Below are positions 1 through 64,000 of a stretch of 64,000 nt of DNA, in pieces; position 1 is the first letter of the stretch; each line of letters begins with the position of its first letter. The position numbers and the translations under genes are program-made. The notes under the pieces were generated by a model that was not told the DNA's origin, made no database searches, and saw only the letters and a program-made list of their open reading frames with translations. The DNA is from Microbacterium sp. (GTDB lineage: Bacteria > Actinomycetota > Actinomycetes > Actinomycetales > Microbacteriaceae), in NCBI RefSeq assembly GCF_017305435.1, contig NZ_JAFKIP010000005.1, positions 372,001 to 436,000 of the forward strand. The letters run 5' to 3'.

Positions 1-1
1 C

Positions 2-364
2 GTCGACTCGTCCGAGATGGCGTTCAAGATCGCGGGCTCGATGGGCTTCAAGGAGGCCATCCGCAAGGCGAACCCCGCGATCCTCGAGCCGCTCATGGCG
101 GTCGAGGTGCGTACGCCCGAGGAGTACATGGGCGACGTCATCGGCGACCTGAACTCGCGTCGTGGCCAGATCCAGTCGATGGAGGACGGCTCGGGCATCA
201 AGATCGTCCGCGCTCTCGTCCCGCTGTCGGAGATGTTCGGCTACATCGGCGACCTGCGCTCGAAGACCTCTGGTCGCGCGGTCTACTCGATGGAGTTCGA
301 CTCGTACGCCGAGGTCCCCAAGGCCGTCGCCGACGAGATCGTCCAGAAGAACAAGGGCGAGTGA
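2..364 (+). CDS. fusA: Elongation factor G, C-terminal end (partial)
   Basis: This is the last 120 codons of EF-G, the GTPase that moves tRNA and mRNA through the ribosome; the gene starts before the window. The frame is open from base 2 and reads [19 protein letters not shown], then [16 protein letters not shown] and [16 protein letters not shown]. These belong to the end of domain IV and to domain V of EF-G. The order fusA then tuf is the usual end of the str operon. No GTP-binding motif is visible because it lies upstream. Identification from these conserved blocks is secure. Confidence 0.97.
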
Positions 365-368
365 CCCT

Positions 369-404
369 GATGGATGCCGGCGGGACGACCCTCCGGCATC
401 CATC
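369..404 (+). terminator. Hairpin between fusA and tuf
   Basis: A 12-bp perfect stem (369-380 with 393-404) encloses a 12-nt loop and begins five bases after the fusA stop. The arms carry the genome's GGATGCC/GGCATCC motif. There is no clear U-tract, so it may attenuate or process the transcript as readily as terminate it. Confidence 0.6.
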
Positions 405-415
405 GCTCGCTCACC

Positions 416-444
416 TGTGACACACAACTTCATACCCGTAAACT
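416..444 (+). promoter_or_regulatory. Probable tuf promoter
   Basis: A -35-like TGTGAC (416-421) and a -10 TAAACT (439-444) are separated by 17 bp. They lie between the fusA hairpin and tuf and would give a leader of about 70 nt. The -10 is good and the -35 weak. It would let tuf be expressed independently of fusA. Confidence 0.5.
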
Positions 445-520
445 AGAAACATCCCCGTGGAGCACCGGTCGCAATCCAGCGCCCGGAACCTCCACAACGA
501 AATGTCCTGAGGAGGACCCA

Positions 521-1714
<1,194 letters not shown>

Positions 1715-1729
1715 TCACACTTCGCCAGG

Positions 1730-1761
1730 ACGCCCCCGGGAGCTTCGGCTCACGGGGGCGT
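1730..1761 (+). terminator. tuf terminator
   Basis: A 9-bp G+C-rich stem (1730-1738 with 1753-1761) starts 16 bases after the tuf stop. The 3' arm is followed by TTCTGCATCTT, which is only moderately T-rich. It marks the end of the fusA-tuf transcript. Confidence 0.75.
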
Positions 1762-1828
1762 TCTGCATCTTCCGTTCGCCGTCGTGTCACGCCATGATGT
1801 GATCACCACCACGCCGAAAGGGGAGCCC

Positions 1829-2044
1829 ATGGGCATCGAGGATCTGGTCAATCAGGGCAAGGAGTTCCTGGAGCAGAACAAGGAGAAGATCGCGGAGACG
1901 CTGCACTCGGATCAGGCCGAGCAGGTCAGCGACAACGTGCTCGACGCCGCGGCCGACTTCGTGAAGAAGATCGCACCCGACTCGGTCGATGCCCAGGTCG
2001 ACGGCGTCCGCGACTCGATCGACAAGTCGATCGGCAACGAGTAG
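1829..2044 (+). CDS. Small antitoxin-like protein (Rv0909/MT0933-like)
   Basis: A 71-residue acidic, lysine-containing helical protein beginning MGIEDLVNQGKEFLEQNKEK and ending DSIDKSIGNE. The pattern of a short N-terminal MGI(E/L)D segment followed by amphipathic helices resembles the actinobacterial MT0933/Rv0909 family annotated as antitoxins. I see no partner toxin gene beside it, so the antitoxin role is not supported by context. ATG 1829 was chosen because AAAGGGGAG (1817-1825) sits just upstream; the frame is open a further 15 codons. The gene stands alone between two hairpins. It could equally be a general stress-type small helical protein. Confidence 0.6.
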   Translation: MGIEDLVNQGKEFLEQNKEKIAETLHSDQAEQVSDNVLDAAADFVKKIAPDSVDAQVDGVRDSIDKSIGNE

Positions 2045-2056
2045 ACGCACGGATCG

Positions 2057-2090
2057 CGAAGGGGTGGATGCCGCGGCATCCACCCCTTCG
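2057..2090 (+). terminator. Perfect 34-bp palindrome, probable terminator
   Basis: Bases 2057-2090 form an uninterrupted palindrome whose half is CGAAGGGGTGGATGCCG. It starts 12 bases after the stop of the small gene. It contains back-to-back GGATGCC and GGCATCC copies around a CCGCGG centre. In RNA it would form a very stable stem, but no U-tract follows. Confidence 0.7.
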
Positions 2091-2137
2091 TCGTGTCCGG
2101 GTGAGAGCACGGCCGGCGAGTGCGGAAAACAGTTATC

Positions 2138-2166
2138 TTGACGCGCCTGCGACCCTGACCTAGCGT
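2138..2166 (+). promoter_or_regulatory. Probable promoter of the giant surface-protein gene
   Basis: TTGACG (2138-2143) and TAGCGT (2161-2166) are separated by exactly 17 bp and precede the giant gene by about 105 bp. Both hexamers fit the principal actinobacterial sigma factor. The predicted leader is about 100 nt and contains the direct repeats at 2210-2260. Confidence 0.6.
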
Positions 2167-2209
2167 CAGAAGCGGTCGGGCAGGCGCCGGGGGGTGCCGC
2201 TGACTGGAC

Positions 2210-2260
2210 GGACTGTGGGGGTTCGTTCACCCGAGTGGACTGTGGGAGTCCGCTCGTTCA
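2210..2260 (+). repeat. 27-bp-spaced direct repeat in the giant-gene leader
   Basis: GGACTGTGGG occurs at 2210-2219 and again at 2237-2246. Each copy is followed by a similar G-T-C-G-T-T-C-A-rich stretch ending near 2230 and 2260. The two copies lie in the predicted untranslated leader, where they could be a protein or RNA regulatory site. Function is unknown. Confidence 0.4.
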
Positions 2261-2270
2261 GTGACAGGTC

Positions 2271-5200
2271 GTGGGGAACATGGGCACTGCTCGTGACGGT
2301 TTTGGGGACTCTTCGTCGCGGAAGGCGCAGCGCGCGCGCCGCCTGCGTGAGCAGCGAGAGCGCAGGCTGGTCCTGAGGCATCGCTGGTATGCGGGCGGCA
2401 TTGCCACCGCGCTGTCGGCGGCGCTCGTGTTCGCCGGGCTCTCGCCCGCGATGGCCGACGACACCGCGTCGCCATCGCCGAGCGACACGCAGACGGCACA
2501 GGATGCCACGCCGCCGGCGACGGACACGCAGGCGACCCCGCCGAGCGAGGAGGCGACGACGCCCCCGTCGGACCCCGCTCCGGAGCCGACGACGACCGAC
2601 AGCCCCGCGCCCTCGCCGTCGCCGACCACCACGACCGCGCCGCAGGCGCGCTCCCTCGTCGCGCCTCTCGCCGCCCCCGCCCCGCTCGCGGCGGGCCCGT
2701 CGCTGCTCTGCCAGGCGAACACTCTGTACTCCGTGTCGAGCGGCGGGACCGTCCGGCAGATCTCAGGCACGACGGTGACCGATATCGGCAGCTGGAGCAA
2801 TATCAGTGAGGCGAACGGCCTCGCGATCGGAGCGAACGGCACCGTCGCCTATGCGTACGACCGCGGCGGAGACAACGCGCAGAACGTCACCTCGATCCTC
2901 CGGTACACCCCGGCGACGAACACATGGGAGTCGATCTCGGGCACGGCCTACACGACGGGGAACTCCAATTCGCTCGTCGCCGGCGCCATGAACCTCGCCA
3001 CCGGCCACTACCTGTTCGGCGGGTACCACAACATGGGCGGTGACCTGGTCTTCCGCCTGTACGACTTCAACCCCGCGACCAACGCGATCGTCTACGTGGG
3101 GTACTTCGACACGGGCCTCGGAGGGAGCTCCTCCGCGAACGGCGACATCGCGTTCGACTCCGCAGGCAACCTGTACGTCGTGCGCAGCGGCAGCAGCATC
3201 AACATCTACAGCGTCACCGCTGCGACCCTGGCGGCCGCGCTGGCGAGCCCGGGCGGCGAGATGAACCATTCGGAGACGACGCAGCTCACTCTCTCCAACT
3301 TCTCCTCGGTCAACGGCATCGCCTTCAACACCGACGGCACCGTCTTCCTCGGCAACGGCTCGACGGTGAAGAAGTTCGACCCCACGACGTGGGCGGAGCT
3401 CTCGACGCCCACCTCGTCGCTGTCGAACAGCACCGACCTCGCGAGCTGCAACTCGCCGGCCACCTTCACGGTGCAGAAGAACGTCGTCGGTCGTGCAGCA
3501 CCGACCGACCAGTTCACGATGACGCTCAAGAACGGGTCCACGACGGTCGCGACCGCGACCACGACCGGCACGAGCACCGGCATCCAGTCCCAGCAGATCG
3601 GCCCCGTGCCCGTGCCCGCGGGCACGGCGCTGACCGTCACCGAGACGGCGCCGGCCGGCACGGATCTCGGCGCGTACACCACCACCTGGAGCTGCACGGG
3701 CGGCGGCGGCAGCGGCACCGGCACGACCATCTCGGTCACGAGCCCCGGCGCGGGCGCGTCGATGGTCTGCACCTTCACGAACTCTCCGCTGGTCGGCTCG
3801 CTGCAGATCTCCAAGATCGTCACCGGGGGTGGTGTCCTCGCGACGACCCCGTTCGCGATCGGCTACAACTGCGGAACGGGCTTCACCGGCACGGTGAACG
3901 TGACGACCGCCGCGCCGGTCACGGTGAACAACATCCCGAACGGGCGCTCCTGCACCGTCACCGAGGACACCTCGCAGCTCACGCAGGCGAAGCTCATCGA
4001 CGCCTCGTTCTCGTGGGTGACGGCGAGTTCCGGCGTCGTGGCGCCCAGCGGCGCGCAGACGATCGTGACCAACACGACGAAGTCGTTCAGTGTCACCAAC
4101 GTCACCAAGCGCAACTACGGCACGCTCCAGATCACCAAGAAGCTGGCGAACGGCTTCAGCACGAGCATGCTCACCGCCGGTGCCGGCTTCAGCGGCACAT
4201 GGTCGTGCGCCTACCCCGCGGGCACCGTCGTGGCATCCGGTACGTGGACCGTCACGGGCGTCGGCGCGGCGACCCTGACCGCCACGACCGGCAGCCTGTC
4301 GACGATCCCGCTGACCTCGGTGTGCTCGGTCACCGAGAACACGCCGTCGAACAGCCTGTTCCTCGACCCCTCGTACTCGTGGAAGACGCCGACGATCGAC
4401 CCGGCCACCGCGAGCGTCGCGGCCGGCGCTCCGGCATCGTTCACCGTGACGAACACCCCGCAGCAGAACTTCGGCACGCTGCAGATCACCAAGACGATCG
4501 GCGGGGCAGGGGGAGTCGTCGCGGGGAAGACCTTCGCCGGCAATTATGACTGCGGCACGGGGAACACCGGTCAGTTCTCGACGTTGACGACGACCACGCC
4601 GGTGACCATCCCGAACATCCCCGTGGGGCGCTCGTGCACCGTCACGGAGACGACGCCGACCGGCGGGCTGGTCGATACCTCGTATGCGTGGGATGTCACG
4701 GGAACCGTGAACCCGACCTCCGTCACGATCGCGAACGGTCAGACGGCGATCCTCAACATCACCAACAAGACCAAGCGCGTCTACGGATCGCTCACCGTGA
4801 CCAAGCAGCTCGCGGGCGTCGCGCCGCTGCTGCTGAGCGGCACCTTCACCGGCACGTGGAGCTGCGACTACCCGACCGGGACCTCCGACGACGCGGGCGG
4901 CACCTGGAGCATCACCTACACGACGGGCATCGCCGGGCTGACGACCTACACGGGCCCCGTCGCGCAGATCCCGCTGACCTCGTCCTGCGTCGTCACGGAG
5001 AACGCGCCGTCGAACTCGATCTTCGGTCCCGCCAACCCGTCGTACTCGTGGAAGACGCCCGTGGTCACCCCCGCGAACGCCACGGTGACCTCTGCGCAGA
5101 CGCCCGTCGCGTTCACGGTCACCAACACCGCTCAGCGGACGAGCCTCACGCTCGTGAAGATCGTCTCGTCGCCCAACGGCGGCACGGCGGGCCCGACCGA

Positions 5201-8200
5201 CTGGAACCAGAAGCTGCAGGCGACGCCGGCGGGCGGCGCGACGCTCTCGTTCGACACCGGCGAGGCGAAGTACATCGCGTCGGGCACCTACAACCTGAAC
5301 GAGGCGGCCGGGGGCCCCGCGGGCTACTCGCTGACCGGCCTCGCGTGCTCGGTCGACGGGGGGACATTCACGGACTACCTCGCCACGAAGCAGATCGTCA
5401 TCGCCGACGGTGCGACGGTCGTCTGCCAGTTCACGAACACCGACTCGGCACCGAAGCTCACGCTCGTGAAGAACGTCGACAACAAGAGCGGCGTGGGTTC
5501 GGCCAACGCGAGCGCCTGGGCACTGTCGGCGACGAGCGCCGGGAACCCCTCGGTGAGCGGCACGAGCACGCCGGCGACGGGCACGACGGCCTCGATCAGC
5601 GGCCCCGTCAAGGGCGGCGCGACGTACACGCTCGACGAGAATGGCGGCCCGTCGGGCTACGACGCGGGTACCTGGACCTGCCGCATCACCGGCACGCAGA
5701 CGCCGTTCCCGATGGCGAGCGCGACGACGGTGAAGCCCGTCGTCGGCACCGATGTGACGTGCGAGATCACCAACACCGCCGTCCCCGCGACCGCCACGAT
5801 CACCAAGACGGTGAAGTCCGGTTGGCCGAAGCAGCTCGGGAACGGATCGTGGGAGATCGCGTACGACATCGTCGTGAAGAACACGTCGACGACGTCGACC
5901 TACTTCTACACGCTCGCCGACCAGCTGCAGCTCGGCGCCGGCATCACGGCGACCGCCGCGAGCTGGACGGGCCCCACCAGCGGGACCTTCACGTCGCTCA
6001 CGGGATCGCAGGTGCTCAACGGCGCCGGCGCGCTCTCGGCCGGGGCGACCGCGACGTACACGGTGACGGTCACGGCGACCGTCTCGAACGCCGCCTCGAC
6101 GGCGGCGACGAGCGTCTGCACGTCGACGTCGCCGACCCGCGCGTTCCGCAACACCGCCACGATGACCGCCGACGGCACGCCGACGACCGTGGATGCCTGC
6201 GCCCAGCCCTGGTTCCCGACCGTGACGAAGACGGCCTCGGCGCCGTCGCAGAACGCGGATGCCTCGTGGAATCTCTCCTACACGGTGACCGCGGCCAACC
6301 CCGGGAGCGGTCCTCTGCAGGTGACGCTCACGGATGCGTTCCCCGCGGCCCCGTCGGGCTGGTCGTTCGTCCCGGCGTCGTGGCAGGTCACGGCGGTCGG
6401 TTCGGCGCCCGCCCCGGGCTCGAGCACCTATCCGCCCGGACTGACCGGCACGATCTACACCGGATCGCTGCCGGCGAGCACTTCCTACGCGTACACGGTG
6501 AGCGCGAAGCTCGTGCCGTCCGCCGCGGCGGTCGCGCTCGGCTCCTGCGAGGCCGGGGGCGGCATGAAGAACACCGCCACGGTCACATCGGGTGCCGTCA
6601 CGCGTGACCAGACGGCATGCACGACGGTGAAGACGCCGCCGGTCGTCGTCGCCAAGTCCGTGACGGCGACGCAGCAGCTCGCCGACGGCACGTGGCAGAT
6701 CGACTACTCGATCGCGGTGACGAACACCGACCCGACCGTCGCGACCGTCTACACCCTCACCGATCTGCCGCAGCTGGGCACGGGCTTCACCGTCGTCAGC
6801 GGCGCGTGGGGCACGGCTCCGACCCCGAACACCCCGATCGCGGGCGGGGCGACGCAGTCGTACACCTACCGGATCATCGCGTCGTTCGACAGCGCGGTGC
6901 CGAACCCGCAGCTCACCTGCAGCCCGCAGGAGACGGGGGCCTTCTCCAACAAGGCGGTCATCACGTTCCCCGGCGGCACGGCGAACGACGTCGCCTGCTC
7001 GGCGCCCGGCACCCCGACCGTCGCGAAGACGGCCCAGCAGGCCATGCAGGTCTCGGCGACGCAATGGAAGCTGACCTACACAGTCACGGTGAGCAACACC
7101 TCGGGCACGACGCTCGCCTACACCGCGTCCGACACGCCGGCCGCGCTCCCCGCGAACGTCACCGGGTCCGGCTGGACCGCGACCGGTCCGACGATCACGG
7201 GCGGAGGCAGCGGCGCGCTCACGGCCGGCTGGACCGGCGGCGCGGGCCACACCGAGCTCGCGACAGGACTCATCCCGAACGGTGCGACGCACGTCTACAC
7301 CGTGACGACGACGGTCACGCTCGGCACCGCGGTGAACCCCGCCGATCTGGTCTGCTCCCAGACTGCGCCGACGAAGGGGTTCTGGAACACGGCATCCGTC
7401 ACCAACGGCGTCGGCGGCAACGACTCGAGCGCCTGCACGAGCGTGACCCCGCCGAAGGTGAGCATCGTCAAGTCCGACGCGACTGTCGCGCAGCTCGCGG
7501 GCGGCGTGTGGGACCTGACGTACCAGGTGAGCGTGACGAACGAGAGCGCGACCGCGTCGGCGAGCTACAGCCTCGGCGACACGCCGCAGTTCGACCCGCT
7601 GTTCGACGTGACCGTTCCGGCGACCCCGTGGACGCCGTCCGGCGGCGGCGCCCCCGTCGCCACGGCGAGCGGCACGCTGGCGCCGAGCCAGACCGTGACG
7701 TGGACGTACCACGTCACCGCGACGGCGGATGCCGAGGACGCCACTCCCGAGCAGCTCGCCACGGCGCTGCGCTGCACCGACACGGGGGAGACGCCCGGCG
7801 GCGGGTTCTACAACGTCGCGACGGTGACCTTCCCGGGCGGCACCGCGTCCGACGCGGGCTGCGGCGTTCCGGCGACGCCGACCGTCACCAAGACGGCCGC
7901 CGCGGCGACCTACACGGGCGGCGCGTGGCAGCTGAGCTACACCGTGACGGTCACGAACGGTTCGTCGATCCCGCTCGCGTACACGGCATCCGACACGCCT
8001 CCGGCGAGCCTGCCGACCGGTGTCACGCTCTCGACGCCGTGGGCGGTCGCGGGACCCGCAGCCCTGAACGGCGGCACAGCGACGCTCGTCTCGCCCTGGA
8101 GCGGCGGAGACTTCGCCACCGGTACCCTGCCGGCGGGCAAGACCCACGTCTACACCGTGACCGCTGCGGTGAAGATCGCCGCGGGCACGGACCTCGACCT

Positions 8201-11200
8201 GCTCCGCTGCACGAGCGGCGAGGGTCGGACGGGCATCTGGAACGCGGCCTCGGTCACGAACGGCCTGGGACACCAGGATGACGAGGACTGCACGCCCTTC
8301 ACCTTCGCTCCGGTGACGGTCGCGAAGTCGACGTCGCAGATCCAGCAGCTGACGGACGGCAACTGGCAGATCGACTACCAGATCACCGTCACCAACGGCG
8401 GCACGGTGCCCGCGCCGTACACCCTCGTCGACACGCCGAAGCCCGATACGAGCTTCACGATCGTGTCGCAGGGCTGGGTCGGCGGGATCCCCGGCGACGA
8501 GGTCGCCCCGGTGGGCACTCCGGTCGTCTGGAACTACCGTGTCGTGGTGGAGGCGAAGACCGGCTCGGACTTCAACGAGAAGACGGCGACCACCTGCACC
8601 GAGGCGCAGGACGGCAAGAGCGGCTCGGGCGGCTTCTACAACACGGTCACGGCGACGTACCTCGGCGGCACGGTCTCGGCCGACTCCTGCGGCGTTCCCG
8701 TCAAGCCGTCGGTCGTGAAGACCGGCGCGGCCGTCCAGGATCCGGCGACCGGGCTCTGGAGCGTCACCTACACCGTGACGGTGCGCAACGACGACCCGGC
8801 GAAGATCGCTCTGGCCTACACGCTCGGCGACGTCGCGGCATCCGTGCCCGCCGGCGCGCAGCAGCAGGGTCCATGGGCGATCGCCCCGCCGACCATCGCG
8901 GGCGGCACGCAGGCCGACACCGCGACGGCAGTCGGCACGTGGTCGGGTACGGGCGATCTCGGTGCGGGCTACATCACGCCGGGTGCGACCCACACCTACA
9001 AGGTGGTGGCGACCTACAAGGTGCTCGCGAGCGCCGTCCCTGCCTCCCTCACCTGCCAGCAGGAGGGCCCGGGGGGTCTGTCCAACAGCGCGACGGTGAC
9101 GAACGGGATCGGTTCGACGACCGACGACGCCTGTGTCACGATCCCCGTGCCGACGGTGAAGGTCGCGAAGACGGTCACCTCGACCGCGCTGCAGAGCGAC
9201 GGCCGCTGGGAGGTCACGTACGACGTGAAGGTCACCGGAGACGCGAACCTCGCCGCGACCTACTCGCTCAGCGACACGCTGACGTTCGGCGGCGACATCG
9301 ACGTCCTCACGGCGGACTCGGGCTGGACCGGTCCGGGCGGATCGAGTGGGTCGTTCGGGTCCTCGACGACGGCGCAGCTCGCGACCGACCGCGTGATCGC
9401 GAAGAACACGACCGACACCTACACGGTGACGGCCTACGCGACGATCGATCAGGCGGCGTTCGCCGGCGACACGCTCACGTGCGACACCGGCGACGAGCCG
9501 GGCGCCGGCGGGTTCCTGAACATGGCGACCGTCACGGCCGCGGGTGCGTCGCAGACGGCGCACGACTGCTCGACGCCCGGCTTCCCGAAGATCGTGAAGC
9601 AGGCGCAGAGCGTCACGCAGCACAGCGACGACCCCGACCAGTACGACGTCACCTACCTCATCACGGTGACGGGGGGCACCTCGCCGGGCTTCTACGACCT
9701 CTCGGACACCCCGGAGTTCGCAGTGGGGCTCGACATCCTCTCCGGAACGGCGACGCAGCAGCTGCCGACGCCGGGCGAGGCGATCGACATCGCATCCGGT
9801 GACGTGTTCGCGGACGGCGTCGCGATCGCGGCGAACGAGAAGCACACCTGGCTGGTCACGTGGACGGTCGAGCGGACGAGCGAGTTCGACCCGGCGAACC
9901 TCGAGTGCACGGGTGAACCCGGCCACGGCCTGTTCAACACCGCCACGCTCGACTTCGGCGGCGTCGAGCAGACCGGCCAGGACTGCATCCCGCTCGTGGA
10001 TCGCGTATACCCGACGGTCAGCAAGACGGTCACGGGAGTGACGCAGGATGCCACGACCGGCCAGTGGACGATCACGTACGACGTCACGGCGAGCCTCGCC
10101 GCGAACGAAAAGGGCCTGTCGGCGAAGTACGACCTCACCGACACGCTCGACTACGGCGCCGGCATCACGGTCGACTCCGCGACGTTCACGGGACGCCACA
10201 GCGGCACCTTCACCGACGGTGAGGCGACGCTCGCGACGGGAGAGGTCATCGCCTCCGGCGCGACGCACACCTACACGGTGACCGTGGAGGCGACCGTCAC
10301 CCCCGCCGCGGTGTCGGGCGACACTCTCGCCTGCATCCGCGGGGAGGGCGGCCCCGAGGCGGGCGGCTTCCTCAACACGGCCCTCATGACGTCGGGCGGC
10401 AAGGAGAGCAACGCCTTCGACTGCGCCGAGCCGCAGCTGCCGACGATCGAGAAGTCCGCTCAGGCGACGACCGACAATGCCGACGGATCGCAGCGGGTGA
10501 GCTACCTCGTGACGGTCACGGCGCCCGCGCCGGTCGCGGGCGACCCCGTGTCGAACCTCGGCTACAGCCTGACCGAGCAGCCCGATGCGCTGCCGAGCGG
10601 CACGGTGCTGGTCGGCACGTGGCACGCGGTCGCGGTCGCGCCGGACGATCTCACGATCGATCAAGCGACGTGGAACGGCACGGGGGAGTGGAACGTCGTC
10701 TCCGGCGCCCAGTTCACCGCGGAGGAGCGCGGCGAGGGTGCGGTGACGCACACCTACCGCATCTGGGCCGACATCGACGTCACGCAGCGGCCGTCCGAGG
10801 CCACTCCGTGTCGCGAGGGCGGCACGGGGATCGCGATCTGGAACGAGGTGCAGCTCTCGATCGGCGAGAACACCTCCTCCGATCGCGCCTGCGGCACCGT
10901 GGACTGGGATGAGGTCACGATCGCGAAGACGGCGGACCTCCCTGGCGAACAGGTGAGTGTCGAGCCGGGCGACACGTTCGACTACGTCCTGACCGTGACG
11001 AACGACGGCACGCGTGCCGCGACCGACGTGCACGTGACCGACCACGACCTGAACGCACGCCTGGACATCCAGGGGCTGACGGTCTCCGGCGGGGTCACGT
11101 GGGGCCCGGCGCCGGGCTACGTCGGACGCGACGTCGATCTCACGATCGCCTCCCTCGGAGTCGGGCAGTCGGTGGACGTCCGGATCACCGTCGAGTTCCA

Positions 11201-12395
11201 GCCCGCTCCGGTGGGGAGCGGCACTGAGGCCGGCGCGCCCGTCGAGTCGCTCCAGAACGAGGCCTGCGTGGACTCCGCGGAAGACGGCACCCCCGACTGC
11301 GCGACCCACGAGATCCCGGTGCGCGACATCACGGCATCCGTCTGGACCACCTGTCAGAGCGATGCGGCGGTGCTGAACTGGACCGTCCGCAAGTCGCAGA
11401 CGCTGCAGAGCCTGCCGATCGAGATGAGCTGGCTGCCGACGTCCGGTGGGCCGTCGACGACGCCGGCGGATGTCGAGCTGTCGCAGGCCGGCGGCACGCT
11501 CCAGTGGACCGGGTCGACGACGTGGCCCGGGGCTGCGTTCACGCCGAGCGGCATCGCGATCGACTACCCGGGCTGGCGCCCGCTCGCGGCCGGGGACCTC
11601 GTTCCGGGTTCGAACCCGACGCAGTACTACCTGCCGGGGACCTCGACGGTCATGACGCCCGCGCAGCAGGCGGAGTACGTGTACAACGGGCTCATCCTCG
11701 ATCCGAGCACGCTCGACTACGCCTGGCGCGAGCCGAGCACGGTGACCTTCTCGGTGAACCCGTCGCTGTCGACGACGGTGGTCTACCCGTCCGCCAGCGA
11801 GGACTGCTACCAGGCGCGGCACACCACGGTCGAGATCACGAAGACGGCATCCACACAGAAGGCGATGCCGGGTGACCCGTTCAGCTACACGCTGGCCGTC
11901 GCGAACACGAGCGATGACAGCGCCGCCGACGGCGTGGTCGTCACCGACGCGATCCCGTCGACGGTCAAGGTGAACGACATCACCTGGCCGGGCAAGGGCG
12001 ACGCGAGCGTGTTCCCGAACTGGAACGCCTGCACCATCACAGGGCAGGACGGCTCCGGCTACGGCGGCCAGCTCACGTGCACCCTGTTCGGTCCGCTCCA
12101 GCCGAGCGGGCAGCCGGGTGACGCCGCGCCCACGATCACGCTGCACGCGACGATCAGCAAGACGGCACCGGTCGGGGCGATCACCAACGTGGGTGTCGTG
12201 GACTACTACACCTTCGGTGACCCCGAGGACACCGGCCGGGATGCCGACGACGCGGTGGTCCTCGTGTCGCTGCTGCCGGCGACGGGTGGGACGTCCGCGC
12301 TCTGGGTGCTCTGGGTCGCGCTGGCCGCGGTCGTGGTCGGCACCGGAGTCGTGGTCGTCGTGGCCCGACGCCGCCGCGAGACCGGCACGCTCTAA
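2271..12395 (+). CDS. Giant repeat-containing LPATG surface protein
   Basis: A 3,374-residue secreted, wall-anchored protein, most likely an adhesin or envelope stalk. A long basic N-terminus leads into a signal peptide cut near residue 62 (SPAMA/DD). A Pro/Ser/Thr linker follows to about 135, then a non-repeated, propeller-like domain at about 144-393. Seven prealbumin-like (SpaA/DUF5979-type) repeats fill about 397-1170, marked by phrases such as GTLQITK and SLTLVK. Twelve related DUF11-like repeats of about 140 residues follow (about 1174-2880), typically opening PTVTKT...W.L.YTV and ending in conserved Cys. Two more canonical DUF11 units come last. The end is LPATG at 3335-3339, a hydrophobic helix and RRRRE, a sortase signal. 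GTG 2271 or ATG 2280 could start it; neither binding site is strong. No sortase gene is in the window. Ligand is unknown. Confidence 0.9.
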   Translation: MGNMGTARDGFGDSSSRKAQRARRLREQRERRLVLRHRWYAGGIATALSAALVFAGLSPAMADDTASPSPSDTQTAQDATPPATDTQATPPSEEATTPPSDPAPEPTTTDSPAPSPSPTTTTAPQARSLVAPLAAPAPLAAGPSLLCQANTLYSVSSGGTVRQISGTTVTDIGSWSNISEANGLAIGANGTVAYAYDRGGDNAQNVTSILRYTPATNTWESISGTAYTTGNSNSLVAGAMNLATGHYLFGGYHNMGGDLVFRLYDFNPATNAIVYVGYFDTGLGGSSSANGDIAFDSAGNLYVVRSGSSINIYSVTAATLAAALASPGGEMNHSETTQLTLSNFSSVNGIAFNTDGTVFLGNGSTVKKFDPTTWAELSTPTSSLSNSTDLASCNSPATFTVQKNVVGRAAPTDQFTMTLKNGSTTVATATTTGTSTGIQSQQIGPVPVPAGTALTVTETAPAGTDLGAYTTTWSCTGGGGSGTGTTISVTSPGAGASMVCTFTNSPLVGSLQISKIVTGGGVLATTPFAIGYNCGTGFTGTVNVTTAAPVTVNNIPNGRSCTVTEDTSQLTQAKLIDASFSWVTASSGVVAPSGAQTIVTNTTKSFSVTNVTKRNYGTLQITKKLANGFSTSMLTAGAGFSGTWSCAYPAGTVVASGTWTVTGVGAATLTATTGSLSTIPLTSVCSVTENTPSNSLFLDPSYSWKTPTIDPATASVAAGAPASFTVTNTPQQNFGTLQITKTIGGAGGVVAGKTFAGNYDCGTGNTGQFSTLTTTTPVTIPNIPVGRSCTVTETTPTGGLVDTSYAWDVTGTVNPTSVTIANGQTAILNITNKTKRVYGSLTVTKQLAGVAPLLLSGTFTGTWSCDYPTGTSDDAGGTWSITYTTGIAGLTTYTGPVAQIPLTSSCVVTENAPSNSIFGPANPSYSWKTPVVTPANATVTSAQTPVAFTVTNTAQRTSLTLVKIVSSPNGGTAGPTDWNQKLQATPAGGATLSFDTGEAKYIASGTYNLNEAAGGPAGYSLTGLACSVDGGTFTDYLATKQIVIADGATVVCQFTNTDSAPKLTLVKNVDNKSGVGSANASAWALSATSAGNPSVSGTSTPATGTTASISGPVKGGATYTLDENGGPSGYDAGTWTCRITGTQTPFPMASATTVKPVVGTDVTCEITNTAVPATATITKTVKSGWPKQLGNGSWEIAYDIVVKNTSTTSTYFYTLADQLQLGAGITATAASWTGPTSGTFTSLTGSQVLNGAGALSAGATATYTVTVTATVSNAASTAATSVCTSTSPTRAFRNTATMTADGTPTTVDACAQPWFPTVTKTASAPSQNADASWNLSYTVTAANPGSGPLQVTLTDAFPAAPSGWSFVPASWQVTAVGSAPAPGSSTYPPGLTGTIYTGSLPASTSYAYTVSAKLVPSAAAVALGSCEAGGGMKNTATVTSGAVTRDQTACTTVKTPPVVVAKSVTATQQLADGTWQIDYSIAVTNTDPTVATVYTLTDLPQLGTGFTVVSGAWGTAPTPNTPIAGGATQSYTYRIIASFDSAVPNPQLTCSPQETGAFSNKAVITFPGGTANDVACSAPGTPTVAKTAQQAMQVSATQWKLTYTVTVSNTSGTTLAYTASDTPAALPANVTGSGWTATGPTITGGGSGALTAGWTGGAGHTELATGLIPNGATHVYTVTTTVTLGTAVNPADLVCSQTAPTKGFWNTASVTNGVGGNDSSACTSVTPPKVSIVKSDATVAQLAGGVWDLTYQVSVTNESATASASYSLGDTPQFDPLFDVTVPATPWTPSGGGAPVATASGTLAPSQTVTWTYHVTATADAEDATPEQLATALRCTDTGETPGGGFYNVATVTFPGGTASDAGCGVPATPTVTKTAAAATYTGGAWQLSYTVTVTNGSSIPLAYTASDTPPASLPTGVTLSTPWAVAGPAALNGGTATLVSPWSGGDFATGTLPAGKTHVYTVTAAVKIAAGTDLDLLRCTSGEGRTGIWNAASVTNGLGHQDDEDCTPFTFAPVTVAKSTSQIQQLTDGNWQIDYQITVTNGGTVPAPYTLVDTPKPDTSFTIVSQGWVGGIPGDEVAPVGTPVVWNYRVVVEAKTGSDFNEKTATTCTEAQDGKSGSGGFYNTVTATYLGGTVSADSCGVPVKPSVVKTGAAVQDPATGLWSVTYTVTVRNDDPAKIALAYTLGDVAASVPAGAQQQGPWAIAPPTIAGGTQADTATAVGTWSGTGDLGAGYITPGATHTYKVVATYKVLASAVPASLTCQQEGPGGLSNSATVTNGIGSTTDDACVTIPVPTVKVAKTVTSTALQSDGRWEVTYDVKVTGDANLAATYSLSDTLTFGGDIDVLTADSGWTGPGGSSGSFGSSTTAQLATDRVIAKNTTDTYTVTAYATIDQAAFAGDTLTCDTGDEPGAGGFLNMATVTAAGASQTAHDCSTPGFPKIVKQAQSVTQHSDDPDQYDVTYLITVTGGTSPGFYDLSDTPEFAVGLDILSGTATQQLPTPGEAIDIASGDVFADGVAIAANEKHTWLVTWTVERTSEFDPANLECTGEPGHGLFNTATLDFGGVEQTGQDCIPLVDRVYPTVSKTVTGVTQDATTGQWTITYDVTASLAANEKGLSAKYDLTDTLDYGAGITVDSATFTGRHSGTFTDGEATLATGEVIASGATHTYTVTVEATVTPAAVSGDTLACIRGEGGPEAGGFLNTALMTSGGKESNAFDCAEPQLPTIEKSAQATTDNADGSQRVSYLVTVTAPAPVAGDPVSNLGYSLTEQPDALPSGTVLVGTWHAVAVAPDDLTIDQATWNGTGEWNVVSGAQFTAEERGEGAVTHTYRIWADIDVTQRPSEATPCREGGTGIAIWNEVQLSIGENTSSDRACGTVDWDEVTIAKTADLPGEQVSVEPGDTFDYVLTVTNDGTRAATDVHVTDHDLNARLDIQGLTVSGGVTWGPAPGYVGRDVDLTIASLGVGQSVDVRITVEFQPAPVGSGTEAGAPVESLQNEACVDSAEDGTPDCATHEIPVRDITASVWTTCQSDAAVLNWTVRKSQTLQSLPIEMSWLPTSGGPSTTPADVELSQAGGTLQWTGSTTWPGAAFTPSGIAIDYPGWRPLAAGDLVPGSNPTQYYLPGTSTVMTPAQQAEYVYNGLILDPSTLDYAWREPSTVTFSVNPSLSTTVVYPSASEDCYQARHTTVEITKTASTQKAMPGDPFSYTLAVANTSDDSAADGVVVTDAIPSTVKVNDITWPGKGDASVFPNWNACTITGQDGSGYGGQLTCTLFGPLQPSGQPGDAAPTITLHATISKTAPVGAITNVGVVDYYTFGDPEDTGRDADDAVVLVSLLPATGGTSALWVLWVALAAVVVGTGVVVVVARRRRETGTL

Positions 12396-12410
12396 CCGGC
12401 GCGCCACCCC

Positions 12411-12450
12411 GTGGGAGGGGCGGGTTTTCCCCAAGGCCCGCTCCTCCCAC
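12411..12450 (+). terminator. Terminator hairpin of the giant gene
   Basis: A 14-bp stem (12411-12424 with 12437-12450, one G-T wobble) and a 12-nt loop begin 15 bases after the stop codon. The 3' arm runs into a C-tract, not U, so termination strength is uncertain. It also forms the left edge of the repeat-bracketed gene that follows; a similar half-sequence, GGTGGGAGGGCGG, recurs near 13724 at the right edge. Confidence 0.65.
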
Positions 12451-12467
12451 CCCCCCCTCCGCCGAGG

Positions 12468-12588
12468 GTGCATTCGTTCCCGCCGGGAGTGCACTCGTTC
12501 CCGCCGGGGGTGCACTCGTTTGCGCCGGGGGTGCATTCGTTTGCGCCGAGGGTGCATTCGTTCCGGATCCGGGGTGCACTCGCATCGT
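12468..12588 (+). repeat. Left array: six 21-bp repeats
   Basis: The core GTGCA(C/T)TCG begins at 12468, 12489, 12510, 12531, 12552 and 12574, a period of 21, 21, 21, 21 and 22 bp. A typical unit is GTGCACTCGTTTGCGCCGGGG minus its last base. There are no variable spacers, so it is not CRISPR. The same core appears in inverted orientation on the far side of the next gene. Because 21 is a multiple of three, the array also reads as a seven-residue repeat in an open frame, which I regard as incidental. Confidence 0.9.
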
Positions 12589-12677
12589 CTTCTCCACAGC
12601 GCGCCGATCTGCGAGTCTGTCCACCGATCTCGCGTCGGCGTCTCTACCGGAGGTCGCGGCATCCCACCATCGGTGTC

Positions 12678-13628
12678 ATGGAATCGCACACTGAGGCGCG
12701 GCATGTCTACCCGCACCGTACGCTCAGCCGCCCACGGGGAGGAGCGAGTCCCTTGCGATACGGCGCCGCGGTCGCGACCACGCCGTGGGGGCTCGCCCAC
12801 GACGAGACGCGTCAACGGATGCGCGCACACGCCGTCGCAGCTCTCGCTCGCGGCGAGTGCTTCGCGTTCTCCGACATCACCGCGGCGGCCTTTCACGACA
12901 TCCCGCTGGTCGGTGTCGACGCCAGCCGCGTGCACACCACTCCCTTCAGCGACAACCCGTCGAAGACGCACCGCGACGTCGTGCGGCACAAGATCCCACT
13001 CCGCGCGCGTGATGTCACGGTCCGAGATGGGCTCTGGGTCACCTCGCTCGACCGCACTCTGTTCGATCTCGTTCGCAGGTTGCGATTCGAGCCTGCGCTC
13101 GCCGCCTTGTGCGCCGGATTGCACCAGTGTCGCGCCGGGAGCGCGGGCCGGGCAGAGGTGGACCGCGCCGCCGAGGCGCAACTGCGCGCACAGGTCGCCG
13201 AGCGTGTGGATGCCGCGGCCGGCAGCCGTGGCATCCACAACGCCCGCCTCGTGTTGGAGCTCGCGGACGGTCGGGTCGAATCACCCGGCGAGAGTCGGTC
13301 GCTGGCGCGCATGTGGGAGGCGCGCCTGCCGATTCCGGATCTCCAAGTGCCGGTTGAGACCGCCGAGGGGATCTACGTCCCGGACTTCTCCTGGCCGGAA
13401 CTGCGGATGTTCGGCGAGTTCGACGGCGAGGTCAAGAGGTTCGATCCCGCGATGGCGTCGGGGCGTACGCCGTTCCAGGTCTCGGAGGATCAGGCGCATC
13501 GTCGTCGTGCGGTCGAGCGAGCGACGGGGTGGCGGGGGATGCACTGGGGATGGGATGAGTCCGCCGACGCCGAAGTCTTCTGGGGAGTGCTCGTTGCGCA
13601 GGGGTGGAAGCCTCGTTGGCGGGTGTGA
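12678..13628 (+). CDS. AbiEi/DUF559-type nuclease-like protein inside repeat arrays
   Basis: A 316-residue protein of the actinobacterial AbiEi-like plus DUF559 type. The N-terminal two-thirds shows the usual pattern, with AFSDITAAAFHDIPLVG and, later, GLWVTSLDRTLFDLVRRL. The C-terminus has a PD-(D/E)xK-like block at about 235-253 (PDFSW...GEFDGEVK), the expected core of a Vsr-like endonuclease. Enzyme activity is inference from these motifs. The start is uncertain: ATG 12678 gives the family-like N-terminus but has no good ribosome binding site, and the frame is open back to 12411 through the repeat array. The stop codon TGA overlaps the first base pairs of the right array. The gene sits between the terminator of the giant gene and the S10 promoter, with no operon partner. 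Could be a repeat-associated selfish gene or a defence gene. Confidence 0.7.
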   Translation: MESHTEARHVYPHRTLSRPRGGASPLRYGAAVATTPWGLAHDETRQRMRAHAVAALARGECFAFSDITAAAFHDIPLVGVDASRVHTTPFSDNPSKTHRDVVRHKIPLRARDVTVRDGLWVTSLDRTLFDLVRRLRFEPALAALCAGLHQCRAGSAGRAEVDRAAEAQLRAQVAERVDAAAGSRGIHNARLVLELADGRVESPGESRSLARMWEARLPIPDLQVPVETAEGIYVPDFSWPELRMFGEFDGEVKRFDPAMASGRTPFQVSEDQAHRRRAVERATGWRGMHWGWDESADAEVFWGVLVAQGWKPRWRV

Positions 13629-13719
13629 GTGCACCTTCACGCCGAACGAGTGCACCTTCACGCCGAACGAGTGCACCTTCGCGCCGAACGAGTGCACCTT
13701 CGGGTGAAACGAAGACACC
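13627..13719 (+). repeat. Right array: four to five inverted 21-bp repeats
   Basis: GAGTGCACC begins at 13627, 13648, 13669 and 13690, exactly 21 bp apart, with a degenerate fifth copy (GAAGACACC) at 13711. A unit is GAGTGCACCTTCACGCCGAA plus one C. The reverse complement matches the left array over GTGCACTCGTT, so the two arrays form inverted brackets around the gene. The first copy overlaps the stop codon of the bracketed gene. Confidence 0.9.
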
Positions 13720-13752
13720 CCCGGGTGGGAGGGCGGCGCGACACGCCCGAGT

Positions 13753-13781
13753 TTGCGACACGCCCGGGCGACACGTAGACT
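13753..13781 (+). promoter_or_regulatory. S10 operon promoter
   Basis: TTGCGA (13753-13758) and TAGACT (13776-13781) are 17 bp apart. The short repeat GCGACACGCCCG occurs just before the -35 and again inside the spacer. Transcription would start near 13788, giving a leader of nearly 300 nt ahead of rpsJ. Confidence 0.7.
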
Positions 13782-13787
13782 AGTCAG

Positions 13788-14081
13788 GTTCCACATTCCT
13801 GCGTGCGCGCGACGTCAAGACGCGCGGCGTGCGGGATCACTGCCAGGGCAGTGCATAGGTCGGCGGGAATCCACGGGATTCCGGCGAGAGCCTAGGCCGC
13901 GGGCAGCAGAACGACACAATCCGATCCCCTCCCGAACAGGGATCCGTGCGCGTGCGCGCGGCGATCGGGCCTGACATCAGAACAGTGGTGCGCCTCGAAA
14001 GAGTAGTGCCCGGCGCAGATCCCTGTGCCATGTGCGTCCAATGCCCCCGAGGTACGACGCGAGAAAGAGAGTGAGCAGACA
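13788..14081 (+). promoter_or_regulatory. Long structured leader of the S10 operon
   Basis: This gene-free stretch between promoter and rpsJ has no convincing coding frame. It can form a 7-bp hairpin (13866-13872 with 13876-13882). A long-range 8-bp pairing is also possible between CAGGGATC (13937-13944) and GATCCCTG (14018-14025). S10 leaders are autoregulatory targets of L4 in Escherichia coli; whether this one is controlled in the same way is not known from sequence. Confidence 0.45.
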
Positions 14082-14390
14082 ATGGCGGGACAGAAGATCC
14101 GCATTCGCCTGAAGTCGTATGACCACGAGGTCATCGACACGTCGGCGCGCAAGATCGTCGACACGGTGACCCGCGCGGGCGCCACGGTCGTGGGCCCCGT
14201 GCCCCTTCCGACCGAGAAGAACGTCGTGTGCGTCATCCGGTCGCCCCACAAGTACAAGGACAGCCGCGAGCACTTCGAGATGCGCACCCACAAGCGCCTC
14301 ATCGACATCATCGACCCGACGCCCAAGGCCGTCGACTCGCTGATGCGTCTCGACCTCCCGGCCGACGTCAACATCGAGATCAAGCTCTGA
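14082..14390 (+). CDS. rpsJ: 30S ribosomal protein S10
   Basis: S10 is a 30S head protein that also serves with NusB in transcription antitermination in other bacteria. The 102-residue product starts [19 protein letters not shown] and carries the hallmark [17 protein letters not shown] near the C-terminus. ATG 14082 gives the standard N-terminus; the purine-rich GAAAGAGAGTGAG upstream is the likely ribosome binding region. The frame is open 19 codons further, but that extension is not family-like. It is first in a long co-directional operon and follows the long leader. Confidence 0.98.
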
Positions 14391-14400
14391 GGTCCCGGTC

Positions 14401-15060
14401 ATGGCACACATCAACGAAAAGGTTTCCAAGGGCCTGCTCGGCACCAAGCTGGGCATGACCCAGGTCTGGGACGAGAACGGCAAGCTCGTTCCCGTCACCG
14501 TGATCGAGGTCGCGCCCAACGTCGTCACGCAGGTGCGTACCCCCGAGCGCGACGGCTACAAGGCCGTCCAGATCGCGTACGGCCAGATCGACCCCCGCAA
14601 GGTCAACAAGCCCCTCACGGCCCACTTCGAGGCCGCGGGTGTGACCCCTCGCCGTCACCTCACCGAGGTGCGCACCGCGGATGCCGCTGACTACTCACTC
14701 GGTCAGGAGCTCACCGTGGACGGCACCTTCGAGGCCGGCCAGCTGGTCGACGTCGTCGGCACCAGCAAGGGCAAGGGCACCGCGGGTGTCATGAAGCGCC
14801 ACAACTTCAAGGGCGTCTCCGCCTCGCACGGTGCGCACCGCAACCACCGCAAGCCCGGTTCGATCGGCGCGTCGTCGACGCCGAGCCGCGTCTTCAAGGG
14901 CATGCGCATGGCCGGCCGTATGGGTGGCGAGCGCGTGACCGTCCTCAACCTCACGGTGCACGCCGTCGATGCCGAGAAGGGTCTGCTGCTCGTCAAGGGC
15001 GCCGTCCCCGGCGCGCGCGGCCGCATCGTCTACGTCCGCAACGCAGTGAAGGGTGCCTGA
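14401..15060 (+). CDS. rplC: 50S ribosomal protein L3
   Basis: L3 is an early-binding 23S rRNA protein whose extension reaches the peptidyl transferase centre. The 219-residue product has the N-terminal [17 protein letters not shown] and the extended-loop sequence [20 protein letters not shown], the loop that carries the modified glutamine/asparagine in some bacteria. It begins ten bases after the rpsJ stop and ends two bases before rplD. Length and motifs are ordinary for the family. Confidence 0.98.
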
Positions 15061-15062
15061 TC

Positions 15063-15737
15063 ATGGCTGACTCGACTCTCGCGCTCGACGTCCTGAAGGC
15101 CGACGGCAAGAAGGTCGGCTCCGTGGAGCTGCCCGCCGCCATCTTCGACGTCAAGACGAACATCCCCCTCATCCACCAGGTCGTCGTCGCGCAGCTCGCG
15201 GCGGCTCGCCAGGGCACCCACTCGACCAAGCGTCGCGGTGAGGTCTCCGGTGCCGGCCGCAAGCCCTTCAAGCAGAAGGGCACGGGTAACGCCCGTCAGG
15301 GCTCGATCCGCGCGCCGCATATGACCGGCGGTGGCATCGTGCACGGCCCGAAGCCGCGCGACTACTCGCAGCGCACCCCCAAGAAGATGATCGCCGCCGC
15401 GCTCCTGGGCGCGCTCAGCGACCGTGCTCGCGGCGGACGCCTCCACGTCGTCGACTCCTTCGGCATCGACGGTGCGCCGTCGACGAAGGCCGCGGCATCC
15501 GTGCTGTCGACCCTCGGCGCCGTGAAGAACGTCCTCGTGGTCATCGGCCGCGACGACGAGCTGACCCTCAAGAGCGTCCGCAACCTCGGCTACGTCCACG
15601 TGCTCGAGGTCGGCCAGCTCAACGCCTACGACGTGCTCGTCTCCGACGACATCGTCTTCACCAAGGCCGCCTACGACACCTTCGTCGCCGCGAAGTCGGA
15701 TGCCAAGGCTGCCGCCACCGAGGAGGTCTCGGCATGA
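15063..15737 (+). CDS. rplD: 50S ribosomal protein L4
   Basis: L4 binds 23S rRNA, lines the exit tunnel and in enteric bacteria represses its own operon through the S10 leader. The 224-residue protein has the tunnel loop [20 protein letters not shown] at about residues 64-83 and the downstream globular core with [19 protein letters not shown]. Its last four bases overlap the start of rplW (ATGA), which indicates translational coupling. The leader upstream of rpsJ is the obvious place to look for L4 autoregulation here. Confidence 0.98.
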
Positions 15738-16042
15738 CCGCGAACATCGCCCTGAACAAGGACCCGCGCGACATCATCCTGAAGCCGGTCGTCTCGGAGA
15801 AGAGCTACGGGCTCATCGACGAGGGCAAGTACACGTTCCTCGTGGACCCCCGCGCCTCGAAGACCGAGATCAAGCTCGCCATCGAGAAGATCTTCGGCGT
15901 CAAGGTCGCCTCGGTCAACACGCTCAACCGCGTCGGCAAGGCCCGTCGCACCCGCTTCGGCATCGGCAAGCGCAAGGACACCAAGCGCGCCATCGTCACG
16001 CTGAAGTCGGGCACCATCGACATCTTCACGGCCGTCGGCTGA
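15734..16042 (+). CDS. rplW: 50S ribosomal protein L23
   Basis: L23 sits at the exit of the peptide tunnel and is the docking site for trigger factor and the signal recognition particle. The 102-residue product shows [20 protein letters not shown] and the RNA-contacting loop [20 protein letters not shown]. The start overlaps the rplD stop as ATGA. Length is typical. Confidence 0.98.
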
Positions 16043-16067
16043 CCGCTGGGATAGAGGACTAGAGAAC

Positions 16068-16907
16068 ATGGCTATTCGCAAGTACAAGCCCACGACCCCC
16101 GGTCGTCGCGGTTCGTCGGTGGCCGACTTCGCCGAGATCACGCGATCGACGCCCGAGAAGTCGCTGCTGCGCCCGCTGTCGAAGACCGGTGGCCGCAACA
16201 ACCAGGGCCGCATCACGACGCGTCACATCGGTGGCGGTCACAAGCGTCAGTACCGCGTCATCGACTTCCGTCGCAATGACAAGGACGGCGTCAACGCCAA
16301 GGTCGCGCACATCGAGTACGACCCCAACCGCACCGCGCGCATCGCGCTGCTGCACTACTTCGACGGCGAGAAGCGCTACATCCTCGCGCCGAACAAGCTG
16401 GCGCAGGGCGACATCGTCGAGTCGGGTGCGAGCGCGGACATCAAGCCGGGCAACAACCTGCCGCTGAAGAACATCCCCACCGGTACCGTCATCCACGCGA
16501 TCGAGCTCCGCCCCGGCGGCGGCGCGAAGCTGGCGCGTTCGGCGGGTGTCTCGGTGCGTCTCGTCGCCAAGGACGGACCCTACGCGCAGCTGCGCCTGCC
16601 CTCGGGTGAGATCCGCAACGTCGACGCGCGCTGCCGCGCCACGATCGGCGAGGTCGGCAACGCCGAGCAGTCGAACATCAACTGGGGCAAGGCCGGCCGT
16701 ATGCGGTGGAAGGGCGTCCGCCCGACCGTCCGCGGTGTCGCGATGAACCCGGTCGACCACCCGCACGGTGGTGGTGAGGGTAAGACCTCCGGTGGTCGTC
16801 ACCCCGTCACTCCTTGGGGCCAGGCTGAGGGTCGCACCCGCCACGCCAACAAGGAAAGCGACAAGTACATCGTCCGTCGTCGCAACGCCGGCAAGAAGCG
16901 CAAGTAG
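16068..16907 (+). CDS. rplB: 50S ribosomal protein L2
   Basis: L2 is needed for subunit joining and peptidyl transferase activity. The 279-residue protein has [19 protein letters not shown] near residue 42 and the invariant [20 protein letters not shown], which contains the histidine equivalent to the functionally important His229. The basic C-terminus ends [14 protein letters not shown]. It is preceded by the binding site GGACTAGAGAA and follows rplW by 25 bases. Confidence 0.98.
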
Positions 16908-16919
16908 GAGTAGAGGAAG

Positions 16920-17201
16920 ATGCCTCGCAGCCTGAAGAAGGGCCCCTTCGTCGACGAGCACCTGCTCCGCAAGGTCGCCTCGCAGAACGAAGCCGGTACC
17001 AAGAACGTCATCAAGACCTGGTCGCGCCGTTCGATGATCATCCCCGCCATGCTGGGACACACCATCGCGGTGCACGACGGACGCAAGCACATCCCCGTGT
17101 TCGTGTCCGAGACGATGGTCGGCCACAAGCTGGGCGAGTTCGCGCCCACCCGCACCTTCCGCGGCCACGTGAAGGACGACAAGAAGGGCCGCCGCCGCTG
17201 A
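16920..17201 (+). CDS. rpsS: 30S ribosomal protein S19
   Basis: S19 lies in the 30S head next to S13 and contacts the A-site region. The 93-residue protein begins [18 protein letters not shown] after the initiator and contains [20 protein letters not shown] and [14 protein letters not shown], all standard S19 blocks. A TAGAGGAAG ribosome binding site precedes ATG 16920 closely. The gene lies between rplB and rplV, as in nearly all bacteria. Confidence 0.98.
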
Positions 17202-17238
17202 CGCGGGGGCGTTCCAGAGAGGACAGAGGAGGAGAGAC

Positions 17239-17634
17239 ATGGTGGATTCCATCGCACGCGTCAAGCACATTCGCGTGACCCCTCAGAAGGCTCGTCGTGT
17301 CGTCGCGCTCATCAAGGGCAAGCAGGCTCAGGAGGCTCTCGCCATCCTGAAGTTCGCCCCGCAGAGCGCCAGCGAGCCGATCTACAAGCTCGTCGAGTCC
17401 GCGGTCGCCAACGCGCGAGTGAAGGCCGACCGTGACGGCGAGTACCTGGACGAGCAGGACCTGTACGTGCGCAACGCGTACGTCGACGAGGGCACGACGC
17501 TCAAGCGTTTCCAGCCCCGCGCACAGGGTCGCGCCTTCCAGATCAAGAAGCGCACGAGCCACATCACCGTCGAGCTCGCGACCCCCGCGGTCGCCGAGAC
17601 GGCCGGTGCCACGACCAAGAAGGCGAGCAAGTAA
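17239..17634 (+). CDS. rplV: 50S ribosomal protein L22
   Basis: L22 contacts all 23S rRNA domains; its beta-hairpin narrows the exit tunnel and is a known site of macrolide-resistance changes. The 131-residue product begins [20 protein letters not shown] and has the hairpin sequence [21 protein letters not shown] short tail ([13 protein letters not shown]) extends past the family core. A strong GAGGAGAGA binding site precedes ATG 17239. Its TAA overlaps the ATG of rpsC by one base. Confidence 0.98.
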
Positions 17635-18395
17635 TGGGACAGAAGGTCAACCCGTACGGCTTCCGCCTCGGCATCACCACGGACCACGTGTCGCGTTGGT
17701 TCTCCGACTCGACCAAGCCGGGCCAGCGTTACGCCGACTACGTGGCCGAGGACATCAAGATCCGCAAGCTCCTGCAGACGCAGCTCGACCGCGCCGGTGT
17801 GTCCGGCATCGAGATCGAGCGCACGCGTGACCGCGTCCGTGTCGACATCCACACCGCCCGTCCGGGCATCGTGATCGGTCGCCGCGGCGCCGAGGCCGAG
17901 CGCATCCGTGCCGACCTCGAGAAGCTCACCGGCAAGCAGATCCAGCTGAACATCCTCGAGGTCAAGAACCCCGAGGCCGATGCTCAGCTGGTCGCGCAGG
18001 GCATCGCCGAGCAGCTCTCCGCTCGTGTGGCGTTCCGCCGCGCGATGCGCAAGGGTCTGCAGGGCGCCCAGCGCGCCGGTGCCAAGGGCATCCGCATCCA
18101 GGTCTCCGGTCGCCTCGGCGGCGCCGAGATGAGCCGCTCGGAGTTCTACCGCGACGGTCGTGTGCCCCTGCACACGCTGCGCGCGAACATCGACTACGGC
18201 TTCTACGAGGCCAAGACCACCTTCGGCCGCATCGGCGTGAAGGTCTGGATCTACAAGGGCGACCTCACGGCCAAGGAGCTCGCTCGCGAGCAGGCCAACG
18301 CCCCCAAGCCCCCGCGCGGTCGCGATGACCGCGGTGGCGACCGTCGTCGTGGCCCCCGCAACGAGGCCCCCGTCGCAGAAGGAGCGTCTGCCTGA
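17634..18395 (+). CDS. rpsC: 30S ribosomal protein S3
   Basis: S3 forms part of the mRNA entry channel and has helicase-like function there with S4 and S5. The 253-residue protein opens [20 protein letters not shown]. It has a KH domain with [18 protein letters not shown], then the C-terminal S3 domain with [20 protein letters not shown]. The C-terminal tail is rich in Arg, Gly and Asp ([15 protein letters not shown]) and longer than in enteric S3, which is common in actinobacteria. Starts and stops overlap the neighbouring genes by one base. Confidence 0.98.
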
Positions 18396-18814
18396 TGCTT
18401 ATTCCCCGCAAGGTCAAGTACCGCAAGCAGCACCACCCGGGTCGCTCCGGCGCTGCCACCGGTGGCACGAAGGTGTCGTTCGGTGAGTTCGGCATCCAGG
18501 CCCTGACGCCCGCTTACGTGACCAACCGTCAGATCGAGTCCGCTCGTATCGCGATGACGCGTCACATCAAGCGTGGCGGCAAGGTGTGGATCAACATCTA
18601 CCCCGACCGTCCGCTCACGAAGAAGCCGGCCGAAACCCGCATGGGTTCCGGTAAGGGTTCGCCGGAGTGGTGGGTCGCGAACGTCAAGCCCGGCCGCGTC
18701 CTCTTCGAGGTCGCCGGTGTCAACGAGGAACTCGCCCGCGAGGCCCTCACCCGGGCAATTCACAAGCTGCCGCTGAAGGCACGCATCATCAAGCGCGAGG
18801 AGGGCGACGCGTAA
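18395..18814 (+). CDS. rplP: 50S ribosomal protein L16
   Basis: L16 organises the A-site region of the 50S subunit. The 139-residue protein begins [19 protein letters not shown] and contains [19 protein letters not shown] and [20 protein letters not shown], both diagnostic. It overlaps rpsC (TGATG) and rpmC (TAATG), so the three genes are probably translationally coupled. Length is normal. Confidence 0.98.
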
Positions 18815-19131
18815 TGGCCGTCGGAACCAAGACGCTCGCACCGAGCGAGCTCGACACGTTCGAGGACCAGCGCCTCGTCGAGGAGCTGCGCAAGGCCAAG
18901 GAGGAGCTGTTCAACCTGCGCTTCCAGTCGGCCACCGGCCAGCTCGACAGCCACGGCCGCATCCGTGCGGTCAAGCGCGACATCGCGCGGCTCTACACCG
19001 TGATCCGTGAGCGCGAGCTCGGCATCCGTGCCACGCCCGCTCCCGCCGAGGTTGCACCCAAGGCGAAGAAGAAGGCGACGAAGAAGGCGGATGCCGCCGA
19101 CGACGCCGCTGCGAAGGAAGAGGCTGAGTGA
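18814..19131 (+). CDS. rpmC: 50S ribosomal protein L29 with basic/acidic tail
   Basis: L29 is a small helical hairpin near the exit tunnel. The family core is here at about residues 10-72, with [20 protein letters not shown] and [17 protein letters not shown]. The product has 105 residues, longer than the usual 65-75, because of a low-complexity Lys/Ala/Asp/Glu tail ([19 protein letters not shown]). I start at ATG 18814, which overlaps the rplP stop; the upstream open frame is a shadow of rplP. The next gene, rpsQ, overlaps by one base. Confidence 0.95.
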
Positions 19132-19457
19132 TGGCCACCAAGAAGACTGAAGAAGCAGTCGTCGAAGGTCACGAGCACGCGGCGCACGACGTCCGCGACG
19201 CCGAGGCTCGCGGGTACCGCAAGTCGCGTCGTGGCTACGTCGTCAGCGACAAGATGGACAAGACGATCGTCGTCGAGGTCGAGGACCGCGTGAAGCACCC
19301 GCTCTACGGCAAGGTCATCCGCCGCACGTCGAAGGTCAAGGCCCACGACGAGGCGAACACCGCCGGCATCGGCGACCTCGTGCTCATCAACGAGACCCGC
19401 CCGCTCAGCGCCACGAAGCGCTGGCGTCTGGTCGAGATCCTGGAGAAGGCCAAGTGA
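19131..19457 (+). CDS. rpsQ: 30S ribosomal protein S17
   Basis: S17 is an OB-fold protein that binds 16S rRNA early in 30S assembly. The core, starting [20 protein letters not shown], is preceded by about 29 residues rich in Glu, His and Ala that are not part of the classic domain. ATG 19131 overlaps the rpmC stop (TGATG); a GTG one codon earlier is possible but less likely. The gene ends with a GTGA overlap into rplN. It is 108 residues long. Confidence 0.96.
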
Positions 19458-19822
19458 TCCAGACAGAGTCCCGCCTCAAGGTCGCCGACAACACCGGCGC
19501 CAAGGAGCTGCTCACGATCCGCGTCCTCGGTGGGTCCAACCGCCGCTACGCGGGCCTGGGCGACATCATCGTGGCGACCGTCAAGGACGCGATCCCGGGC
19601 GGCAACGTCAAGAAGGGCGACGTCGTCAAGGCCGTCGTCGTCCGCACCAAGAAGCAGACCCGTCGTCCCGACGGTTCCTACATCAAGTTCGACGAGAACG
19701 CCGCCGTCATCCTGAAGAACGACGGGGAGCCCCGCGGCACCCGTATCTTCGGCCCGGTCGGTCGTGAGCTTCGCGACAAGAAGTTCATGAAGATCGTCTC
19801 GCTCGCACCGGAGGTGATCTGA
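19454..19822 (+). CDS. rplN: 50S ribosomal protein L14
   Basis: L14 binds 23S rRNA at the subunit interface and is a contact for the silencing factor RsfS. The 122-residue protein begins [20 protein letters not shown] and contains [20 protein letters not shown] and the closing [18 protein letters not shown]. The start codon is GTG, overlapping the rpsQ stop. It opens the spc-type part of the cluster without any gap, so S10 and spc genes appear to be one transcript. Confidence 0.98.
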
Positions 19823-19826
19823 CCTC

Positions 19827-20186
19827 ATGGCCAAGATCAAGAAGGGTGACCTGGTCCAGGTCATCACTGGCAAGAAGCAGGACAAGGGCGGCGACCGCGG
19901 CAAGCAGGGCAAGGTCCTCGACGTTCTCGTCGAGCAGAACCGTGTCATCGTCGAGGGCGTCAACTACGTCACGAAGCACAACCGCGTGGGCCAGTCCCAG
20001 CGCGGCACCAAGACGGGCGGCATCGAGACGATGGAAGCCCCGATCCACATCTCCAACGTCGCCCTCGTCGACCCCTCGAGCAAGAAGCCGACCAAGGTCG
20101 GTCACCGTGTCGAGGAGCAGACGAAGGACGGCGTGAAGCGCACCGTTCGCGTGCGCTACGCGAAGAAGAGCGGTAAGGACCTCTGA
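19827..20186 (+). CDS. rplX: 50S ribosomal protein L24
   Basis: L24 is an assembly initiator of the 50S subunit. The KOW motif is near the start ([19 protein letters not shown]), followed by [20 protein letters not shown]. The protein has 119 residues, slightly longer than the enteric form, with a basic C-terminus [15 protein letters not shown]. It starts four bases after rplN, and its last base is the first base of the rplE ATG. Confidence 0.97.
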
Positions 20187-20770
20187 TGAGCACCACCACT
20201 GCCCTCGAGACTGGCAAAATCCAGCCTCGTCTGAAGGCCAAGTACCAGAGCGAGATCAAGAAGGCGCTGCAGGAGGAGTTCGGCTACGCGAACGTCATGC
20301 AGATCCCCGGTCTCGTGAAGGTCGTCGTGAACACCGGTGTCGGCGAGGCCGCTCGTGACTCCAAGGTGATCGATGGCGCGGTCGAGGACCTCACCAAGAT
20401 CACGGGTCAGAAGCCCATCGTCACGAAGGCCCGCAAGTCCATCGCGCAGTTCAAGCTGCGTGAGGGCCAGGCCATCGGTGCGCACGTCACGCTGCGTGGC
20501 GACCGCGCCTGGGAGTTCATCGACCGTCTCGTGAATCTCGCGCTGCCCCGCATCCGCGACTTCCGTGGCCTCTCGCCGAAGCAGTTCGACGGGAACGGCA
20601 ACTACACGTTCGGTCTGCAGGAGCAGTCGGTCTTCCACGAGATCAACCAGGACAAGATCGACCGCGTCCGCGGCTTCGACATCACGATCGTCACGACGGC
20701 GAAGACGGATGCCGAGGGTCGCTCGCTCCTCAAGCAGCTGGGCTTCCCGTTCCAGTCCGAAGAGGCCTGA
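20186..20770 (+). CDS. rplE: 50S ribosomal protein L5
   Basis: L5 binds 5S rRNA in the central protuberance. The 194-residue protein has [19 protein letters not shown], the conserved [10 protein letters not shown] block and the C-terminal [20 protein letters not shown]. In most actinobacteria the next gene is rpsN for S14. Here a 118-bp non-coding gap follows and the next gene is rpsH. Confidence 0.98.
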
Positions 20771-20780
20771 TCCCGATACA

Positions 20781-20824
20781 TTTCGCCGCGTCGCGGCGAA
20801 ACACCCGACCACCGGCTGGTGGTC
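20781..20824 (+). other. Two hairpins in the rplE-rpsH gap, where rpsN is absent
   Basis: The gap 20771-20888 has no coding frame for S14. It holds two adjacent perfect hairpins. One has 9-bp arms at 20781-20789 and 20793-20801. The other has 7-bp arms at 20807-20813 and 20818-20824. They could be RNA processing sites, an attenuator or a regulatory site for the distal genes. A ribosome binding site (AAAGGAACC) and rpsH follow. Confidence 0.7.
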
Positions 20825-20888
20825 GCCACTCAAGAAGGTCGGCTGTCGTGTAACGGCATCCGAAACCACTGAACAAAGGAACCAAGAA

Positions 20889-21287
20889 ATGACGATGACA
20901 GACCCGGTCGCAGACATGCTGACCCGTCTGCGCAACGCGAACTCGGCGCACCACGACACCGTCGCGCTGCCGAGCTCCAAGCTCAAGACCAACATCGCCG
21001 AGATCCTCACGCAGGAGGGCTACATCTCCTCCTGGGAGGTCTCGGACGCCCGTGTGGGCCAGACCCTGACCCTGACGCTGAAGTACGGCCCGAACCGCGA
21101 GCGGTCGATCGCCGGCATCAAGCGCGTCTCGAAGCCGGGTCTGCGTGTCTACGCACGCTCGACCGAGATCCCCACGGTCCTCGGCGGCCTGGGCGTCGCG
21201 ATCCTGTCCACCTCCTCCGGTCTTCTCACCGACCGTCAGGCCGAGCAGAAGGGCGTGGGTGGGGAAGTCCTCGCCTACGTGTGGTGA
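20889..21287 (+). CDS. rpsH: 30S ribosomal protein S8
   Basis: S8 binds the central domain of 16S rRNA and in enteric bacteria represses the spc operon. The 132-residue protein begins [20 protein letters not shown] and ends with the conserved [21 protein letters not shown] start at ATG 20889, after AAAGGAACCAAGAA; a second ATG two codons later would also fit. The frame open upstream crosses the hairpin region and is not family-like. rplF follows after six bases. Confidence 0.97.
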
Positions 21288-21293
21288 TCTGAC

Positions 21294-21830
21294 ATGTCGC
21301 GTATCGGACGTCTGCCCATCACCATCCCCGCCGGCGTGACCGTTTCGGTCGACGGCCAGGATGTCGCGGTCAAGGGCCCCAAGGGCGAGCTCGCGCTCAC
21401 CGTGGCCAAGCCCATCGAGGTCAAGGTGGAGGAGGGCCAGGTCCTGGTCTCCCGCCCCGACGACGAGCGCGAGTCGCGCTCGCTCCACGGCCTGACCCGC
21501 ACCCTGATCAACAACGACATCATCGGCGTCACCGAGGGCTACACCAAGGGCCTCGAGGTCGTCGGCACGGGTTACCGCGTCGCGCAGAAGGGTGCGGCCG
21601 TCGAGTTCGCGCTCGGCTTCTCGCACCCGGTGCTCATCGAGCCCCCGGCCGGCATCACGCTGACCGTCGAGGGCAACAACAAGCTCACCGTGAGCGGCAT
21701 CTCCAAGCAGGCAGTGGGTGAGGTCGCGGCCAACATCCGCAAGATCCGCAAGCCCGAGCCCTACAAGGGCAAGGGTGTGCGGTACGCCGGCGAGGTCGTC
21801 CGCCGCAAGGCCGGAAAGAGTGGTAAGTAA
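21294..21830 (+). CDS. rplF: 50S ribosomal protein L6
   Basis: L6 lies near the L7/L12 stalk base and the factor-binding site. The 178-residue product has the two repeated domains of the family. It begins [20 protein letters not shown] and contains [20 protein letters not shown] and the C-terminal [18 protein letters not shown], a diagnostic signature. Spacing to rplR is two bases. Confidence 0.98.
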
Positions 21831-21832
21831 TC

Positions 21833-22192
21833 ATGGCTGTCACGTCAAAGTCCGTCGCGCGCTCGCGTCGTCACCTGCGTCTTCGCAAGAAGGTCGTGGG
21901 CACCGAGGTCCGCCCGCGTCTGGTCGTCACCCGTTCGGCCCGCCACGTCTTCGTGCAGGTCGTGGACGACAGCAAGGGCCACACCGTGGCCTCGGCATCC
22001 ACGCTCGAGAACGACCTGCGCACGTTCGACGGTGACAAGACCGCCAAGGCCCGCAAGGTCGGCGAGCTCGTCGCCGAGCGCGCGAAGGCCGCCGGCGTCT
22101 CGGACGTCGTGTTCGACCGCGGTGGCAACCGCTACGCGGGCCGTGTCGCTGCGATCGCCGAAGGCGCCCGCGAGGGAGGTCTGAACCTGTGA
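21833..22192 (+). CDS. rplR: 50S ribosomal protein L18
   Basis: L18 delivers 5S rRNA to the central protuberance with L5. The 119-residue protein has the basic N-terminus [19 protein letters not shown], then [20 protein letters not shown] and the closing [20 protein letters not shown]. The stop overlaps the GTG start of rpsE. It contains one of the many in-frame GGCATCC motifs (21994-22000). Confidence 0.98.
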
Positions 22193-22878
22193 GCGAGATC
22201 AAGGAGAACGAAGTGTCCACTGAGGCCACGGCTGCCGCTGAGGCGCCCGCTGCCGAGGCTCCCGCGGAGCGCGAGCGCGAGCCGCGTCGCGGTGGTCGTG
22301 AGCGCAGCCAGACTCGCGGTGACCGCGGGTCGCGCGACGCCGACAAGAGCCAGTTCCTGGAGCGCGTCGTCACAATCAACCGCGTGTCGAAGGTCGTCAA
22401 GGGCGGTCGCCGCTTCAGCTTCACGGCGCTCGTCGTCGTGGGTGACGGCAACGGTCTCGTGGGCGTCGGCTACGGCAAGGCGCGTGAGGTCCCTCTCGCC
22501 ATCTCGAAGGGTGTCGAAGAGGCCAAGCGCAACTTCTTCCGCGTTCCCCGTGCCGGCTCGACGATCCCCCACCCCGTCCAGGGTGAGGCCGCTGCCGGTG
22601 TGGTGCTCCTGCGCCCCGCCGCCGCCGGTACCGGTGTCATCGCCGGTGGTCCCGTCCGTGCCGTGCTCGAGTGCGCCGGCATCCACGATGTCCTCTCGAA
22701 GTCGCTCGGCTCGTCGAACACGATCAACATCGTGCACGCCACCGTCGCGGCTCTGAAGAGCCTCGAGGAGCCCCGCGCCGTCGCCGCCCGTCGTGGTCTC
22801 GACTTCGACCAGGTGGCTCCGGCCCGTCTGATCCGCGCCGAGGCCGAGGCCGCGAAGGCGCAGAAGGTTGGTGCCTGA
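22189..22878 (+). CDS. rpsE: 30S ribosomal protein S5
   Basis: S5 contributes to decoding accuracy and the mRNA entry channel. The double-stranded-RNA-binding part begins [20 protein letters not shown]; the C-terminal part contains [20 protein letters not shown]. An extended N-terminus of about 55 residues rich in Glu, Ala and Arg precedes it. GTG 22189 overlaps the rplR stop and has GGGAGG nine bases upstream. A second GTG at 22213 has its own AAGGAG site and is an equally good start, giving 221 residues. Which is used cannot be told from sequence. Confidence 0.95.
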
Positions 22879-23063
22879 TGGCTGCCCGTCTCAAGGTGAC
22901 CCAGGTCAAGTCCAAGGTGAGCGAGAAGCAGAACCAGCGTGACACGCTGCGTTCGCTCGGTCTGAAGCGGATCAACGACTCCGTCGTTCGTCCGGATGAC
23001 GCGCAGACGCGCGGCTACATCAAGACCGTCGCGCACCTCGTGAAGGTTGAGGAGATCGACTGA
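22878..23063 (+). CDS. rpmD: 50S ribosomal protein L30
   Basis: L30 is a small 50S protein. The 61-residue product reads [20 protein letters not shown] and then [20 protein letters not shown], the standard L30 pattern. ATG 22878 overlaps the rpsE stop (TGATG). The frame is open far upstream but that part is a shadow of rpsE. Its stop overlaps the ATG of rplO in the same way. Confidence 0.97.
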
Positions 23064-23644
23064 TGGCCGAGAAGGCTGAGAAGGTGACCGAAGAGGTCGC
23101 CGAGAAGAAGACCGCCGCGAAGAAGCCTGCTGCTGCGAAGAAGCCGGCTGCGGAGAAGAAGGCCCCTGCGAAGGCTGCCCCCAAGAAGGATGCCGAGGTC
23201 TCGCGCCCCGGCGTCCTGAAGGTGCACCACCTGCGTCCGGTCCCGGGTGCCAACACCGCCAAGACCCGCGTGGGTCGCGGTGAGGGCTCGAAGGGCAAGA
23301 CCGCCGGCCGTGGCACCAAGGGCACGAAGGCCCGCTACCAGGTCAAGGTCGGCTTCGAGGGTGGGCAGATGCCCCTCCACATGCGTACGCCGAAGCTGCG
23401 CGGGTTCAAGAACCCGTTCCGCGTCGAGTACCAGGTGGTCAACCTCGACAAGCTCGCGGAGCTCTACCCCAAGGGCGGTGACGTCACCGTCAGCGATCTC
23501 GTCGCGAAGGGCGCCGTCCGCAAGAACGAGAAGGTCAAGGTGCTCGGCACCGGCGACATCTCGGTCAAGCTGACCGTGTCGGTCGACAAGGTCTCGGGTT
23601 CGGCCGAGCAGAAGATCGTCGCCGCCGGCGGCTCGATCAAGTAA
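23063..23644 (+). CDS. rplO: 50S ribosomal protein L15 with Lys/Ala-rich N-terminus
   Basis: L15 is a late assembly protein of the 50S subunit. The family domain starts at about residue 50 ([20 protein letters not shown]), followed by [20 protein letters not shown] and the closing [14 protein letters not shown]. Ahead of it lies a 45-residue segment of repeated AAKKPA-type sequence, absent from enteric L15. Tails of the same composition occur on L29 and L17 in this window. It ends the ribosomal part of the operon; a strong hairpin separates it from secY. Confidence 0.97.
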
Positions 23645-23652
23645 GTCCACGG

Positions 23653-23703
23653 CAGGGGCCGGAGGGTCTCTCGACTCGGTCGAGAACAGTCCTCCGGCCC
23701 CTG
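23653..23703 (+). terminator. Branched hairpin between rplO and secY
   Basis: A 13-bp perfect G+C-rich outer stem (23653-23665 with 23691-23703) encloses an inner 7-bp stem (23669-23675 with 23679-23685). It begins eight bases after the rplO stop. The run that follows (TTGCCGTACTCTGG) is not a real U-tract. It may be a partial terminator that lowers secY-adk-map expression relative to the ribosomal genes. Confidence 0.7.
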
Positions 23704-23773
23704 TTGCCGTACTCTGGTAGGCGGTGTCCCTGCCTCAGGCGGCCGGATGCCGCCACACCTCTGGAGGAAATCC

Positions 23774-25102
23774 TTGTTCAGCGCCATCGCGCGGGTCTTC
23801 CGCACGCCGGATCTCCGGCGGAAGATCGCCTTCACTCTGGGCATCATCGCCATCTACCGTCTCGGCGCGCACGTCCCGACGCCGTTCGTGAGCTATCCGA
23901 ACGTCCAGGACTGTCTGCAGCAGACGGGGTCGGCCAGTGAGGGCCTGCTCTCGCTCGTCAACCTCTTCTCCGGCGGCGCCCTGCTGCAGCTGTCGATCTT
24001 CGCGCTCGGCGTCATGCCGTACATCACCGCGACGATCATCGTGCAGCTGCTGCGCGTCGTCATCCCGCACTTCGAGACGCTGTACAAGGAGGGCCAGGCC
24101 GGCCAGGCCAAGCTCACGCAGTACACGCGCTATCTCACGATCGCGCTGGCGCTCCTGCAGTCGACGACCCTCGTGACGGTCGCGCGGTCGGGGCAGCTCT
24201 TCGGCACGACGTCGATCGCGTCCTGCAACAGCCTCCTCACCAACGACGCGTGGTGGGCGCAGCTGCTCATGATCATCACGCTGACCGCCGGCACGGGCCT
24301 CATCATGTGGTTCGCCGAGCTCGTCACCGAGCGCGGCGTCGGCAACGGCATGTCGATCCTCATCTTCACCTCGATCGCCGCGACCTTCCCGGCCGCCATG
24401 TGGGCCATCGCCCAGGCGCGCAGCTTCGAGGTCTTCCTCCTGGTCCTCGCCGTCTCGATCGTCGTGGTCGCGCTCGTCGTGTTCGTCGAGCAGTCGCAGC
24501 GCCGGATCCCGGTGCAGTACGCGAAGCGCATGGTCGGTCGCCGGACGCTCGGCGGGACGAACACCTACATCCCGATCAAGGTCAACATGGCCGGCGTCGT
24601 GCCCGTCATCTTCGCGTCGTCGCTGCTGTACATCCCCGCGCTCATCGCGCAGTTCAACCAGACGCCGGATGCCAATGGCAACATCCCGGGCTGGGTGACG
24701 TGGATCCAGTCGTACCTGACGAAGGGCGATCACCCGCTATACATGCTGCTGTACTTCCTCCTCATCGTCGGGTTCACCTACTTCTACGTCGCGATCACGT
24801 TCAACCCGGTCGAGGTCGCCGACAACATGAAGAAGTACGGCGGCTTCATCCCCGGCATCCGTGCCGGCCGGCCGACCGCCGAGTACCTCGACTACGTGCT
24901 CACGCGTATCACGCTGCCGGGCTCGATCTACCTGGGTCTCATCGCCCTGTTGCCGCTCATCGCCCTCGCGACGGTCAGCGCCAACGCCAACTTCCCGTTC
25001 GGCGGCGCCTCGATCCTGATCATCGTCGGCGTGGGTCTCGAGACGGTGAAGCAGATCGACGCGCAGCTCCAGCAGCGTCACTACGAAGGGCTCCTGCGAT
25101 GA
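23774..25102 (+). CDS. secY: Protein translocase subunit SecY
   Basis: SecY is the membrane channel of the Sec pathway. The 442-residue protein shows ten hydrophobic segments. It has the N-terminal IARVFRTPDLRRKIAFTLGI, FSGGALLQLSIFALGVMPYI near the plug region, and the C-terminal cytoplasmic loop EVADNMKKYGGFIPGIRAG. I chose TTG 23774 because GGAGGAAA lies at 23763-23770 and the product then starts FSAIARVF, as in relatives. An ATG nine codons upstream (23747) lacks a binding site. It overlaps adk by four bases (ATGA). The window's exported and LPXTG proteins would use this channel. Confidence 0.95.
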   Translation: MFSAIARVFRTPDLRRKIAFTLGIIAIYRLGAHVPTPFVSYPNVQDCLQQTGSASEGLLSLVNLFSGGALLQLSIFALGVMPYITATIIVQLLRVVIPHFETLYKEGQAGQAKLTQYTRYLTIALALLQSTTLVTVARSGQLFGTTSIASCNSLLTNDAWWAQLLMIITLTAGTGLIMWFAELVTERGVGNGMSILIFTSIAATFPAAMWAIAQARSFEVFLLVLAVSIVVVALVVFVEQSQRRIPVQYAKRMVGRRTLGGTNTYIPIKVNMAGVVPVIFASSLLYIPALIAQFNQTPDANGNIPGWVTWIQSYLTKGDHPLYMLLYFLLIVGFTYFYVAITFNPVEVADNMKKYGGFIPGIRAGRPTAEYLDYVLTRITLPGSIYLGLIALLPLIALATVSANANFPFGGASILIIVGVGLETVKQIDAQLQQRHYEGLLR

Positions 25103-25686
25103 CCGCACCCCGTCTCCTCATCATCGGCCCGCAGGGCTCGGGCAAGGGCACTCAGGGGCAGCGGATCGCCGACGCGTTCCGCATCCCGGCCGTGTCGACG
25201 GGAGATGTGTTCCGGGCGAACGTCAAGGACGGCACGCCGCTCGGTCTCGAGGTGAAGGCGATCATCGATGCCGGCGACCTCGTGCCCGACGCGCTGACCG
25301 GCGCGATCGTGCGCGACCGCCTCGCGCAGGACGACGCGGCGGGCGGGTTCCTCCTCGACGGGTACCCCCGCAACCTCGGCCAGGTCGGCGACCTCGACGC
25401 ATTCCTGGGCGAGCGCGACGAGCCGCTCACGGCCGTCATCGAGCTGAGCGTCCCGCGTGACGAGTCGATCCGCCGCATCGCCCTCCGCGCGCGGGAGCAG
25501 GGCCGCGCGGACGACAACGACGAGTCGATCGCGAAGCGCCTGTCGATCTACGAGTCCGAGACCGCGCCGATCCTCGACGTCTACCGCGAGCGCGGCGTCG
25601 TTGACGAGATCGATGGCGTCGGCACGCTCGACGAGGTGTTCGAGCGCATCATCGTGGCCCTCGCGGCGCGCGGCATCGTCGCCTGA
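25099..25686 (+). CDS. adk: Adenylate kinase
   Basis: Converts ATP and AMP to two ADP. The Walker A loop is GPQGSGKGTQ at about residues 10-19; STGDVFRANVKDGTPLG and FLLDGYPRN form the AMP-binding and core regions. The 195-residue length and the short REQGRADDNDE segment show the short-LID form without a zinc finger. It overlaps secY (ATGA) and sits two bases before map, the conserved secY-adk-map order. Confidence 0.97.
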   Translation: MTAPRLLIIGPQGSGKGTQGQRIADAFRIPAVSTGDVFRANVKDGTPLGLEVKAIIDAGDLVPDALTGAIVRDRLAQDDAAGGFLLDGYPRNLGQVGDLDAFLGERDEPLTAVIELSVPRDESIRRIALRAREQGRADDNDESIAKRLSIYESETAPILDVYRERGVVDEIDGVGTLDEVFERIIVALAARGIVA

Positions 25687-25688
25687 CC

Positions 25689-26546
25689 GTGCCCTTCCGC
25701 CGCTCCCTGTACAAGACGCCCGCCCAGCTGCGGGCGATGGTCGAACCCGGCCTGATCACCGCGGCCGCGCTCGACGCGGTGCGTGCGCTGATCGCGCCGG
25801 GCGTCACGACGGAGGAGCTGGATGCCGCGGCATCCGCCGTCATCGTGGCACGCGGTGCGGAGTCGAACTTCCAGCTCGTGCGCGGCTATCGGCACACGAC
25901 GTGCGTGTCGGTGAACGACCAGGTGGTGCACGGCATCCCCGGCCCTCGCGTGCTCGAGGCGGGCGACATCGTGTCGATCGACGCCGGTGCCCAGTACCAG
26001 GGCTGGAACGGCGACTCGGCGATCACGGTCGTCGTCTCCGGTGACGCCGACGCGACGGCGGATGCCGACGTGCGTGCACGCCGTGAGCGTCTCTCCGAGG
26101 TGACACGCGGGTCCCTCTGGGCCGGCATCGCCGCGCTCGCGTCGGCGCGGCGCGTGGGTGAGGTCGGCGACGCCGTGCAGGGGTTCATCGAGCGGACCGA
26201 GGCGGCGGACGGCGCGGAGTACGGCATCCTGCGCGACTACGTCGGGCACGGCATCGGCCGCAAGATGCACGAGGGGCCGACGGTGTTCAACTACCGCGTC
26301 GCGGATCTCGGCGCCGAGGTGAAGCCTGGCCTGTGCCTCGCGATCGAGCCGATGGTGACGTCGGGCTCGGATGCGACGTTCATCGAGGACGACGATTGGA
26401 CCGTCACGACGGTCGACGGCAGCGACGGCGCCCATTGGGAGCACTCCGTGGCCGTGCACGCCGGCGGGATCTGGGTGCTCACCGCGCACGACGGCGGCAC
26501 CGCGGACCTCGCCCCCTACGGCGTCGTGCCGGTCCCGATCGCCTGA
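25689..26546 (+). CDS. map: Methionine aminopeptidase, type I
   Basis: Removes the initiator methionine from nascent proteins. The metal-binding set of the family is visible: the two aspartates in SIDAGAQYQGWNGDSAITVV, the histidine in GHGIGRKMHEGPTV, and the glutamates in AIEPMVTSG and HWEHSVAV. The 285-residue length fits a type I enzyme. The start is GTG 25689, two bases after the adk stop. In other actinobacteria infA follows map directly; here a repeat-bracketed nuclease-like gene and a DsbA-like gene lie between. Confidence 0.96.
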   Translation: MPFRRSLYKTPAQLRAMVEPGLITAAALDAVRALIAPGVTTEELDAAASAVIVARGAESNFQLVRGYRHTTCVSVNDQVVHGIPGPRVLEAGDIVSIDAGAQYQGWNGDSAITVVVSGDADATADADVRARRERLSEVTRGSLWAGIAALASARRVGEVGDAVQGFIERTEAADGAEYGILRDYVGHGIGRKMHEGPTVFNYRVADLGAEVKPGLCLAIEPMVTSGSDATFIEDDDWTVTTVDGSDGAHWEHSVAVHAGGIWVLTAHDGGTADLAPYGVVPVPIA

Positions 26547-26560
26547 GGCCGCGCGTGGCC

Positions 26561-26580
26561 GCAGAAGTGGCCACATCTGC
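26561..26580. repeat. Palindromic repeat, downstream copy
   Basis: GCAGAAGTGGCCACATCTGC is a 20-bp palindrome with a single mismatched pair. It lies 14 bases after map and about 80 bases beyond the 3' end of the nuclease-like gene at 26662-27621. Two related copies lie beyond that gene's other end. I noticed no other copy elsewhere in the window. Confidence 0.85.
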
Positions 26581-26661
26581 TGGGGGCGCCCGCGCCCAGC
26601 GACGATTCGTGACACGTCTGTCGCGTGCGGGCGGCATCGCGCCGCGCGGGGTAGGCGAGGC

Positions 26662-27621
26662 TCAGGAGAGCGCACGCGCGACGCGTGCTACGGCGAGCGC
26701 CGGATCCGGGTACAGCTCTCGCCGCGTGATCTCGACGACCGTGAAGCCCGCCTCGCGTGCGCGTTGCCTTTTCGCGATGTCGCGCGCCCAGGCATCCGGG
26801 GAGAGCCGGTGGTAGTCGCCCTGGTACTCGACGAGCACCGCGCGACCCGGAAAGCCGAGGTCGAAGATCCCGATGAGCGAGCCCGCTGAGTCGTAGACCG
26901 GAACGTCGAACTCCGGCTCGGGCAGGCTCGCCTCGACGAGCGCGAGCCACAGGTGCACCTCCGTGCGGCTGCGGGCGCCGGGGCGGATGAGTTCGAGCGC
27001 GCGTCGTGCCGCCGCCACGCCGGTCCGCGGCGATGCGGCAGTGGCTGCGCGCAGCTCGTCGAGGTTCGTGAGGGGCGGGGCGACGATCCGTCCGCCCGTG
27101 CCACGCGGCGGCGTGATCAGCAGCGACCCCACGGCGACGAGATCGCGCAGTGCGAGCGTCGGCGCGAGCAGGATCCACGTGGATGCCGGTGAGGTGAGCC
27201 TCATGCCCTCCTGCGTCCGCACGGAGACGAGGTGAGGCGCGAACTGTCGTCCGTGGACACCGACGCCGCGCGCAGCGCGGTGGGGCAGCAGCGTCCCGAC
27301 CTCGAGGAGGGGAGAGGGCTCGGGCAGAAGGGCGAGCCACCCGACCAGGGCAGACAGTCCCGTGAAGAAGGCGTGCGCCGGCATCCGCCGTCCGTAGGCA
27401 TCCATCAGTTCGCGATGCCGCGCCGCCGCGCCGTCGACCAGCGCGGTGCCGGCGCCGTCGACGGCCGCGCCCCGAACGGCCCGCCGCGTGCGCACACCCC
27501 AGAACGGCGCCTCGAGGTCGCGCCGCCGAAGCCGCCCCTCCGGCACCCCGGCCTCCCGTGCCTCCGCGACGGAGAACGAGCGCCCCAGGCCCGGAGGCAG
27601 CGGCGAGGGTGCGGGTGACAT
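26662..27621 (-). CDS. AbiEi/DUF559-type nuclease-like protein inside palindromic repeats
   Basis: A 319-residue protein with an N-terminal helix-turn-helix-like segment (SFSVAEAREAGVPEGRLRRR). An AbiEi-like middle follows, with HAFFTGLSALVGWLAL and, later, LTSPASTWILLAPTLALRDL. The C-terminal DUF559/Vsr-like nuclease domain (about 218-319) contains GIFDLGFPGRAVLVEYQGDY, in which D254 and E266 are candidate PD-(D/E)xK metal ligands. Nuclease activity is inferred from family, not shown. The start is uncertain: ATG 27621 has only a weak AAGG upstream, and ATG 27639 is possible. It runs against the ribosomal genes on both sides and splits the map-infA neighbourhood. Copies of a palindrome with GCAGAAG/CTTCTGC half-sites lie on both flanks. 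It has the same general build as the gene at 12678-13628 but is only distantly similar. Confidence 0.75.
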   Translation of the reverse strand: MSPAPSPLPPGLGRSFSVAEAREAGVPEGRLRRRDLEAPFWGVRTRRAVRGAAVDGAGTALVDGAAARHRELMDAYGRRMPAHAFFTGLSALVGWLALLPEPSPLLEVGTLLPHRAARGVGVHGRQFAPHLVSVRTQEGMRLTSPASTWILLAPTLALRDLVAVGSLLITPPRGTGGRIVAPPLTNLDELRAATAASPRTGVAAARRALELIRPGARSRTEVHLWLALVEASLPEPEFDVPVYDSAGSLIGIFDLGFPGRAVLVEYQGDYHRLSPDAWARDIAKRQRAREAGFTVVEITRRELYPDPALAVARVARALS

Positions 27622-27720
27622 GGACCGACCTTCCCGCATGCCGCCGCCCCGGCACGTGCCCCTCCCGGCATCTGTGGACAGATCCGCCACCTCCGCCCCT
27701 GGGGAGGAGTCGATGCCCCA

Positions 27721-27764
27721 CCCTCTCGTGCCACAGAAGTGGCCACTTCTGCAGCGCGAGAGGG
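27721..27764. repeat. 44-bp nested palindrome, upstream copy of the repeat
   Basis: The centre, CAGAAGTGGCCACTTCTG (27734-27751), is a perfect 18-bp palindrome and matches the copy at 26561-26580. It is nested inside a second pair of arms, CCCTCTCG (27721-27728) and CGAGAGGG (27757-27764), placed with exact symmetry. It lies about 100 bp upstream of the nuclease-like gene. Confidence 0.88.
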
Positions 27765-27773
27765 CGGGAGGCG

Positions 27774-27793
27774 GCAGAAGGGGACATATCTGC
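27774..27793. repeat. Third, degenerate copy of the palindromic repeat
   Basis: GCAGAAGGGGACATATCTGC matches the copy at 26561-26580 at 17 of 20 positions and keeps the GCAGAAG and ATCTGC ends. It starts ten bases after the 44-bp palindrome. The half-sites are conserved better than the centre, which suggests protein recognition of the arms or of a folded hairpin. Confidence 0.75.
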
Positions 27794-27920
27794 CGGGCCA
27801 GCCGCGTGCGGCCAGGCCCGCGCGGCGGCAGCCCCGAGGCGGTTCACGGGGGATGCATAGGCGGGCGTGAGGGAGAATGGATGCCGGGGCGGCGGGAGGC
27901 CGCCACGAGGAGAGGCAGCG

Positions 27921-28607
27921 ATGGCACAGGCAGCAGCGGGCAAGACCAACTGGTTCGCGATCTGGGTGAGCGTGGCGGTCGTCGCCGTCGTGGCGCTCGT
28001 GATCGCGCTCGTGGTGTGGATGAACAACGCCGCGACCGACCCCGGGACGCCGCCGAGCGGGTCGGGCGTCAACCAGGAGACCGGTGCCGTCGTCGTGGGG
28101 TCGGGCGAGCAGACGCTCGACACCTACATCGACTTCATGTGCCCGATCTGCAACCAGTTCGAGGAGACGTACGGTGACGAGATCCTCGATCTCGTGAACA
28201 ACGGCACGATCACCCTCAACATCCACCCGATCGCGATCCTCGACCGCTATTCGCAGGGGACGGCGTACTCGACACGCGCCGCGAACGCGATGTACTGCGT
28301 TGCGGAGGCCGACCCGGATGCCGCGGTGCTCTTCATGCAGGCGATGTTCAAGGGTCAGCCGGAGGAGAACTCGACCGGCCTCACCGACGACGAGATCCTG
28401 ACGATCGCGAAGGGCGTCGGTGTGAGCGGCATCGACACGTGCGTGACCGATGGCACCTACAAGAAGTTCGTCGCCTCGATGACGGAGAAGACACCGATCG
28501 CGCCCGGGTCGAGCGGCATCGGCACGCCGACCATCGCCGTCAACGGCACGGTGATCGCCAACAACACGATCCCCGCCAAGGGACAGTTCGCCTCGCTGTT
28601 CCAGTAA
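27921..28607 (+). CDS. DsbA-family membrane-anchored thioredoxin-fold protein
   Basis: Probably a disulfide oxidoreductase acting outside the membrane. The 228-residue protein has an N-terminal transmembrane anchor (about residues 11-34) and a Pro/Ser/Gly linker. A thioredoxin-fold domain follows, with the active site CPIC at 74-77 in DFMCPICNQFEETYGD. A cis-proline segment, GIGTPTIAVNG, is near the C-terminus. This matches the DsbA/thioredoxin_4 group common in actinobacteria. ATG 27921 follows GAGGAGAGG (27907-27915); the frame is open 18 codons upstream. It is just ahead of infA but has a separate promoter between them. Confidence 0.9.
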   Translation: MAQAAAGKTNWFAIWVSVAVVAVVALVIALVVWMNNAATDPGTPPSGSGVNQETGAVVVGSGEQTLDTYIDFMCPICNQFEETYGDEILDLVNNGTITLNIHPIAILDRYSQGTAYSTRAANAMYCVAEADPDAAVLFMQAMFKGQPEENSTGLTDDEILTIAKGVGVSGIDTCVTDGTYKKFVASMTEKTPIAPGSSGIGTPTIAVNGTVIANNTIPAKGQFASLFQ

Positions 28608-28616
28608 GCGCACGGT

Positions 28617-28645
28617 TTGCCGGCATCCGGCATATCACGTACACT
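28617..28645 (+). promoter_or_regulatory. Promoter of the infA-alpha operon
   Basis: TTGCCG (28617-28622) and TACACT (28640-28645) are 17 bp apart. Transcription would start near 28652, giving a leader of about 88 nt ahead of infA. Confidence 0.65.
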
Positions 28646-28739
28646 GGATCTTTGGTGCCTTGCGCCTTCATTGGCGTGTCTCCGGCACCACCATCCCATC
28701 CACCGCAGACCGGCCGGTCTGCCGAGCGTAAGCGAGCGT

Positions 28740-28961
28740 ATGGCGAAGAAAGACGGAGTCATCGAGATCGAGGGTGTGATCTCCGAGGCGCTGCCCAACG
28801 CGATGTTCCGCGTCGAGCTGACCAACGGACACAAGGTCCTCGCGACGATCTCCGGAAAGATGCGGCAGAACTACATCCGCATCATCCCCGAGGACCGCGT
28901 CGTCGTGGAGCTTTCGCCCTACGACCTCACCCGTGGTCGCATCGTCTACCGCTACCGCTAG
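28740..28961 (+). CDS. infA: Translation initiation factor IF-1
   Basis: IF-1 binds the 30S A site during initiation. The 73-residue OB-fold protein reads [20 protein letters not shown] and ends [15 protein letters not shown], near-universal IF-1 blocks. ATG 28740 gives the family N-terminus; the ribosome binding site is poor (AAGCGAGCG). The frame is open upstream to 28617 without family similarity. Confidence 0.97.
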
Positions 28962-29030
28962 ACCGGTCGAGAAGTAACACCCCCTTCGTGTTCGCGCGAA
29001 GGCCCGGTGAAGACAGCGAGAAGAGAAATC

Positions 29031-29147
29031 ATGAAGGTCAACCCCTCCGTCAAGCCCATCTGCGACCACTGCAAGGTCATCCGTCGTCACGGTCGCGTCA
29101 TGGTCATCTGCAAGTCGAACCCGCGTCACAAGCAGCGCCAGGGCTGA
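29031..29147 (+). CDS. rpmJ: 50S ribosomal protein L36 (zinc-binding form)
   Basis: A 38-residue protein beginning [20 protein letters not shown] and ending [11 protein letters not shown]. Cys11, Cys14, Cys27 and His33 are the expected zinc ligands, so this is the C+ form of L36. AAGAGAAATC before ATG 29031 supplies a weak ribosome binding site. It lies between infA and rpsM as in most bacteria. Confidence 0.97.
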
Positions 29148-29149
29148 GT

Positions 29150-29172
29150 GGATGCCGCAGACCGCGGCATCC
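29150..29172 (+). other. GGATGCC hairpin between rpmJ and rpsM
   Basis: A 9-bp perfect stem (29150-29158 with 29164-29172) begins three bases after the rpmJ stop. It is made of the GGATGCC/GGCATCC motif pair. It could be an attenuator or a processing site within the alpha operon; no U-tract follows. Confidence 0.6.
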
Positions 29173-29303
29173 CTCGACACATAACTCAATACGAACAACA
29201 GGCAGGTTCAGATCCCGCTCGCACGCCGAGCGGGGGACACCCCGGGGCGGAGGCCTGGGCACCGATCCTGCTCCACACCTCCACAACTCCTAGGAGACAT
29301 CGC

Positions 29304-29678
29304 ATGGCACGTCTTGCCGGCGTCGACATCCCGCGTGACAAGCGCGTGGTGATCGCCCTCACGTACATCTACGGCATCGGCCGTACCCGCTCGGCCGAGA
29401 TCCTCAAGGCCACCGAGATCGACGAGTCGATCCGCGTCAAGGACCTCTCCGACGACCAGCTGGTCGCCCTGCGCGACCACATCGAAGGCACTTACAAGGT
29501 GGAGGGTGACCTGCGCCGCGAGGTCGCCGCAGACATCCGCCGCAAGGTCGAGATCGGCTCCTACGAGGGCCTGCGCCACCGTCGTGGCCTGCCCGTCCGT
29601 GGTCAGCGCACGAAGACCAACGCGCGTACGCGCAAGGGTCCCAAGCGCACCGTCGCCGGCAAGAAGAAGGCGCGCTAA
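29304..29678 (+). CDS. rpsM: 30S ribosomal protein S13
   Basis: S13 forms a subunit bridge and contacts P-site tRNA. The 124-residue protein begins [20 protein letters not shown] and ends with the basic tail [36 protein letters not shown] is diagnostic. ATG 29304 follows TAGGAGACATCGC. The 156-bp gap to rpmJ contains the hairpin at 29150-29172. Confidence 0.98.
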
Positions 29679-29706
29679 GGCGCGGTCCCAGGTTTAGGAG
29701 AAACTC

Positions 29707-30105
29707 ATGGCACAGGCCAAGACCGCTGCGCGCAAGCCGCGCCGCAAGGAGAAGAAGAACATCGCGCTGGGCCACGCCCACATCAAGTCGACGTTCAACA
29801 ACACGATCGTCTCGATCACCGACCCGACCGGCGCCGTCATCGCGTGGGCCTCGTCGGGTGGCGTGGGCTTCAAGGGCTCGCGCAAGTCGACCCCGTACGC
29901 CGCCGGCATGGCTGCCGAGTCGGCCGCCCGCCAGGCCGCCGAGCACGGCGTCAAGAAGGTCGACGTCTTCGTGAAGGGCCCGGGTTCGGGTCGCGAGACC
30001 GCGATCCGCTCGCTGACCGCCGCCGGCCTGGAGGTCGGCTCGATCAACGACGTGACGCCCCAGGCCCACAACGGCTGCCGCCCCCCGAAGCGCCGCCGCG
30101 TCTGA
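29707..30105 (+). CDS. rpsK: 30S ribosomal protein S11
   Basis: S11 lies on the 30S platform near the E site. The 132-residue protein has [40 protein letters not shown] and the C-terminal [30 protein letters not shown] binding site precedes the ATG. In most bacteria rpsD (S4) would follow; here there is a 152-bp gap and then rpoA. Confidence 0.98.
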
Positions 30106-30109
30106 CTCT

Positions 30110-30152
30110 TCGACAGGCTCAGGGACGTCTCGGATGCCCCTGAGCCTGTCGA
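30110..30152. repeat. REP-like palindrome (TCGACAGGCTCAGGG arms)
   Basis: A 15-bp perfect stem (30110-30124 with 30138-30152) with a 13-nt loop starts five bases after rpsK. I recognise this sequence as a dispersed palindrome that recurs in many high-G+C genomes. It lies in the slot where rpsD would be expected. It may act as a terminator or RNA-stabilising element. Confidence 0.7.
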
Positions 30153-30161
30153 CACGCGTGT

Positions 30162-30181
30162 GCGGATGCCGAGGCATCCGC
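30162..30181. other. GGATGCC hairpin in the rpsK-rpoA gap
   Basis: A 9-bp stem (GCGGATGCC at 30162-30170 with GGCATCCGC at 30173-30181) and a 2-nt loop follow the REP-like palindrome. It is another intergenic pair of the abundant GGATGCC motif. Confidence 0.55.
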
Positions 30182-30215
30182 CGTCGTCTTACACAACTCA
30201 ACACCTCATGCAATC

Positions 30216-30240
30216 GCACGTGTCATATAGCGGGCACGTG
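30216..30240 (+). promoter_or_regulatory. Two CACGTG boxes around a -10-like TATAGC upstream of rpoA
   Basis: GCACGTG occurs at 30216-30222 and 30234-30240, bracketing TATAGC (30226-30231). No good -35 is visible. The arrangement looks like a small promoter with an operator on each side, about 25 bases before the rpoA start. It is tentative. Confidence 0.35.
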
Positions 30241-30257
30241 ATGGAAAGGAACACATA

Positions 30258-31247
30258 GTGCTCATCGCACAGCGTCCCACTCTGACCGAGGAGAAGATCG
30301 GCGAGTTCCGCAGCCGGTTCGTCATCGAGCCGCTCGAGCCCGGTTTCGGTTACACCATCGGCAACGCGCTGCGTCGCAGCCTGCTCTCCTCGATCCCCGG
30401 GGCTGCGGTCACCAGCATCCGCATCGACGGCGTGCTGCACGAGTTCAGCACCATCCCGGGCGTGAAGGAGGATGTCACCGAGATCATCCTCAACATCAAG
30501 CAGCTCGTGGTCTCGTCGGAGCGCGACGAGCCCATCACGGCGTACCTGCGCAAGACCGGTGCGGGCGAAGTCACCGCCGCCGACATCTCGGCCCCCGCCG
30601 GTGTCGAGGTGCACAACCCCGAGCTCGTCATCGCGACGCTCAACGACTCGGCCCGCTTCGAGCTCGAGCTCACGATCGAGCGCGGCCGCGGCTACGTCTC
30701 GGCGACGCAGAACCGCAACGAGTACGCCGAGGCCGGGCAGATCCCGATCGACTCGATCTACTCGCCCGTGCTCAAGGTGTCGTACCGCGTCGACGCGACG
30801 CGTGCCGGTGAGCGCACCGACTTCGACAAGCTCGTGCTGGATGTCGAGGCGAAGCCCTCGATCACCCCGCGCGACGCGGTCGCGTCGGCCGGTCGCACTC
30901 TGACGGAGCTCTTCGGCCTCGCCCGCGAGCTCAACGTCGAGGCCGAGGGCATCGAGATCGGCCCCGCGCCGGTCGCCGAGGTCGTCTCCGGCGAGCTGTC
31001 GATGCCGATCGAGGACCTGGACCTCTCGGTCCGTTCGTACAACTGCCTGAAGCGCGAGGGCATCAACACGGTGTCGGAGCTGGTCGCCCTCTCCGAGACG
31101 CAGCTGATGAACATCCGCAACTTCGGCCAGAAGTCGGTCGACGAGGTGCGCGACAAGCTCATCTCGCTCGGCCTGTCGCTGAAGGACTCGGTGCCCGGGT
31201 TCGACGGCGCGCACTTCTACGGCGGCTACGACGACGAGACCATCTGA
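30258..31247 (+). CDS. rpoA: RNA polymerase alpha subunit
   Basis: Alpha dimerises to seed RNA polymerase assembly, and its C-terminal domain binds upstream promoter DNA and activators. The 329-residue protein has the N-terminal assembly motif [21 protein letters not shown] linker leads to the C-terminal domain with [20 protein letters not shown] and [20 protein letters not shown] 30258 follows GGAAAGGAACACAT. It is co-directional with rpsK and rplQ but has a possible promoter of its own. Confidence 0.98.
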
Positions 31248-31297
31248 TCCGGCGTCACGCTCGGTTCTAGAGACACTTCCCACCTGGAGTAACTGAT

Positions 31298-31858
31298 ATG
31301 CCCAAGCCCACCAAGGGTCCCCGCCTCGGAGGCGGCCCCGCCCACGAGCGCCTGCTGCTCGCCAACCTCGCCGCCGCGCTGTACACGCACGGTGCGATCA
31401 CGACGACGGAGACCAAGGCCAAGCGCCTGCGTCCCCTCGCCGAGCGCCTCATCACGTTCGCCAAGCGCGGCGACCTGCACGCCCGTCGTCGGGTGCTGTC
31501 GGTCATCGGCGACAAGGAGGTCGTGCACGTCCTCTTCGCCGAGATCGCCCCGCAGGTCGCGGAGCGTGAGGGCGGTTACACGCGCATCACCAAGATCGGC
31601 AACCGCAAGGGCGACAACGCCCCCATGGCGCGCATCGAGCTCGTCCTCGAGCCCGTGACGCCGAAGAAGAAGGCCACCAAGAAGGCTGCCGCGCCCGCCG
31701 CCGAGGCTGCGCCGGTCGTCGAGGAGGCCCCGGTCGAGGAGGCTCCCGTCGAGGAGACCGCCGCTGACGCCGGTGCCGAGTCGCAGGCCGAGGGCGAGGC
31801 GGCCGAGGCCGCCGCGGCCGACGCCGTCGAGACCCCCGCGGAGGAGAAGGCCGAGTAA
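31298..31858 (+). CDS. rplQ: 50S ribosomal protein L17 with acidic tail
   Basis: L17 is a 50S protein near the exit tunnel. The core, residues 1 to about 120, has [20 protein letters not shown] and a middle [20 protein letters not shown] roughly 65-residue tail of Ala, Glu, Val and Pro follows, longer than in enteric L17. It ends the alpha operon; a very strong terminator is directly downstream. In relatives truA comes next; here an acyltransferase gene on the other strand intervenes. Confidence 0.97.
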
Positions 31859-31865
31859 GCCTTCG

Positions 31866-31919
31866 CCCACGCGACGAAGCCCGCCCCCGGATCTCCGGGT
31901 GCGGGCTTCGTCGCGTGGG
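31866..31919 (+). terminator. Terminator of the alpha operon
   Basis: A perfect 19-bp stem (31866-31884 with 31901-31919) with a 16-nt loop that can itself fold starts eight bases after the rplQ stop. There is no U-tract on the plus strand. It is among the strongest hairpins in the window. Confidence 0.8.
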
Positions 31920-31973
31920 GCGCGGGTCAGGCTGGGTGCCGCGGTGGTGGTGGTGCCGAGCGCGCCGCTTCCC

Positions 31974-32018
31974 GCCGAGAGCGCCGGTTCTGCACGCGCA
32001 ATAACCGGCTGTCTCGGC
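31974..32018 (-). terminator. Hairpin downstream of the acyltransferase gene
   Basis: Two 7-bp stems stacked on each other (31974-31980 with 32012-32018, and 31983-31989 with 32003-32009) are separated by a 2x2 mismatch. Together they form a long hairpin that lies just past the 3' end of the minus-strand gene ending at 32050. Confidence 0.6.
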
Positions 32019-32049
32019 AACAGGGGGTGCGTTCGACGGCGCGGCGCGG

Positions 32050-34143
32050 TCAGGGGGCGGGTGCGGGGGCGGATGCCAGCGCGCGGGCCGTGGCCCAGCG
32101 CACGAGGGCGACCTGGTAGGCGACTTCGGCGCGCTGGTTCTCGGCGGCATCCACGGCATCGGCGACGGTCGAGGCGTAGAGCTGCCCGCCGGTGGGGCCG
32201 GGGTGGATCTCGTCGCCGGCGAGGTAGTCGAGGTGCGGCGCGATCGCCTGCGACCAGTCGGCGAGCACGACCCGCGGGTGCGTCGCGGCGAACGCGGCGA
32301 GCTCGGCGTTGACCCCGGGGATCCAGTCGCGCGGCGCGTAGGCCGTCACGAGCACGAGGGAGCGGTGGGGGCCGAGCGCATCGTAGATATCCTGCAGGTC
32401 GGCGCCGTCGACGGGACCGTTCGTCCCCAGCCCGACGACGAGGTAGTCGCGCAGCGCGCCCTGCGCGGACAGGCCGCCGATGATCTCGTCGCCCGCCCAC
32501 ATCGACCTCGAGACGGCGGCGTCGACCTGGATGCCGGGGAAGCGCCCCAGCAGTCCCTCGGCGGACGCCAGCATGACCGAGTCGCCGACGGCGGTGATAC
32601 GGTCGCCGCTCACCTCGGCGGGCGGTGGCGGCAGGGGCTTGCCGTGCCGACCGGTGCGCGGCGTGGGATCCGGTGTCGGCGACGCCCCGTCGCTCCTGGG
32701 CCCAGGTGCTGGCCCCGGCCCCGGCCCACCAGGATCCTCGGGCGAACCCGATGCCTCAGGCCTCGCGGTTGCAGGCCCCGCGGCGGCGGACGGCGCGGCG
32801 GATGCCTCCGCGAGAGCCCGCGCGCCGGCCGCGACGACGGCTTCGCTCGACGATACGGCTGGGGCGGCGCCGACGGCGGCGGTCGTTCCCCCCACCACGA
32901 GCGCGGCGGCGGCGAGCGTCGTCAGTGCGCCGAACCGCCGCGCGGGTGCTCCGCCGAGACGGGTGCGGAGCGCGCGCAGCGCGCCGCCGAAGCCGAGACG
33001 GCGCACCGGCTGCTCGAGGAGCCGGTAGGACAGGGATGCCGCGACGGCGGTCACGACGGCAGCGGCGATTCCGATGGGCACGGGCACCGCGGCATCCGTG
33101 AATCGACCGATCGCCGCCTGCCCGAGGAGGACGACGACGGGCCAGTGCCACAGGTAGATCCCGTAGGACCGCTCGCCGATCCAGCGGAGCGGCGCGATGT
33201 CGAGCGCCGCGCCGAGCGGTGAGCGGGGGTGGACCGCCGCCGCGATCAGGATGGCCGTGGCGAGGGATGCCGCGAGCGAGACCGCAGGGTAGGCGCTCCA
33301 CCCGCCGCCGAGGCCGTCCAGTCCGCCCAGTCCGCCGGGCCAGGCGGCGACGGCGATGAGGGCGACGAGTGCGGCGACGCCGGCGACCACGAGTGCGCGG
33401 GGGACCCAGGCGCGGCCGAGACCACCCGGCGCGCCGACACCAACGGGCGCGCCCACACGACCGGGCGCACTGCCCGCCAGTGCGAACGCGAGCGCGACGC
33501 CCAGCAGCAGGCCGAACGCGTGGGTGTCCGTCCCGAAGTAGGCGTGGGTGATGCTCGCGCCGCCCGCCTGCACGGCGACCGCCCACGCGGCCGAACCCGC
33601 CGCCAACGCGAGCGCGAGCGCGATGCGCGCGGTGCGCCCGCGCAGCAGCAGGAGGAGCGGCAGCAGCAGCGGCCAGAGGACGTAGAACTGCTCCTCGACG
33701 GCGAGCGACCACAGGTTCCGCAGGAGCTCGGGCTGCCCACCGGACACCCCGGCCGAGAAGTACGAGGTGCCGGCGGCGATCGACAGCCAGTTGTAGGAGA
33801 AGGTCGCCGCTCCCAGTACCTGCCTCCCGAGACCGACGAGCACGTCACCGCCGACGAGCCACGCCGCGCTCGCGCTGACGGTGACGACGAGGGCGAGCGC
33901 CGGCAGCAGGCGGCGGGCGCGCCGCACCCAGAAGGCGCGCAGCGCGATGCGCCCCGTCTCCGTCCGCTCGCGCAGCAGCAGCGACGTGATGAGGAACCCG
34001 GAGATCACGAAGAAGGCATCCACGCCGACGAACCCGGAGTGCAGGAACGCGCCCGGGAACAGGTGGTACACGACGACCAGCAGGACCGCGACGGCGCGCA
34101 GACCGTCGAGTCCCGCGTAGCGGGGCGCGGGGGATGAAGACAT
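32050..34143 (-). CDS. OatA-like acyltransferase with C-terminal SGNH domain
   Basis: Probably O-acetylates a cell-wall or surface polysaccharide. The 697-residue protein opens with an acyltransferase-3 domain (LDGLRAVAVLLVVVYHLFPG, then GVDAFFVISGFLITSLLLR) of about ten membrane segments. A Pro/Ala/Ser linker follows, then an extracellular SGNH hydrolase-like domain with GDSVM, GLGTNGPVDG and DEIHPGPTGG. These motifs carry the serine and the Asp-His pair of the family. ATG 34143 gives the family N-terminus; the frame is open much further upstream across truA. No Shine-Dalgarno is visible, but TACACT on the minus strand at 34189-34194 is a plausible -10. It lies between rplQ and truA, genes usually adjacent. 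Confidence 0.9.
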   Translation of the reverse strand: MSSSPAPRYAGLDGLRAVAVLLVVVYHLFPGAFLHSGFVGVDAFFVISGFLITSLLLRERTETGRIALRAFWVRRARRLLPALALVVTVSASAAWLVGGDVLVGLGRQVLGAATFSYNWLSIAAGTSYFSAGVSGGQPELLRNLWSLAVEEQFYVLWPLLLPLLLLLRGRTARIALALALAAGSAAWAVAVQAGGASITHAYFGTDTHAFGLLLGVALAFALAGSAPGRVGAPVGVGAPGGLGRAWVPRALVVAGVAALVALIAVAAWPGGLGGLDGLGGGWSAYPAVSLAASLATAILIAAAVHPRSPLGAALDIAPLRWIGERSYGIYLWHWPVVVLLGQAAIGRFTDAAVPVPIGIAAAVVTAVAASLSYRLLEQPVRRLGFGGALRALRTRLGGAPARRFGALTTLAAAALVVGGTTAAVGAAPAVSSSEAVVAAGARALAEASAAPSAAAGPATARPEASGSPEDPGGPGPGPAPGPRSDGASPTPDPTPRTGRHGKPLPPPPAEVSGDRITAVGDSVMLASAEGLLGRFPGIQVDAAVSRSMWAGDEIIGGLSAQGALRDYLVVGLGTNGPVDGADLQDIYDALGPHRSLVLVTAYAPRDWIPGVNAELAAFAATHPRVVLADWSQAIAPHLDYLAGDEIHPGPTGGQLYASTVADAVDAAENQRAEVAYQVALVRWATARALASAPAPAP

Positions 34144-34248
34144 GGCGGAAGGAGGGTCGAAACGGGGGGGGGAGGAGGCGGCACGACAAGTGTACGTCGC
34201 GACCCTGGACGTGGAAGGGGCCTGCGCGCTCCGGGCTAGGCTGACGGG

Positions 34249-35085
34249 GTGCGTCTGCGCCTCGATCTCGCTTACGACGGCACGGACTTCCGCGGCTGGG
34301 CGCGGCAGCCGGGGCTGCGGACGGTGCAGGGCGTGCTCGAGCAGGCGATCGCCCGCGTCCTCGGCGGCGAGCCGCAGCTCGTCGTCGCGGGGCGGACGGA
34401 TGCCGGTGTGCACGCCGCGGCGCAGGTCGCCCATCTCGACCTCACCGAGGCCCAGCTGGGGCGCCTGCGCAAAGGCCGGAACCCGACCCCCGAGGCGCTC
34501 GCCGCACGCCTGAACGGCGTGCTCGGGCCGTACCCGGACGTCGCTGTGCACCGCATCGCGGAAGCCGCCCCCGGCTTCGACGCCCGCTTCTCGGCCGTCT
34601 GGCGCCGCTACGAGTACCGCGTGGCCGATTTCGCGACTGCCTACGACCCGCTCGAGCGCGGCCGCACGACGACCGTGAAGGCCCGCCTCGACGTCTCCGC
34701 GATGGATGCCGCGGCGCGCTCCCTGCGCGGACTCCATGACTTCGCCGCGTACTGCAAGTGGCGCGAGGGCGCGACGACGATCCGCACGCTGCTGGAGTTC
34801 GACTGGCGGCGCGACGACCTCGGCATCCTCGTCGCGAACGTCAGAGCGGACGCCTTCTGCCACAGCATGGTGCGCGCGCTCGTCGGCGCCTGCGTCGCGG
34901 TGGGCGAGGGGCGGCTGGATGCCGCCGACGTCGAGCGCATCCGCGACGAGGGCGTGCGCACGGCAGAGATCAAGGTGCTCGCGGCACGCGGCCTCACCCT
35001 CACCGAGGTGGGGTACCCCGCCGACGAGCTGCTCGCCGCGCGCGCCGAGCAGACCCGCGCGCATCGCTCGCTCGACACGGACTGA
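34249..35085 (+). CDS. truA: tRNA pseudouridine synthase A
   Basis: TruA makes pseudouridine at positions 38-40 of tRNA anticodon arms. The 278-residue protein has MRLRLDLAYDGTDFRGWARQ and the catalytic aspartate in VAGRTDAGVHAAAQ; FCHSMVRALVGA is the third conserved block. GTG 34249 lies only six bases after a good -10 (TAGGCT, 34237-34242), so the transcript is probably leaderless. It is divergent from the acyltransferase gene. Confidence 0.96.
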   Translation: MRLRLDLAYDGTDFRGWARQPGLRTVQGVLEQAIARVLGGEPQLVVAGRTDAGVHAAAQVAHLDLTEAQLGRLRKGRNPTPEALAARLNGVLGPYPDVAVHRIAEAAPGFDARFSAVWRRYEYRVADFATAYDPLERGRTTTVKARLDVSAMDAAARSLRGLHDFAAYCKWREGATTIRTLLEFDWRRDDLGILVANVRADAFCHSMVRALVGACVAVGEGRLDAADVERIRDEGVRTAEIKVLAARGLTLTEVGYPADELLAARAEQTRAHRSLDTD

Positions 35086-35149
35086 GGCAGCCGGTCCGAC
35101 ACCCACGCAACGCTGTGTCAAGACTGGGCGGATCCCCGGCTTCCGGGCC

Positions 35150-35155
35150 TAGGCT
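35150..35155 (+). promoter_or_regulatory. -10 box for a near-leaderless transcript
   Basis: TAGGCT at 35150-35155 is followed after nine bases by ATG 35165. Transcription would start within two or three bases of the start codon, and no Shine-Dalgarno is visible. I see no convincing -35. Confidence 0.45.
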
Positions 35156-35164
35156 GGCGGCACG

Positions 35165-35848
35165 ATGAAGGTGATCTCGTACAACCTCAACAAGCACAAG
35201 GCGATCCGTGAGCTCGACGATCTCGTGGAATCGACGGGCGCCGACATCCTGTGCCTGCAGGAGGCGGAGACCGACGCGCTCCCCGCCGAGGTCGCCGGCC
35301 TGCAGCTCGTCGATGCGACCGCGCGCAACCGGCTGGGGCTCGCGGTGTACCTCCGCGCGAACACGTTCACGGCGCTCGAGGTGCGGACGCTCGCGCTGAA
35401 GAAGTCCCTGCACGACCGCGTGCTCAAGCCCGCCGAGGAGCGGATGCTCGCGGTGCGCGTGCGCGACATCGACCACGGGCGCGAGCTCATCGTCGCGAGC
35501 TTCCATGCGGCGCCCCTGACGGCGCTCAACTCGCTGCGGCGCAAGCAGATCACGGCGGCGCTCGAAGAGCTGGCGGGGCTCGGCGACCGCCTGCCGATCC
35601 TCATGGTGGGCGACTACAACTACCCCGTCTTCAAGGAGAACCTCGGTCAGAAGGTCCGCGAGGCGGGATATGAGCTGAGCCTCAGCGATGCCCGCACCTA
35701 CACGCGGTACAAGTTCTTCCGCGGCCACTACGACTTCGCGACGAGCGTCGGCTTCGAGATCGAGACGATCACGACGCTGCCGCAGGGGCGCAGCGACCAC
35801 CTGCCGATCCTCGTCACCGCCACGCCGAAGGCGCTGTCACCGGCCTGA
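35165..35848 (+). CDS. Endonuclease/exonuclease/phosphatase-family protein
   Basis: A 227-residue metal-dependent phosphoesterase-type protein. Family motifs occur in order: ISYNLNKH, the metal-binding glutamate in ILCLQEAE, ASFHAAPL, VGDYNYPVF and, last, GRSDHLPILV with the catalytic histidine. The substrate could be nucleic acid or a phospho-lipid/sugar; sequence does not decide. There is no signal peptide, so it is cytoplasmic. It stands alone downstream of truA. Confidence 0.88.
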   Translation: MKVISYNLNKHKAIRELDDLVESTGADILCLQEAETDALPAEVAGLQLVDATARNRLGLAVYLRANTFTALEVRTLALKKSLHDRVLKPAEERMLAVRVRDIDHGRELIVASFHAAPLTALNSLRRKQITAALEELAGLGDRLPILMVGDYNYPVFKENLGQKVREAGYELSLSDARTYTRYKFFRGHYDFATSVGFEIETITTLPQGRSDHLPILVTATPKALSPA

Positions 35849-35953
35849 GTCGCGCTCGACGGATGCGTTCCGGACGGATGCCGCCCACCGCTCGCGCTGC
35901 ATGCCGCCGCGCCGTGTGCGCCGCGCCGAGCGCGCCGCACCCTGCCGGGCATG

Positions 35954-35990
35954 ACGAAGCCCCGCCCGGCAGAGCCGAGCGGGGCTTCGT
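35954..35990 (-). terminator. Bidirectional terminator
   Basis: A 12-bp perfect stem (ACGAAGCCCCGC, 35954-35965, with its complement at 35979-35990) lies between the convergent genes ending at 35848 and 36004. It can serve both. Confidence 0.75.
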
Positions 35991-36003
35991 GGAAGGTCGT
36001 ACG

Positions 36004-36513
36004 TCAGGCGCCGGCCTGCTGGCGACCACGGCGGACAGATGCGCCCACCGCGATCGTGGCGCCGGCGAGCACGAGCGCGCCACCGCCGATCCAGATGCCG
36101 AGCAGCGAGTCGCTGTCGCCACCCGTGGAGGGGAGCGTCGACGAGCCGCCGCCGGCCTCGGAACCCGCGCGGGCCCCGGTGGCCGAGAGCGTCCAGCTGG
36201 CACCCGCGGGGATGCCGCTGACGGTCGCCGTGGCGACACCCGACGAGTCGGCGGTCTTGGTGGTCGTCGCCGAGGTGACGGCGAACTTCACGGCCGCCAG
36301 GTTGGCGCCGGTGACGCCTTCGCCGACGAGAGTGAACGTGACACTTGCGCCGGGCTCGAAGCCCGTGAACGGCACGGGGCCGTTGGAGGTCACGGTGACC
36401 GTGACGGTGTTCGGGCCCGTCGGCGTGTACGCCTGGGCGACGGCGGGGGCGGCGAACAGGAGGCCCACCGCGATGATGCTCGCGGCGACAGCCTGGGAGA
36501 GCTTGTTCTTCAT
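36004..36513 (-). CDS. Small LPSTG wall-anchored protein
   Basis: A 169-residue exported protein. A signal peptide (MKNKLSQAVAASIIAVGLLF, cut after about 28) precedes a single beta-rich domain with GPNTVTVTVTSNGPVPFTG. LPSTG, a hydrophobic helix (LLGIWIGGGALVLAGATIA) and RRGRQQ follow, the sortase sorting signal. The tail is very close to that of the protein at 42069-42617, so the two are paralogues. ATG 36513 is the natural start; the open frame continues upstream without a signal peptide. It may be a minor wall component or adhesin; the ligand is unknown. Confidence 0.88.
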   Translation of the reverse strand: MKNKLSQAVAASIIAVGLLFAAPAVAQAYTPTGPNTVTVTVTSNGPVPFTGFEPGASVTFTLVGEGVTGANLAAVKFAVTSATTTKTADSSGVATATVSGIPAGASWTLSATGARAGSEAGGGSSTLPSTGGDSDSLLGIWIGGGALVLAGATIAVGASVRRGRQQAGA

Positions 36514-36544
36514 GGGGGGTGCCTGCTTTCGAATCCGGTCTGCG

Positions 36545-36573
36545 TAGTTACCGACTACCACTGGTTCCGTAAA
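36545..36573 (-). promoter_or_regulatory. Promoter of the small LPSTG gene
   Basis: On the minus strand TTTACG (36573-36568) and TAACTA (36550-36545) are 17 bp apart, giving a leader of roughly 25-30 nt. It lies in an unusually A+T-rich intergenic region. Confidence 0.5.
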
Positions 36574-36631
36574 TCCGGTCGGGAGCGCAGATGGGGGGAG
36601 GATGTGAAGCGGTATGGTGTAGCTGATGCTT

Positions 36632-36650
36632 ACCTGAGTATTGCTTAGGT
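36632..36650. promoter_or_regulatory. Imperfect inverted repeat in the divergent intergenic region
   Basis: ACCTGAG (36632-36638) and CTTAGGT (36644-36650) form a 7-bp inverted repeat with one mismatch and a 5-bp centre. It sits between two divergent promoters and could be an operator for both envelope genes. The orientation is everted relative to a DtxR/IdeR box, so I do not call it an iron box. Confidence 0.4.
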
Positions 36651-36660
36651 GGCAGACGAA

Positions 36661-36689
36661 TTGCAAACGCGTGCGGTTTCCAGTATGTA
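36661..36689 (+). promoter_or_regulatory. Promoter of the first lipoprotein gene
   Basis: TTGCAA (36661-36666) and TATGTA (36684-36689) are separated by 17 bp. The start codon at 36726 follows after a leader of about 30 nt that contains TGAGGAG. Confidence 0.55.
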
Positions 36690-36725
36690 AATGTTTCGCG
36701 ACGTAACGACGGCCCTGAGGAGTGC

Positions 36726-37385
36726 ATGCGGATGACGCGAGACAGCACGCACGCACGTGTGTCGGCCGAGGCCCGCGCCGTTTCGCGGCCGGCACGCCGA
36801 GCGGCCGCGGCGATCGCCCTGACGCTGGCAGCGGCATCCTTCGCGGGGTGCGGACCGGCGCCGTGGACGCAGGATCAGAGCTCGCCGACGCCGACCGTGA
36901 GCTCGTCGCCGGTGGCCCCTCCCGTCTCGAACGACCTCTCCGGCGGCGCCACCGAGCGGACGCTCACCGCGGGCGCCGTGAGCGCGACGGTCAACTACTG
37001 GTCGACGCTGCGGATGGACCGGTGGACGGCCACCGCCGTCAAGCCCATCAGTCTCTCGATGGTCACGACGATCACGCCCAACGACGGCCAGAAGGTGTAC
37101 CTGCAGCGCGCCACGATGACGGCGGTCCCCGGCAACGCGACGCAGAGCTTCGCCCCGCTGGACCCCCAGGTCGACCAATCGACGGTCGCTCCCGGATACC
37201 TCGTGCTCTCCCCGTACAGCTACTCGAACACGTTCAACGTGGGCGCCGTGCCCGCCGACGCGACCTTCGTGACGATCCAGTTCGACTACGACTTCCTCGT
37301 GCAGACGACGCCGACCTCGACCGAGTACGCCAAGCAGACCGCGAGCGACACCCTCACGGTCGCGATCGCCGCTCCCGCCGGCTGA
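36726..37385 (+). CDS. Predicted lipoprotein A of the GT2-GH6 locus
   Basis: A 219-residue exported protein I do not recognise by family. A basic N-terminus and hydrophobic helix lead to a lipobox-like ASFAGC at about residues 37-42, then a Ser/Pro/Thr linker. One beta-rich domain follows, with VYLQRATMTAVPGNATQSFA and VPADATFVTIQFDYDFLV. TGAGGAG precedes ATG 36726. It is paralogous to the next gene: both share a VYL-rich centre and a closing domain of alternating hydrophobic strands. With the GT2 synthase downstream, a role in export or assembly of a polysaccharide at the cell surface is plausible but inferred. Confidence 0.75.
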   Translation: MRMTRDSTHARVSAEARAVSRPARRAAAAIALTLAAASFAGCGPAPWTQDQSSPTPTVSSSPVAPPVSNDLSGGATERTLTAGAVSATVNYWSTLRMDRWTATAVKPISLSMVTTITPNDGQKVYLQRATMTAVPGNATQSFAPLDPQVDQSTVAPGYLVLSPYSYSNTFNVGAVPADATFVTIQFDYDFLVQTTPTSTEYAKQTASDTLTVAIAAPAG

Positions 37386-37461
37386 GAGACGCAGAGCGGG
37401 CCTGAGAGCGGCAGAGCGGGCCTGCGAGCGGCAGAGCGGGCCGGAGAGCGCCCGAGACCGG
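37382..37461 (+). repeat. 20-bp tandem repeat between the lipoprotein genes
   Basis: CTGAGAGCGGCAGAGCGGGC-like units begin at 37382, 37402, 37422 and 37442, the last degenerate, with a partial fifth at 37462. The first unit overlaps the stop codon of the upstream gene. There is no evident hairpin or coding role. Confidence 0.7.
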
Positions 37462-37556
37462 CTGAGAGCGCCCCGAACCTCAAGATCACGTCAAGAACCC
37501 GTTGAGGTTCCCGCAATCGGGCGTCTGCGCGCGCGTCCGCTCCCTAGCATTGCGAC

Positions 37557-38285
37557 GTGACTTCCGCTTCCTCCGCCTCCGCCCGTGTCCGCGCGACCGC
37601 CGTCACGGCGTCCGCTGCACTGCTGCTGACGTCGCTCACGGGGTGCGCGCAGCTCGCGAGCGCCTTCAACGGTCTGCAGCAGGATGCCGTCGCGACGCCG
37701 TCGCCCGTCCCGTCGTCGACCGTGACCACCATGCCGTTCGACTCGCAGTTCACCTACGACGGGTCGGTGTCGCTCACGACCGACGTCGCCGACGGCCTCG
37801 AGGTGCGCCTGGACGTGTGGGCGGCCGACCCGAAGCGCACGCAGGAGTGGCGACCGGACGGTGACAAGACGTTCGGCTTCGCGGTCAACGTCTACGACCA
37901 CCGCGTCGACGAGAAGGCGGTGCTGACGCAGAAGCGGCGCGTGTACCTCTCGATGGTCAACATCACTTCGCAGGTGTCGCAGTCGACCGTGGGCTCCCAG
38001 CAGATCACCTCGCCATTCCAGTTCTCGGCCGACCCGCGCACCCTCGTGCCGACCGACACGCTCCGCTCCGACCGCGGGCTGCTCCTGAACAGCTACCAGG
38101 GCGGGCTCCTCGTGCCCGAGACGACGATCCATCAGCTGCCGGCCGACACCTACGGCATCACGCTGCAGTTCGCGCTGCAGATCTGGGTGGAGGGCTCCGC
38201 CAACACCGACACGAGCTTCACGCAGCAGACCGTCTACCAAGTTCTGCCGATCGCCATCTTCTCTCCGAACACGACGACTGAATAG
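37557..38285 (+). CDS. Predicted lipoprotein B of the GT2-GH6 locus
   Basis: A 242-residue exported protein with a clear lipobox (LLTSLTGC, Cys about residue 30) after a hydrophobic helix. A Ser/Pro/Thr linker follows, then a beta-rich domain with TFGFAVNVYDHRVDEKAVL and PADTYGITLQFALQIWVEG. Family unknown; it is a paralogue of the lipoprotein encoded just upstream. GTG 37557 lies six bases after TAGCAT (37545-37550), so it is probably leaderless. The GT2 synthase gene follows by 33 bases. The pair could present or guide the nascent polymer, but nothing in the sequence proves that. Confidence 0.78.
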   Translation: MTSASSASARVRATAVTASAALLLTSLTGCAQLASAFNGLQQDAVATPSPVPSSTVTTMPFDSQFTYDGSVSLTTDVADGLEVRLDVWAADPKRTQEWRPDGDKTFGFAVNVYDHRVDEKAVLTQKRRVYLSMVNITSQVSQSTVGSQQITSPFQFSADPRTLVPTDTLRSDRGLLLNSYQGGLLVPETTIHQLPADTYGITLQFALQIWVEGSANTDTSFTQQTVYQVLPIAIFSPNTTTE

Positions 38286-38318
38286 TCTGGTCTGCACAGC
38301 AGACGCGAGGTACCCATC

Positions 38319-39842
38319 GTGAGCACGCCCTTCGAATCCGGACGACCGTCCGCCGATCCGCGCATCCCCGCGGCGCCGGTGCCGGCGCCCGCAAAGTCGT
38401 ACGCGTTCGACGCGCACGAGGCGGCACTGCACCCGGAGGATCTGCAGATCGCGGACTTCGACGACTTCTCGTCGGTGCTCGAGCACTCGACGGTGCACCG
38501 CTCCACGATCGGGTGCGTCGTGCCGGCGTACAACGAGGAGGAGTCGATCGCCGACGTCCTCCGCTCGCTCCTCGGCCAGAGCCGTGTGCCCGACGTCATC
38601 CACGTCGTCGTCAACAACACGTCGGATGCCACGGTCAAGATCGCCTCGGAGTTCTCCGGCCCGCACGAGATCACGACGGAGCTCGGCGAGCAGTTCACCG
38701 AGGTGTTCGTCCACGACATCGGCAAGAACCCCGACAAGAAGGTAGGCGCCCTCAACTACGGCTACGCCCTCGTCGAGGGGTACGACTACCTGCTCGGCGT
38801 CGACGGCGACACGATGGCCGATCGCCGCGCCGTCGAGTACCTCGAGACCGAGGCGGTCTCCGACTCGCGCATCGGCGGCATCTCGGCGATCTACTCGATC
38901 GACGACAAGCCGATCCAGGGTCTCGTCGCGAAGTTCCTCATCGCCGGGCAGCGCACGCAGTTCGCCGCGTTCAACTTGCAGAACCTCTTGCGCGGGCGCA
39001 ACATGGCCGTTCTCGGCGGGCAGTTCTCGATCTTCTCCACGACGGCGCTGCGCGACGTCATGAAGGCGAACCACCAGAACTCGCCGTGGGTGAAGGACAG
39101 CGAGGTGGAGGACTCGCTGCTGTCGCTGCAGATCAAGAGCGCCGGCTACCTCACCAAGATCAGCCCGTTCGCGCGCGCCGACGTCGGCGGGATGACGACC
39201 CTGAAGGGATACGACGCGCAGCAGGTCAAGTGGACCTACGGGGCGATCGAGCTCATGTGGCCGGGCCAGCGCGGCGACACGAAGGGCCAGCCCTTCCACC
39301 CGAACCTGCGACTGCGCTGGTTCGAGCAGTTCTCGATGCTGACGAACCTGTTCGTGCGCGTCGCGTTCCTCACGCTGCTCATCGCGTCGCTGTCGATCAA
39401 CGCGTTCGTCTTCTCGGCCTGGTGGCTCATCCCGCCCGTCGTCGCCGTGCTCCTGAACCTGCGCGTCGCGCGGACGATGCAGAACTGCGACTCCCGAGAT
39501 CTGATGTTCGCGGGCTTCATCTTCCCCGCCGAGATCTTCATGTGGATCCGCATCAGCCACTTCCTGCGGTCGTGGACGCGCTTCCTGTCCCGCAAGAAGG
39601 TCGACAACTGGGCGATGCAGGCGAAGGCGGAGCGCGGCGGCGGCAGCATCGGGCACTGGGTGCCGTTCATCATGCTCGTCGTCGTGGCCGTCGCCGCGGC
39701 CGTCATCTGGCACATGCTCTCGCCCGTGACGCAGTCGGCGATCCTGTGGGTCGGCTGGCCCATCGTCGGCGTCGTCACGGTCATCCAGACCGTCCTGATG
39801 GCGTTCAAGCTCCTGCGCCGCCACCAGGGCTTCACCGTCTGA
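38319..39842 (+). CDS. Processive GT2 polysaccharide synthase
   Basis: A membrane glycosyltransferase of family 2, probably polymerising a beta-linked glycan while extruding it. The 507-residue protein has a cytoplasmic N-terminus and the catalytic domain PAYNEEESIADVL, DGD at 162-164, the ED pair in SEVEDSLLSL (264-265), and QQVKW at 301-305. The last corresponds to the QxxRW motif of cellulose, chitin and hyaluronan synthases. About five membrane segments follow (about 340-500). Product identity cannot be told from sequence. The GH6 glucanase three genes on suggests a beta-1,4-glucan-like polymer, as in Streptomyces CslA/CslZ. GTG 38319 has an AGG-containing site upstream. It ends 20 bases from the convergent regulator. 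Confidence 0.88.
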   Translation: MSTPFESGRPSADPRIPAAPVPAPAKSYAFDAHEAALHPEDLQIADFDDFSSVLEHSTVHRSTIGCVVPAYNEEESIADVLRSLLGQSRVPDVIHVVVNNTSDATVKIASEFSGPHEITTELGEQFTEVFVHDIGKNPDKKVGALNYGYALVEGYDYLLGVDGDTMADRRAVEYLETEAVSDSRIGGISAIYSIDDKPIQGLVAKFLIAGQRTQFAAFNLQNLLRGRNMAVLGGQFSIFSTTALRDVMKANHQNSPWVKDSEVEDSLLSLQIKSAGYLTKISPFARADVGGMTTLKGYDAQQVKWTYGAIELMWPGQRGDTKGQPFHPNLRLRWFEQFSMLTNLFVRVAFLTLLIASLSINAFVFSAWWLIPPVVAVLLNLRVARTMQNCDSRDLMFAGFIFPAEIFMWIRISHFLRSWTRFLSRKKVDNWAMQAKAERGGGSIGHWVPFIMLVVVAVAAAVIWHMLSPVTQSAILWVGWPIVGVVTVIQTVLMAFKLLRRHQGFTV

Positions 39843-39861
39843 CGACGGCGGTGGATGCCGC

Positions 39862-40902
39862 TCAGGCGGCGCGTTCGGAGGTCAGCCGGTAGCCCACCCC
39901 GCGCACCGTCTCGATGTAGCGCGGGTTGGTGGGGTTGTCGCCGAGCTTGCGGCGGAGGTTCGTCATGTGCGCCTCGATCGCGCGCTTGTCGGCCTCTCCC
40001 ACGAAGTAGCTCGTCACGTAGGACTCGCCGCGGAGCACGAGCGTCAGGTCGGCCTTGCTGCGGACGCGCCGCTTGGACTCCATGAGGGTCGCGAGCAGAT
40101 CGAACTCGGTGCGGGTGAGCTCGAGCTCGGAACCGCCGATGACGGCGGTGCGCTGCTCGGGGTTGACCGACAGGTCGCGGTGCGTGACCCAGCCGGGGCC
40201 GACGACCTCGGCGGCGGTGTGGCCGATCGGGGCGAGGTCGGAGCCAGGTTCGGTGTACTGCGGCCCGGCGGTCGACGGGACGATGATGGGCTGCGCGGCG
40301 GGAGCGGGCGGCGCGGGCTGCGCGTACGCGGGCGGCGGAACCGGCTGCGACCGCACCTCGTCGAAGCTGTAGGGCGGGTCGGCGGGGGCGGGCGCCGGCG
40401 GCCACTGCTCGTACGCCGCGGGCGCCCCGTAGTCGGGCGTGCGGGCGCCGGGGCGGGCGCCCGGGAACGACGGTCCCGCGACCTCCTGGCGGGGCGCGGG
40501 CGGCTGGTTCTGCACCGTCGTGCGCGGACGGCGCATGAGCGAGTCGACGCGCGCGCGCAGCTCGCGCGGGCGGAAGGGCTTCACGATGTAGTCGTCGGCA
40601 CCCGCGCCGAGGCCGACGACGAGATCGGCCTCCTCCTCGAGGCCCGTGATCATGATGATGTACGTGTCGCTCTGCGCGCGGATGCGCCGGGCGGCCTCGA
40701 ATCCGTCGATGCCGGGCATGTTGACATCCAGCGTCGTGATCGACGGCTGATAGGACGCGACGGCGCGTACGCCGTCGATGCCGTTGCCGACCGAGACGGT
40801 CGAGAAGCCCGCCGCCTCGAGGACTTCGACGATGAGATGACGGATCTCCGGATCGTCCTCGATGATGACGGCGGTCTTGAGGGGCGCGGAGGGGTCGCTC
40901 AT
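39862..40902 (-). CDS. OmpR-type response regulator with a long Pro/Ala linker
   Basis: A DNA-binding regulator controlled by phosphorylation. The receiver domain (about residues 9-125) has D59 in TTLDVNMPGIDG and the conserved lysine in DDYIVKPFRPRE. A linker of about 115 residues rich in Pro, Ala and Tyr is unusually long for the family. The C-terminal winged helix has ELTRTEFDLLATLMES and NPTNPRYIETVRGVGYRL. ATG 40902 gives a typical N-terminus with AGGA just upstream; ATG 40920 is also possible. A minus-strand TAGACT at 40951-40956 is a good -10. No kinase is adjacent; the kinases at 45686-49173 are candidate partners. Confidence 0.92.
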   Translation of the reverse strand: MSDPSAPLKTAVIIEDDPEIRHLIVEVLEAAGFSTVSVGNGIDGVRAVASYQPSITTLDVNMPGIDGFEAARRIRAQSDTYIIMITGLEEEADLVVGLGAGADDYIVKPFRPRELRARVDSLMRRPRTTVQNQPPAPRQEVAGPSFPGARPGARTPDYGAPAAYEQWPPAPAPADPPYSFDEVRSQPVPPPAYAQPAPPAPAAQPIIVPSTAGPQYTEPGSDLAPIGHTAAEVVGPGWVTHRDLSVNPEQRTAVIGGSELELTRTEFDLLATLMESKRRVRSKADLTLVLRGESYVTSYFVGEADKRAIEAHMTNLRRKLGDNPTNPRYIETVRGVGYRLTSERAA

Positions 40903-40978
40903 GGTCCTGACGATCTCCATTGGGGGGTGTGGAGCCGGATGGTGAGCCACAGTCTAGCCACGCCGCGACGGGCGGGTG

Positions 40979-42028
40979 TCACCGCACGTCGCGCGTGAGC
41001 TCCTCCGCGCCCTCCGGCCACCAGTGCCCCGCGGCCGGGCCACCGTTGCAGGTGCCGTCGCTCTCGCCCGGAGGTTTGATCCAGACGTTGGTGTCGACGA
41101 CGTCGTCGCCGAAGGTCCCGCCCGCGTCGCCGACCCGTTGTCCGGGCGGATTGCACCACGTCGAACCGGCGCTCGCGACGCCGTTGCGCGACGTGTCGAT
41201 GATCGCGTGCGTGCCGCCGAGCCGGTCCGAGAGCGCGTGCGCGTAGGCGAACTCGTCGTACGTCGACTGGTAGTTGGAGACGTTGGTGGCGACGCCGCGG
41301 ACGCGGTCGATGATGCCCATCTGCCGGATGAGGGATGCCATGTCGTCCGGGCTGTGCCACGAACTGTGGCCCCCGTCGATGTAGATCCACGTGCCGGTGC
41401 CGCTCAGGGCGTCGACGGCGGCGGAGAGGTAGCCCGCGCGCGCCGAGATGTCGCCGCACTCGCTCGCGAGGGCGATGCTGTCGGGCTCGAGGACGACGAT
41501 CTTCTGCACGTCCGGGGCGGTGCGCAGGGCCGCGCCGATCTCGGCGACCCACGTCGGGTAGTCCTCGGAGGAGAGCCCGCCCGCGGAGTGGTTGCCGCAG
41601 TCGCGGTCGGGAAGGCCGTAGACGACCATCGCGGCAGCCTTGCGCTGGTCGCGGGCCTGCGAGACGAGGCTCACGACGGTGCCGCCGACGGTGCCGATCG
41701 GGTCCTGCTCGGGGGTGAGCCAGTACGCCGTCGGCTGTGCGCCGAGGTACTGCGTGGCCGCGGTGGCGTCGGCATCCATGTCGATGTGGTCGAGCGCCTG
41801 GACGGCCTTCGACTGCTCGGGCGCGATGACGACGGTGCCGACTGCGGGGGGCTGCGCCGTCATGCGGAACACTCCCTGCGTGATGACGATGCCGAGCGTG
41901 GCGATGAGGGCGATCACGACGATCGCCGCGATCACGGCGAGGATGATGATCGCGCGGGTCGACGGGCGCCGTGGCGTCCATCGCCGTCGTGGGGGGCCGA
42001 CGGTCGCCGCGGGCGGCGGAATGGTCAC
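40979..42028 (-). CDS. Membrane-anchored GH6 glucanase
   Basis: A glycoside hydrolase of family 6, acting on beta-1,4-glucan outside the cell. The 349-residue protein has a basic N-terminus and one membrane helix (about residues 26-52). The GH6 blocks VVYGLPDRDCGNHSAGG, IVVLEPDSIALASEC, ATNVSNYQS, IDTSRNG, WCNPPGQRVG and DTNVWIKPPGESDG follow. The aspartates in DRDC and EPDS are the expected acid residues. It carries no cellulose-binding module, so a role in trimming or releasing a self-made polymer fits better than cellulose feeding; that is inference from the nearby GT2 gene. GTG 42028 is six bases from a minus-strand TAGCGT (42035-42040), so it is probably leaderless. Confidence 0.9.
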   Translation of the reverse strand: MTIPPPAATVGPPRRRWTPRRPSTRAIIILAVIAAIVVIALIATLGIVITQGVFRMTAQPPAVGTVVIAPEQSKAVQALDHIDMDADATAATQYLGAQPTAYWLTPEQDPIGTVGGTVVSLVSQARDQRKAAAMVVYGLPDRDCGNHSAGGLSSEDYPTWVAEIGAALRTAPDVQKIVVLEPDSIALASECGDISARAGYLSAAVDALSGTGTWIYIDGGHSSWHSPDDMASLIRQMGIIDRVRGVATNVSNYQSTYDEFAYAHALSDRLGGTHAIIDTSRNGVASAGSTWCNPPGQRVGDAGGTFGDDVVDTNVWIKPPGESDGTCNGGPAAGHWWPEGAEELTRDVR

Positions 42029-42068
42029 GTTGACACGCTACTCGACCCGGCGGCTCCGCCGGTGCGCG

Positions 42069-42617
42069 TCAGTCGTCGCGGTTGCCGCGGCGGCGCAGCG
42101 CGAGAGCGATCAAGACGATCGCGCCGGCGGCCACGAGAGCGCCGCCGCCGATCCAGATGCCGAGGAGCTGCCCGCTGTCGCCGCCCGTGCGCGGCAGGCC
42201 GTCCGCGCCGACGATCGACGTGCTCGCCGCCCCGCCGGCGGAGGTCGGCGAGATCGCGGCGATGTTGTAGACGCCCGACGCGTTCTGCGGCAGCGTGATG
42301 CCGACGGCGCGGAGCGCGCCCGTGGCATCCGAGGTGCGCGCCGCCGAGCCCGTCGAGATCGCGAACCGGACGAAGGCGAAGGTGACGCCGGCGCCGTTCT
42401 CGCCCGTCACGGTGATCGTGACGGGCTCATTCGCGCCGAACGTGCCGGCCGCGCAGGAGAACTCGATCGTCGCGCCGGCCTCGATCGTCGCGGAGGAGGT
42501 GGAGCAGGCATCCACGGGCGGGTAGATCGTCGAGGCCTGCGCGGCGGCGGGCACACCGATCGCGGCGACGAGGCCGATGGCGAGGGCCGTCACGATCGAG
42601 CGGAGAGAGCGGTGCAT
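42069..42617 (-). CDS. Small LPRTG wall-anchored protein
   Basis: A 182-residue exported protein. A signal peptide (HRSLRSIVTALAIGLVAAIG, cut after AQA) precedes a beta-rich domain with two cysteines. LPRTG, a membrane helix (LLGIWIGGGALVAAGAIVLI) and RRRGNRDD follow. The sorting tail is nearly the same as in the protein at 36004-36513, which makes them paralogues bracketing the GT2-GH6 locus. ATG 42617 follows GAAGGTCACC; GTG 42629 is an alternative. A minus-strand TAGACT at 42669-42674 is a likely -10. Confidence 0.88.
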   Translation of the reverse strand: MHRSLRSIVTALAIGLVAAIGVPAAAQASTIYPPVDACSTSSATIEAGATIEFSCAAGTFGANEPVTITVTGENGAGVTFAFVRFAISTGSAARTSDATGALRAVGITLPQNASGVYNIAAISPTSAGGAASTSIVGADGLPRTGGDSGQLLGIWIGGGALVAAGAIVLIALALRRRGNRDD

Positions 42618-42682
42618 GGTGACCTTCACAGGGGTGGTGCTGCGCGGCGCGCGTTGCGAGGTCCGGTGAGTCTACCTGACGT

Positions 42683-44494
42683 CTACCGAAGGACCGCCGT
42701 GTCCGTTCCGCAGGTGGCCGCGACGACCGGCGCGAGCGCCGCGTCGGCGGTGGGCGTCGTGATCGCCTCGGCGGCGGCCGCCGCCGTCCGCGCCCGCACG
42801 ACGACGGTGAGGTGAGTGGAGGCCCCGGGCTCGAGGTTCGTGCCGAAGCTCAGCACGCGGCGGCCGTCGTGCATGCCGCCGGCGAACCCGCCCGCGCTCT
42901 CGGACACGGCCGAGACGAGCTCGAACCCTTCCGGCAGATAGATGTTGCCGATGACCTCGGTCGTCCCCGGTGCGGTCCCGAACGCGCCGCCGCCCGTGAT
43001 GTACTCCGGCAGCGCGGTCGCCGCGTCGGCGGGTGCGGAGCTCGCGAGCGTGACGTCGAGCGTGAGCTGCCGCTCCGCCTCGGCGCCCGCCGCGCGGCAC
43101 GCGTCCCACCGGAGCGTCACCGTCGGGTGGGTGTAGTAGCTCATCTTGGAGCCCGTGCCGTCGTTGAGGTAAACCCCGAAGCGGGCCGTGCGCGCGTCCG
43201 TGACGGGCAGGCCGCCGGCGACGGGCGTCCCCGCGATCGCGGCCTCCTGCGCCTCGTCGGCGCTCCACAGCAGCACGCGGTGCTCGTCGATCGCGCGCCC
43301 GAGCGCCCCGACGAGGCCGGATGCCGAGCCCTGGCCTTCCGCGAGTGCGCCGAAGACCGCACCGGCCGCTCCTGCGAAGAAGGCGTCCTGGTCGGCGGGG
43401 TCCGCGTAGCGGAAGTACACCTCGTTGAGGAGGAGCGGCACGGCGTTGTCGCTCGTGAGGGTGTCGCCGGTGGGGAGGGCGACGGGGCCCGTCGCGGCGA
43501 GCAGGTACGACAGCACGACCGGGTCGACGGCGAGGACGCCGTCGACGGTGACGCCCGAGTGCAGCCGGTACATCTCCCGCGCGAGCGGGGCTCCGACGGC
43601 GAAGTCGGGCACCTGCGTGACGTTCTGGATGTAGCGCGCGGGCTTCGTGTCGTAGATCGCGGCGACCTCGTCGGGCAGCGGCGCGACGGGCTCGGCGAAT
43701 CCGCCCGGGAAGTCGCGGCTGGAGAGCGTGCCGACGAGCGAGAGCGCGCCGCCGTCGGCGCGGAGGACGACGGCGGCCCCGGCGATGCCGCCGAGCGAGC
43801 GCCACTCGGCGTTGTTCTGCACGAGGACGAGGTAGGTGCGCGGTCCGTCGGCGCCGAGGAGCCCCGGCAGCAACTGCGACGTGCGGGCGAGGGCGTCGAC
43901 CGAGGAGGCGACGCGGTCGAAGAGCCGGTCGGCGTCGTCGACGGCGGTCGAGACCGCGCCGATGAGCGGCGCGCGGTCGATGTCGTCGATGGATGCCGCG
44001 GCCCCGGAAGCGACCGAGGCCGCCGCGGCGGCGGGCTCGGCGAGCGGGGCGAGCGCGCTCGTGTCGATGCGGCCGCCGACGGGGCGCAGCGTGTCCACGG
44101 AGATGCCGCTCGCGGACGCCGCGAGCGGCATGAGGGCGCCGGAGAGGAGGTCGTCGGCGGAGCCGGCGACCGTCCCGAAGGCGGCGAGCTGCGGACCGAT
44201 CCAGGGGACGTGCGCGGCGGCGCTCCAGATCGGGTCGGAGGTGAGCGCGTGGGCCTCGTGCGCCTCGGCGGCGAGCGACGTGAGCGCCTGCGCGGCGGCA
44301 TCCGGGTTCTCGGCGAGGTCCGCCGTCACGCCCGCGGCGCCGGACTGCACGCGCTGCAGGTGCCCGTAGGCCGCGGCCCCGCGCACGCCGACCCAGATCG
44401 CGCCGAGGAGCAGCACGGCGAGGGCGCCGGCGAGCACCCATGCGAAGATGCGGCCTGCCGTGCGCGCCGGGCGGGGGAGAGTCGGCGTGCTCAT
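42683..44494 (-). CDS. DUF4012 membrane protein
   Basis: A 603-residue protein of the DUF4012 family, whose biochemical role is not established but which is often found in polysaccharide loci. It has an N-terminal membrane helix (about 14-35) and a helical region. The DUF4012 core follows, with GPRTYLVLVQNNAEWRSLGG, SSRDFPGGFAEPVAPLPDEV and PARYIQNVTQVPDF. The bulk is extracellular. I chose ATG 44494, since a minus-strand TAGGAT at 44502-44507 lies seven bases upstream and the start appears leaderless; the longer frame upstream is low-complexity. It is co-directional with the signalling genes upstream. Confidence 0.88.
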   Translation of the reverse strand: MSTPTLPRPARTAGRIFAWVLAGALAVLLLGAIWVGVRGAAAYGHLQRVQSGAAGVTADLAENPDAAAQALTSLAAEAHEAHALTSDPIWSAAAHVPWIGPQLAAFGTVAGSADDLLSGALMPLAASASGISVDTLRPVGGRIDTSALAPLAEPAAAAASVASGAAASIDDIDRAPLIGAVSTAVDDADRLFDRVASSVDALARTSQLLPGLLGADGPRTYLVLVQNNAEWRSLGGIAGAAVVLRADGGALSLVGTLSSRDFPGGFAEPVAPLPDEVAAIYDTKPARYIQNVTQVPDFAVGAPLAREMYRLHSGVTVDGVLAVDPVVLSYLLAATGPVALPTGDTLTSDNAVPLLLNEVYFRYADPADQDAFFAGAAGAVFGALAEGQGSASGLVGALGRAIDEHRVLLWSADEAQEAAIAGTPVAGGLPVTDARTARFGVYLNDGTGSKMSYYTHPTVTLRWDACRAAGAEAERQLTLDVTLASSAPADAATALPEYITGGGAFGTAPGTTEVIGNIYLPEGFELVSAVSESAGGFAGGMHDGRRVLSFGTNLEPGASTHLTVVVRARTAAAAAEAITTPTADAALAPVVAATCGTDTAVLR

Positions 44495-44504
44495 CGGATC
44501 GATC

Positions 44505-45689
44505 CTACGGTGCGGCCGGGGTTGCGCCTGCCGCTCCGGCGACGGAGAGCGCCCGCTCCCACCCGTCTCCGCCGGCGAGCTGGGCGGCGTCGGCGGCGGC
44601 GGATGCCGCGGCGACGAGGTCGTCGAGGTCGTAGCCGATCTCACCCGCGCTCGCCCATCCGATGCTCACCGAGAGCCGCACGTCGACGGGCTGTTCGGCC
44701 GACACCGTCGACACCCGATCGAGCAGTGTGCGCAGGAGGGGCCGGACGCTCGGCTCGTGGCGGGGGAGGAGGACCAGGAACCGGGTCGGCTCGACCTGCT
44801 CGAGGTCGGCCTCTGCGGGGAAGACGGCGGTGACGTCGTCGGCGAACCGGTCGAGCACGCGGGTGTAGCCGAGTGCCGAGGATGCCTCGCGCAGCGCGGT
44901 CGGGTCGTCGAGGCGCACGTCGAGGACCGACCACCACGAGTCGTCGAGGCGCTCGGCGCGGGCGAGGCGGTCGCGCGCGACGGCGCGGAAACCACCGGTC
45001 TCCCGCTCTTCAGCGGGCGCCGTCTCGCCCCGCGTGAGCAGGAGCAGAGTGACGAGTGCCGTGACGAGCGCGATCGTCATGAGGGTGGGGGCGTATTCGG
45101 CGGCGGCGGGCAGGCCGTCGGCGAGGTCGCCGGCGCCGTTCCACGGAGTGCCGGCCGCGATCCACACGACCGCGTACATCGCCACGATGGCCGCTCCGAC
45201 GGTGAGCGGGATGGTGGTGGAGCGGTGCGCGGCGCGGATGCCGGCGAGCTCGATCGCGATGCCGGCTGCCGCGAGGCCGGCGATGCCCGCCGCGATCGCG
45301 CGGGTGACGCCCGCGGCATCCGTGCCGTCGGTGACGGCGAGTACCGCGATGAGGACGGCGGCGACGACGAGGGTCGGGACGATCATGACGACGCGGCGCC
45401 CGCGGCGGACGCGCACCCCCACCCATACGAGGCCGAGGGCGAGCACGATGAGGCCTCCGATGGCCGCCGGCCACCACGGGCCGTCGCCGTGCGCGCCGGC
45501 GCCGTCCGCGCCGCCTTCGCCGTCGATCGCCACGGCGGCGAAGAAGTAGCTGGCGACCATCGCCGAGACGAACGCGGCCGACCAGATCGCCGATTCGCGC
45601 GTCGGGCGCGGCACGAACCCGAGGCCGATCATGAGGGCGCAGCACAGGGTCGTGAGCGTGATGAGTATCACCGGGAGCTGATCGATCAC
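44505..45689 (-). CDS. Membrane protein with degenerate GGDEF domain
   Basis: A 394-residue protein with about seven hydrophobic segments in the first 240 residues and a C-terminal region resembling a GGDEF domain. The signature GG(D/E)EF is replaced by PTRFLVLLPR, while the later RLSVSIGWASAGEIGYDLDD keeps the family pattern. It is therefore unlikely to make cyclic di-GMP and may bind it or act as a sensor; that is inference. GTG 45689 overlaps the stop of the histidine kinase upstream (GTGA), so the two are probably co-translated. The longer frame to 46538 is a shadow of the kinase. Confidence 0.8.
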   Translation of the reverse strand: MIDQLPVILITLTTLCCALMIGLGFVPRPTRESAIWSAAFVSAMVASYFFAAVAIDGEGGADGAGAHGDGPWWPAAIGGLIVLALGLVWVGVRVRRGRRVVMIVPTLVVAAVLIAVLAVTDGTDAAGVTRAIAAGIAGLAAAGIAIELAGIRAAHRSTTIPLTVGAAIVAMYAVVWIAAGTPWNGAGDLADGLPAAAEYAPTLMTIALVTALVTLLLLTRGETAPAEERETGGFRAVARDRLARAERLDDSWWSVLDVRLDDPTALREASSALGYTRVLDRFADDVTAVFPAEADLEQVEPTRFLVLLPRHEPSVRPLLRTLLDRVSTVSAEQPVDVRLSVSIGWASAGEIGYDLDDLVAAASAAADAAQLAGGDGWERALSVAGAAGATPAAP

Positions 45690-47371
45690 GGGTTCTCTCC
45701 GTCCGTTGCGAGTGACTCCTGAGGGTGCTGCGTGGCGAGGGGCAGGCGCACGGTCGCCGTCGTGCCCGCGCCGAGGGCGCTGTCGAGTGCGATCGTGCCG
45801 CCGGTCTCCTCGACGATCGTCCGCGCGATCGACATGCCGAGCCCGGTGCCGGCGATGCCGCTCGCGGTCGCGCTCTGCGCGCGGAAGTACGGCGCGAAGA
45901 CGCGATCGAGGTCGCCGGGCGCGATGCCGATGCCGGTGTCGCGCACGGTGAGCACGGCGGTGCCGCCCTCGCGTGCGGCGCGGAGGGCGACCGTGCCGCC
46001 GCGAGGGGTGTACTTGATCGCGTTGCTGACGAGGTTGTCGACGACCTGGCGCATGCGGAATCCCTCGCCGGCGATCGGCAGGGGATCGGGCGCGTCGAGC
46101 GTGATCGTGATGTCGGTGGATGCCGCGGCCGGCGCGAACGCGTCGATGGCGGACGTCGCGACGGCGCGCAGATCGAAGCCCTGTGCGGGCTCGGTCGCGC
46201 GATTCGTGTCGAGGAGCGACGACGTGAGGGTGAGCATGCGCTCGGCGCCGACTTCGATGAGCTCGGCGTGCTCGCGCGCGGCGGGGCTGAGATCGGGGCT
46301 CTCGACGAGGAGGTCGGCGTGACCGAGGATCACCGTGAGGGGGTTGCGCAGCTCGTGCGAGACGGCGCTCGTGGCGGCGCGTCGGTCGCGGCGCTCCCTC
46401 TCGCCGTCGGTGATGTCGACCAGCTCGATGATGGAGATGTCGTCGCCGCCCGCCCTGTCGCCCGGGGTGTCGTCGTGTTGCTGCGCACGGAGCGCGGCGG
46501 CCGACCGCCCCCGGATCGACATCGACAGGGCGCGCCACTGCTCATCGGGCCCGTACAGCCAGAGGACCTCTCCGGTGATGCGCTCGCCCCGTGCGGCGCG
46601 CGCGATCGAGGTCTGGTCGCGCGGCAGGGCCGTGCCGCGGAAGGCGTCGTACTCGACGGCGCGCGAGGGATGCCGGTAGTCGGTGTCGTCGTACGCGTAC
46701 AGCCGCCGGTAGGCGGCATTGCTGAGGTCGATCCGGCCATGCGCGTCGACGCGGGCGAGCGCCGTGCCGATCGACTCGAACAGGGCGAGGGAACGCGCCG
46801 CATCCCCCGTGCGCCGGGCGAGCGCGCGGTCGAGCTGGCGTGACTGCCGCCGGATGAGGTGGCGATACGCACGCGTGCGCCGCGCACCCTGGTGGACGGC
46901 GACGGCGAGGGAACTGAGGGTCAGGAGCACGATGACGACCTGCAGCGGCGAGGCATCCGGTGACCGCCACTGCGTCAGGTGGAAGACGAGGATCAGGCTG
47001 ATCTCGGCGACGATCGTGAGAGCGGTGTAGTACGTCGCGATCCACACGACGGGCAGGATCCAGAGGTAGCCGAGCGCCGATTCGGCGCTGGAGAGGAGGC
47101 CGATCGCGATCGTGTCGATGAAGGGAACGAGGATCGCGAAGCGGCGTGCGCGGAGCCACGGGGTGACGAGGGCGCCGATGGTCGTCGCGGAGAGCAGCGT
47201 CAGTCCGCTGAGGAACGCGACGTGGGTGAACAGCTGCGGGTCGAGCAGGGCGACGGCGACGGCGACGGCGACGCTGCTCAACGCGACGGAGAGCTGCCAC
47301 TGCCAGACGGAGCGTGCGACGCCGCCGAGCAGCGCGGCATCCGACCAGCGGCTGCGGGAACGAGGGGTCAT
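45686..47371 (-). CDS. Membrane histidine kinase with PAS-like domain
   Basis: A 561-residue sensor kinase. About six hydrophobic segments occupy residues 20-165, followed by a PAS-like region (LFESIGTALARVDAHGRIDL). The HisKA box SHELRNPLTVILGHADLL has phosphoacceptor H339. The ATPase motifs are NLVSNAIKYT, DTGIGIAPGD and GTGLGMSIAR. It overlaps both neighbours by four bases (kinase upstream, degenerate GGDEF downstream), making a tight three-gene unit. Its cognate regulator may be the divergent single-domain regulator at 49230 or the OmpR-type one at 39862. Confidence 0.93.
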   Translation of the reverse strand: MTPRSRSRWSDAALLGGVARSVWQWQLSVALSSVAVAVAVALLDPQLFTHVAFLSGLTLLSATTIGALVTPWLRARRFAILVPFIDTIAIGLLSSAESALGYLWILPVVWIATYYTALTIVAEISLILVFHLTQWRSPDASPLQVVIVLLTLSSLAVAVHQGARRTRAYRHLIRRQSRQLDRALARRTGDAARSLALFESIGTALARVDAHGRIDLSNAAYRRLYAYDDTDYRHPSRAVEYDAFRGTALPRDQTSIARAARGERITGEVLWLYGPDEQWRALSMSIRGRSAAALRAQQHDDTPGDRAGGDDISIIELVDITDGERERRDRRAATSAVSHELRNPLTVILGHADLLVESPDLSPAAREHAELIEVGAERMLTLTSSLLDTNRATEPAQGFDLRAVATSAIDAFAPAAASTDITITLDAPDPLPIAGEGFRMRQVVDNLVSNAIKYTPRGGTVALRAAREGGTAVLTVRDTGIGIAPGDLDRVFAPYFRAQSATASGIAGTGLGMSIARTIVEETGGTIALDSALGAGTTATVRLPLATQHPQESLATDGENP

Positions 47372-49173
47372 CGGGCCTCACCGCCCGGTTCGGTGATGCT
47401 CGCGGTGACGGCGGCGGCGTCGGCGGTGGTGTCGACCGGCTGCTCGGGCGCGAGCTCCGCGGCGGTGTGTGCGGACGGCAGGCGCAGAATGGCGCGCGTG
47501 CCGCGACCCGCCGTGGACTCGATGCGGACGTCGCCGCCGTTGCGGCGGGCGAGCATGCGCGCGATCGTGAGGCCGATGCCCGTTCCGGGCAGGGCGTCGG
47601 CCTCGGCCCGGGCGCCGCGGAAGAACGGGTCGAACGCCTGATCGAGTTCGCTCTCGGGCAGGCCTGGCCCGTCGTCGGCGATCGTGATGAGGACGTCGTC
47701 GCCGCTCTGCTCGGCGGTGACCTCGACGCGGCCGCCCGTCGCGACGAACTTCACCGCGTTGGAGACGAGATGGCGGAGTGCGCGCTCGGCGTCGGCGCGA
47801 TCGGCGTGCAGCGCCACGTGCGCCACGTCGACGGTCACCGTGACGCCCCGGACCGCGGATGCCGCAGCGTACGCGGTGACGACGGAGGCGGCCAGAGCGG
47901 CGGCGGCGACGCTGACGGGCTGCGGCTCGTGGGTGCTCCGCGCGGCCAGCAGGTCGTCGAGCATCGCGGCGAGGCGGTCGGTGTTGCGGCGGATCGCGTC
48001 GACCCAGCCGGCGGCGTCGTCGGGGAGGTCGCGCTCGCCGAGCAGGTCGGCGTAGCCGCTGATGATCGTGACAGGGGTGCGCAGCTCATGGCTCGTCGTG
48101 GAGAGGAACGCCTCACGCTGACGTTCGAGGTCGTATCGCACCTGCAGCGTGGACGTCGTCGCGCGCGCCGCTTCGGCGCGTTGCTCCGCGGCCTCGAGCG
48201 CGACGCGGCCGAGCGCGAGGGCCTCGTTGTGCTCGGTGACGGTCGTGACCGTGAAGATCGCGATGGCGGAGAGGAAGAGGGTCAGCGTGATGCCGAGGTC
48301 GGTCCCTTCGAGCCCCGCGGTCGTGAACGCGCCGAACCCTCGCGTGCTGAACGCGACGAGGAGGACGGCGATCGCGAGCGCCTCGATGTGCGCGACGAGC
48401 GGCGGGAATCGCAGGGCCGCCCAGATGAGCGGCAGGAAGATGAGGAACGCGAGCGGGAGCGGCAGGAGCGGACCGAACCCGGCGACGACCGCGAGGAGGG
48501 CGGCGACGATCTGCACGGTGAGCTCTGTGCGCCGCGGGAACGCGCCGCGCGGCGGGGTGCCGGTGCGTCGCGGGGGATCGGCACCCCGTGAGACCGGCCG
48601 GTCGCGCACGGCGAGCAGGGCGAGCGGCGCGATGAGCATGATCGCGGAGAAGTGGGATGCCGCGGTGATGAGGACGATCGGCACGGGAGAGGCGCCGGCG
48701 GAGACGATGCCGATGACACCCGCCATCAGGCCGTAGGCGACGGCCGCGACCGCTGCGCTCACCGCGAAGCGCACGGAGTCGGCGGTCGTGCGCAGTACGG
48801 CACTGCGGCGTCTGTGAAGGACGAGGACGCACAGCACCACGATCTCGATGGAGTCGGCGGCCGCGAGGACCAACGTGCTCGCGACTGCCCGCCCGCCCGC
48901 GAGCATGCCCAGGGCGTTGGCGGCGAAGATGACGAGGATCGCGAGCGGGCGATGCCGTGCCGGCGCCCGGAGTGCGAGGACGGCGCTGAGCCCCGCCGCC
49001 GGCCACCAGACCGCGAGCGGCAGGCCCGGGACGGTGAACCGCGTCGCCGCCAGCGCGAGCGCGAAGATGCCGACGCCCGCCGCGCACCACAGCGCGACCG
49101 TCCGGCCACGTGAGGGCGCCGGCGACGTGATGCGCGAACGCGACGCGGCAGGGTCTGCCGTGGGGGCCCTCAT
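47368..49173 (-). CDS. MASE1-type membrane histidine kinase
   Basis: A 601-residue sensor kinase with a MASE1-like membrane domain of about eight segments (PLAVWWPAAGLSAVLALRAP and following). A short coiled segment leads to HisKA (TTSHELRTPVTIISGYADLL, H362), then the ATPase blocks HLVSNAVKFV, DDGPGLPESE and GTGIGLTIAR. MASE1 domains often precede kinases or GGDEF proteins. ATG 49173 is six bases from a minus-strand TAGCGT (49180-49185), which suggests a leaderless transcript. It is first in the overlapping operon running to 44505. Confidence 0.92.
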   Translation of the reverse strand: MRAPTADPAASRSRITSPAPSRGRTVALWCAAGVGIFALALAATRFTVPGLPLAVWWPAAGLSAVLALRAPARHRPLAILVIFAANALGMLAGGRAVASTLVLAAADSIEIVVLCVLVLHRRRSAVLRTTADSVRFAVSAAVAAVAYGLMAGVIGIVSAGASPVPIVLITAASHFSAIMLIAPLALLAVRDRPVSRGADPPRRTGTPPRGAFPRRTELTVQIVAALLAVVAGFGPLLPLPLAFLIFLPLIWAALRFPPLVAHIEALAIAVLLVAFSTRGFGAFTTAGLEGTDLGITLTLFLSAIAIFTVTTVTEHNEALALGRVALEAAEQRAEAARATTSTLQVRYDLERQREAFLSTTSHELRTPVTIISGYADLLGERDLPDDAAGWVDAIRRNTDRLAAMLDDLLAARSTHEPQPVSVAAAALAASVVTAYAAASAVRGVTVTVDVAHVALHADRADAERALRHLVSNAVKFVATGGRVEVTAEQSGDDVLITIADDGPGLPESELDQAFDPFFRGARAEADALPGTGIGLTIARMLARRNGGDVRIESTAGRGTRAILRLPSAHTAAELAPEQPVDTTADAAAVTASITEPGGEAR

Positions 49174-49229
49174 ACGCCTACGCTATCGGTAAGGCACTGG
49201 GGACGCCGGGATCATGTTCTGGAGGCTCC

Positions 49230-49595
49230 ATGATGGCGAATGTGCTGGTCGTCGACGACGATGCCGATGTGGCTGCCCTCGTGCAGGCCGTGCTGACGAG
49301 CGAGGGGCACACGGTCGCCGTCGCGGGTGACGGCGCGCGAGCGCTCGCCGAAGCGGCGACGCTCCGCCCCGACGTGGTCGTGCTCGATTGGATGATGCCC
49401 GGTATGACGGGCCTCGACGTGTGCCGGGCGCTGCGTGCCGACGACGCCTACGACGCGACTCGGATCCTGATGCTGACGGCGCGGTCGGCGCCGAGCGACA
49501 TCGAGACGGCGCGCGCCGCGGGGGCCGACGACTACGTCGTGAAGCCGTTCGCGCCGCGCGAGCTGCGCCGCCGCGTGTCGAGCCTCATCGCCTGA
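49230..49595 (+). CDS. Single-domain response regulator
   Basis: A 121-residue receiver domain with no output domain. Acidic residues DDD are at 9-11, phosphoacceptor D53 is in VVVLDWMMPGMTG, and K105 is in DDYVVKPFAPRE. It is divergent from the MASE1 kinase, 56 bases away. It is likely an intermediate in a phosphorelay or acts by protein contact. GGAGGCTCC precedes the ATG; the second ATG (49233) is equally possible. Confidence 0.93.
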   Translation: MMANVLVVDDDADVAALVQAVLTSEGHTVAVAGDGARALAEAATLRPDVVVLDWMMPGMTGLDVCRALRADDAYDATRILMLTARSAPSDIETARAAGADDYVVKPFAPRELRRRVSSLIA

Positions 49596-49600
49596 GCGGA

Positions 49601-49645
49601 TCGTGCGCGGGCCTGTCGTGCGCGGGCCTGTCGTGAGCGGGTCGT
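49601..49645. repeat. 15-bp tandem repeat filling a convergent gap
   Basis: Two identical copies of TCGTGCGCGGGCCTG (49601-49615, 49616-49630) and one diverged copy (49631-49645) occupy almost the whole interval between two convergent stop codons. No terminator hairpin is present, so the repeat may do that job or be neutral slippage. Confidence 0.75.
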
Positions 49646-50620
49646 TCAGCCGAGCGTGATGATGCGATCGCCGGTCCAGAGCGCGATCGTCGGGATGTCG
49701 CCGCCGGTGCCGTCCGTGGGGATCACGTCGATCGCGAGCGGGCTCGCGGCGTCGGCATCCGCACAGCCGAGGTCGACGGGGTCGGATGCCGAGGCGAAGT
49801 CGGTGACCCGGATGCCGGGGCACGCGGCATCCGCGTGCGCGACGACGACACCCGCGTCGCTCACGGCGAGCGCGCGGGCGTCGCCGACGAGAGGCGTCCA
49901 CGTGCCGTCGGTGCGGAGGTAGGCGGAGCCGTCGCAGAGGAGGGCGACCCCGCCCCCGCCCTGCCGGAGTCCGGAGGGCGCGCTGCACGGCGCGGTCACC
50001 GTCTGGCCCTCGATGACGACCGAGCCCGTCGCCGAGAGGTAGGTGTCGGTGGCGAAGATGTCGGGGTAGGGCTCCCAGAACTGCCCGTCGGTGTAGGTGC
50101 GCATCGTGGTCGTGGTGCACGCGGCGCCGGTGTCGACGACGGCGGTCGCGTTGCGACCGCCGAAGGAGGTGAGGCTCCGTACGTGGGCGATGCTGCCGTT
50201 CGCGGGGGTGACGTTCTGCCACGTCTGGCCGCCGTCGGCCGATCGTTCGACGTGCGCGGGCGGCCCGCCGGCCGCGCCGCCCGCCTGGCCGGTCGGGGTG
50301 CACGTGCCCGCGGTGGCGCGCCACATGGCGTCGGCCCCGACCGTGAGGAGGCGCTCGGCGGCGCCCGCGCCGCCGAGCGCGGGCGCGACCCCGGAGCCGG
50401 TGGGCGTTGGGGTCGGGGTCGGCGTCGCGCTGGCGGCGGGCGTGCGCGCGAAGGAGTAGGTCGGGGCGGGCTGCGCGGTCGCCCCGCCGGGGGCGACCGC
50501 GCGGACCTCGCGCAGGGCGGCGATGCTCAAGGCGATGACGGCGACGGCGAGGATGGTGACGCCGACCGCTGTGGCGATGGTGCCGCCCCGCGTCGCCGCG
50601 ATCGGGCGTGTGCGGGGCAT
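49646..50620 (-). CDS. Membrane-anchored protein with Asp-box repeat
   Basis: A 324-residue exported protein with one N-terminal membrane helix (about residues 13-36) and a linker of Pro, Thr and Ala. The outer domain contains the Asp-box RSADGGQTWQNVTPANGS, typical of sialidase-like propellers and photosystem-assembly-like proteins. Further beta strands follow. I do not recognise a specific family and see no catalytic set. It starts only three bases after the stop of the Wzz/kinase gene, so it is probably made with it and could bind or organise the surface polymer. Confidence 0.72.
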   Translation of the reverse strand: MPRTRPIAATRGGTIATAVGVTILAVAVIALSIAALREVRAVAPGGATAQPAPTYSFARTPAASATPTPTPTPTGSGVAPALGGAGAAERLLTVGADAMWRATAGTCTPTGQAGGAAGGPPAHVERSADGGQTWQNVTPANGSIAHVRSLTSFGGRNATAVVDTGAACTTTTMRTYTDGQFWEPYPDIFATDTYLSATGSVVIEGQTVTAPCSAPSGLRQGGGGVALLCDGSAYLRTDGTWTPLVGDARALAVSDAGVVVAHADAACPGIRVTDFASASDPVDLGCADADAASPLAIDVIPTDGTGGDIPTIALWTGDRIITLG

Positions 50621-50623
50621 GGG

Positions 50624-52162
50624 TCAGCTCTCCCTGTCGGCCTGTCGCGCCTCGCGTCGGGTGTCGAAGCCGAGCTCGTCGAGCGTCGGAACGTCGGATG
50701 CCGGGCCGTCGACGACGTTCGGAACGTCGGGCACGGTCGCGACGGGGGCGGTGCGGCGGCGCTTGGCCTCCTTGCGGGAGGGCTTGGCGGGTGCCTCGCG
50801 GTAGCCGTACCCGTAGCCATAGCCGTACCCGTAGGCGGCGTAGTACGAGTCGGGCCCGCGCGTGGGAACCATCGACATGACGAACCCGGCGAGCTTCGCT
50901 CCGACCGTGACGAGTGCCTCGGCGGCGCCGGTGAGTTGGTGCTTCGTCGTGCGCCCGGCGGCGACGACGAGCAGGGCTCCGCTCGTCGCGCGCGCGAGGA
51001 TCGCGGCATCCGTCACCGGGAGCAGCGGGGGAGCGTCGCAGAGCACGACGTCGAAGTCGCGCTCGAGCGCCTCGAGGAGGGTGCTCATCTGACGCGACCC
51101 GAGCAGCTCGCTCGGGTTCGGCGGCACCTTGCCGGCGGGCAGGACGTAGAGCGACCGGCCGCCCCAGGGCAGCATGACGTCTCCGACGCGCGCGCGGCCG
51201 ATCAGGACGTCGGTGAGGCCGACGCCGCCCTCGATGCCGAGGTACTCGGCGACCTTCGGCTTGCGCAGGTCGGTGTCGAGCAGCGCGACGCGCTTGCCGG
51301 CGTCGGCGAGGGCGATCGCGAGGTTGATGGTCGTGGTCGACTTGCCCTCGCTGGGGATCGAGCTCGTGATGACGAAGCTCGCCCGCCCGCCCATGTCGAG
51401 GAACTGCAGGTTGGTGCGGAGGGCGCGGAACGACTCGGCGCGCGGGCTGAGCGGGTCGGCGTGGACGATGAGCGGGCGCTCTTTCGCCTTCGTGTCGTAC
51501 GCGATCGCGCCGATGGCCGGGGCGTTCGTGATCTGCTCGGCGTCGCGCGGCGTGCGGACGCGGTTGTCGAGGGTCGTCCGCAGGACGGCGATGCCGATGC
51601 CGAGCGCGAGCCCGACGAGCGTGCCGAGTGCGAGGTTGAGCGGCACGTTCGGGCTCGACGGCTTGAGTGCCGGCTGCGCGTCGCTCACGCGGCTGAGGCG
51701 GATGGGGCTCGTCCCGTCGGCGGCCTCCGGTTCGAGCTGCGGGACCGCGGCGGAGAGGCTCGCGGCGATCGCGTTGGCGATGTCGGCGGCGCGCACCGGG
51801 TCGGGGTCGGAGACGGTGACCGTGATGAGCGTGGAGTTCAGGGCCGAGGATGCCGAGACGTCGGGCTTCAGCTCGGCGGCCGTGATGCCGAGGTCGAGGT
51901 CGGCGATGACGGGGTTGAGCACGACCGGGGTCGTCACGAGCCCGACGTAGGTGTTCATGCGCGCCTGCGTGAAGTTGGAGCCCTGCTGCAGCTCCGCCGC
52001 GGTGCCGCCGGCCTGCGTCGAGACGAAGACGGTGCTCGACGACTCGTAGATCGGGGTGCGGGTGAGCGAGTAGCCCGCGGCCGCTCCGAGCCCGACGAGA
52101 GTCAACACGACGATCACGAGCCAGTTCTTGCGGAGGATGCGGATGTAGTCGCTGAGCTCCAT
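50624..52162 (-). CDS. Wzz/tyrosine-kinase fusion for polysaccharide assembly
   Basis: A BY-kinase-type protein that controls polymer chain length and export. The 512-residue sequence starts MELSDYIRILRKNWLVIVVL (Wzz domain, first membrane helix). A periplasm-side coil and a second helix near 175-195 follow. The kinase domain has Walker A SSIPSEGKSTTT (K274), Walker A' LLDTDLRKP and Walker B VVLCDAPPLLP. The tail has eight tyrosines between 440 and 454 in the pattern YYAAYGYGYGYGYGY, the probable autophosphorylation cluster. ATG 52162 follows GAGAGGCACC; the frame is open 11 codons more. The phosphatase at 53714 is its likely partner. Confidence 0.93.
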   Translation of the reverse strand: MELSDYIRILRKNWLVIVVLTLVGLGAAAGYSLTRTPIYESSSTVFVSTQAGGTAAELQQGSNFTQARMNTYVGLVTTPVVLNPVIADLDLGITAAELKPDVSASSALNSTLITVTVSDPDPVRAADIANAIAASLSAAVPQLEPEAADGTSPIRLSRVSDAQPALKPSSPNVPLNLALGTLVGLALGIGIAVLRTTLDNRVRTPRDAEQITNAPAIGAIAYDTKAKERPLIVHADPLSPRAESFRALRTNLQFLDMGGRASFVITSSIPSEGKSTTTINLAIALADAGKRVALLDTDLRKPKVAEYLGIEGGVGLTDVLIGRARVGDVMLPWGGRSLYVLPAGKVPPNPSELLGSRQMSTLLEALERDFDVVLCDAPPLLPVTDAAILARATSGALLVVAAGRTTKHQLTGAAEALVTVGAKLAGFVMSMVPTRGPDSYYAAYGYGYGYGYGYREAPAKPSRKEAKRRRTAPVATVPDVPNVVDGPASDVPTLDELGFDTRREARQADRES

Positions 52163-52306
52163 GGTGCCTCTCGGGGGGATGCGCTGCCGGATCATGAGGG
52201 CCGGCGGTGACGGGATCAGTCTGCCACAGCGTGCGTTTCGGGCCGGTGACGAGCGGATGCCGAGGTGATGGCGGCGGCGCGCGCCCCGGCATCCCCCTAC
52301 GGGCGC

Positions 52307-53650
52307 TCACCCGCCGACTCCCGCGAGCCGATACCGCGCGGCACCGCCGAGCCGCGGCGTGCGCTGCGGATCGAGCCAGGCCGGCGGGATGAACCAGACC
52401 TTGGCATCCATCCCGGTGCCGTCGATGTCGATGTCCCACCCGTCGTCGTGGATCCGATGGTGGCAGCCGGTGCACACGAGCAGTCCGTCTTCGAGGTCGG
52501 TCGCGCCGCCGTCGCGTTTCCACCATCTCGTGTGGTGCACGTGCGTCCAGGGCGGGGGAGCCCCGCACATCGCACATCCGCCGTCGCGCTCGACGAGGGC
52601 GAGCTTCTGTGCGCGGGTGAAGCGCCGCTTCTCGCGCCCCCAGTCGAGGATCTCGCTGCCGCCGCCGAGGACGCACGGGATGACGCTCAGATCGGCCGCG
52701 AGCCGGCGCACCGCTCCCGCCGGAATGGGGGTGTCGCACCCGTCGATCGTCGCGGTGCCGATGCCCGTCTCGAGCTCCTTGAGTGTCATGCGCACGATGA
52801 CGGTAGCACCGACGCCCGTCGGCAGCTGGTCGCAGGCCGCCCCGTGCGCACAGAGGTCGGCGAGGGCGTCGGCGCGCATCTGCGCGACCGACCGGTCGTC
52901 GTGCGTCGCGTCGTCGGCGTGCTCGTTGCGCTGCAGAGTGCGCGTGACCATCGCCTCGAGCGCGTTCTTGATCGGAGCGCCCGTCTCGACGTCGAAGACG
53001 CCCGCGAGGTGCAACATTCCGTCACGTTCGTGGATCGTCAGCGACCGCTTCGCGCGGCATTCCTCATGCCGGGGCTCGACGCCGTCCGGGTCGAGCAGAG
53101 CTTCCGCGCGGGCGAGCAGGCGTGCGAACTCGTCGGCACGCAGGCCCGGGGCGCGCTCCGCGAGCTCGCGCTCCGCGGCATCCAGTCGGGCGGCATCCAC
53201 CCGGAGCGCCAGACGGTCGATCAGTCCGATGATCGCGGAGGCGGCCGTCATGCCCAGCGCGCCGGAGGCGAGGGCGGCGGCGACGTGGGGGTGCGGCGAC
53301 GGCAGGTCATCGCCGACGAGCGACGTGCGCGGGGCGGTCGCCTCGCCGACCTGGACGAGCTTGATCGCCTCGCCGACGCTCGACCCGGTCGTCGCCTGGA
53401 TGAGCGCGACAGGTGTGCGGAACCCCTGCTTCTTCGCCAGAGAGTCCTTGCCGAGCTCGACGCGCGACTGCCGCGCGATCTCGGCGGCGACGGGAGCGAA
53501 GGCCGCGTCGACCTGGCGGATGAGCGCGCCGAAAGCCTGACCGACCGCGACGAGATCACCCGGTGTCAGTGACTCGGGCGCGCGCTCGCCGCCCGCCGCC
53601 GCGAGTGCGGCGAGGGCCTTCGCGATGCCGTCGAGCCTGGTGCCTTCCAT
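52307..53650 (-). CDS. DUF222/HNH endonuclease-domain protein (13E12-type)
   Basis: A 447-residue protein with the N-terminal DUF222 helical domain and a C-terminal HNH motif. The HNH motif includes CAMCGAPPPWTHVHHTRWWK and DGLLVCTGCHHRIHDDGWD. It belongs to the multicopy actinobacterial 13E12-type family, whose role is unsettled and often guessed to be mobile or defence-related. ATG 53650 is six bases from a minus-strand TAGTGT (53657-53662), again a leaderless pattern. It interrupts the polysaccharide genes between the tyrosine kinase and its phosphatase. Confidence 0.92.
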   Translation of the reverse strand: MEGTRLDGIAKALAALAAAGGERAPESLTPGDLVAVGQAFGALIRQVDAAFAPVAAEIARQSRVELGKDSLAKKQGFRTPVALIQATTGSSVGEAIKLVQVGEATAPRTSLVGDDLPSPHPHVAAALASGALGMTAASAIIGLIDRLALRVDAARLDAAERELAERAPGLRADEFARLLARAEALLDPDGVEPRHEECRAKRSLTIHERDGMLHLAGVFDVETGAPIKNALEAMVTRTLQRNEHADDATHDDRSVAQMRADALADLCAHGAACDQLPTGVGATVIVRMTLKELETGIGTATIDGCDTPIPAGAVRRLAADLSVIPCVLGGGSEILDWGREKRRFTRAQKLALVERDGGCAMCGAPPPWTHVHHTRWWKRDGGATDLEDGLLVCTGCHHRIHDDGWDIDIDGTGMDAKVWFIPPAWLDPQRTPRLGGAARYRLAGVGG

Positions 53651-53670
53651 ATCTCGACACTAGAACATAC

Positions 53671-53688
53671 CTCCGACATCGGTCGGAG
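53671..53688. promoter_or_regulatory. Inverted repeat upstream of the DUF222/HNH gene
   Basis: CTCCGAC (53671-53677) and GTCGGAG (53682-53688) form a perfect 7-bp inverted repeat with a 4-bp centre. It covers the region just upstream of the putative -10 (53657-53662), about where a -35 should be, and so is a good candidate operator. A TTATCCACAG sequence follows it at 53689-53698. Confidence 0.5.
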
Positions 53689-53713
53689 TTATCCACAGCT
53701 CAGAGTCGAAGAT

Positions 53714-54337
53714 TCACGAGAGCGCGATCCGCGCGATCCGCTCGGCCGCCGCGAGCCCCGCCGCCATCTCGTCCGCGGACCGCTCATACGTCGCCATCGA
53801 GCGCCCGTAGGGGTCGATGACGTCGTCGTCCTCGGGGGATGCCGGGGGCAGCACGAGCCCGCGTCGCCCGGCGACGACCGCGAGCGCCGCCGCGAAGCGC
53901 TCCCGCGCATCCGCACCGCCAGGCCCCGAAGACCCCGACCCCGAAGACCCCGACCCCGCCGCCGCACGCAGCTCCTCATCGCTCACATCCGCCGCGAGCC
54001 GTGCGAGCTCGCGCACGGTGAACGCCGTCCGCACGCGCGACGGGTCGAGCTCGACGACCTCGCGGCGGTGGTCGCGGGTCATGGCGAGCACGAGATCGGC
54101 CCCGGCGATGTGCGCGAGGGTGAGGTAGCGCGCCGCGTGCTCCGCCGAGAGAGACGCGGGGATGCCGCGGGCCGCAGCCAGCTCCTGCGCTTCGGGCGTC
54201 ATGGGGGCGCCGTCCCGCGCACGGGTGCCGGCGCTCGAGACGGTGACGCCGAGATCGGCGAGCCGCGTCGCGAGGAGTTCGGCGGCGAGGGGCGACCGGC
54301 AGATGTTGCCGGTGCACACGGTGAGGATGTCGAGCAC
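53714..54337 (-). CDS. Low-molecular-weight protein tyrosine phosphatase
   Basis: Probably removes phosphate from the tyrosine kinase encoded at 50624. The P-loop CTGNICRSP starts at residue 8, and the general-acid aspartate is in DVIDPYGRS. The 207-residue product is longer than many family members because of an inserted Gly/Ser-rich stretch (GSGSSGSGSSGPGG) in the middle; its DNA consists of short tandem repeats, a sign of slippage. GTG 54337 gives the family N-terminus VLDILTVCTGN. No binding site is visible. It is divergent from the CPBP gene. Confidence 0.92.
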   Translation of the reverse strand: MLDILTVCTGNICRSPLAAELLATRLADLGVTVSSAGTRARDGAPMTPEAQELAAARGIPASLSAEHAARYLTLAHIAGADLVLAMTRDHRREVVELDPSRVRTAFTVRELARLAADVSDEELRAAAGSGSSGSGSSGPGGADARERFAAALAVVAGRRGLVLPPASPEDDDVIDPYGRSMATYERSADEMAAGLAAAERIARIALS

Positions 54338-54378
54338 GGGGGCGTCCGGGGGAGTCGGTGGCGGGAGGGCGTGACCGG

Positions 54379-54384
54379 TAGTTT
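54379..54384 (+). promoter_or_regulatory. -10 box for a leaderless transcript
   Basis: TAGTTT at 54379-54384 is followed by exactly six bases and then GTG 54391. This is the same TANNNT-N6-start layout seen at several other genes in the window. No clear -35 is visible. Confidence 0.5.
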
Positions 54385-54390
54385 GGCCAC

Positions 54391-55236
54391 GTGCCCGATC
54401 AGCATAGCGACAGCCCCCCGGCGCAGATCGCCCCCGCCGGGGCCGCCCTCGCGCCCGAAGCCGCGACCGCGACCGCCCCCGCGATCGACCCTGCAGCACC
54501 GGCCCACGAGAACCCCCGCAGGCGACGACACCGCCGCCGCACCGACTGGCGCCAGGGCGGCCGCACCGTGCGCCCGTGGAACGTGACCGTCCTCGCCGTC
54601 GCGCTCGTCGGCGTCGGCCTCGGCGTCGTCGGCGGCGGCCTCCTGGCGCGGGCGCCGCTGCCGTGGGCGCCGTTCGCCTCGACGCTCGTCCTGTGGGCCG
54701 GCATGCTCGCCGCGATCGTGTTCGCGTTCGTCCGGTCGCGCCCCGCCGGCTTGCTCCGCCCGAAGCCGATCGATCTGCTGTGGGGTGTCGGGCTGGGCCT
54801 CGCGCTGCGGCTGCTGCAGGGCTGGCTGAGCGGGGCGGATGCCACGGACTTCCCGGCCGCGCCGACGCTCGACGGTGCGCTGCCGCCCTCCTGGTGGCTG
54901 ACCGAGGCGCTGCCCGCCGGTCTCATCGCGCCGATCGTGGAGGAGTTCTTCTTCCGCACCGTGGTGCTCGTCGTCGTGTTCCAGCTGCTGCGGCGCCCGG
55001 TCGGCTCGGTCGCGGCCGGGCTGACGGCGCTGCTCGTCTCGGCGGGAGGATTCGTGCTCCTGCACGGCGCCGCCGGCGCGCTGACGCTGACGGACGGCAT
55101 CCAGCTGTTCGCCGTCGGCGGCACGTGTGCGCTGCTGGTGCTGCTGACCGGGCGCATCTGGGGCGCGGTGCTGACGCACGTCGTCTACAACGTGAGCTAT
55201 CTGGCGCTGGTGGTCATCGGCACGACGCTCGCCTGA
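54391..55236 (+). CDS. CPBP-family intramembrane protease
   Basis: A 281-residue membrane protein of the CaaX/CPBP protease family. A basic, Pro/Ala-rich N-terminal tail of about 65 residues precedes about six to seven hydrophobic segments. The motifs are PIVEEFFFR (paired glutamates), FVLLHGAAG and HVVYNVSYLA, which supply the expected metal-type residues. The substrate is unknown; in actinobacteria such proteins are often near envelope genes. GTG 54391 has the leaderless pattern. Confidence 0.88.
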   Translation: MPDQHSDSPPAQIAPAGAALAPEAATATAPAIDPAAPAHENPRRRRHRRRTDWRQGGRTVRPWNVTVLAVALVGVGLGVVGGGLLARAPLPWAPFASTLVLWAGMLAAIVFAFVRSRPAGLLRPKPIDLLWGVGLGLALRLLQGWLSGADATDFPAAPTLDGALPPSWWLTEALPAGLIAPIVEEFFFRTVVLVVVFQLLRRPVGSVAAGLTALLVSAGGFVLLHGAAGALTLTDGIQLFAVGGTCALLVLLTGRIWGAVLTHVVYNVSYLALVVIGTTLA

Positions 55237-55241
55237 GCGCG

Positions 55242-55310
55242 GTCTGAATATTCCGACAATCGATTGTGTCCGAAAATCAAGACACGCTAGAACGTCTGAA
55301 TATCGAGACA
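55242..55310 (+). promoter_or_regulatory. Operator region of the hipBA remnant
   Basis: The 17-bp motif GTCTGAATATNNNGACA occurs at 55242-55258 and 55294-55310, 52 bp apart, about five DNA turns. Between them is the perfect 12-bp palindrome ACAATCGATTGT (55256-55267). HipB-type repressors bind paired sites ahead of their operon, so these are likely its operators. Confidence 0.55.
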
Positions 55311-55331
55311 GACGCCGAGAGGAGAGCGGTC

Positions 55332-55607
55332 ATGAGCGGCAAGACGATCGACGTCGACATCCGTCGTGCCTCAGACCTCGGGCCCGTCATCGCACGCGTC
55401 CGCGAGGATCGCGGCGCAAGCCAGGAGGAGTTGGCCGAAGGCCTCGGGTTCGCGCGGTCGTACCTCGCCGCGCTCGAATCCGGTCGGCCGGTCATTCAGC
55501 TGTCGCGGCTGTTCCAAGTCATGCGGCGCCTCGGCATCCGCGTGACGCTGTCGTTTGAGAAGTCGGACGATCCGTCCCGCTCCGACGCGCTCAGCCGCAG
55601 TCGATGA
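55332..55607 (+). CDS. HipB-like XRE-family repressor
   Basis: A 91-residue DNA-binding protein. The helix-turn-helix is in VREDRGASQEELAEGLGFAR followed by SYLAALESGRPVIQLSRLFQ. A short C-terminal strand (RVTLSFEK) resembles HipB. ATG 55332 follows GAGAGGAGAG; the frame is open 22 codons upstream, over the operator region. It overlaps the next gene by four bases (ATGA), as hipB and hipA usually do. Confidence 0.85.
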   Translation: MSGKTIDVDIRRASDLGPVIARVREDRGASQEELAEGLGFARSYLAALESGRPVIQLSRLFQVMRRLGIRVTLSFEKSDDPSRSDALSRSR

Positions 55608-55861
55608 CCGAGACGCTCGAGGTCTTTCTTGCCGGCCGCCGCGTCGGGAGTCTCACCGCGACGCGCAACCGTCGCGTCGTCGAGATGGAATGGGACGAGG
55701 GTGTGGATGCCGGCGGCATCCGCATCTCGGAGAGCTTCGCGGCCGTCCCCGGGCTCTCCCCCGATCGCACGCGGCTCTCGCTCCTTCTCGGCGGGTATCT
55801 GCCCGAGGGGACACAGCGATGTCACCAAAAGTTGGATGAGAGGTTTCTCATCCTCACCTAA
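55604..55861 (+). pseudogene. Truncated HipA-like toxin fragment
   Basis: An 85-residue product matching only the N-terminal subdomain of HipA kinases: LEVFLAGRRVGSLTATRNRR, then LSLLLGGYLPEGTQ. Full HipA is roughly 400 residues with a kinase domain; none of that follows here. After LPEGTQ the sequence becomes unrelated (RCHQKLDERFLILT) and ends. It is thus most likely a decayed hipA with the kinase lost, although a naturally short HipA-N protein cannot be excluded. The repressor gene and its operators still look intact. Confidence 0.6.
55834..55853 (+). terminator. Hairpin at the end of the hip remnant
   Basis: An 8-bp perfect stem (GGATGAGA, 55834-55841, with TCTCATCC, 55846-55853) and a 4-nt loop overlap the last codons of the truncated hipA. 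It may mark the junction where the rest of hipA was lost. Confidence 0.5.
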
Positions 55862-55896
55862 GCTGTGAGTTCGTTGGGCGTCACGAGCGCGCAACA

Positions 55897-55926
55897 TGAC
55901 ACACGCCCGACACATTCGGCTGATAC
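55897..55926 (+). promoter_or_regulatory. Possible promoter of the polysaccharide cluster
   Basis: TGACAC (55897-55902) and TGATAC (55921-55926) are 18 bp apart, about 50 bases ahead of the priming transferase start. The hexamers are only fair matches. Confidence 0.35.
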
Positions 55927-55976
55927 GCTCCCCGAGCCGGGGGGCCCTGATGAAGTGACAGAAGGAGGATGCCGAA

Positions 55977-57569
55977 GTGTCGACCGATCTCCAGGTCGAT
56001 GCGACGACGGAGTCGCCTCAAGAACCCCCCGCAACCGGCGCACCGGACCTCACCTCCGACGCTCGCGGGCCCGTTCCGGCCACCCCCCGCTCCACCATGC
56101 TCCCCCCACATCCCCCCATCGACGATTGGCGCCGTCGCTTCCAGCGCCGCCTCGTCCTTAGCGACCTCCTCGTGCTCGTCTGGGTGGTCTTCGGCACCCA
56201 GATCGCCTGGTTCGGCTTCGGCAACGCGCAGCTCTCTATCGCCGCGGATGCCCGGATCTCCGACGTCTCGTACTGGTTCTTCTCCTTCCTCCTCGTGTTG
56301 CTCTGGCTCGGCGCCCTGTCGTGGAGCGATTCGCGCAGCGTGCGGGTGCTCGGTGCGGGACCCACGGAATACCTGCGCGTCGTCGACGCGAGCCTGCGCC
56401 TGTTCGGCGCGATCGCGATCGTCGCCTTCCTGACGAAGATCGATGTCGCCCGCGGCTTCCTCCTCATCAGCCTGCCGATCGGCGTCTTCGTCCTCCTGTG
56501 GACGCGTTGGCTCTGGCGGCAGTGGCTCGTCATGAAGCGCAAGACCGGCACGTTCTCGGCCCGGGTGTTGCTGGTGGGCTCGGAGGCATCCGTCGCGCAG
56601 ATCGCTCGGGAACTGCTCCGGATGCCGAGTGCCGGGTACCACGTCGTCGGGGCCTGCACGCCGTCGGGCAAGGTGGCTGATTTCGTGCCCGGCACGGCGA
56701 TCCCCGTCATGGGGAGCGTCAACGCGATCGAGCGCGCGATGGAACAGACGGGTGCCGACACCGTCGCGGTGACGAGCACCGACGAGCTGCCGCCCGACAA
56801 GGTGAAGCAGATCTCGTGGAACCTGCAGGCCGGCCGGCAGCACCTCGTGCTCGCGCCGAGCATCGTCGACATCGCCGGCCCGCGCCTGCACACCCGCCCG
56901 GTCGCGGGGCTCCCCCTTATTCATGTGGAGACGCCTCGCTTCAGCAAGGGCCAGCTCTTCCTGAAGCGCTCGGTCGACCTGACGGCGACGGTCATCGGCG
57001 TGGTGCTGCTGAGCCCCGTGTTCGCGTTCCTGGCGATGAGCGTTCGCCTGTCGTCGCAGGGGCCCGTGCTCTTCCGTCAAGTGCGCATCGGCCGCGGTGG
57101 TCGCGAGTTCACGATGCTGAAGTTCCGCTCGATGGTGACGAACGCCGAAGAGTTGCTCGAGAACCTGCAGCGGGAGCGCGCCGAGCAGGGCAGCGACTCG
57201 GGCAACGAGGTCATGTTCAAGATGAAGAACGACCCGCGCGTGACGACGATCGGTCGCATCATGCGCAAGTACAGCCTCGACGAGCTGCCGCAGCTGTTCA
57301 ACGTGCTCGGCGGATCGATGTCGCTCGTCGGTCCCCGCCCGCCCCTGCCGAGCGAGGTCGAGCAGTACGCGACGCACGTGCACCGCCGCTTCCTCGTGAA
57401 GCCCGGCATCACCGGACTCTGGCAGGTGAGCGGCCGGTCCACCCTGTCGTGGGAAGACACCGTGCGGCTCGACTTGTCGTACGTCGAAAACTGGTCGCTG
57501 GTCGGGGATATTGCGATCCTCGCGAAGACTGCTAAAGCGGCTGTAGCGCCCGGCGAGGGCGCGCACTAG
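55977..57569 (+). CDS. Undecaprenyl-phosphate sugar-phosphate transferase (WbaP-like)
   Basis: The priming enzyme that loads the first sugar phosphate on undecaprenyl phosphate. The 530-residue protein has a Pro/Thr-rich N-terminus, four to five membrane segments (about 60-180) and a nucleotide-binding-like middle (ARVLLVGSEASVAQIARELL). The C-terminal bacterial sugar transferase domain has KRSVDLTATVIGVVLLSPVF, MLKFRSM and DELPQLFNVLGGSMSLVGP. GTG 55977 follows AAGGAGGATGCCGAA. It opens the Wzx/Wzy-type cluster. The sugar cannot be told from sequence. Confidence 0.93.
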   Translation: MSTDLQVDATTESPQEPPATGAPDLTSDARGPVPATPRSTMLPPHPPIDDWRRRFQRRLVLSDLLVLVWVVFGTQIAWFGFGNAQLSIAADARISDVSYWFFSFLLVLLWLGALSWSDSRSVRVLGAGPTEYLRVVDASLRLFGAIAIVAFLTKIDVARGFLLISLPIGVFVLLWTRWLWRQWLVMKRKTGTFSARVLLVGSEASVAQIARELLRMPSAGYHVVGACTPSGKVADFVPGTAIPVMGSVNAIERAMEQTGADTVAVTSTDELPPDKVKQISWNLQAGRQHLVLAPSIVDIAGPRLHTRPVAGLPLIHVETPRFSKGQLFLKRSVDLTATVIGVVLLSPVFAFLAMSVRLSSQGPVLFRQVRIGRGGREFTMLKFRSMVTNAEELLENLQRERAEQGSDSGNEVMFKMKNDPRVTTIGRIMRKYSLDELPQLFNVLGGSMSLVGPRPPLPSEVEQYATHVHRRFLVKPGITGLWQVSGRSTLSWEDTVRLDLSYVENWSLVGDIAILAKTAKAAVAPGEGAH

Positions 57570-57637
57570 AGAATACGGCCGACGTTCAGAGCGCGACCGG
57601 AACCTTTCAACATCCTAACTGACGGAGGAAATGCGCG

Positions 57638-58216
57638 ATGAGAAGCGTAGAGGCGATTATCGGCGAGAGCGCCGCGGTGAAGCAGAGGATCTTGGCAGAT
57701 ACGGAACTGCTTGATCGCGTACGCTCCGCCGGAGATGCGATCGTCGACAGCTATCGGCGCGGAGGCCGACTTTTCACATGCGGCAATGGAGGAAGCGCGG
57801 CCGATGCTCAGCACTTCTCAGCAGAGATGACAGGTCATTTCACTCTCGAACGACCGCCTCTTGCCGCCGAAGCGTTGCATGCGAATACATCGCACATGAC
57901 AGCGGTCGGAAACGACTACAGCTACGATGACGTCTTTGCCAGGGCGCTACAGGGCGGAGGGCGGCGTGGCGATGTATTGGCGGCGTTCACGACGTCGGGA
58001 AACTCTACCAACGTTATCCGGGCGACGGAGGTCGCGCGCGATATGGGCATCACCGTGGTCGGCTTTACGGGCGAATCAGGGGGTAGGTTGGCAGATCTCG
58101 CGGACATCCTTCTAAACGTTCCCTCCGATGACACGGGTCGCATCCAGGAATCGCATGTCGCTTTCCTTCATGCGATCTCAGAGCATGTTGAACACAAGAT
58201 GTTCGGGAACAAATGA
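57638..58216 (+). CDS. gmhA: Sedoheptulose-7-phosphate isomerase
   Basis: First step of heptose synthesis: sedoheptulose 7-phosphate to D-glycero-D-manno-heptose 7-phosphate. The 192-residue SIS-fold protein has [32 protein letters not shown] and [15 protein letters not shown], matching GmhA. ACGGAGGAAATGCGCG precedes the ATG. From here on codon choice and G+C are visibly lower than in the rest of the window. It overlaps gmhB by four bases. Confidence 0.93.
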
Positions 58217-58782
58217 CTTGCAGTGAAGGCCCGCAGGTGCCGTGGTGTCTCTTCCTCGACCGAGACGGCGTAATCAATCGTCGCATCGTTGGTGACTATG
58301 TAAGGTCGTGGGAGGACTTCGAGTTCGTCGAAGGCGCTGTGGAGGCGATCGCCAAGCTATCTGTGATTGCCCCGAAGATTGTCGTCATCACAAATCAGCA
58401 GGGTGTCGGCAAAGAACTCATGACGGCAGAAGATCTCGACATCATCCATGGCTTGATGACGTCTGCGATCGCCGAAGCGGGTGGTCGTGTGGATGCAATA
58501 TTGTCGTGCACGCATCTCGCTGCGTCAAAGTGCGATTGCCGGAAACCGTCGCCGGGGCTCGCGATTCAGTGGCTTAGCCAGAATCTCGAGGTGGATCCCT
58601 CCATGTCCGTCATGGCTGGCGATTCGGATAGCGACATAGTGATGGCACGAAACTTGGCATCCGCAGTCGGAGGATGCGAAGCGGTCGCCATAGGCAAGGA
58701 CATCGGCGTCGATGCCGACTTCTCCTATGACTCGCTGGAAATGATGGCGAGCGATCTAGCCTGGGCATCAGGGAGGGTTTGA
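58213..58782 (+). CDS. gmhB: D-glycero-D-manno-heptose 1,7-bisphosphate phosphatase
   Basis: Removes the 7-phosphate from heptose 1,7-bisphosphate. The 189-residue HAD protein has [17 protein letters not shown] (nucleophile and acid aspartates), [13 protein letters not shown] and the zinc-binding [17 protein letters not shown]. The last catalytic block is [12 protein letters not shown]. It overlaps gmhA (ATGA) and leaves one base before hddA. Confidence 0.92.
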
Positions 58783-58783
58783 G

Positions 58784-59821
58784 TTGGATATCGTTCGTGG
58801 GCGGGCGCCATTGCGTCTTGGCCTGGCTGGGGGCGGCACCGATGTTTCGCCCTATTCAGAGCTATACGGCGGGCGGGTGCTCAACGCGACTATCGGCCGT
58901 TACGCGTACGCCACCGTTACACCGCTGAAGAAGGGCTCGATCGAGTTCCACTCGCCCGATCGAGAGATGACTAACGCGGTAGATACGAGCGACTTGGATG
59001 TCTTGAGCTCAGATTATCGGCTTCATGTCGCTGTGCTGAAGAGGATGGGAACGCAGTTCGGCGGCGGCGAGATACCTTCGATACGACTTTCAACACAGGT
59101 AGATGCACCGCCCGGCTCGGGGCTCGGATCCTCGTCAACTCTCGTTGTCGCAATGACGGTGGCGCTCGCTGAGTACTTCGGGGTTTCGCTGGGGGCCTAT
59201 GAGACAGCGCGGTTGGCATGGGAGATCGAACGCACAGAAGCTGGGCTTGAGGGCGGTTGGCAGGATCAATATGCAGCTACGTTCGGTGGCGTGAACTACA
59301 TCGAATCCAGACAGGATGGGCGCATGATCGTGAATCCGCTCCGTGTCCGCCCTGAGGTTCTCGCAGAGTTGGAAGCGTCGCTATTGCTCTACTTCGGTGG
59401 CGTTTCGCGTAGTAGCGCAGCGGTGATTTCGGAGCAGAGGTCTCGAGTAGAGTCCGGCGATGTGAACGCAATCGAGGCGACGCACGCGATTCGGCGCGAG
59501 GCTGAAACTATGAAGGACCATCTCGTACGTGGCGATATCGAGGGAATTGCGACAAGCCTTCGCGAAGGCTGGGAGCAGAAGAAGAAGATCGCGTCGCGAG
59601 TGGGAACCCCCGAAATCGCGAGAGCTTACGAGGTGGCTGAAGCACACGGGATGCGTGCAGGAAAGGTCTCTGGGGCCGGAGGCGGCGGATTCATGATGCT
59701 CATAGTCGACCCGGAGCGTCGGCTCGAAGTAGCCCGCGCGCTGCAGGAAGAATGCGGTGGAAGCGTATCGGAGGCGCATTTCGTGCAAACCGGCGCCGCG
59801 GCGTGGAGGACTCAGCGATGA
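58784..59821 (+). CDS. hddA: D-glycero-alpha-D-manno-heptose 7-phosphate kinase
   Basis: A GHMP-family kinase that phosphorylates heptose 7-phosphate at C1 with alpha configuration. The 345-residue protein starts MDIVRGRAPLRLGLAGGGTD. It has the ATP loop PPGSGLGSSSTLVVAM and the C-terminal KVSGAGGGGFMMLIV. The alpha kinase leads to the GDP-linked sugar used for S-layer glycans, capsules and some secondary metabolites, unlike the ADP route of lipopolysaccharide. The start is TTG 58784, preceded by GGGAGGGTTTGAG. It overlaps hddC (ATGA). Confidence 0.92.
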   Translation: MDIVRGRAPLRLGLAGGGTDVSPYSELYGGRVLNATIGRYAYATVTPLKKGSIEFHSPDREMTNAVDTSDLDVLSSDYRLHVAVLKRMGTQFGGGEIPSIRLSTQVDAPPGSGLGSSSTLVVAMTVALAEYFGVSLGAYETARLAWEIERTEAGLEGGWQDQYAATFGGVNYIESRQDGRMIVNPLRVRPEVLAELEASLLLYFGGVSRSSAAVISEQRSRVESGDVNAIEATHAIRREAETMKDHLVRGDIEGIATSLREGWEQKKKIASRVGTPEIARAYEVAEAHGMRAGKVSGAGGGGFMMLIVDPERRLEVARALQEECGGSVSEAHFVQTGAAAWRTQR

Positions 59822-60531
59822 CTCAAGTTGCAGTGCTCGCTGGCGGCCTGGGTACTCGCATTCGCTCTGCTTTGCCGCCCGGCACGCCTAAGGCGATGGC
59901 TCCCGTCAACGGGGTTCCCTTTCTGGAGATCCTATTGCGACGCCTACAAACCGCCGGCGCAAGCGAATTCATTATGCTGCTCGGCTACGAGGCGAAACAG
60001 ATTGCATCACATTTTGGCGACGACTTTAGGGGCGTACCGATTGGGTATAGCGTCGAAACCTCGCCTCTCGGAACGGGCGGCGCGGTTTCTGCTGCGTTGC
60101 CGATGTTGGATCACCAGTTTGCCATCGTCAACGGCGACACTTTCGTAGATTTTTCGCTCGACGCACTGATGGCGACGCTTGATAAGTCGGACTTAGGGAT
60201 GACGCTCGTCGAGGTGCCGAATGTGGCGCGATTTGGGAGCGTCGAGGTAGAGGAAGACATTGTGGTAAAGCTCCGCGAGAAGGGCAACGGGGGTGCAGGG
60301 CTCATCAACGCGGGAGCTTACGCTGTACGGCGTCGGCTTCTTGAAGGTCGATCGGCAGGGCCCTGGTCGTTTGAGAAGGACATTCTGGAGAAGTTGCTCG
60401 ACGAAGTGGCTCCTCGATTTGTTGTAAGCGCGCCGCCCTTCTTTGACATTGGGGTACCGGACGACTATGCGCTCGCATGCGAATATTTCAATAAGCCCAA
60501 GTCGTTATTAATCGGAGGTACGCGTGACTAG
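59818..60531 (+). CDS. hddC: Heptose 1-phosphate guanylyltransferase-like nucleotidyltransferase
   Basis: Probably makes GDP-D-glycero-alpha-D-manno-heptose. The 237-residue nucleotidyltransferase has VAVLAGGLGTRIRSALPPGT, then KAMAPVNGVPFLEILLRRLQ, TSPLGTGGAV and VNGDTFVDFS, the pyrophosphorylase motifs. Nucleotide choice (GDP) is inferred from the hddA partner. ATG 59818 follows GTGGAGGACTCAGC and overlaps the hddA stop; the frame is open 22 codons upstream. It overlaps the next gene by eight bases. Confidence 0.9.
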   Translation: MTQVAVLAGGLGTRIRSALPPGTPKAMAPVNGVPFLEILLRRLQTAGASEFIMLLGYEAKQIASHFGDDFRGVPIGYSVETSPLGTGGAVSAALPMLDHQFAIVNGDTFVDFSLDALMATLDKSDLGMTLVEVPNVARFGSVEVEEDIVVKLREKGNGGAGLINAGAYAVRRRLLEGRSAGPWSFEKDILEKLLDEVAPRFVVSAPPFFDIGVPDDYALACEYFNKPKSLLIGGTRD

Positions 60532-61321
60532 GGATGATATCTCGAACGACCAACGAATGGATGGCATGGCGCCACGCATTGAGTTGGGCTTGCTAAGTGC
60601 GTCGCCGCTCTCCTTCAGCGAAATCATCGCTGGAATCGATGCGATTGTTGAACGCGGGCAAGGCGCAGAGCTTATTACCCCTGTCAACGCAACCATGCTG
60701 CACGTGGCTCATGACCAACCAGTGCTGGTGGAGGCAGTGAGGCGCGCGTCGCTCGCTCCCTGCGATGGATGGCCTATCGTGGCGATCGCCCGGCGCGTCG
60801 CGAGAGACCGTGGAATTGAGCGCGTCACCGGCGCCGATCTTCTACCGAAGATCGTGATGGAACGTGATTACCGAGTGTTGTTGGTGGGAGGCGCGCGCGA
60901 TGCGGCGCTGCTGGCGGCTGCTGAACTGAAGAAACGCGGCGCTCGCGCCGAACTATTGCCGTCTGAAACTGTTCCGCCGGAGGAGTACTCCGACCCTGAG
61001 CGACGGAAGCAATTGGTTGCACGCATAACGCAGTCTGGGGCCGACATAATATTCTTGGGGCTTGGGATTCCGAAGCAAGAAGTGCTCGCGCTTCAGTGTC
61101 TTGAAGTGGCGCAAAAGGGCGTCTACGTGTGCTGCGGTGCGGCAATCGACTTTGTTGCAGGATTTCAGTCACGCGCCCCGGGATGGGTTCGGGGCCTCAA
61201 GTTGGAGTGGTTATGGAGGATTGCTTCTAATCCCCGCCGACTCGCTGGCAGGTACATTTCAGCTGTTCCGGAACTTGTTCGAGTGTCCCGTCGGGCACGA
61301 GTGCTCGACGGCGGAGCCTGA
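60524..61321 (+). CDS. WecG/TagA/CpsF-type glycosyltransferase
   Basis: A GT26-family transferase that adds a sugar to a lipid-linked intermediate on the inner face of the membrane. The 265-residue protein has ELITPVNATMLHVAHDQPVL, the family's CDGWPIVAIARR with the catalytic aspartate, GGARDAALLAAAELKKRGAR and GLGIPKQEVLAL. The sugar transferred is unknown and could be the heptose made by the four genes upstream. GTG 60524 follows TCGGAGGTACGC. The closing WLWRIASNPRRLAGRY is typical. Confidence 0.9.
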   Translation: MTRDDISNDQRMDGMAPRIELGLLSASPLSFSEIIAGIDAIVERGQGAELITPVNATMLHVAHDQPVLVEAVRRASLAPCDGWPIVAIARRVARDRGIERVTGADLLPKIVMERDYRVLLVGGARDAALLAAAELKKRGARAELLPSETVPPEEYSDPERRKQLVARITQSGADIIFLGLGIPKQEVLALQCLEVAQKGVYVCCGAAIDFVAGFQSRAPGWVRGLKLEWLWRIASNPRRLAGRYISAVPELVRVSRRARVLDGGA

Positions 61322-61598
61322 GTTCTCAGTGTCTACTCCCCGGAGACAAGTTCTGAGCCACGCGAGTTTGTTTCGCGGATCGCAACCGTGTCAGTCTTGA
61401 GTAGCGGAATGATCGCTCCGAACAGTACGAGGGACCATCTTTGCCCGACTGCGACCCGCGCATGCACACCGGACTGACTTCGACCCGGTCGGGTACGGAG
61501 TCCACCTGTTATGCGAGAGCTTCATGCCGTATAGTCCGACAATCGACATATACACCGTTCCCACCTCACTTGGTCTCCCCTTTTCTCACTGGAGTACT
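61322..61598 (+). promoter_or_regulatory. Intergenic region with a TATAGT -10 before the epimerase
   Basis: This 277-bp gap holds no gene I can support. TATAGT at 61530-61535 is a good -10 about 64 bases ahead of the epimerase start; the hexamer 17 bp upstream (TGTTAT) is a poor -35. The epimerase and polymerase may therefore be transcribed separately from the heptose operon. Confidence 0.4.
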
Positions 61599-62615
61599 AT
61601 GTCTCGTTTTGTGGTAACCGGTCACGCGGGCTTCATCGGATTTCATGTGGCTAGGCAGTTGTTGGAACACGGCCATGAGGTATTGGGCGTGGACGCGATC
61701 ACCGACTATTACGATCCATCGCTAAAACGATCGCGTCTTCAGTCGCTCCGCCACTTCGATAAGCTCGTCGGGGAAGAGTTCGAATTGGAGGACGCTGACC
61801 GGTTGCTGCGCAGTATCACAAACTTTGAGCCAGATGTTATTATTCATTTGGCGGCGCAAGCCGGCGTCCGGTATAGCCTCGAGGCTCCGTTCGCGTACAT
61901 TCAAGCTAATCTTGTGGGTACATTCAATCTTCTCGAGGCTGCGCGGATTTCTAAACCGAAGCATCTATTGCTAGCATCATCCTCTTCCATTTACGGCGGC
62001 AATCAGTCGTTGCCTTGGTCGGAAACGGACAGGACCGACTCGCCGATGTCACTCTACGCTGCGACCAAGAAGGGCACAGAGGATCTCGCGCACTCGTACT
62101 CAAGTCTGTGGGGTATTCCAACGACCGCGTTCCGTTTTTTCACTGTCTACGGGCCGATGGGTCGTCCAGACATGGCACTTTATAAGTTCGTGAAGGCAGC
62201 ATTTGACGGCGACGCGATTGATGTATATGGCCACGGAAAAATGCGTCGCGATTTCACATACATTGACGATCTGGTCCGCGCCATAGTAGCTCTGATCAAC
62301 ACCCCGCCGGTAAAGAATAGCCCTGTAGGTACTGCTGACTCACTGAGCCCCGTGGCTCCATATCGATCAGTGAATCTAGGTGGGGGCGTTCCAGTCGAGC
62401 TGATGAGCTTTATCGAGTCGGTAGAACAAGCCACGGGCAGGACGCTCAAGAAGAATATGCTGCCTATGCAGATGGGGGACGTGCTCGAGACGTACTCTGA
62501 GACGACTTTGCTCCGGGAGTTGATCGGCGAGATACCACGCACCCCGGTGACAACTGGCGTAGTCTCCTTCGTTGACTGGTATAAGTCCTACTTTCATATC
62601 GATTCGACAACGTGA
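61599..62615 (+). CDS. NAD-dependent epimerase, UDP-glucuronate 4-epimerase-like
   Basis: A short-chain dehydrogenase-fold sugar nucleotide epimerase. The NAD site is TGHAGFIGFHVA at residues 7-18, and the catalytic set is LLASSSSIYGG and YAATKKGTE (YxxxK). RFFTVYGPMGRPDMALYKFV is the hallmark of the UDP-glucuronate 4-epimerase group and suggests galacturonate in the polymer. ATG 61599 follows ACTGGAGTACT; the frame is open 25 codons upstream. The protein has 338 residues. Confidence 0.9.
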   Translation: MSRFVVTGHAGFIGFHVARQLLEHGHEVLGVDAITDYYDPSLKRSRLQSLRHFDKLVGEEFELEDADRLLRSITNFEPDVIIHLAAQAGVRYSLEAPFAYIQANLVGTFNLLEAARISKPKHLLLASSSSIYGGNQSLPWSETDRTDSPMSLYAATKKGTEDLAHSYSSLWGIPTTAFRFFTVYGPMGRPDMALYKFVKAAFDGDAIDVYGHGKMRRDFTYIDDLVRAIVALINTPPVKNSPVGTADSLSPVAPYRSVNLGGGVPVELMSFIESVEQATGRTLKKNMLPMQMGDVLETYSETTLLRELIGEIPRTPVTTGVVSFVDWYKSYFHIDSTT

Positions 62616-62629
62616 TCTGAGATTCGGCA

Positions 62630-63994
62630 ATGTCAGACGCAGTGGTGGTTGCTTTCGCGCTAATGCTCGTGGTATCGATAGCGGGCGATGGAAGACTCGC
62701 GTTGGTGTGTTCGATATTGTGCCTCGCTTTCGTGCCCGTAAACTATAGGATCACACCCGCCGTTCTATTCTTCGCCATGTGGGCTATTGTCGGCATGTTT
62801 CCACATCGCGGGCGCGATTCTTGGCGGGCGCCAACTGTTGCACCTGCCGCATTCCCTCGGGCGCCGGGCATCATCTTTATTGCGCTGCTCCTCCTCCTGT
62901 GGTCAACGGTTAGCGCCGACTCGGAAGCGTCGTGGCAGTGGGTCGTCATAGCCATCTTCTGTGTCGTAGTGCCGTTCGCGTCCGAGCTCTCGCGTCGTAA
63001 GCCGACATGGGCTACTACGGCGGTAGTTCTTGCTGTAGTTGCAGTGGCCGCAGCGATTTTCGCCGTGCTGGAATCAACGGTCGGGTTCAATCCCTGGCGA
63101 GCAGTGTATTCGAGCTCGGTGCTCGCGCGAGAGTGGTCGGTCACACGAGTCATCGTTGGATTTGGGCACCCTCTTGTTGTCATGGTGTTCGCGGTGACGG
63201 TCGGATCCATGTCGGTGGCGCGTTGGGTTCGACTTCGACGTCCGATCTGGATATTGCCCGCCGCCGCATGCGTGATCCTGCTGTGGCTTTCCGTTACGCG
63301 AAGTGGGCTGGGGGCTCTTGCCGTCGGCGTTGCGGTTGGCCTTCTACCGGCCGCGTTCTCCCTGCGATCAAAGAGTAGGAAGCTCGCAGTTGGCGCGATC
63401 ACGGTCGGAACTATCGCGGTGTATCTGGTTGCGAACTCGGCTCTATTTGAAACTCGCTCCACCAGCATTGACGGAACATCATCGCTCGACTATCGACTAG
63501 AGACCTACGGTCCGATACTCCAGGCAATTGCGGATCACTGGCTATTAGGTGTTGGGCCCGGCGCCGGGCAATCCTCGATGATGTTGACTTCAACACCCAA
63601 CATCGAGAGTTCAGCGCTGCAATTGGCCCTCGGCCTTGGCCTCCCGCTATTCGTGGTCGTCTGTTGCTGCGCGGTCTGGCTTGTGGTTACAGGACTACGC
63701 CGCGGTCATGTCGAGGCATCAGCAGGGCTAGTGGCGTACTTGGTGGCGATGTCGACTTGGAACGCACTAGACACAAACCCGGCTCTCATGGTCCTACTTG
63801 GCTTGCTAATCCTGGGATGTCGAGAGGTGCCCCAGGTATCCCAGGTTAACGGGGAGGATCGCGGGCAATCAGTTCCCGACTTCTCACAGAACTCGGAGGT
63901 CGACCGGGGTTCTGGACTTCATGCGCCAGCAACACCGCGGGGTCCGGCGGCCGCGTTCGTGCCCACCTCGTTTCGCTCTAGAGCGTCGACGTAG
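62630..63994 (+). CDS. O-antigen ligase/polymerase (Wzy-like) membrane protein
   Basis: A 454-residue membrane protein with ten or so hydrophobic segments and a large outer loop. That loop includes SLDYRLETYGPILQAIADHW and GVGPGAGQSSM, a pattern of the O-antigen ligase/Wzy polymerase superfamily. It would polymerise repeat units or ligate them to an acceptor. The C-terminal 60 residues are hydrophilic and not family-like. It starts 14 bases after the epimerase stop and ends six bases before the window edge, so the cluster probably continues. Confidence 0.82.
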   Translation: MSDAVVVAFALMLVVSIAGDGRLALVCSILCLAFVPVNYRITPAVLFFAMWAIVGMFPHRGRDSWRAPTVAPAAFPRAPGIIFIALLLLLWSTVSADSEASWQWVVIAIFCVVVPFASELSRRKPTWATTAVVLAVVAVAAAIFAVLESTVGFNPWRAVYSSSVLAREWSVTRVIVGFGHPLVVMVFAVTVGSMSVARWVRLRRPIWILPAAACVILLWLSVTRSGLGALAVGVAVGLLPAAFSLRSKSRKLAVGAITVGTIAVYLVANSALFETRSTSIDGTSSLDYRLETYGPILQAIADHWLLGVGPGAGQSSMMLTSTPNIESSALQLALGLGLPLFVVVCCCAVWLVVTGLRRGHVEASAGLVAYLVAMSTWNALDTNPALMVLLGLLILGCREVPQVSQVNGEDRGQSVPDFSQNSEVDRGSGLHAPATPRGPAAAFVPTSFRSRAST

Positions 63995-64000
63995 CGCCTA

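Follow-up and report, generated by a model that had tools for sequence, protein, structure and literature searches.

The window, meaning the whole 64,000-nt stretch of DNA that we analysed, covers positions 372,001-436,000 of the forward strand of contig NZ_JAFKIP010000005.1 from Microbacterium sp. GCF_017305435.1. Searches described below as genome-wide covered this strain's own 3.5-Mb genome. Two genes in the window, here called A and B, lie between short repeats:

12459-12582, plus strand: left array of gene A, made up of roughly five 21-bp GTGCAYTCGTT units and a degenerate sixth, directed at the gene
12590-12625, plus strand: DnaA-box-like words between left array and gene A, TTCTCCACA (12590-12598) and CTGTCCACC (12617-12625), 27 nt apart
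12678-13628, plus strand: gene A, 316 aa, with an AbiEi-like N-terminal region and a predicted, divergent Vsr/DUF559-type nuclease domain
13627-13701, minus strand: right array of gene A, inverted, with 3.6 copies of the 21-bp unit
26561-26580: 20-bp palindrome on the 3' side of gene B, GCAGAAGTGGCCACATCTGC
26662-27621, minus strand: gene B, 319 aa, with a predicted MTES_1575/DUF559-type nuclease domain at residues 261-318
27673-27708, minus strand: DnaA-box-like words between gene B and its upstream palindrome, CTGTCCACA (27673-27681) and the looser TCCTCCCCA (27700-27708)
27733-27752: 20-bp palindrome on the 5' side of gene B, ACAGAAGTGGCCACTTCTGC
about 27774-27797: degenerate third copy of the palindrome, GCAGAAGGGGACATATCTGC, found by eye

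Genes A and B and their bracketing repeats

A first-pass annotation had called the two genes distantly similar, and the proteins indeed align at 32% identity over 85 residues (E 2e-6). The gene B nuclease domain scores E 5e-4, which falls short of Pfam's own threshold; gene A, queried alone against Pfam, gave no match, and its nuclease domain carries a D..E.D motif with K replacing H. The two units do lie on either side of the ribosomal supercluster, but this is incidental, as the family occurs at seven other places in the genome. A phage or plasmid origin of gene B was unsupported: no phage record matched, and the plasmid matches were three Arthrobacter records of 0.75-1.35 Mb.

The A-type word GTGCACTCGTT, allowing one mismatch, has eight matches in the window, five on the plus strand left of gene A (12468-12562) and three on the minus strand to its right (13645-13697). 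Shuffled sequences gave a mean of 1.43, and none of 100 reached eight. One half of gene B's 20-bp palindrome is GCAGAAGTGGCCAC; five matches to the B-type word were likewise reached by none of 100 shuffles (mean 0.57), and its sole other match in the window, at 37841, has two mismatches. The repeats are inverted or palindromic relative to their genes, as had been proposed: the A arrays face each other and the B repeats are palindromes.

The repeats had also been described as absent from the rest of the window. This holds at one mismatch, but both types recur elsewhere in the genome as solo copies, and we reject the idea that either is unique to its gene. Genome-wide, the A-type word (at most one mismatch) has 81 matches versus 38 for a reversed control. 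The B half-site AGAAGTGGCCAC, at the same stringency, has 10 matches, and a reversed non-palindromic control word has 44. Six of the 10 pair into palindromes at three places, two of which bracket gene B; the other four are single and lie elsewhere.

Private repeat bracketing is general in the family

We collected 142 Microbacterium loci: 98 (nine from the strain's own genome), 20 of 24 matches from another search, and 24 new ones. For the last group 27 of 30 loci were read, two others being clipped by contig ends and one being gene A itself, and three duplicates were merged. In three of the 142 a flank was incomplete, leaving 139 to be scored for the match between their two flanks. A Microbacterium flavum locus (L260), very likely from the same species as the related genome G081, was left out, and a weak match in the strain's own genome (C6:251.9k, E 0.017), which has no paired repeat, was not counted as a member.

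The annotation had predicted that most homologues carry gene-specific flanking repeats. We observed a flank score of at least 40 in 106 of the 139 genus loci (100 of 130 with the own genome's nine left out), leaving 33 below that score. Among further loci of the same family, nine of them from the same genus, 13 of 16 reached it, as did 21 of 32 loci from 16 other families. One longer match list, itself not exhaustive, was sampled in part: a few matches near contig ends and most of the lower-scoring ones were passed over, and of 19 lower-scoring ones taken 18 reached 40. Within the own genome, seven of the nine members score at least 36, six of these at least 40; gene B scores 37 and the two weaker members 32 and 29.

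When flanks were swapped between loci, 0.95% of pairs scored 40 or more. TetR genes of the same genus had a matching flank pair in one of 28 cases (two clipped loci were left out). The swapped pairs and the TetR genes rule out chance as the source of the flank matches. Some high scores involve GC-rich low-complexity stretches (e.g., L247 and L314). Flanks match within a locus while loci differ from one another. A profile built from seven members found matches in 304 of 394 genomes of the class Actinomycetes and in 115 of 137 genera. We conclude that private repeat bracketing is confirmed and is wider than first proposed.

Members join an AbiEi-like region to a predicted nuclease domain

We scanned 103 members with Pfam (E ≤ 0.01). 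MTES_1575 matched 72 and DUF559 matched 56, several of them below Pfam's own cut-off; the seven families found, which include these two and AbiEi, contain no HUH/Y1 transposase. The presumed catalytic residues are conserved: D254 is present in 96 of the 103 members (E in the other seven), E265 in 99 and H271 in 87, position 267 is a conserved D/E, and G268 is invariant. Each of the two commonest AbiEi models (PADLOC) matched 60 of the 103; gene A was matched at 1.6e-8 and gene B by none. In six proteins examined in detail, the best AbiEi stretches fell within residues 8-194. Judged by these profile matches, the family is an AbiEi-like N-terminus joined to a predicted Vsr/DUF559/MTES_1575-type nuclease domain.

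The nuclease domain also matched 3hrl (E 1.1e-6) and, weakly, the homing endonuclease I-Bth0305I (E 0.018). A predicted structure model was poor (mean pLDDT 46.6); from about residue 220 to 318 most positions exceed 50. Ranked by E-value, its top three fold matches were mitoribosome chains (rmsd 18-21, E 0.004-0.07) and are surely spurious; PvuRts1I (0.13), I-Bth0305I (0.37) and TnsA (1.0) came after them.

Repeat similarity follows protein identity, mostly at orthologous sites

Does repeat type track the protein, as had been proposed? Repeat sharing was 97% among protein pairs of at least 0.7 identity (n=30), 53% at 0.6-0.7 (n=19), 16% at 0.5-0.6 (n=154), and 0-2% in each bin below 0.5. Similarity of repeats therefore does follow protein identity, but 48 of the 49 pairs that are at least 60% identical are orthologues at one site. 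Hence the match between repeat and protein may come from common descent of the locus and not from coevolution, and cassettes may be mostly inherited. Whole-flank similarity between orthologues often exceeds the match within a locus, since it includes conserved neighbouring DNA; a within/between comparison of whole flanks was uninformative.

Among relatives of gene A, 19 of 27 score at least 40; of the seven closest (at least 48% identity) only three have a matching pair. The others comprise G224, G233 and G114, with an array downstream only, and G118, with no pair. Strict A-type arrays occur in three of 366 genus genomes, all among the eight whose best gene A match is at least 48% identical, an overlap with a chance of 7e-6 if genomes are independent. 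The strict arrays in G224 and G233 all lie more than 1.5 kb from any gene A homologue; the repeats adjoining the gene A orthologue there are related to, not identical with, the strict arrays. The array pattern had no match in a genome-contig collection, which says little, given that three genus genomes do have such arrays. A protein search of the same collection with another member (L055) returned one relative, from M. flavum.

Perhaps the genes simply settle in repeat-rich intergenic DNA, or nearby repeats are homogenised by slippage and gene conversion? Array unit number does differ between two close relatives, G224 and G233, and genomes share repeats mostly at orthologous sites, as such passive processes would allow. 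However, 27 of the 28 same-genus TetR genes have no matching flanks, the pairing recurs in loci of 16 other families, and chance settling would not be expected to place a private, matching repeat on either side of a gene. We regard a passive origin as very improbable.

Cassettes come and go at one site, and solo copies occur elsewhere

Gene B's site, after map, is empty in most relatives; in some it is occupied by other cassettes of gene plus repeats. Among 30 loci, a family gene follows map in seven, with at least three repeat types, and is absent from 23. Ten further close relatives gave five empty sites and three occupied ones (two GAGCCGC-type, one of a new type); the remaining one with a clear outcome has 278 bp and no family gene. 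The occupied site has one family gene after map and then, where the locus reached that far, a dsbA-like gene. No target duplication was seen there by eye. At the gene A site, homology with G081 begins just right of the array; leftward there was no match, and no clean empty site, in the stretches compared.

Solo A-type units lie at six other sites in the genome, five with both orientations and one, in gcvP, with a single orientation. Those inside treY and gcvP are in frame. The treY units are net insertions of 51 and 60 nt that are absent from G081, and the gcvP units translate as GAFVP repeats. At least two solo arrays sit between convergent open frames. At the solo site C3:329k the array is absent from G081, and so is the neighbouring open frame. 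Copy numbers are low: in a 400-kb sample (11%) of the own genome without a family gene, three other members' types were present as solo copies, four in all, and for six of the nine repeat types no solo copy was clear; the B type has one solo palindrome in the whole genome; and G424 has few dispersed copies, at 4 sites in 400 kb. One L055-type solo copy is common to the own genome and G081.

A free-standing homing nuclease would cut an empty allele, such as the map 3' end, and be copied in by repair, the repeats being by-products or recombination aids. The weak likeness of the nuclease domain to the I-Bth0305I catalytic domain fits this, as do the empty and occupied alleles at the map site. Solo repeats without a gene are not expected from homing, however, and no single target sequence is apparent, because cassettes with unrelated repeats share the map site and nine members are scattered in one genome. 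We therefore think homing improbable.

Upstream DnaA-box-like words and self-inverted flanks

A DnaA-box-like word occurs upstream of 83 of 193 members, versus 5.9 in shuffles. Downstream it was found in six of 191, and TetR genes had it in 0 of 18; this control, which also serves for hairpins, comprises 18 genes, minus-strand loci having been dropped or misread. The second word at gene A, CTGTCCACC, has two mismatches and is outside the motif class counted. Self-inverted flanks (score of at least 40) were observed upstream of 132 and downstream of 104 of 190 loci; for the TetR genes the figures were five and three of 18. When six repeat sequences were folded, five had z scores of -3.5 to -10; the gene B palindrome forms a weak hairpin (z -1.3).

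AbiEi antitoxins repress their own operons through inverted repeats. The repeats might be operators, two-way terminators or both: by binding the upstream copy, the AbiEi-like region would repress its own gene, and the downstream copy would end transcription, both copies matching because one protein binds both. Besides the AbiEi-like N-terminal region, this regulatory role would suit the frequently self-inverted flanks, the stable folds of five of the six repeats, and the solo arrays between convergent frames. It leaves unexplained the solo copies and in-frame treY and gcvP insertions, the nuclease domain with its conserved residues, and the turnover of cassettes at one site; the weak hairpin of the gene B palindrome also counts against it. 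We consider this regulatory account unlikely.

Discussion

We infer that the recognition site of each protein is its flanking repeat. Probably each protein, a predicted DNA-binding nuclease, targets the repeat that brackets its own gene, and gene and repeat clusters together form a REP/RAYT-like cassette with an enzyme unrelated to RAYTs. The protein would bind its repeat and nick or cut it, perhaps acting on a hairpin or an inverted pair formed by single-stranded DNA during replication; the upstream DnaA-box-like word is in line with cutting at that time. Repair or copying at the cut would homogenise the repeats and spread them.

In REP/REPIN-RAYT systems (REPtrons), a nuclease gene is flanked by its own palindromic repeats, whose flavours differ by paralogue, and further copies stand alone at other places as inverted doublets or hairpins (PMC3116915, PMC3733652). 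The family described here likewise has genes flanked by their own repeats (106 of 139 loci in the genus, 21 of 32 outside the family) and dispersed copies, five of six A-type sites having both orientations. Unlike RAYTs, which are HUH/Y1 tyrosine transposases, its enzymes are of predicted Vsr/DUF559 type, and many of its cassettes contain a DnaA-box-like word. Its repeats seem to be far less numerous than REPINs, which counts against the REP/RAYT-like reading. TIRYTs (TIRtrons; PMC3733652) are single nuclease genes enclosed by inverted repeats, and some of these repeats make up dispersed families; those enzymes too are tyrosine transposases, unlike the family here. The word stems actinobac, Streptomyces, Mycobacter and Nocardi are absent from that paper (PMC3733652).

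The catalytic domain appears related to that of the Vsr-type I-Bth0305I, as its weak matches suggest, but the proteins differ from that enzyme in their long AbiEi-like N-terminal region and private flanking repeats, and no intron or intein was noticed here. Members resemble the AbiEi antitoxins of type IV AbiE toxin-antitoxin systems, whose models match 60 of 103, but have a nuclease domain fused on. Genes A and B stand singly between other genes, with no AbiEii gene noticed alongside. Rickettsia palindromic elements (RPEs) are short repeats able to sit in frame within coding genes, as the repeat units here do; we know of no nuclease gene associated with them. RPEs are mentioned in PMC3733652. 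The MTES_1575 Vsr-type REase domain, a C-terminal domain family common to members here, was named from Microbacterium testaceum and is described within a large helicase-HEPN fusion, in passages that leave repeats unmentioned (PMC3710099). Among the papers listed from an open-access library, with most subscription journals and bioRxiv preprints outside its scope, there was no description of such a nuclease-repeat system, and none of the 16 papers there that contain DUF559 or MTES_1575 has a title concerned with flanking repeats.

More tentatively, at somewhat under even chances, the cassettes could be a counterpart of REP/RAYT that evolved independently across the class Actinomycetes: AbiEi-like, Vsr-type nucleases with private repeats that cut during replication and spread these repeats, also into coding genes. 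Expression would be tied to DnaA through the conserved upstream box, and cutting of a hairpin or inverted 21-bp array would send copies to both sides of the gene and to other loci.

If true, the REP/RAYT-like reading would explain what a large and poorly annotated protein family does and on which natural substrate it acts. Genomes with several members would offer several natural protein-target pairs, whose protein-to-repeat code would be readable from sequence and testable. The REP/RAYT way of life would have arisen more than once, with unrelated enzymes, and repeat mobility would run on a restriction-type nuclease instead of an HUH transposase. Such cassettes could account for unusual hairpins in actinobacterial genes and for the heptapeptide repeats found there in frame.

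Repeats bracket genes A and B

The first-pass annotation had reported that two DUF559/AbiEi-type genes are each flanked on both sides by a repeat of their own. We call their family, predicted nucleases with an AbiEi-like region and a Vsr/DUF559/MTES_1575-type domain, the nuclease family. These brackets are real: the gene A word matched eight times against a shuffle mean of 1.43, the gene B word five times against 0.57, and 0/100 shuffles reached the observed number for either.

12678-13628, + strand: gene A
Gene A repeats: about five 21-bp GTGCAYTCGTT (A-type) units to the left, 3.6 inverted units to the right
26662-27621, - strand: gene B
Gene B repeats: 20-bp GCAGAAGTGGCCAC-type palindromes on either side

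Genome-wide, three places have the gene B half-site paired into a palindrome, and two of these are the brackets of gene B; there are four further single one-mismatch matches, and the reversed control word gives 44. The gene A word occurs 81 times and its reverse 38 times; the striking feature of the gene A word is that it clusters into 21-bp arrays.

To the left of gene A lies a very large open frame (3374 aa, window 2271-12395). It closes with a hydrophobic stretch and the tail RRRRETGTL, and the fetched stretches of the related genome G081 contain no match to its 3' end. Elsewhere, at window 37382-37470, a 20-bp unit (CTGAGAGCGGCAGAGCGGGC) is repeated 4.4 times in tandem where an open frame has its 3' end; no nuclease-family gene was noticed beside this array.

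Bracketing is general in the nuclease family

Do other members carry such brackets? Besides genes A and B, protein searches found seven further members in the same genome, two of them broken: L051 (contig C6:146k) is split over two frames, and L056 (C6:237k) has an inner TAG. Within the 450 bp read per side, the members have matching, mostly hairpin-like flank repeats of a sequence private to each; at the C4:360k member the downstream copy is decayed and the match was made by eye. We scored loci by the best local alignment of upstream flank to downstream flank. This flank score was at least 36 in seven of nine members (gene B, 37) and at least 40 in six; the low values were 32 (C4:360k) and 29 (C6:146k). 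A weak protein match at C6:251.9k (E 0.017) lacked a paired repeat and was left out of the member count.

Profile A1 (seven intact members) matched all 39 Microbacterium genomes tried. From profile matches, high scores first, 142 loci of the genus were selected, and 139 (67 genomes) had both flanks. The proposal called for gene-specific flanking repeats at most homologues, and most of the sampled loci have them: 116, 110 and 106 of the 139 scored at least 31, 36 and 40, versus 6.5%, 2.0% and 0.95% of swapped pairs from unrelated loci. Among TetR control genes of the genus (30 fetched), 27 of 28 usable loci scored 19-28 and one scored 44.

Across the class Actinomycetes, 304 of 394 genomes, in 115 of 137 genera, had a match at E<=1e-8 (about five candidates scored per genome). 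At the same three thresholds, 26, 22 and 21 of 32 loci from 16 taxonomic families outside Microbacteriaceae scored positive, as did 14, 14 and 13 of 16 further Microbacteriaceae loci (nine of the same genus, seven from two other genera); of these wider loci, 20 of the 32 were picked to spread over taxonomic families and the others are best-scoring matches, none of this being a random draw, and a few high scores involve GC-rich low-complexity DNA. By eye, GATCATG is common to repeats of loci from at least four other taxonomic families. Tandem spacing was present in 114 of 384 nuclease-family flanks versus 3 of 36 TetR flanks, the commonest spacings being 19-21 nt, in 42 flanks, and 40-42 nt, in 19.

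Repeats track protein similarity

The proposal was that gene and repeat should co-vary. When loci of different genomes were compared, repeats were similar (at least 36) in 97% of the 30 pairs with more than 70% protein identity, in 53% of the 19 pairs at 60-70%, in 16% of the 154 pairs at 50-60%, and in 0-2% of pairs in every bin below 50%, so repeat type does track protein similarity. Of the 49 pairs with identity above 60%, 48 occupy the same genomic site, and this tracking therefore does not separate coevolution from shared descent.

Same-site orthologues at 40-50% identity (n=155) have a repeat in common in only 6% of pairs, and the two flanks of each locus still match, a match that is due to selection, as entry required a score of at least 31. 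Relatives of gene A mostly lie 12-13 kb from a gene that we take from its translation to be map, as in the window; in 19 of 27 (score at least 40) the two sides are alike, yet the repeats differ between genomes. Among the seven closest, the sides are alike only in G182, G275 and G346; in G224, G233 and G114 the array stands on the downstream side alone, and a repeat pair is absent from G118. For both flanks to change together, either some process must homogenise the repeats or both must share a binder. We hold it very improbable that the pattern is a passive outcome.

Cassettes come and go at the map site

A map match was found in 37 genus genomes, and 30 loci were read. Seven hold a cassette (nuclease-family gene plus repeats) directly behind map; both orientations and three repeat types occur among them, and in five a dsbA-like gene (this name, too, being our reading of the translation) was reached on the far side of the member. 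The other 23 have no member between map and dsbA, three of them having one just past dsbA. In ten further close relatives, five sites are empty, with 21-55 bp where gene B's cassette would be; three hold other members, of which two have a GAGCCGC-type repeat already seen and the third a fourth type, GCGAGACGGCA; another site has a member that could not be ordered relative to dsbA; and one has 278 bp and no member. No target duplication was visible by eye at the map site. We conclude that cassettes come and go there.

Solo copies of the repeats

A-type arrays occur at six other places in the genome, with units facing each other at five. In treY (TIGR02401; L031:1376-1841, C3:295.4k) they form in-frame net insertions of 51 and 60 nt, both absent from treY of G081, with 0 gaps between them. 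About 370 bp of treY are bracketed by the two insertions, just as gene A is by its arrays. In gcvP (TIGR00461; L034:1726-1799, C6:234.9k), a run of four units encodes three GAFVP heptapeptides and a remnant; the solved relative used for comparison has about 11 fewer residues in this region.

A sample of twenty 20-kb pieces, covering 11.4% of the genome, held four solo copies of three other members' repeat types and no nuclease-family gene (tblastn E<=1e-3). In this sample, the reversed controls of the two long patterns, L052 and L055, had 0 matches. The shorter L054 pattern gave 7 loose matches versus 10 for its control; hence the L054 evidence consists of the two hairpin-like copies read. The remaining six types had no clear solo copy in the sample. 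One further L055-type solo is common to this genome and G081 at the same site.

Of 366 genus genomes, 3 contain strict A-type arrays, versus 0 for the reversed control; all 3 are among the eight with a gene A relative of at least 48% identity (six candidates scored per genome). The chance of that overlap is 7e-6 if genomes are treated as independent, although G224 and G233 are closely related (91% over 6 kb). These two carry a solo array at a common site (L296/L297) with differing numbers of 21-bp units.

A DnaA-box-like word precedes many of the genes

Within 245 nt upstream, TT[AG]TCCACA (<=1 mismatch) was found in 83 of 193 members versus 5.9 in shuffles, 20 times exactly as TTATCCACA, at a median of 69 nt before the profile start. 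Downstream flanks gave 6/191 and TetR upstream regions 0/18. In loci with a paired repeat, 69 of 72 matches lie between upstream repeat and gene, as they do here:

12590-12625: DnaA-box-like words, gene A
27673-27708: DnaA-box-like words, gene B

When the word is defined more loosely, two copies spaced 15-45 nt apart occur in 33 of 193 members, and in 21 pairs the spacing is exactly 27 nt. Judged by the DnaA-box consensus, DnaA may bind this word. That the role of the repeats is purely regulatory we consider unlikely.

A conserved predicted nuclease and its possible substrate

Among 103 members, Pfam (E<=0.01) found MTES_1575 in 72 and DUF559 in 56; the two commonest PADLOC AbiEi models each matched 60, lying within residues 8-194 in the six proteins examined in detail. 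Gene A had no Pfam match and gene B no AbiEi match. Conserved positions are D254 (96 D, 7 E), E265 (99), G268 (103) and H271 (87, with K in 16), together with position 267, which is D in 54, E in 36 and Q in 5. The residue is K at 271 in gene A and Q at 267 in gene B. Comparison with the family profile gave a match to 3hrl, a DUF559-like endonuclease (E 1.1e-6), and a weak one to 3r3p, the structure of the homing endonuclease I-Bth0305I (E 0.018). An AlphaFold2 model from three sequences was poor and usable only in its C-terminal part, and the fold search was weak, mitoribosome chains ranking ahead of PvuRts1I and I-Bth0305I. Homing as the explanation seems to us decidedly improbable.

A repeat private to both sides, the existence of solo copies, flanks that change in concert and the conservation of the nuclease are most simply, and on balance probably correctly, explained if the protein is an enzyme and the repeat its substrate. 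Such an enzyme would bind its own repeat and introduce a nick or a cut, and the repeats would be copied by repair. RAYTs are thought to relate to REPINs in like manner (PMC3116915). The proposed logic is alike, but the enzyme differs: the defining tyrosine transposase domain was not found in the Pfam scan of 103 nuclease-family proteins, and we therefore do not place them among the RAYTs. Full-text searches of an open-access library showed no account of such nuclease-repeat pairs among the matches listed. The logic has a precedent; the enzyme, its host group and a DnaA-box-like component do not.
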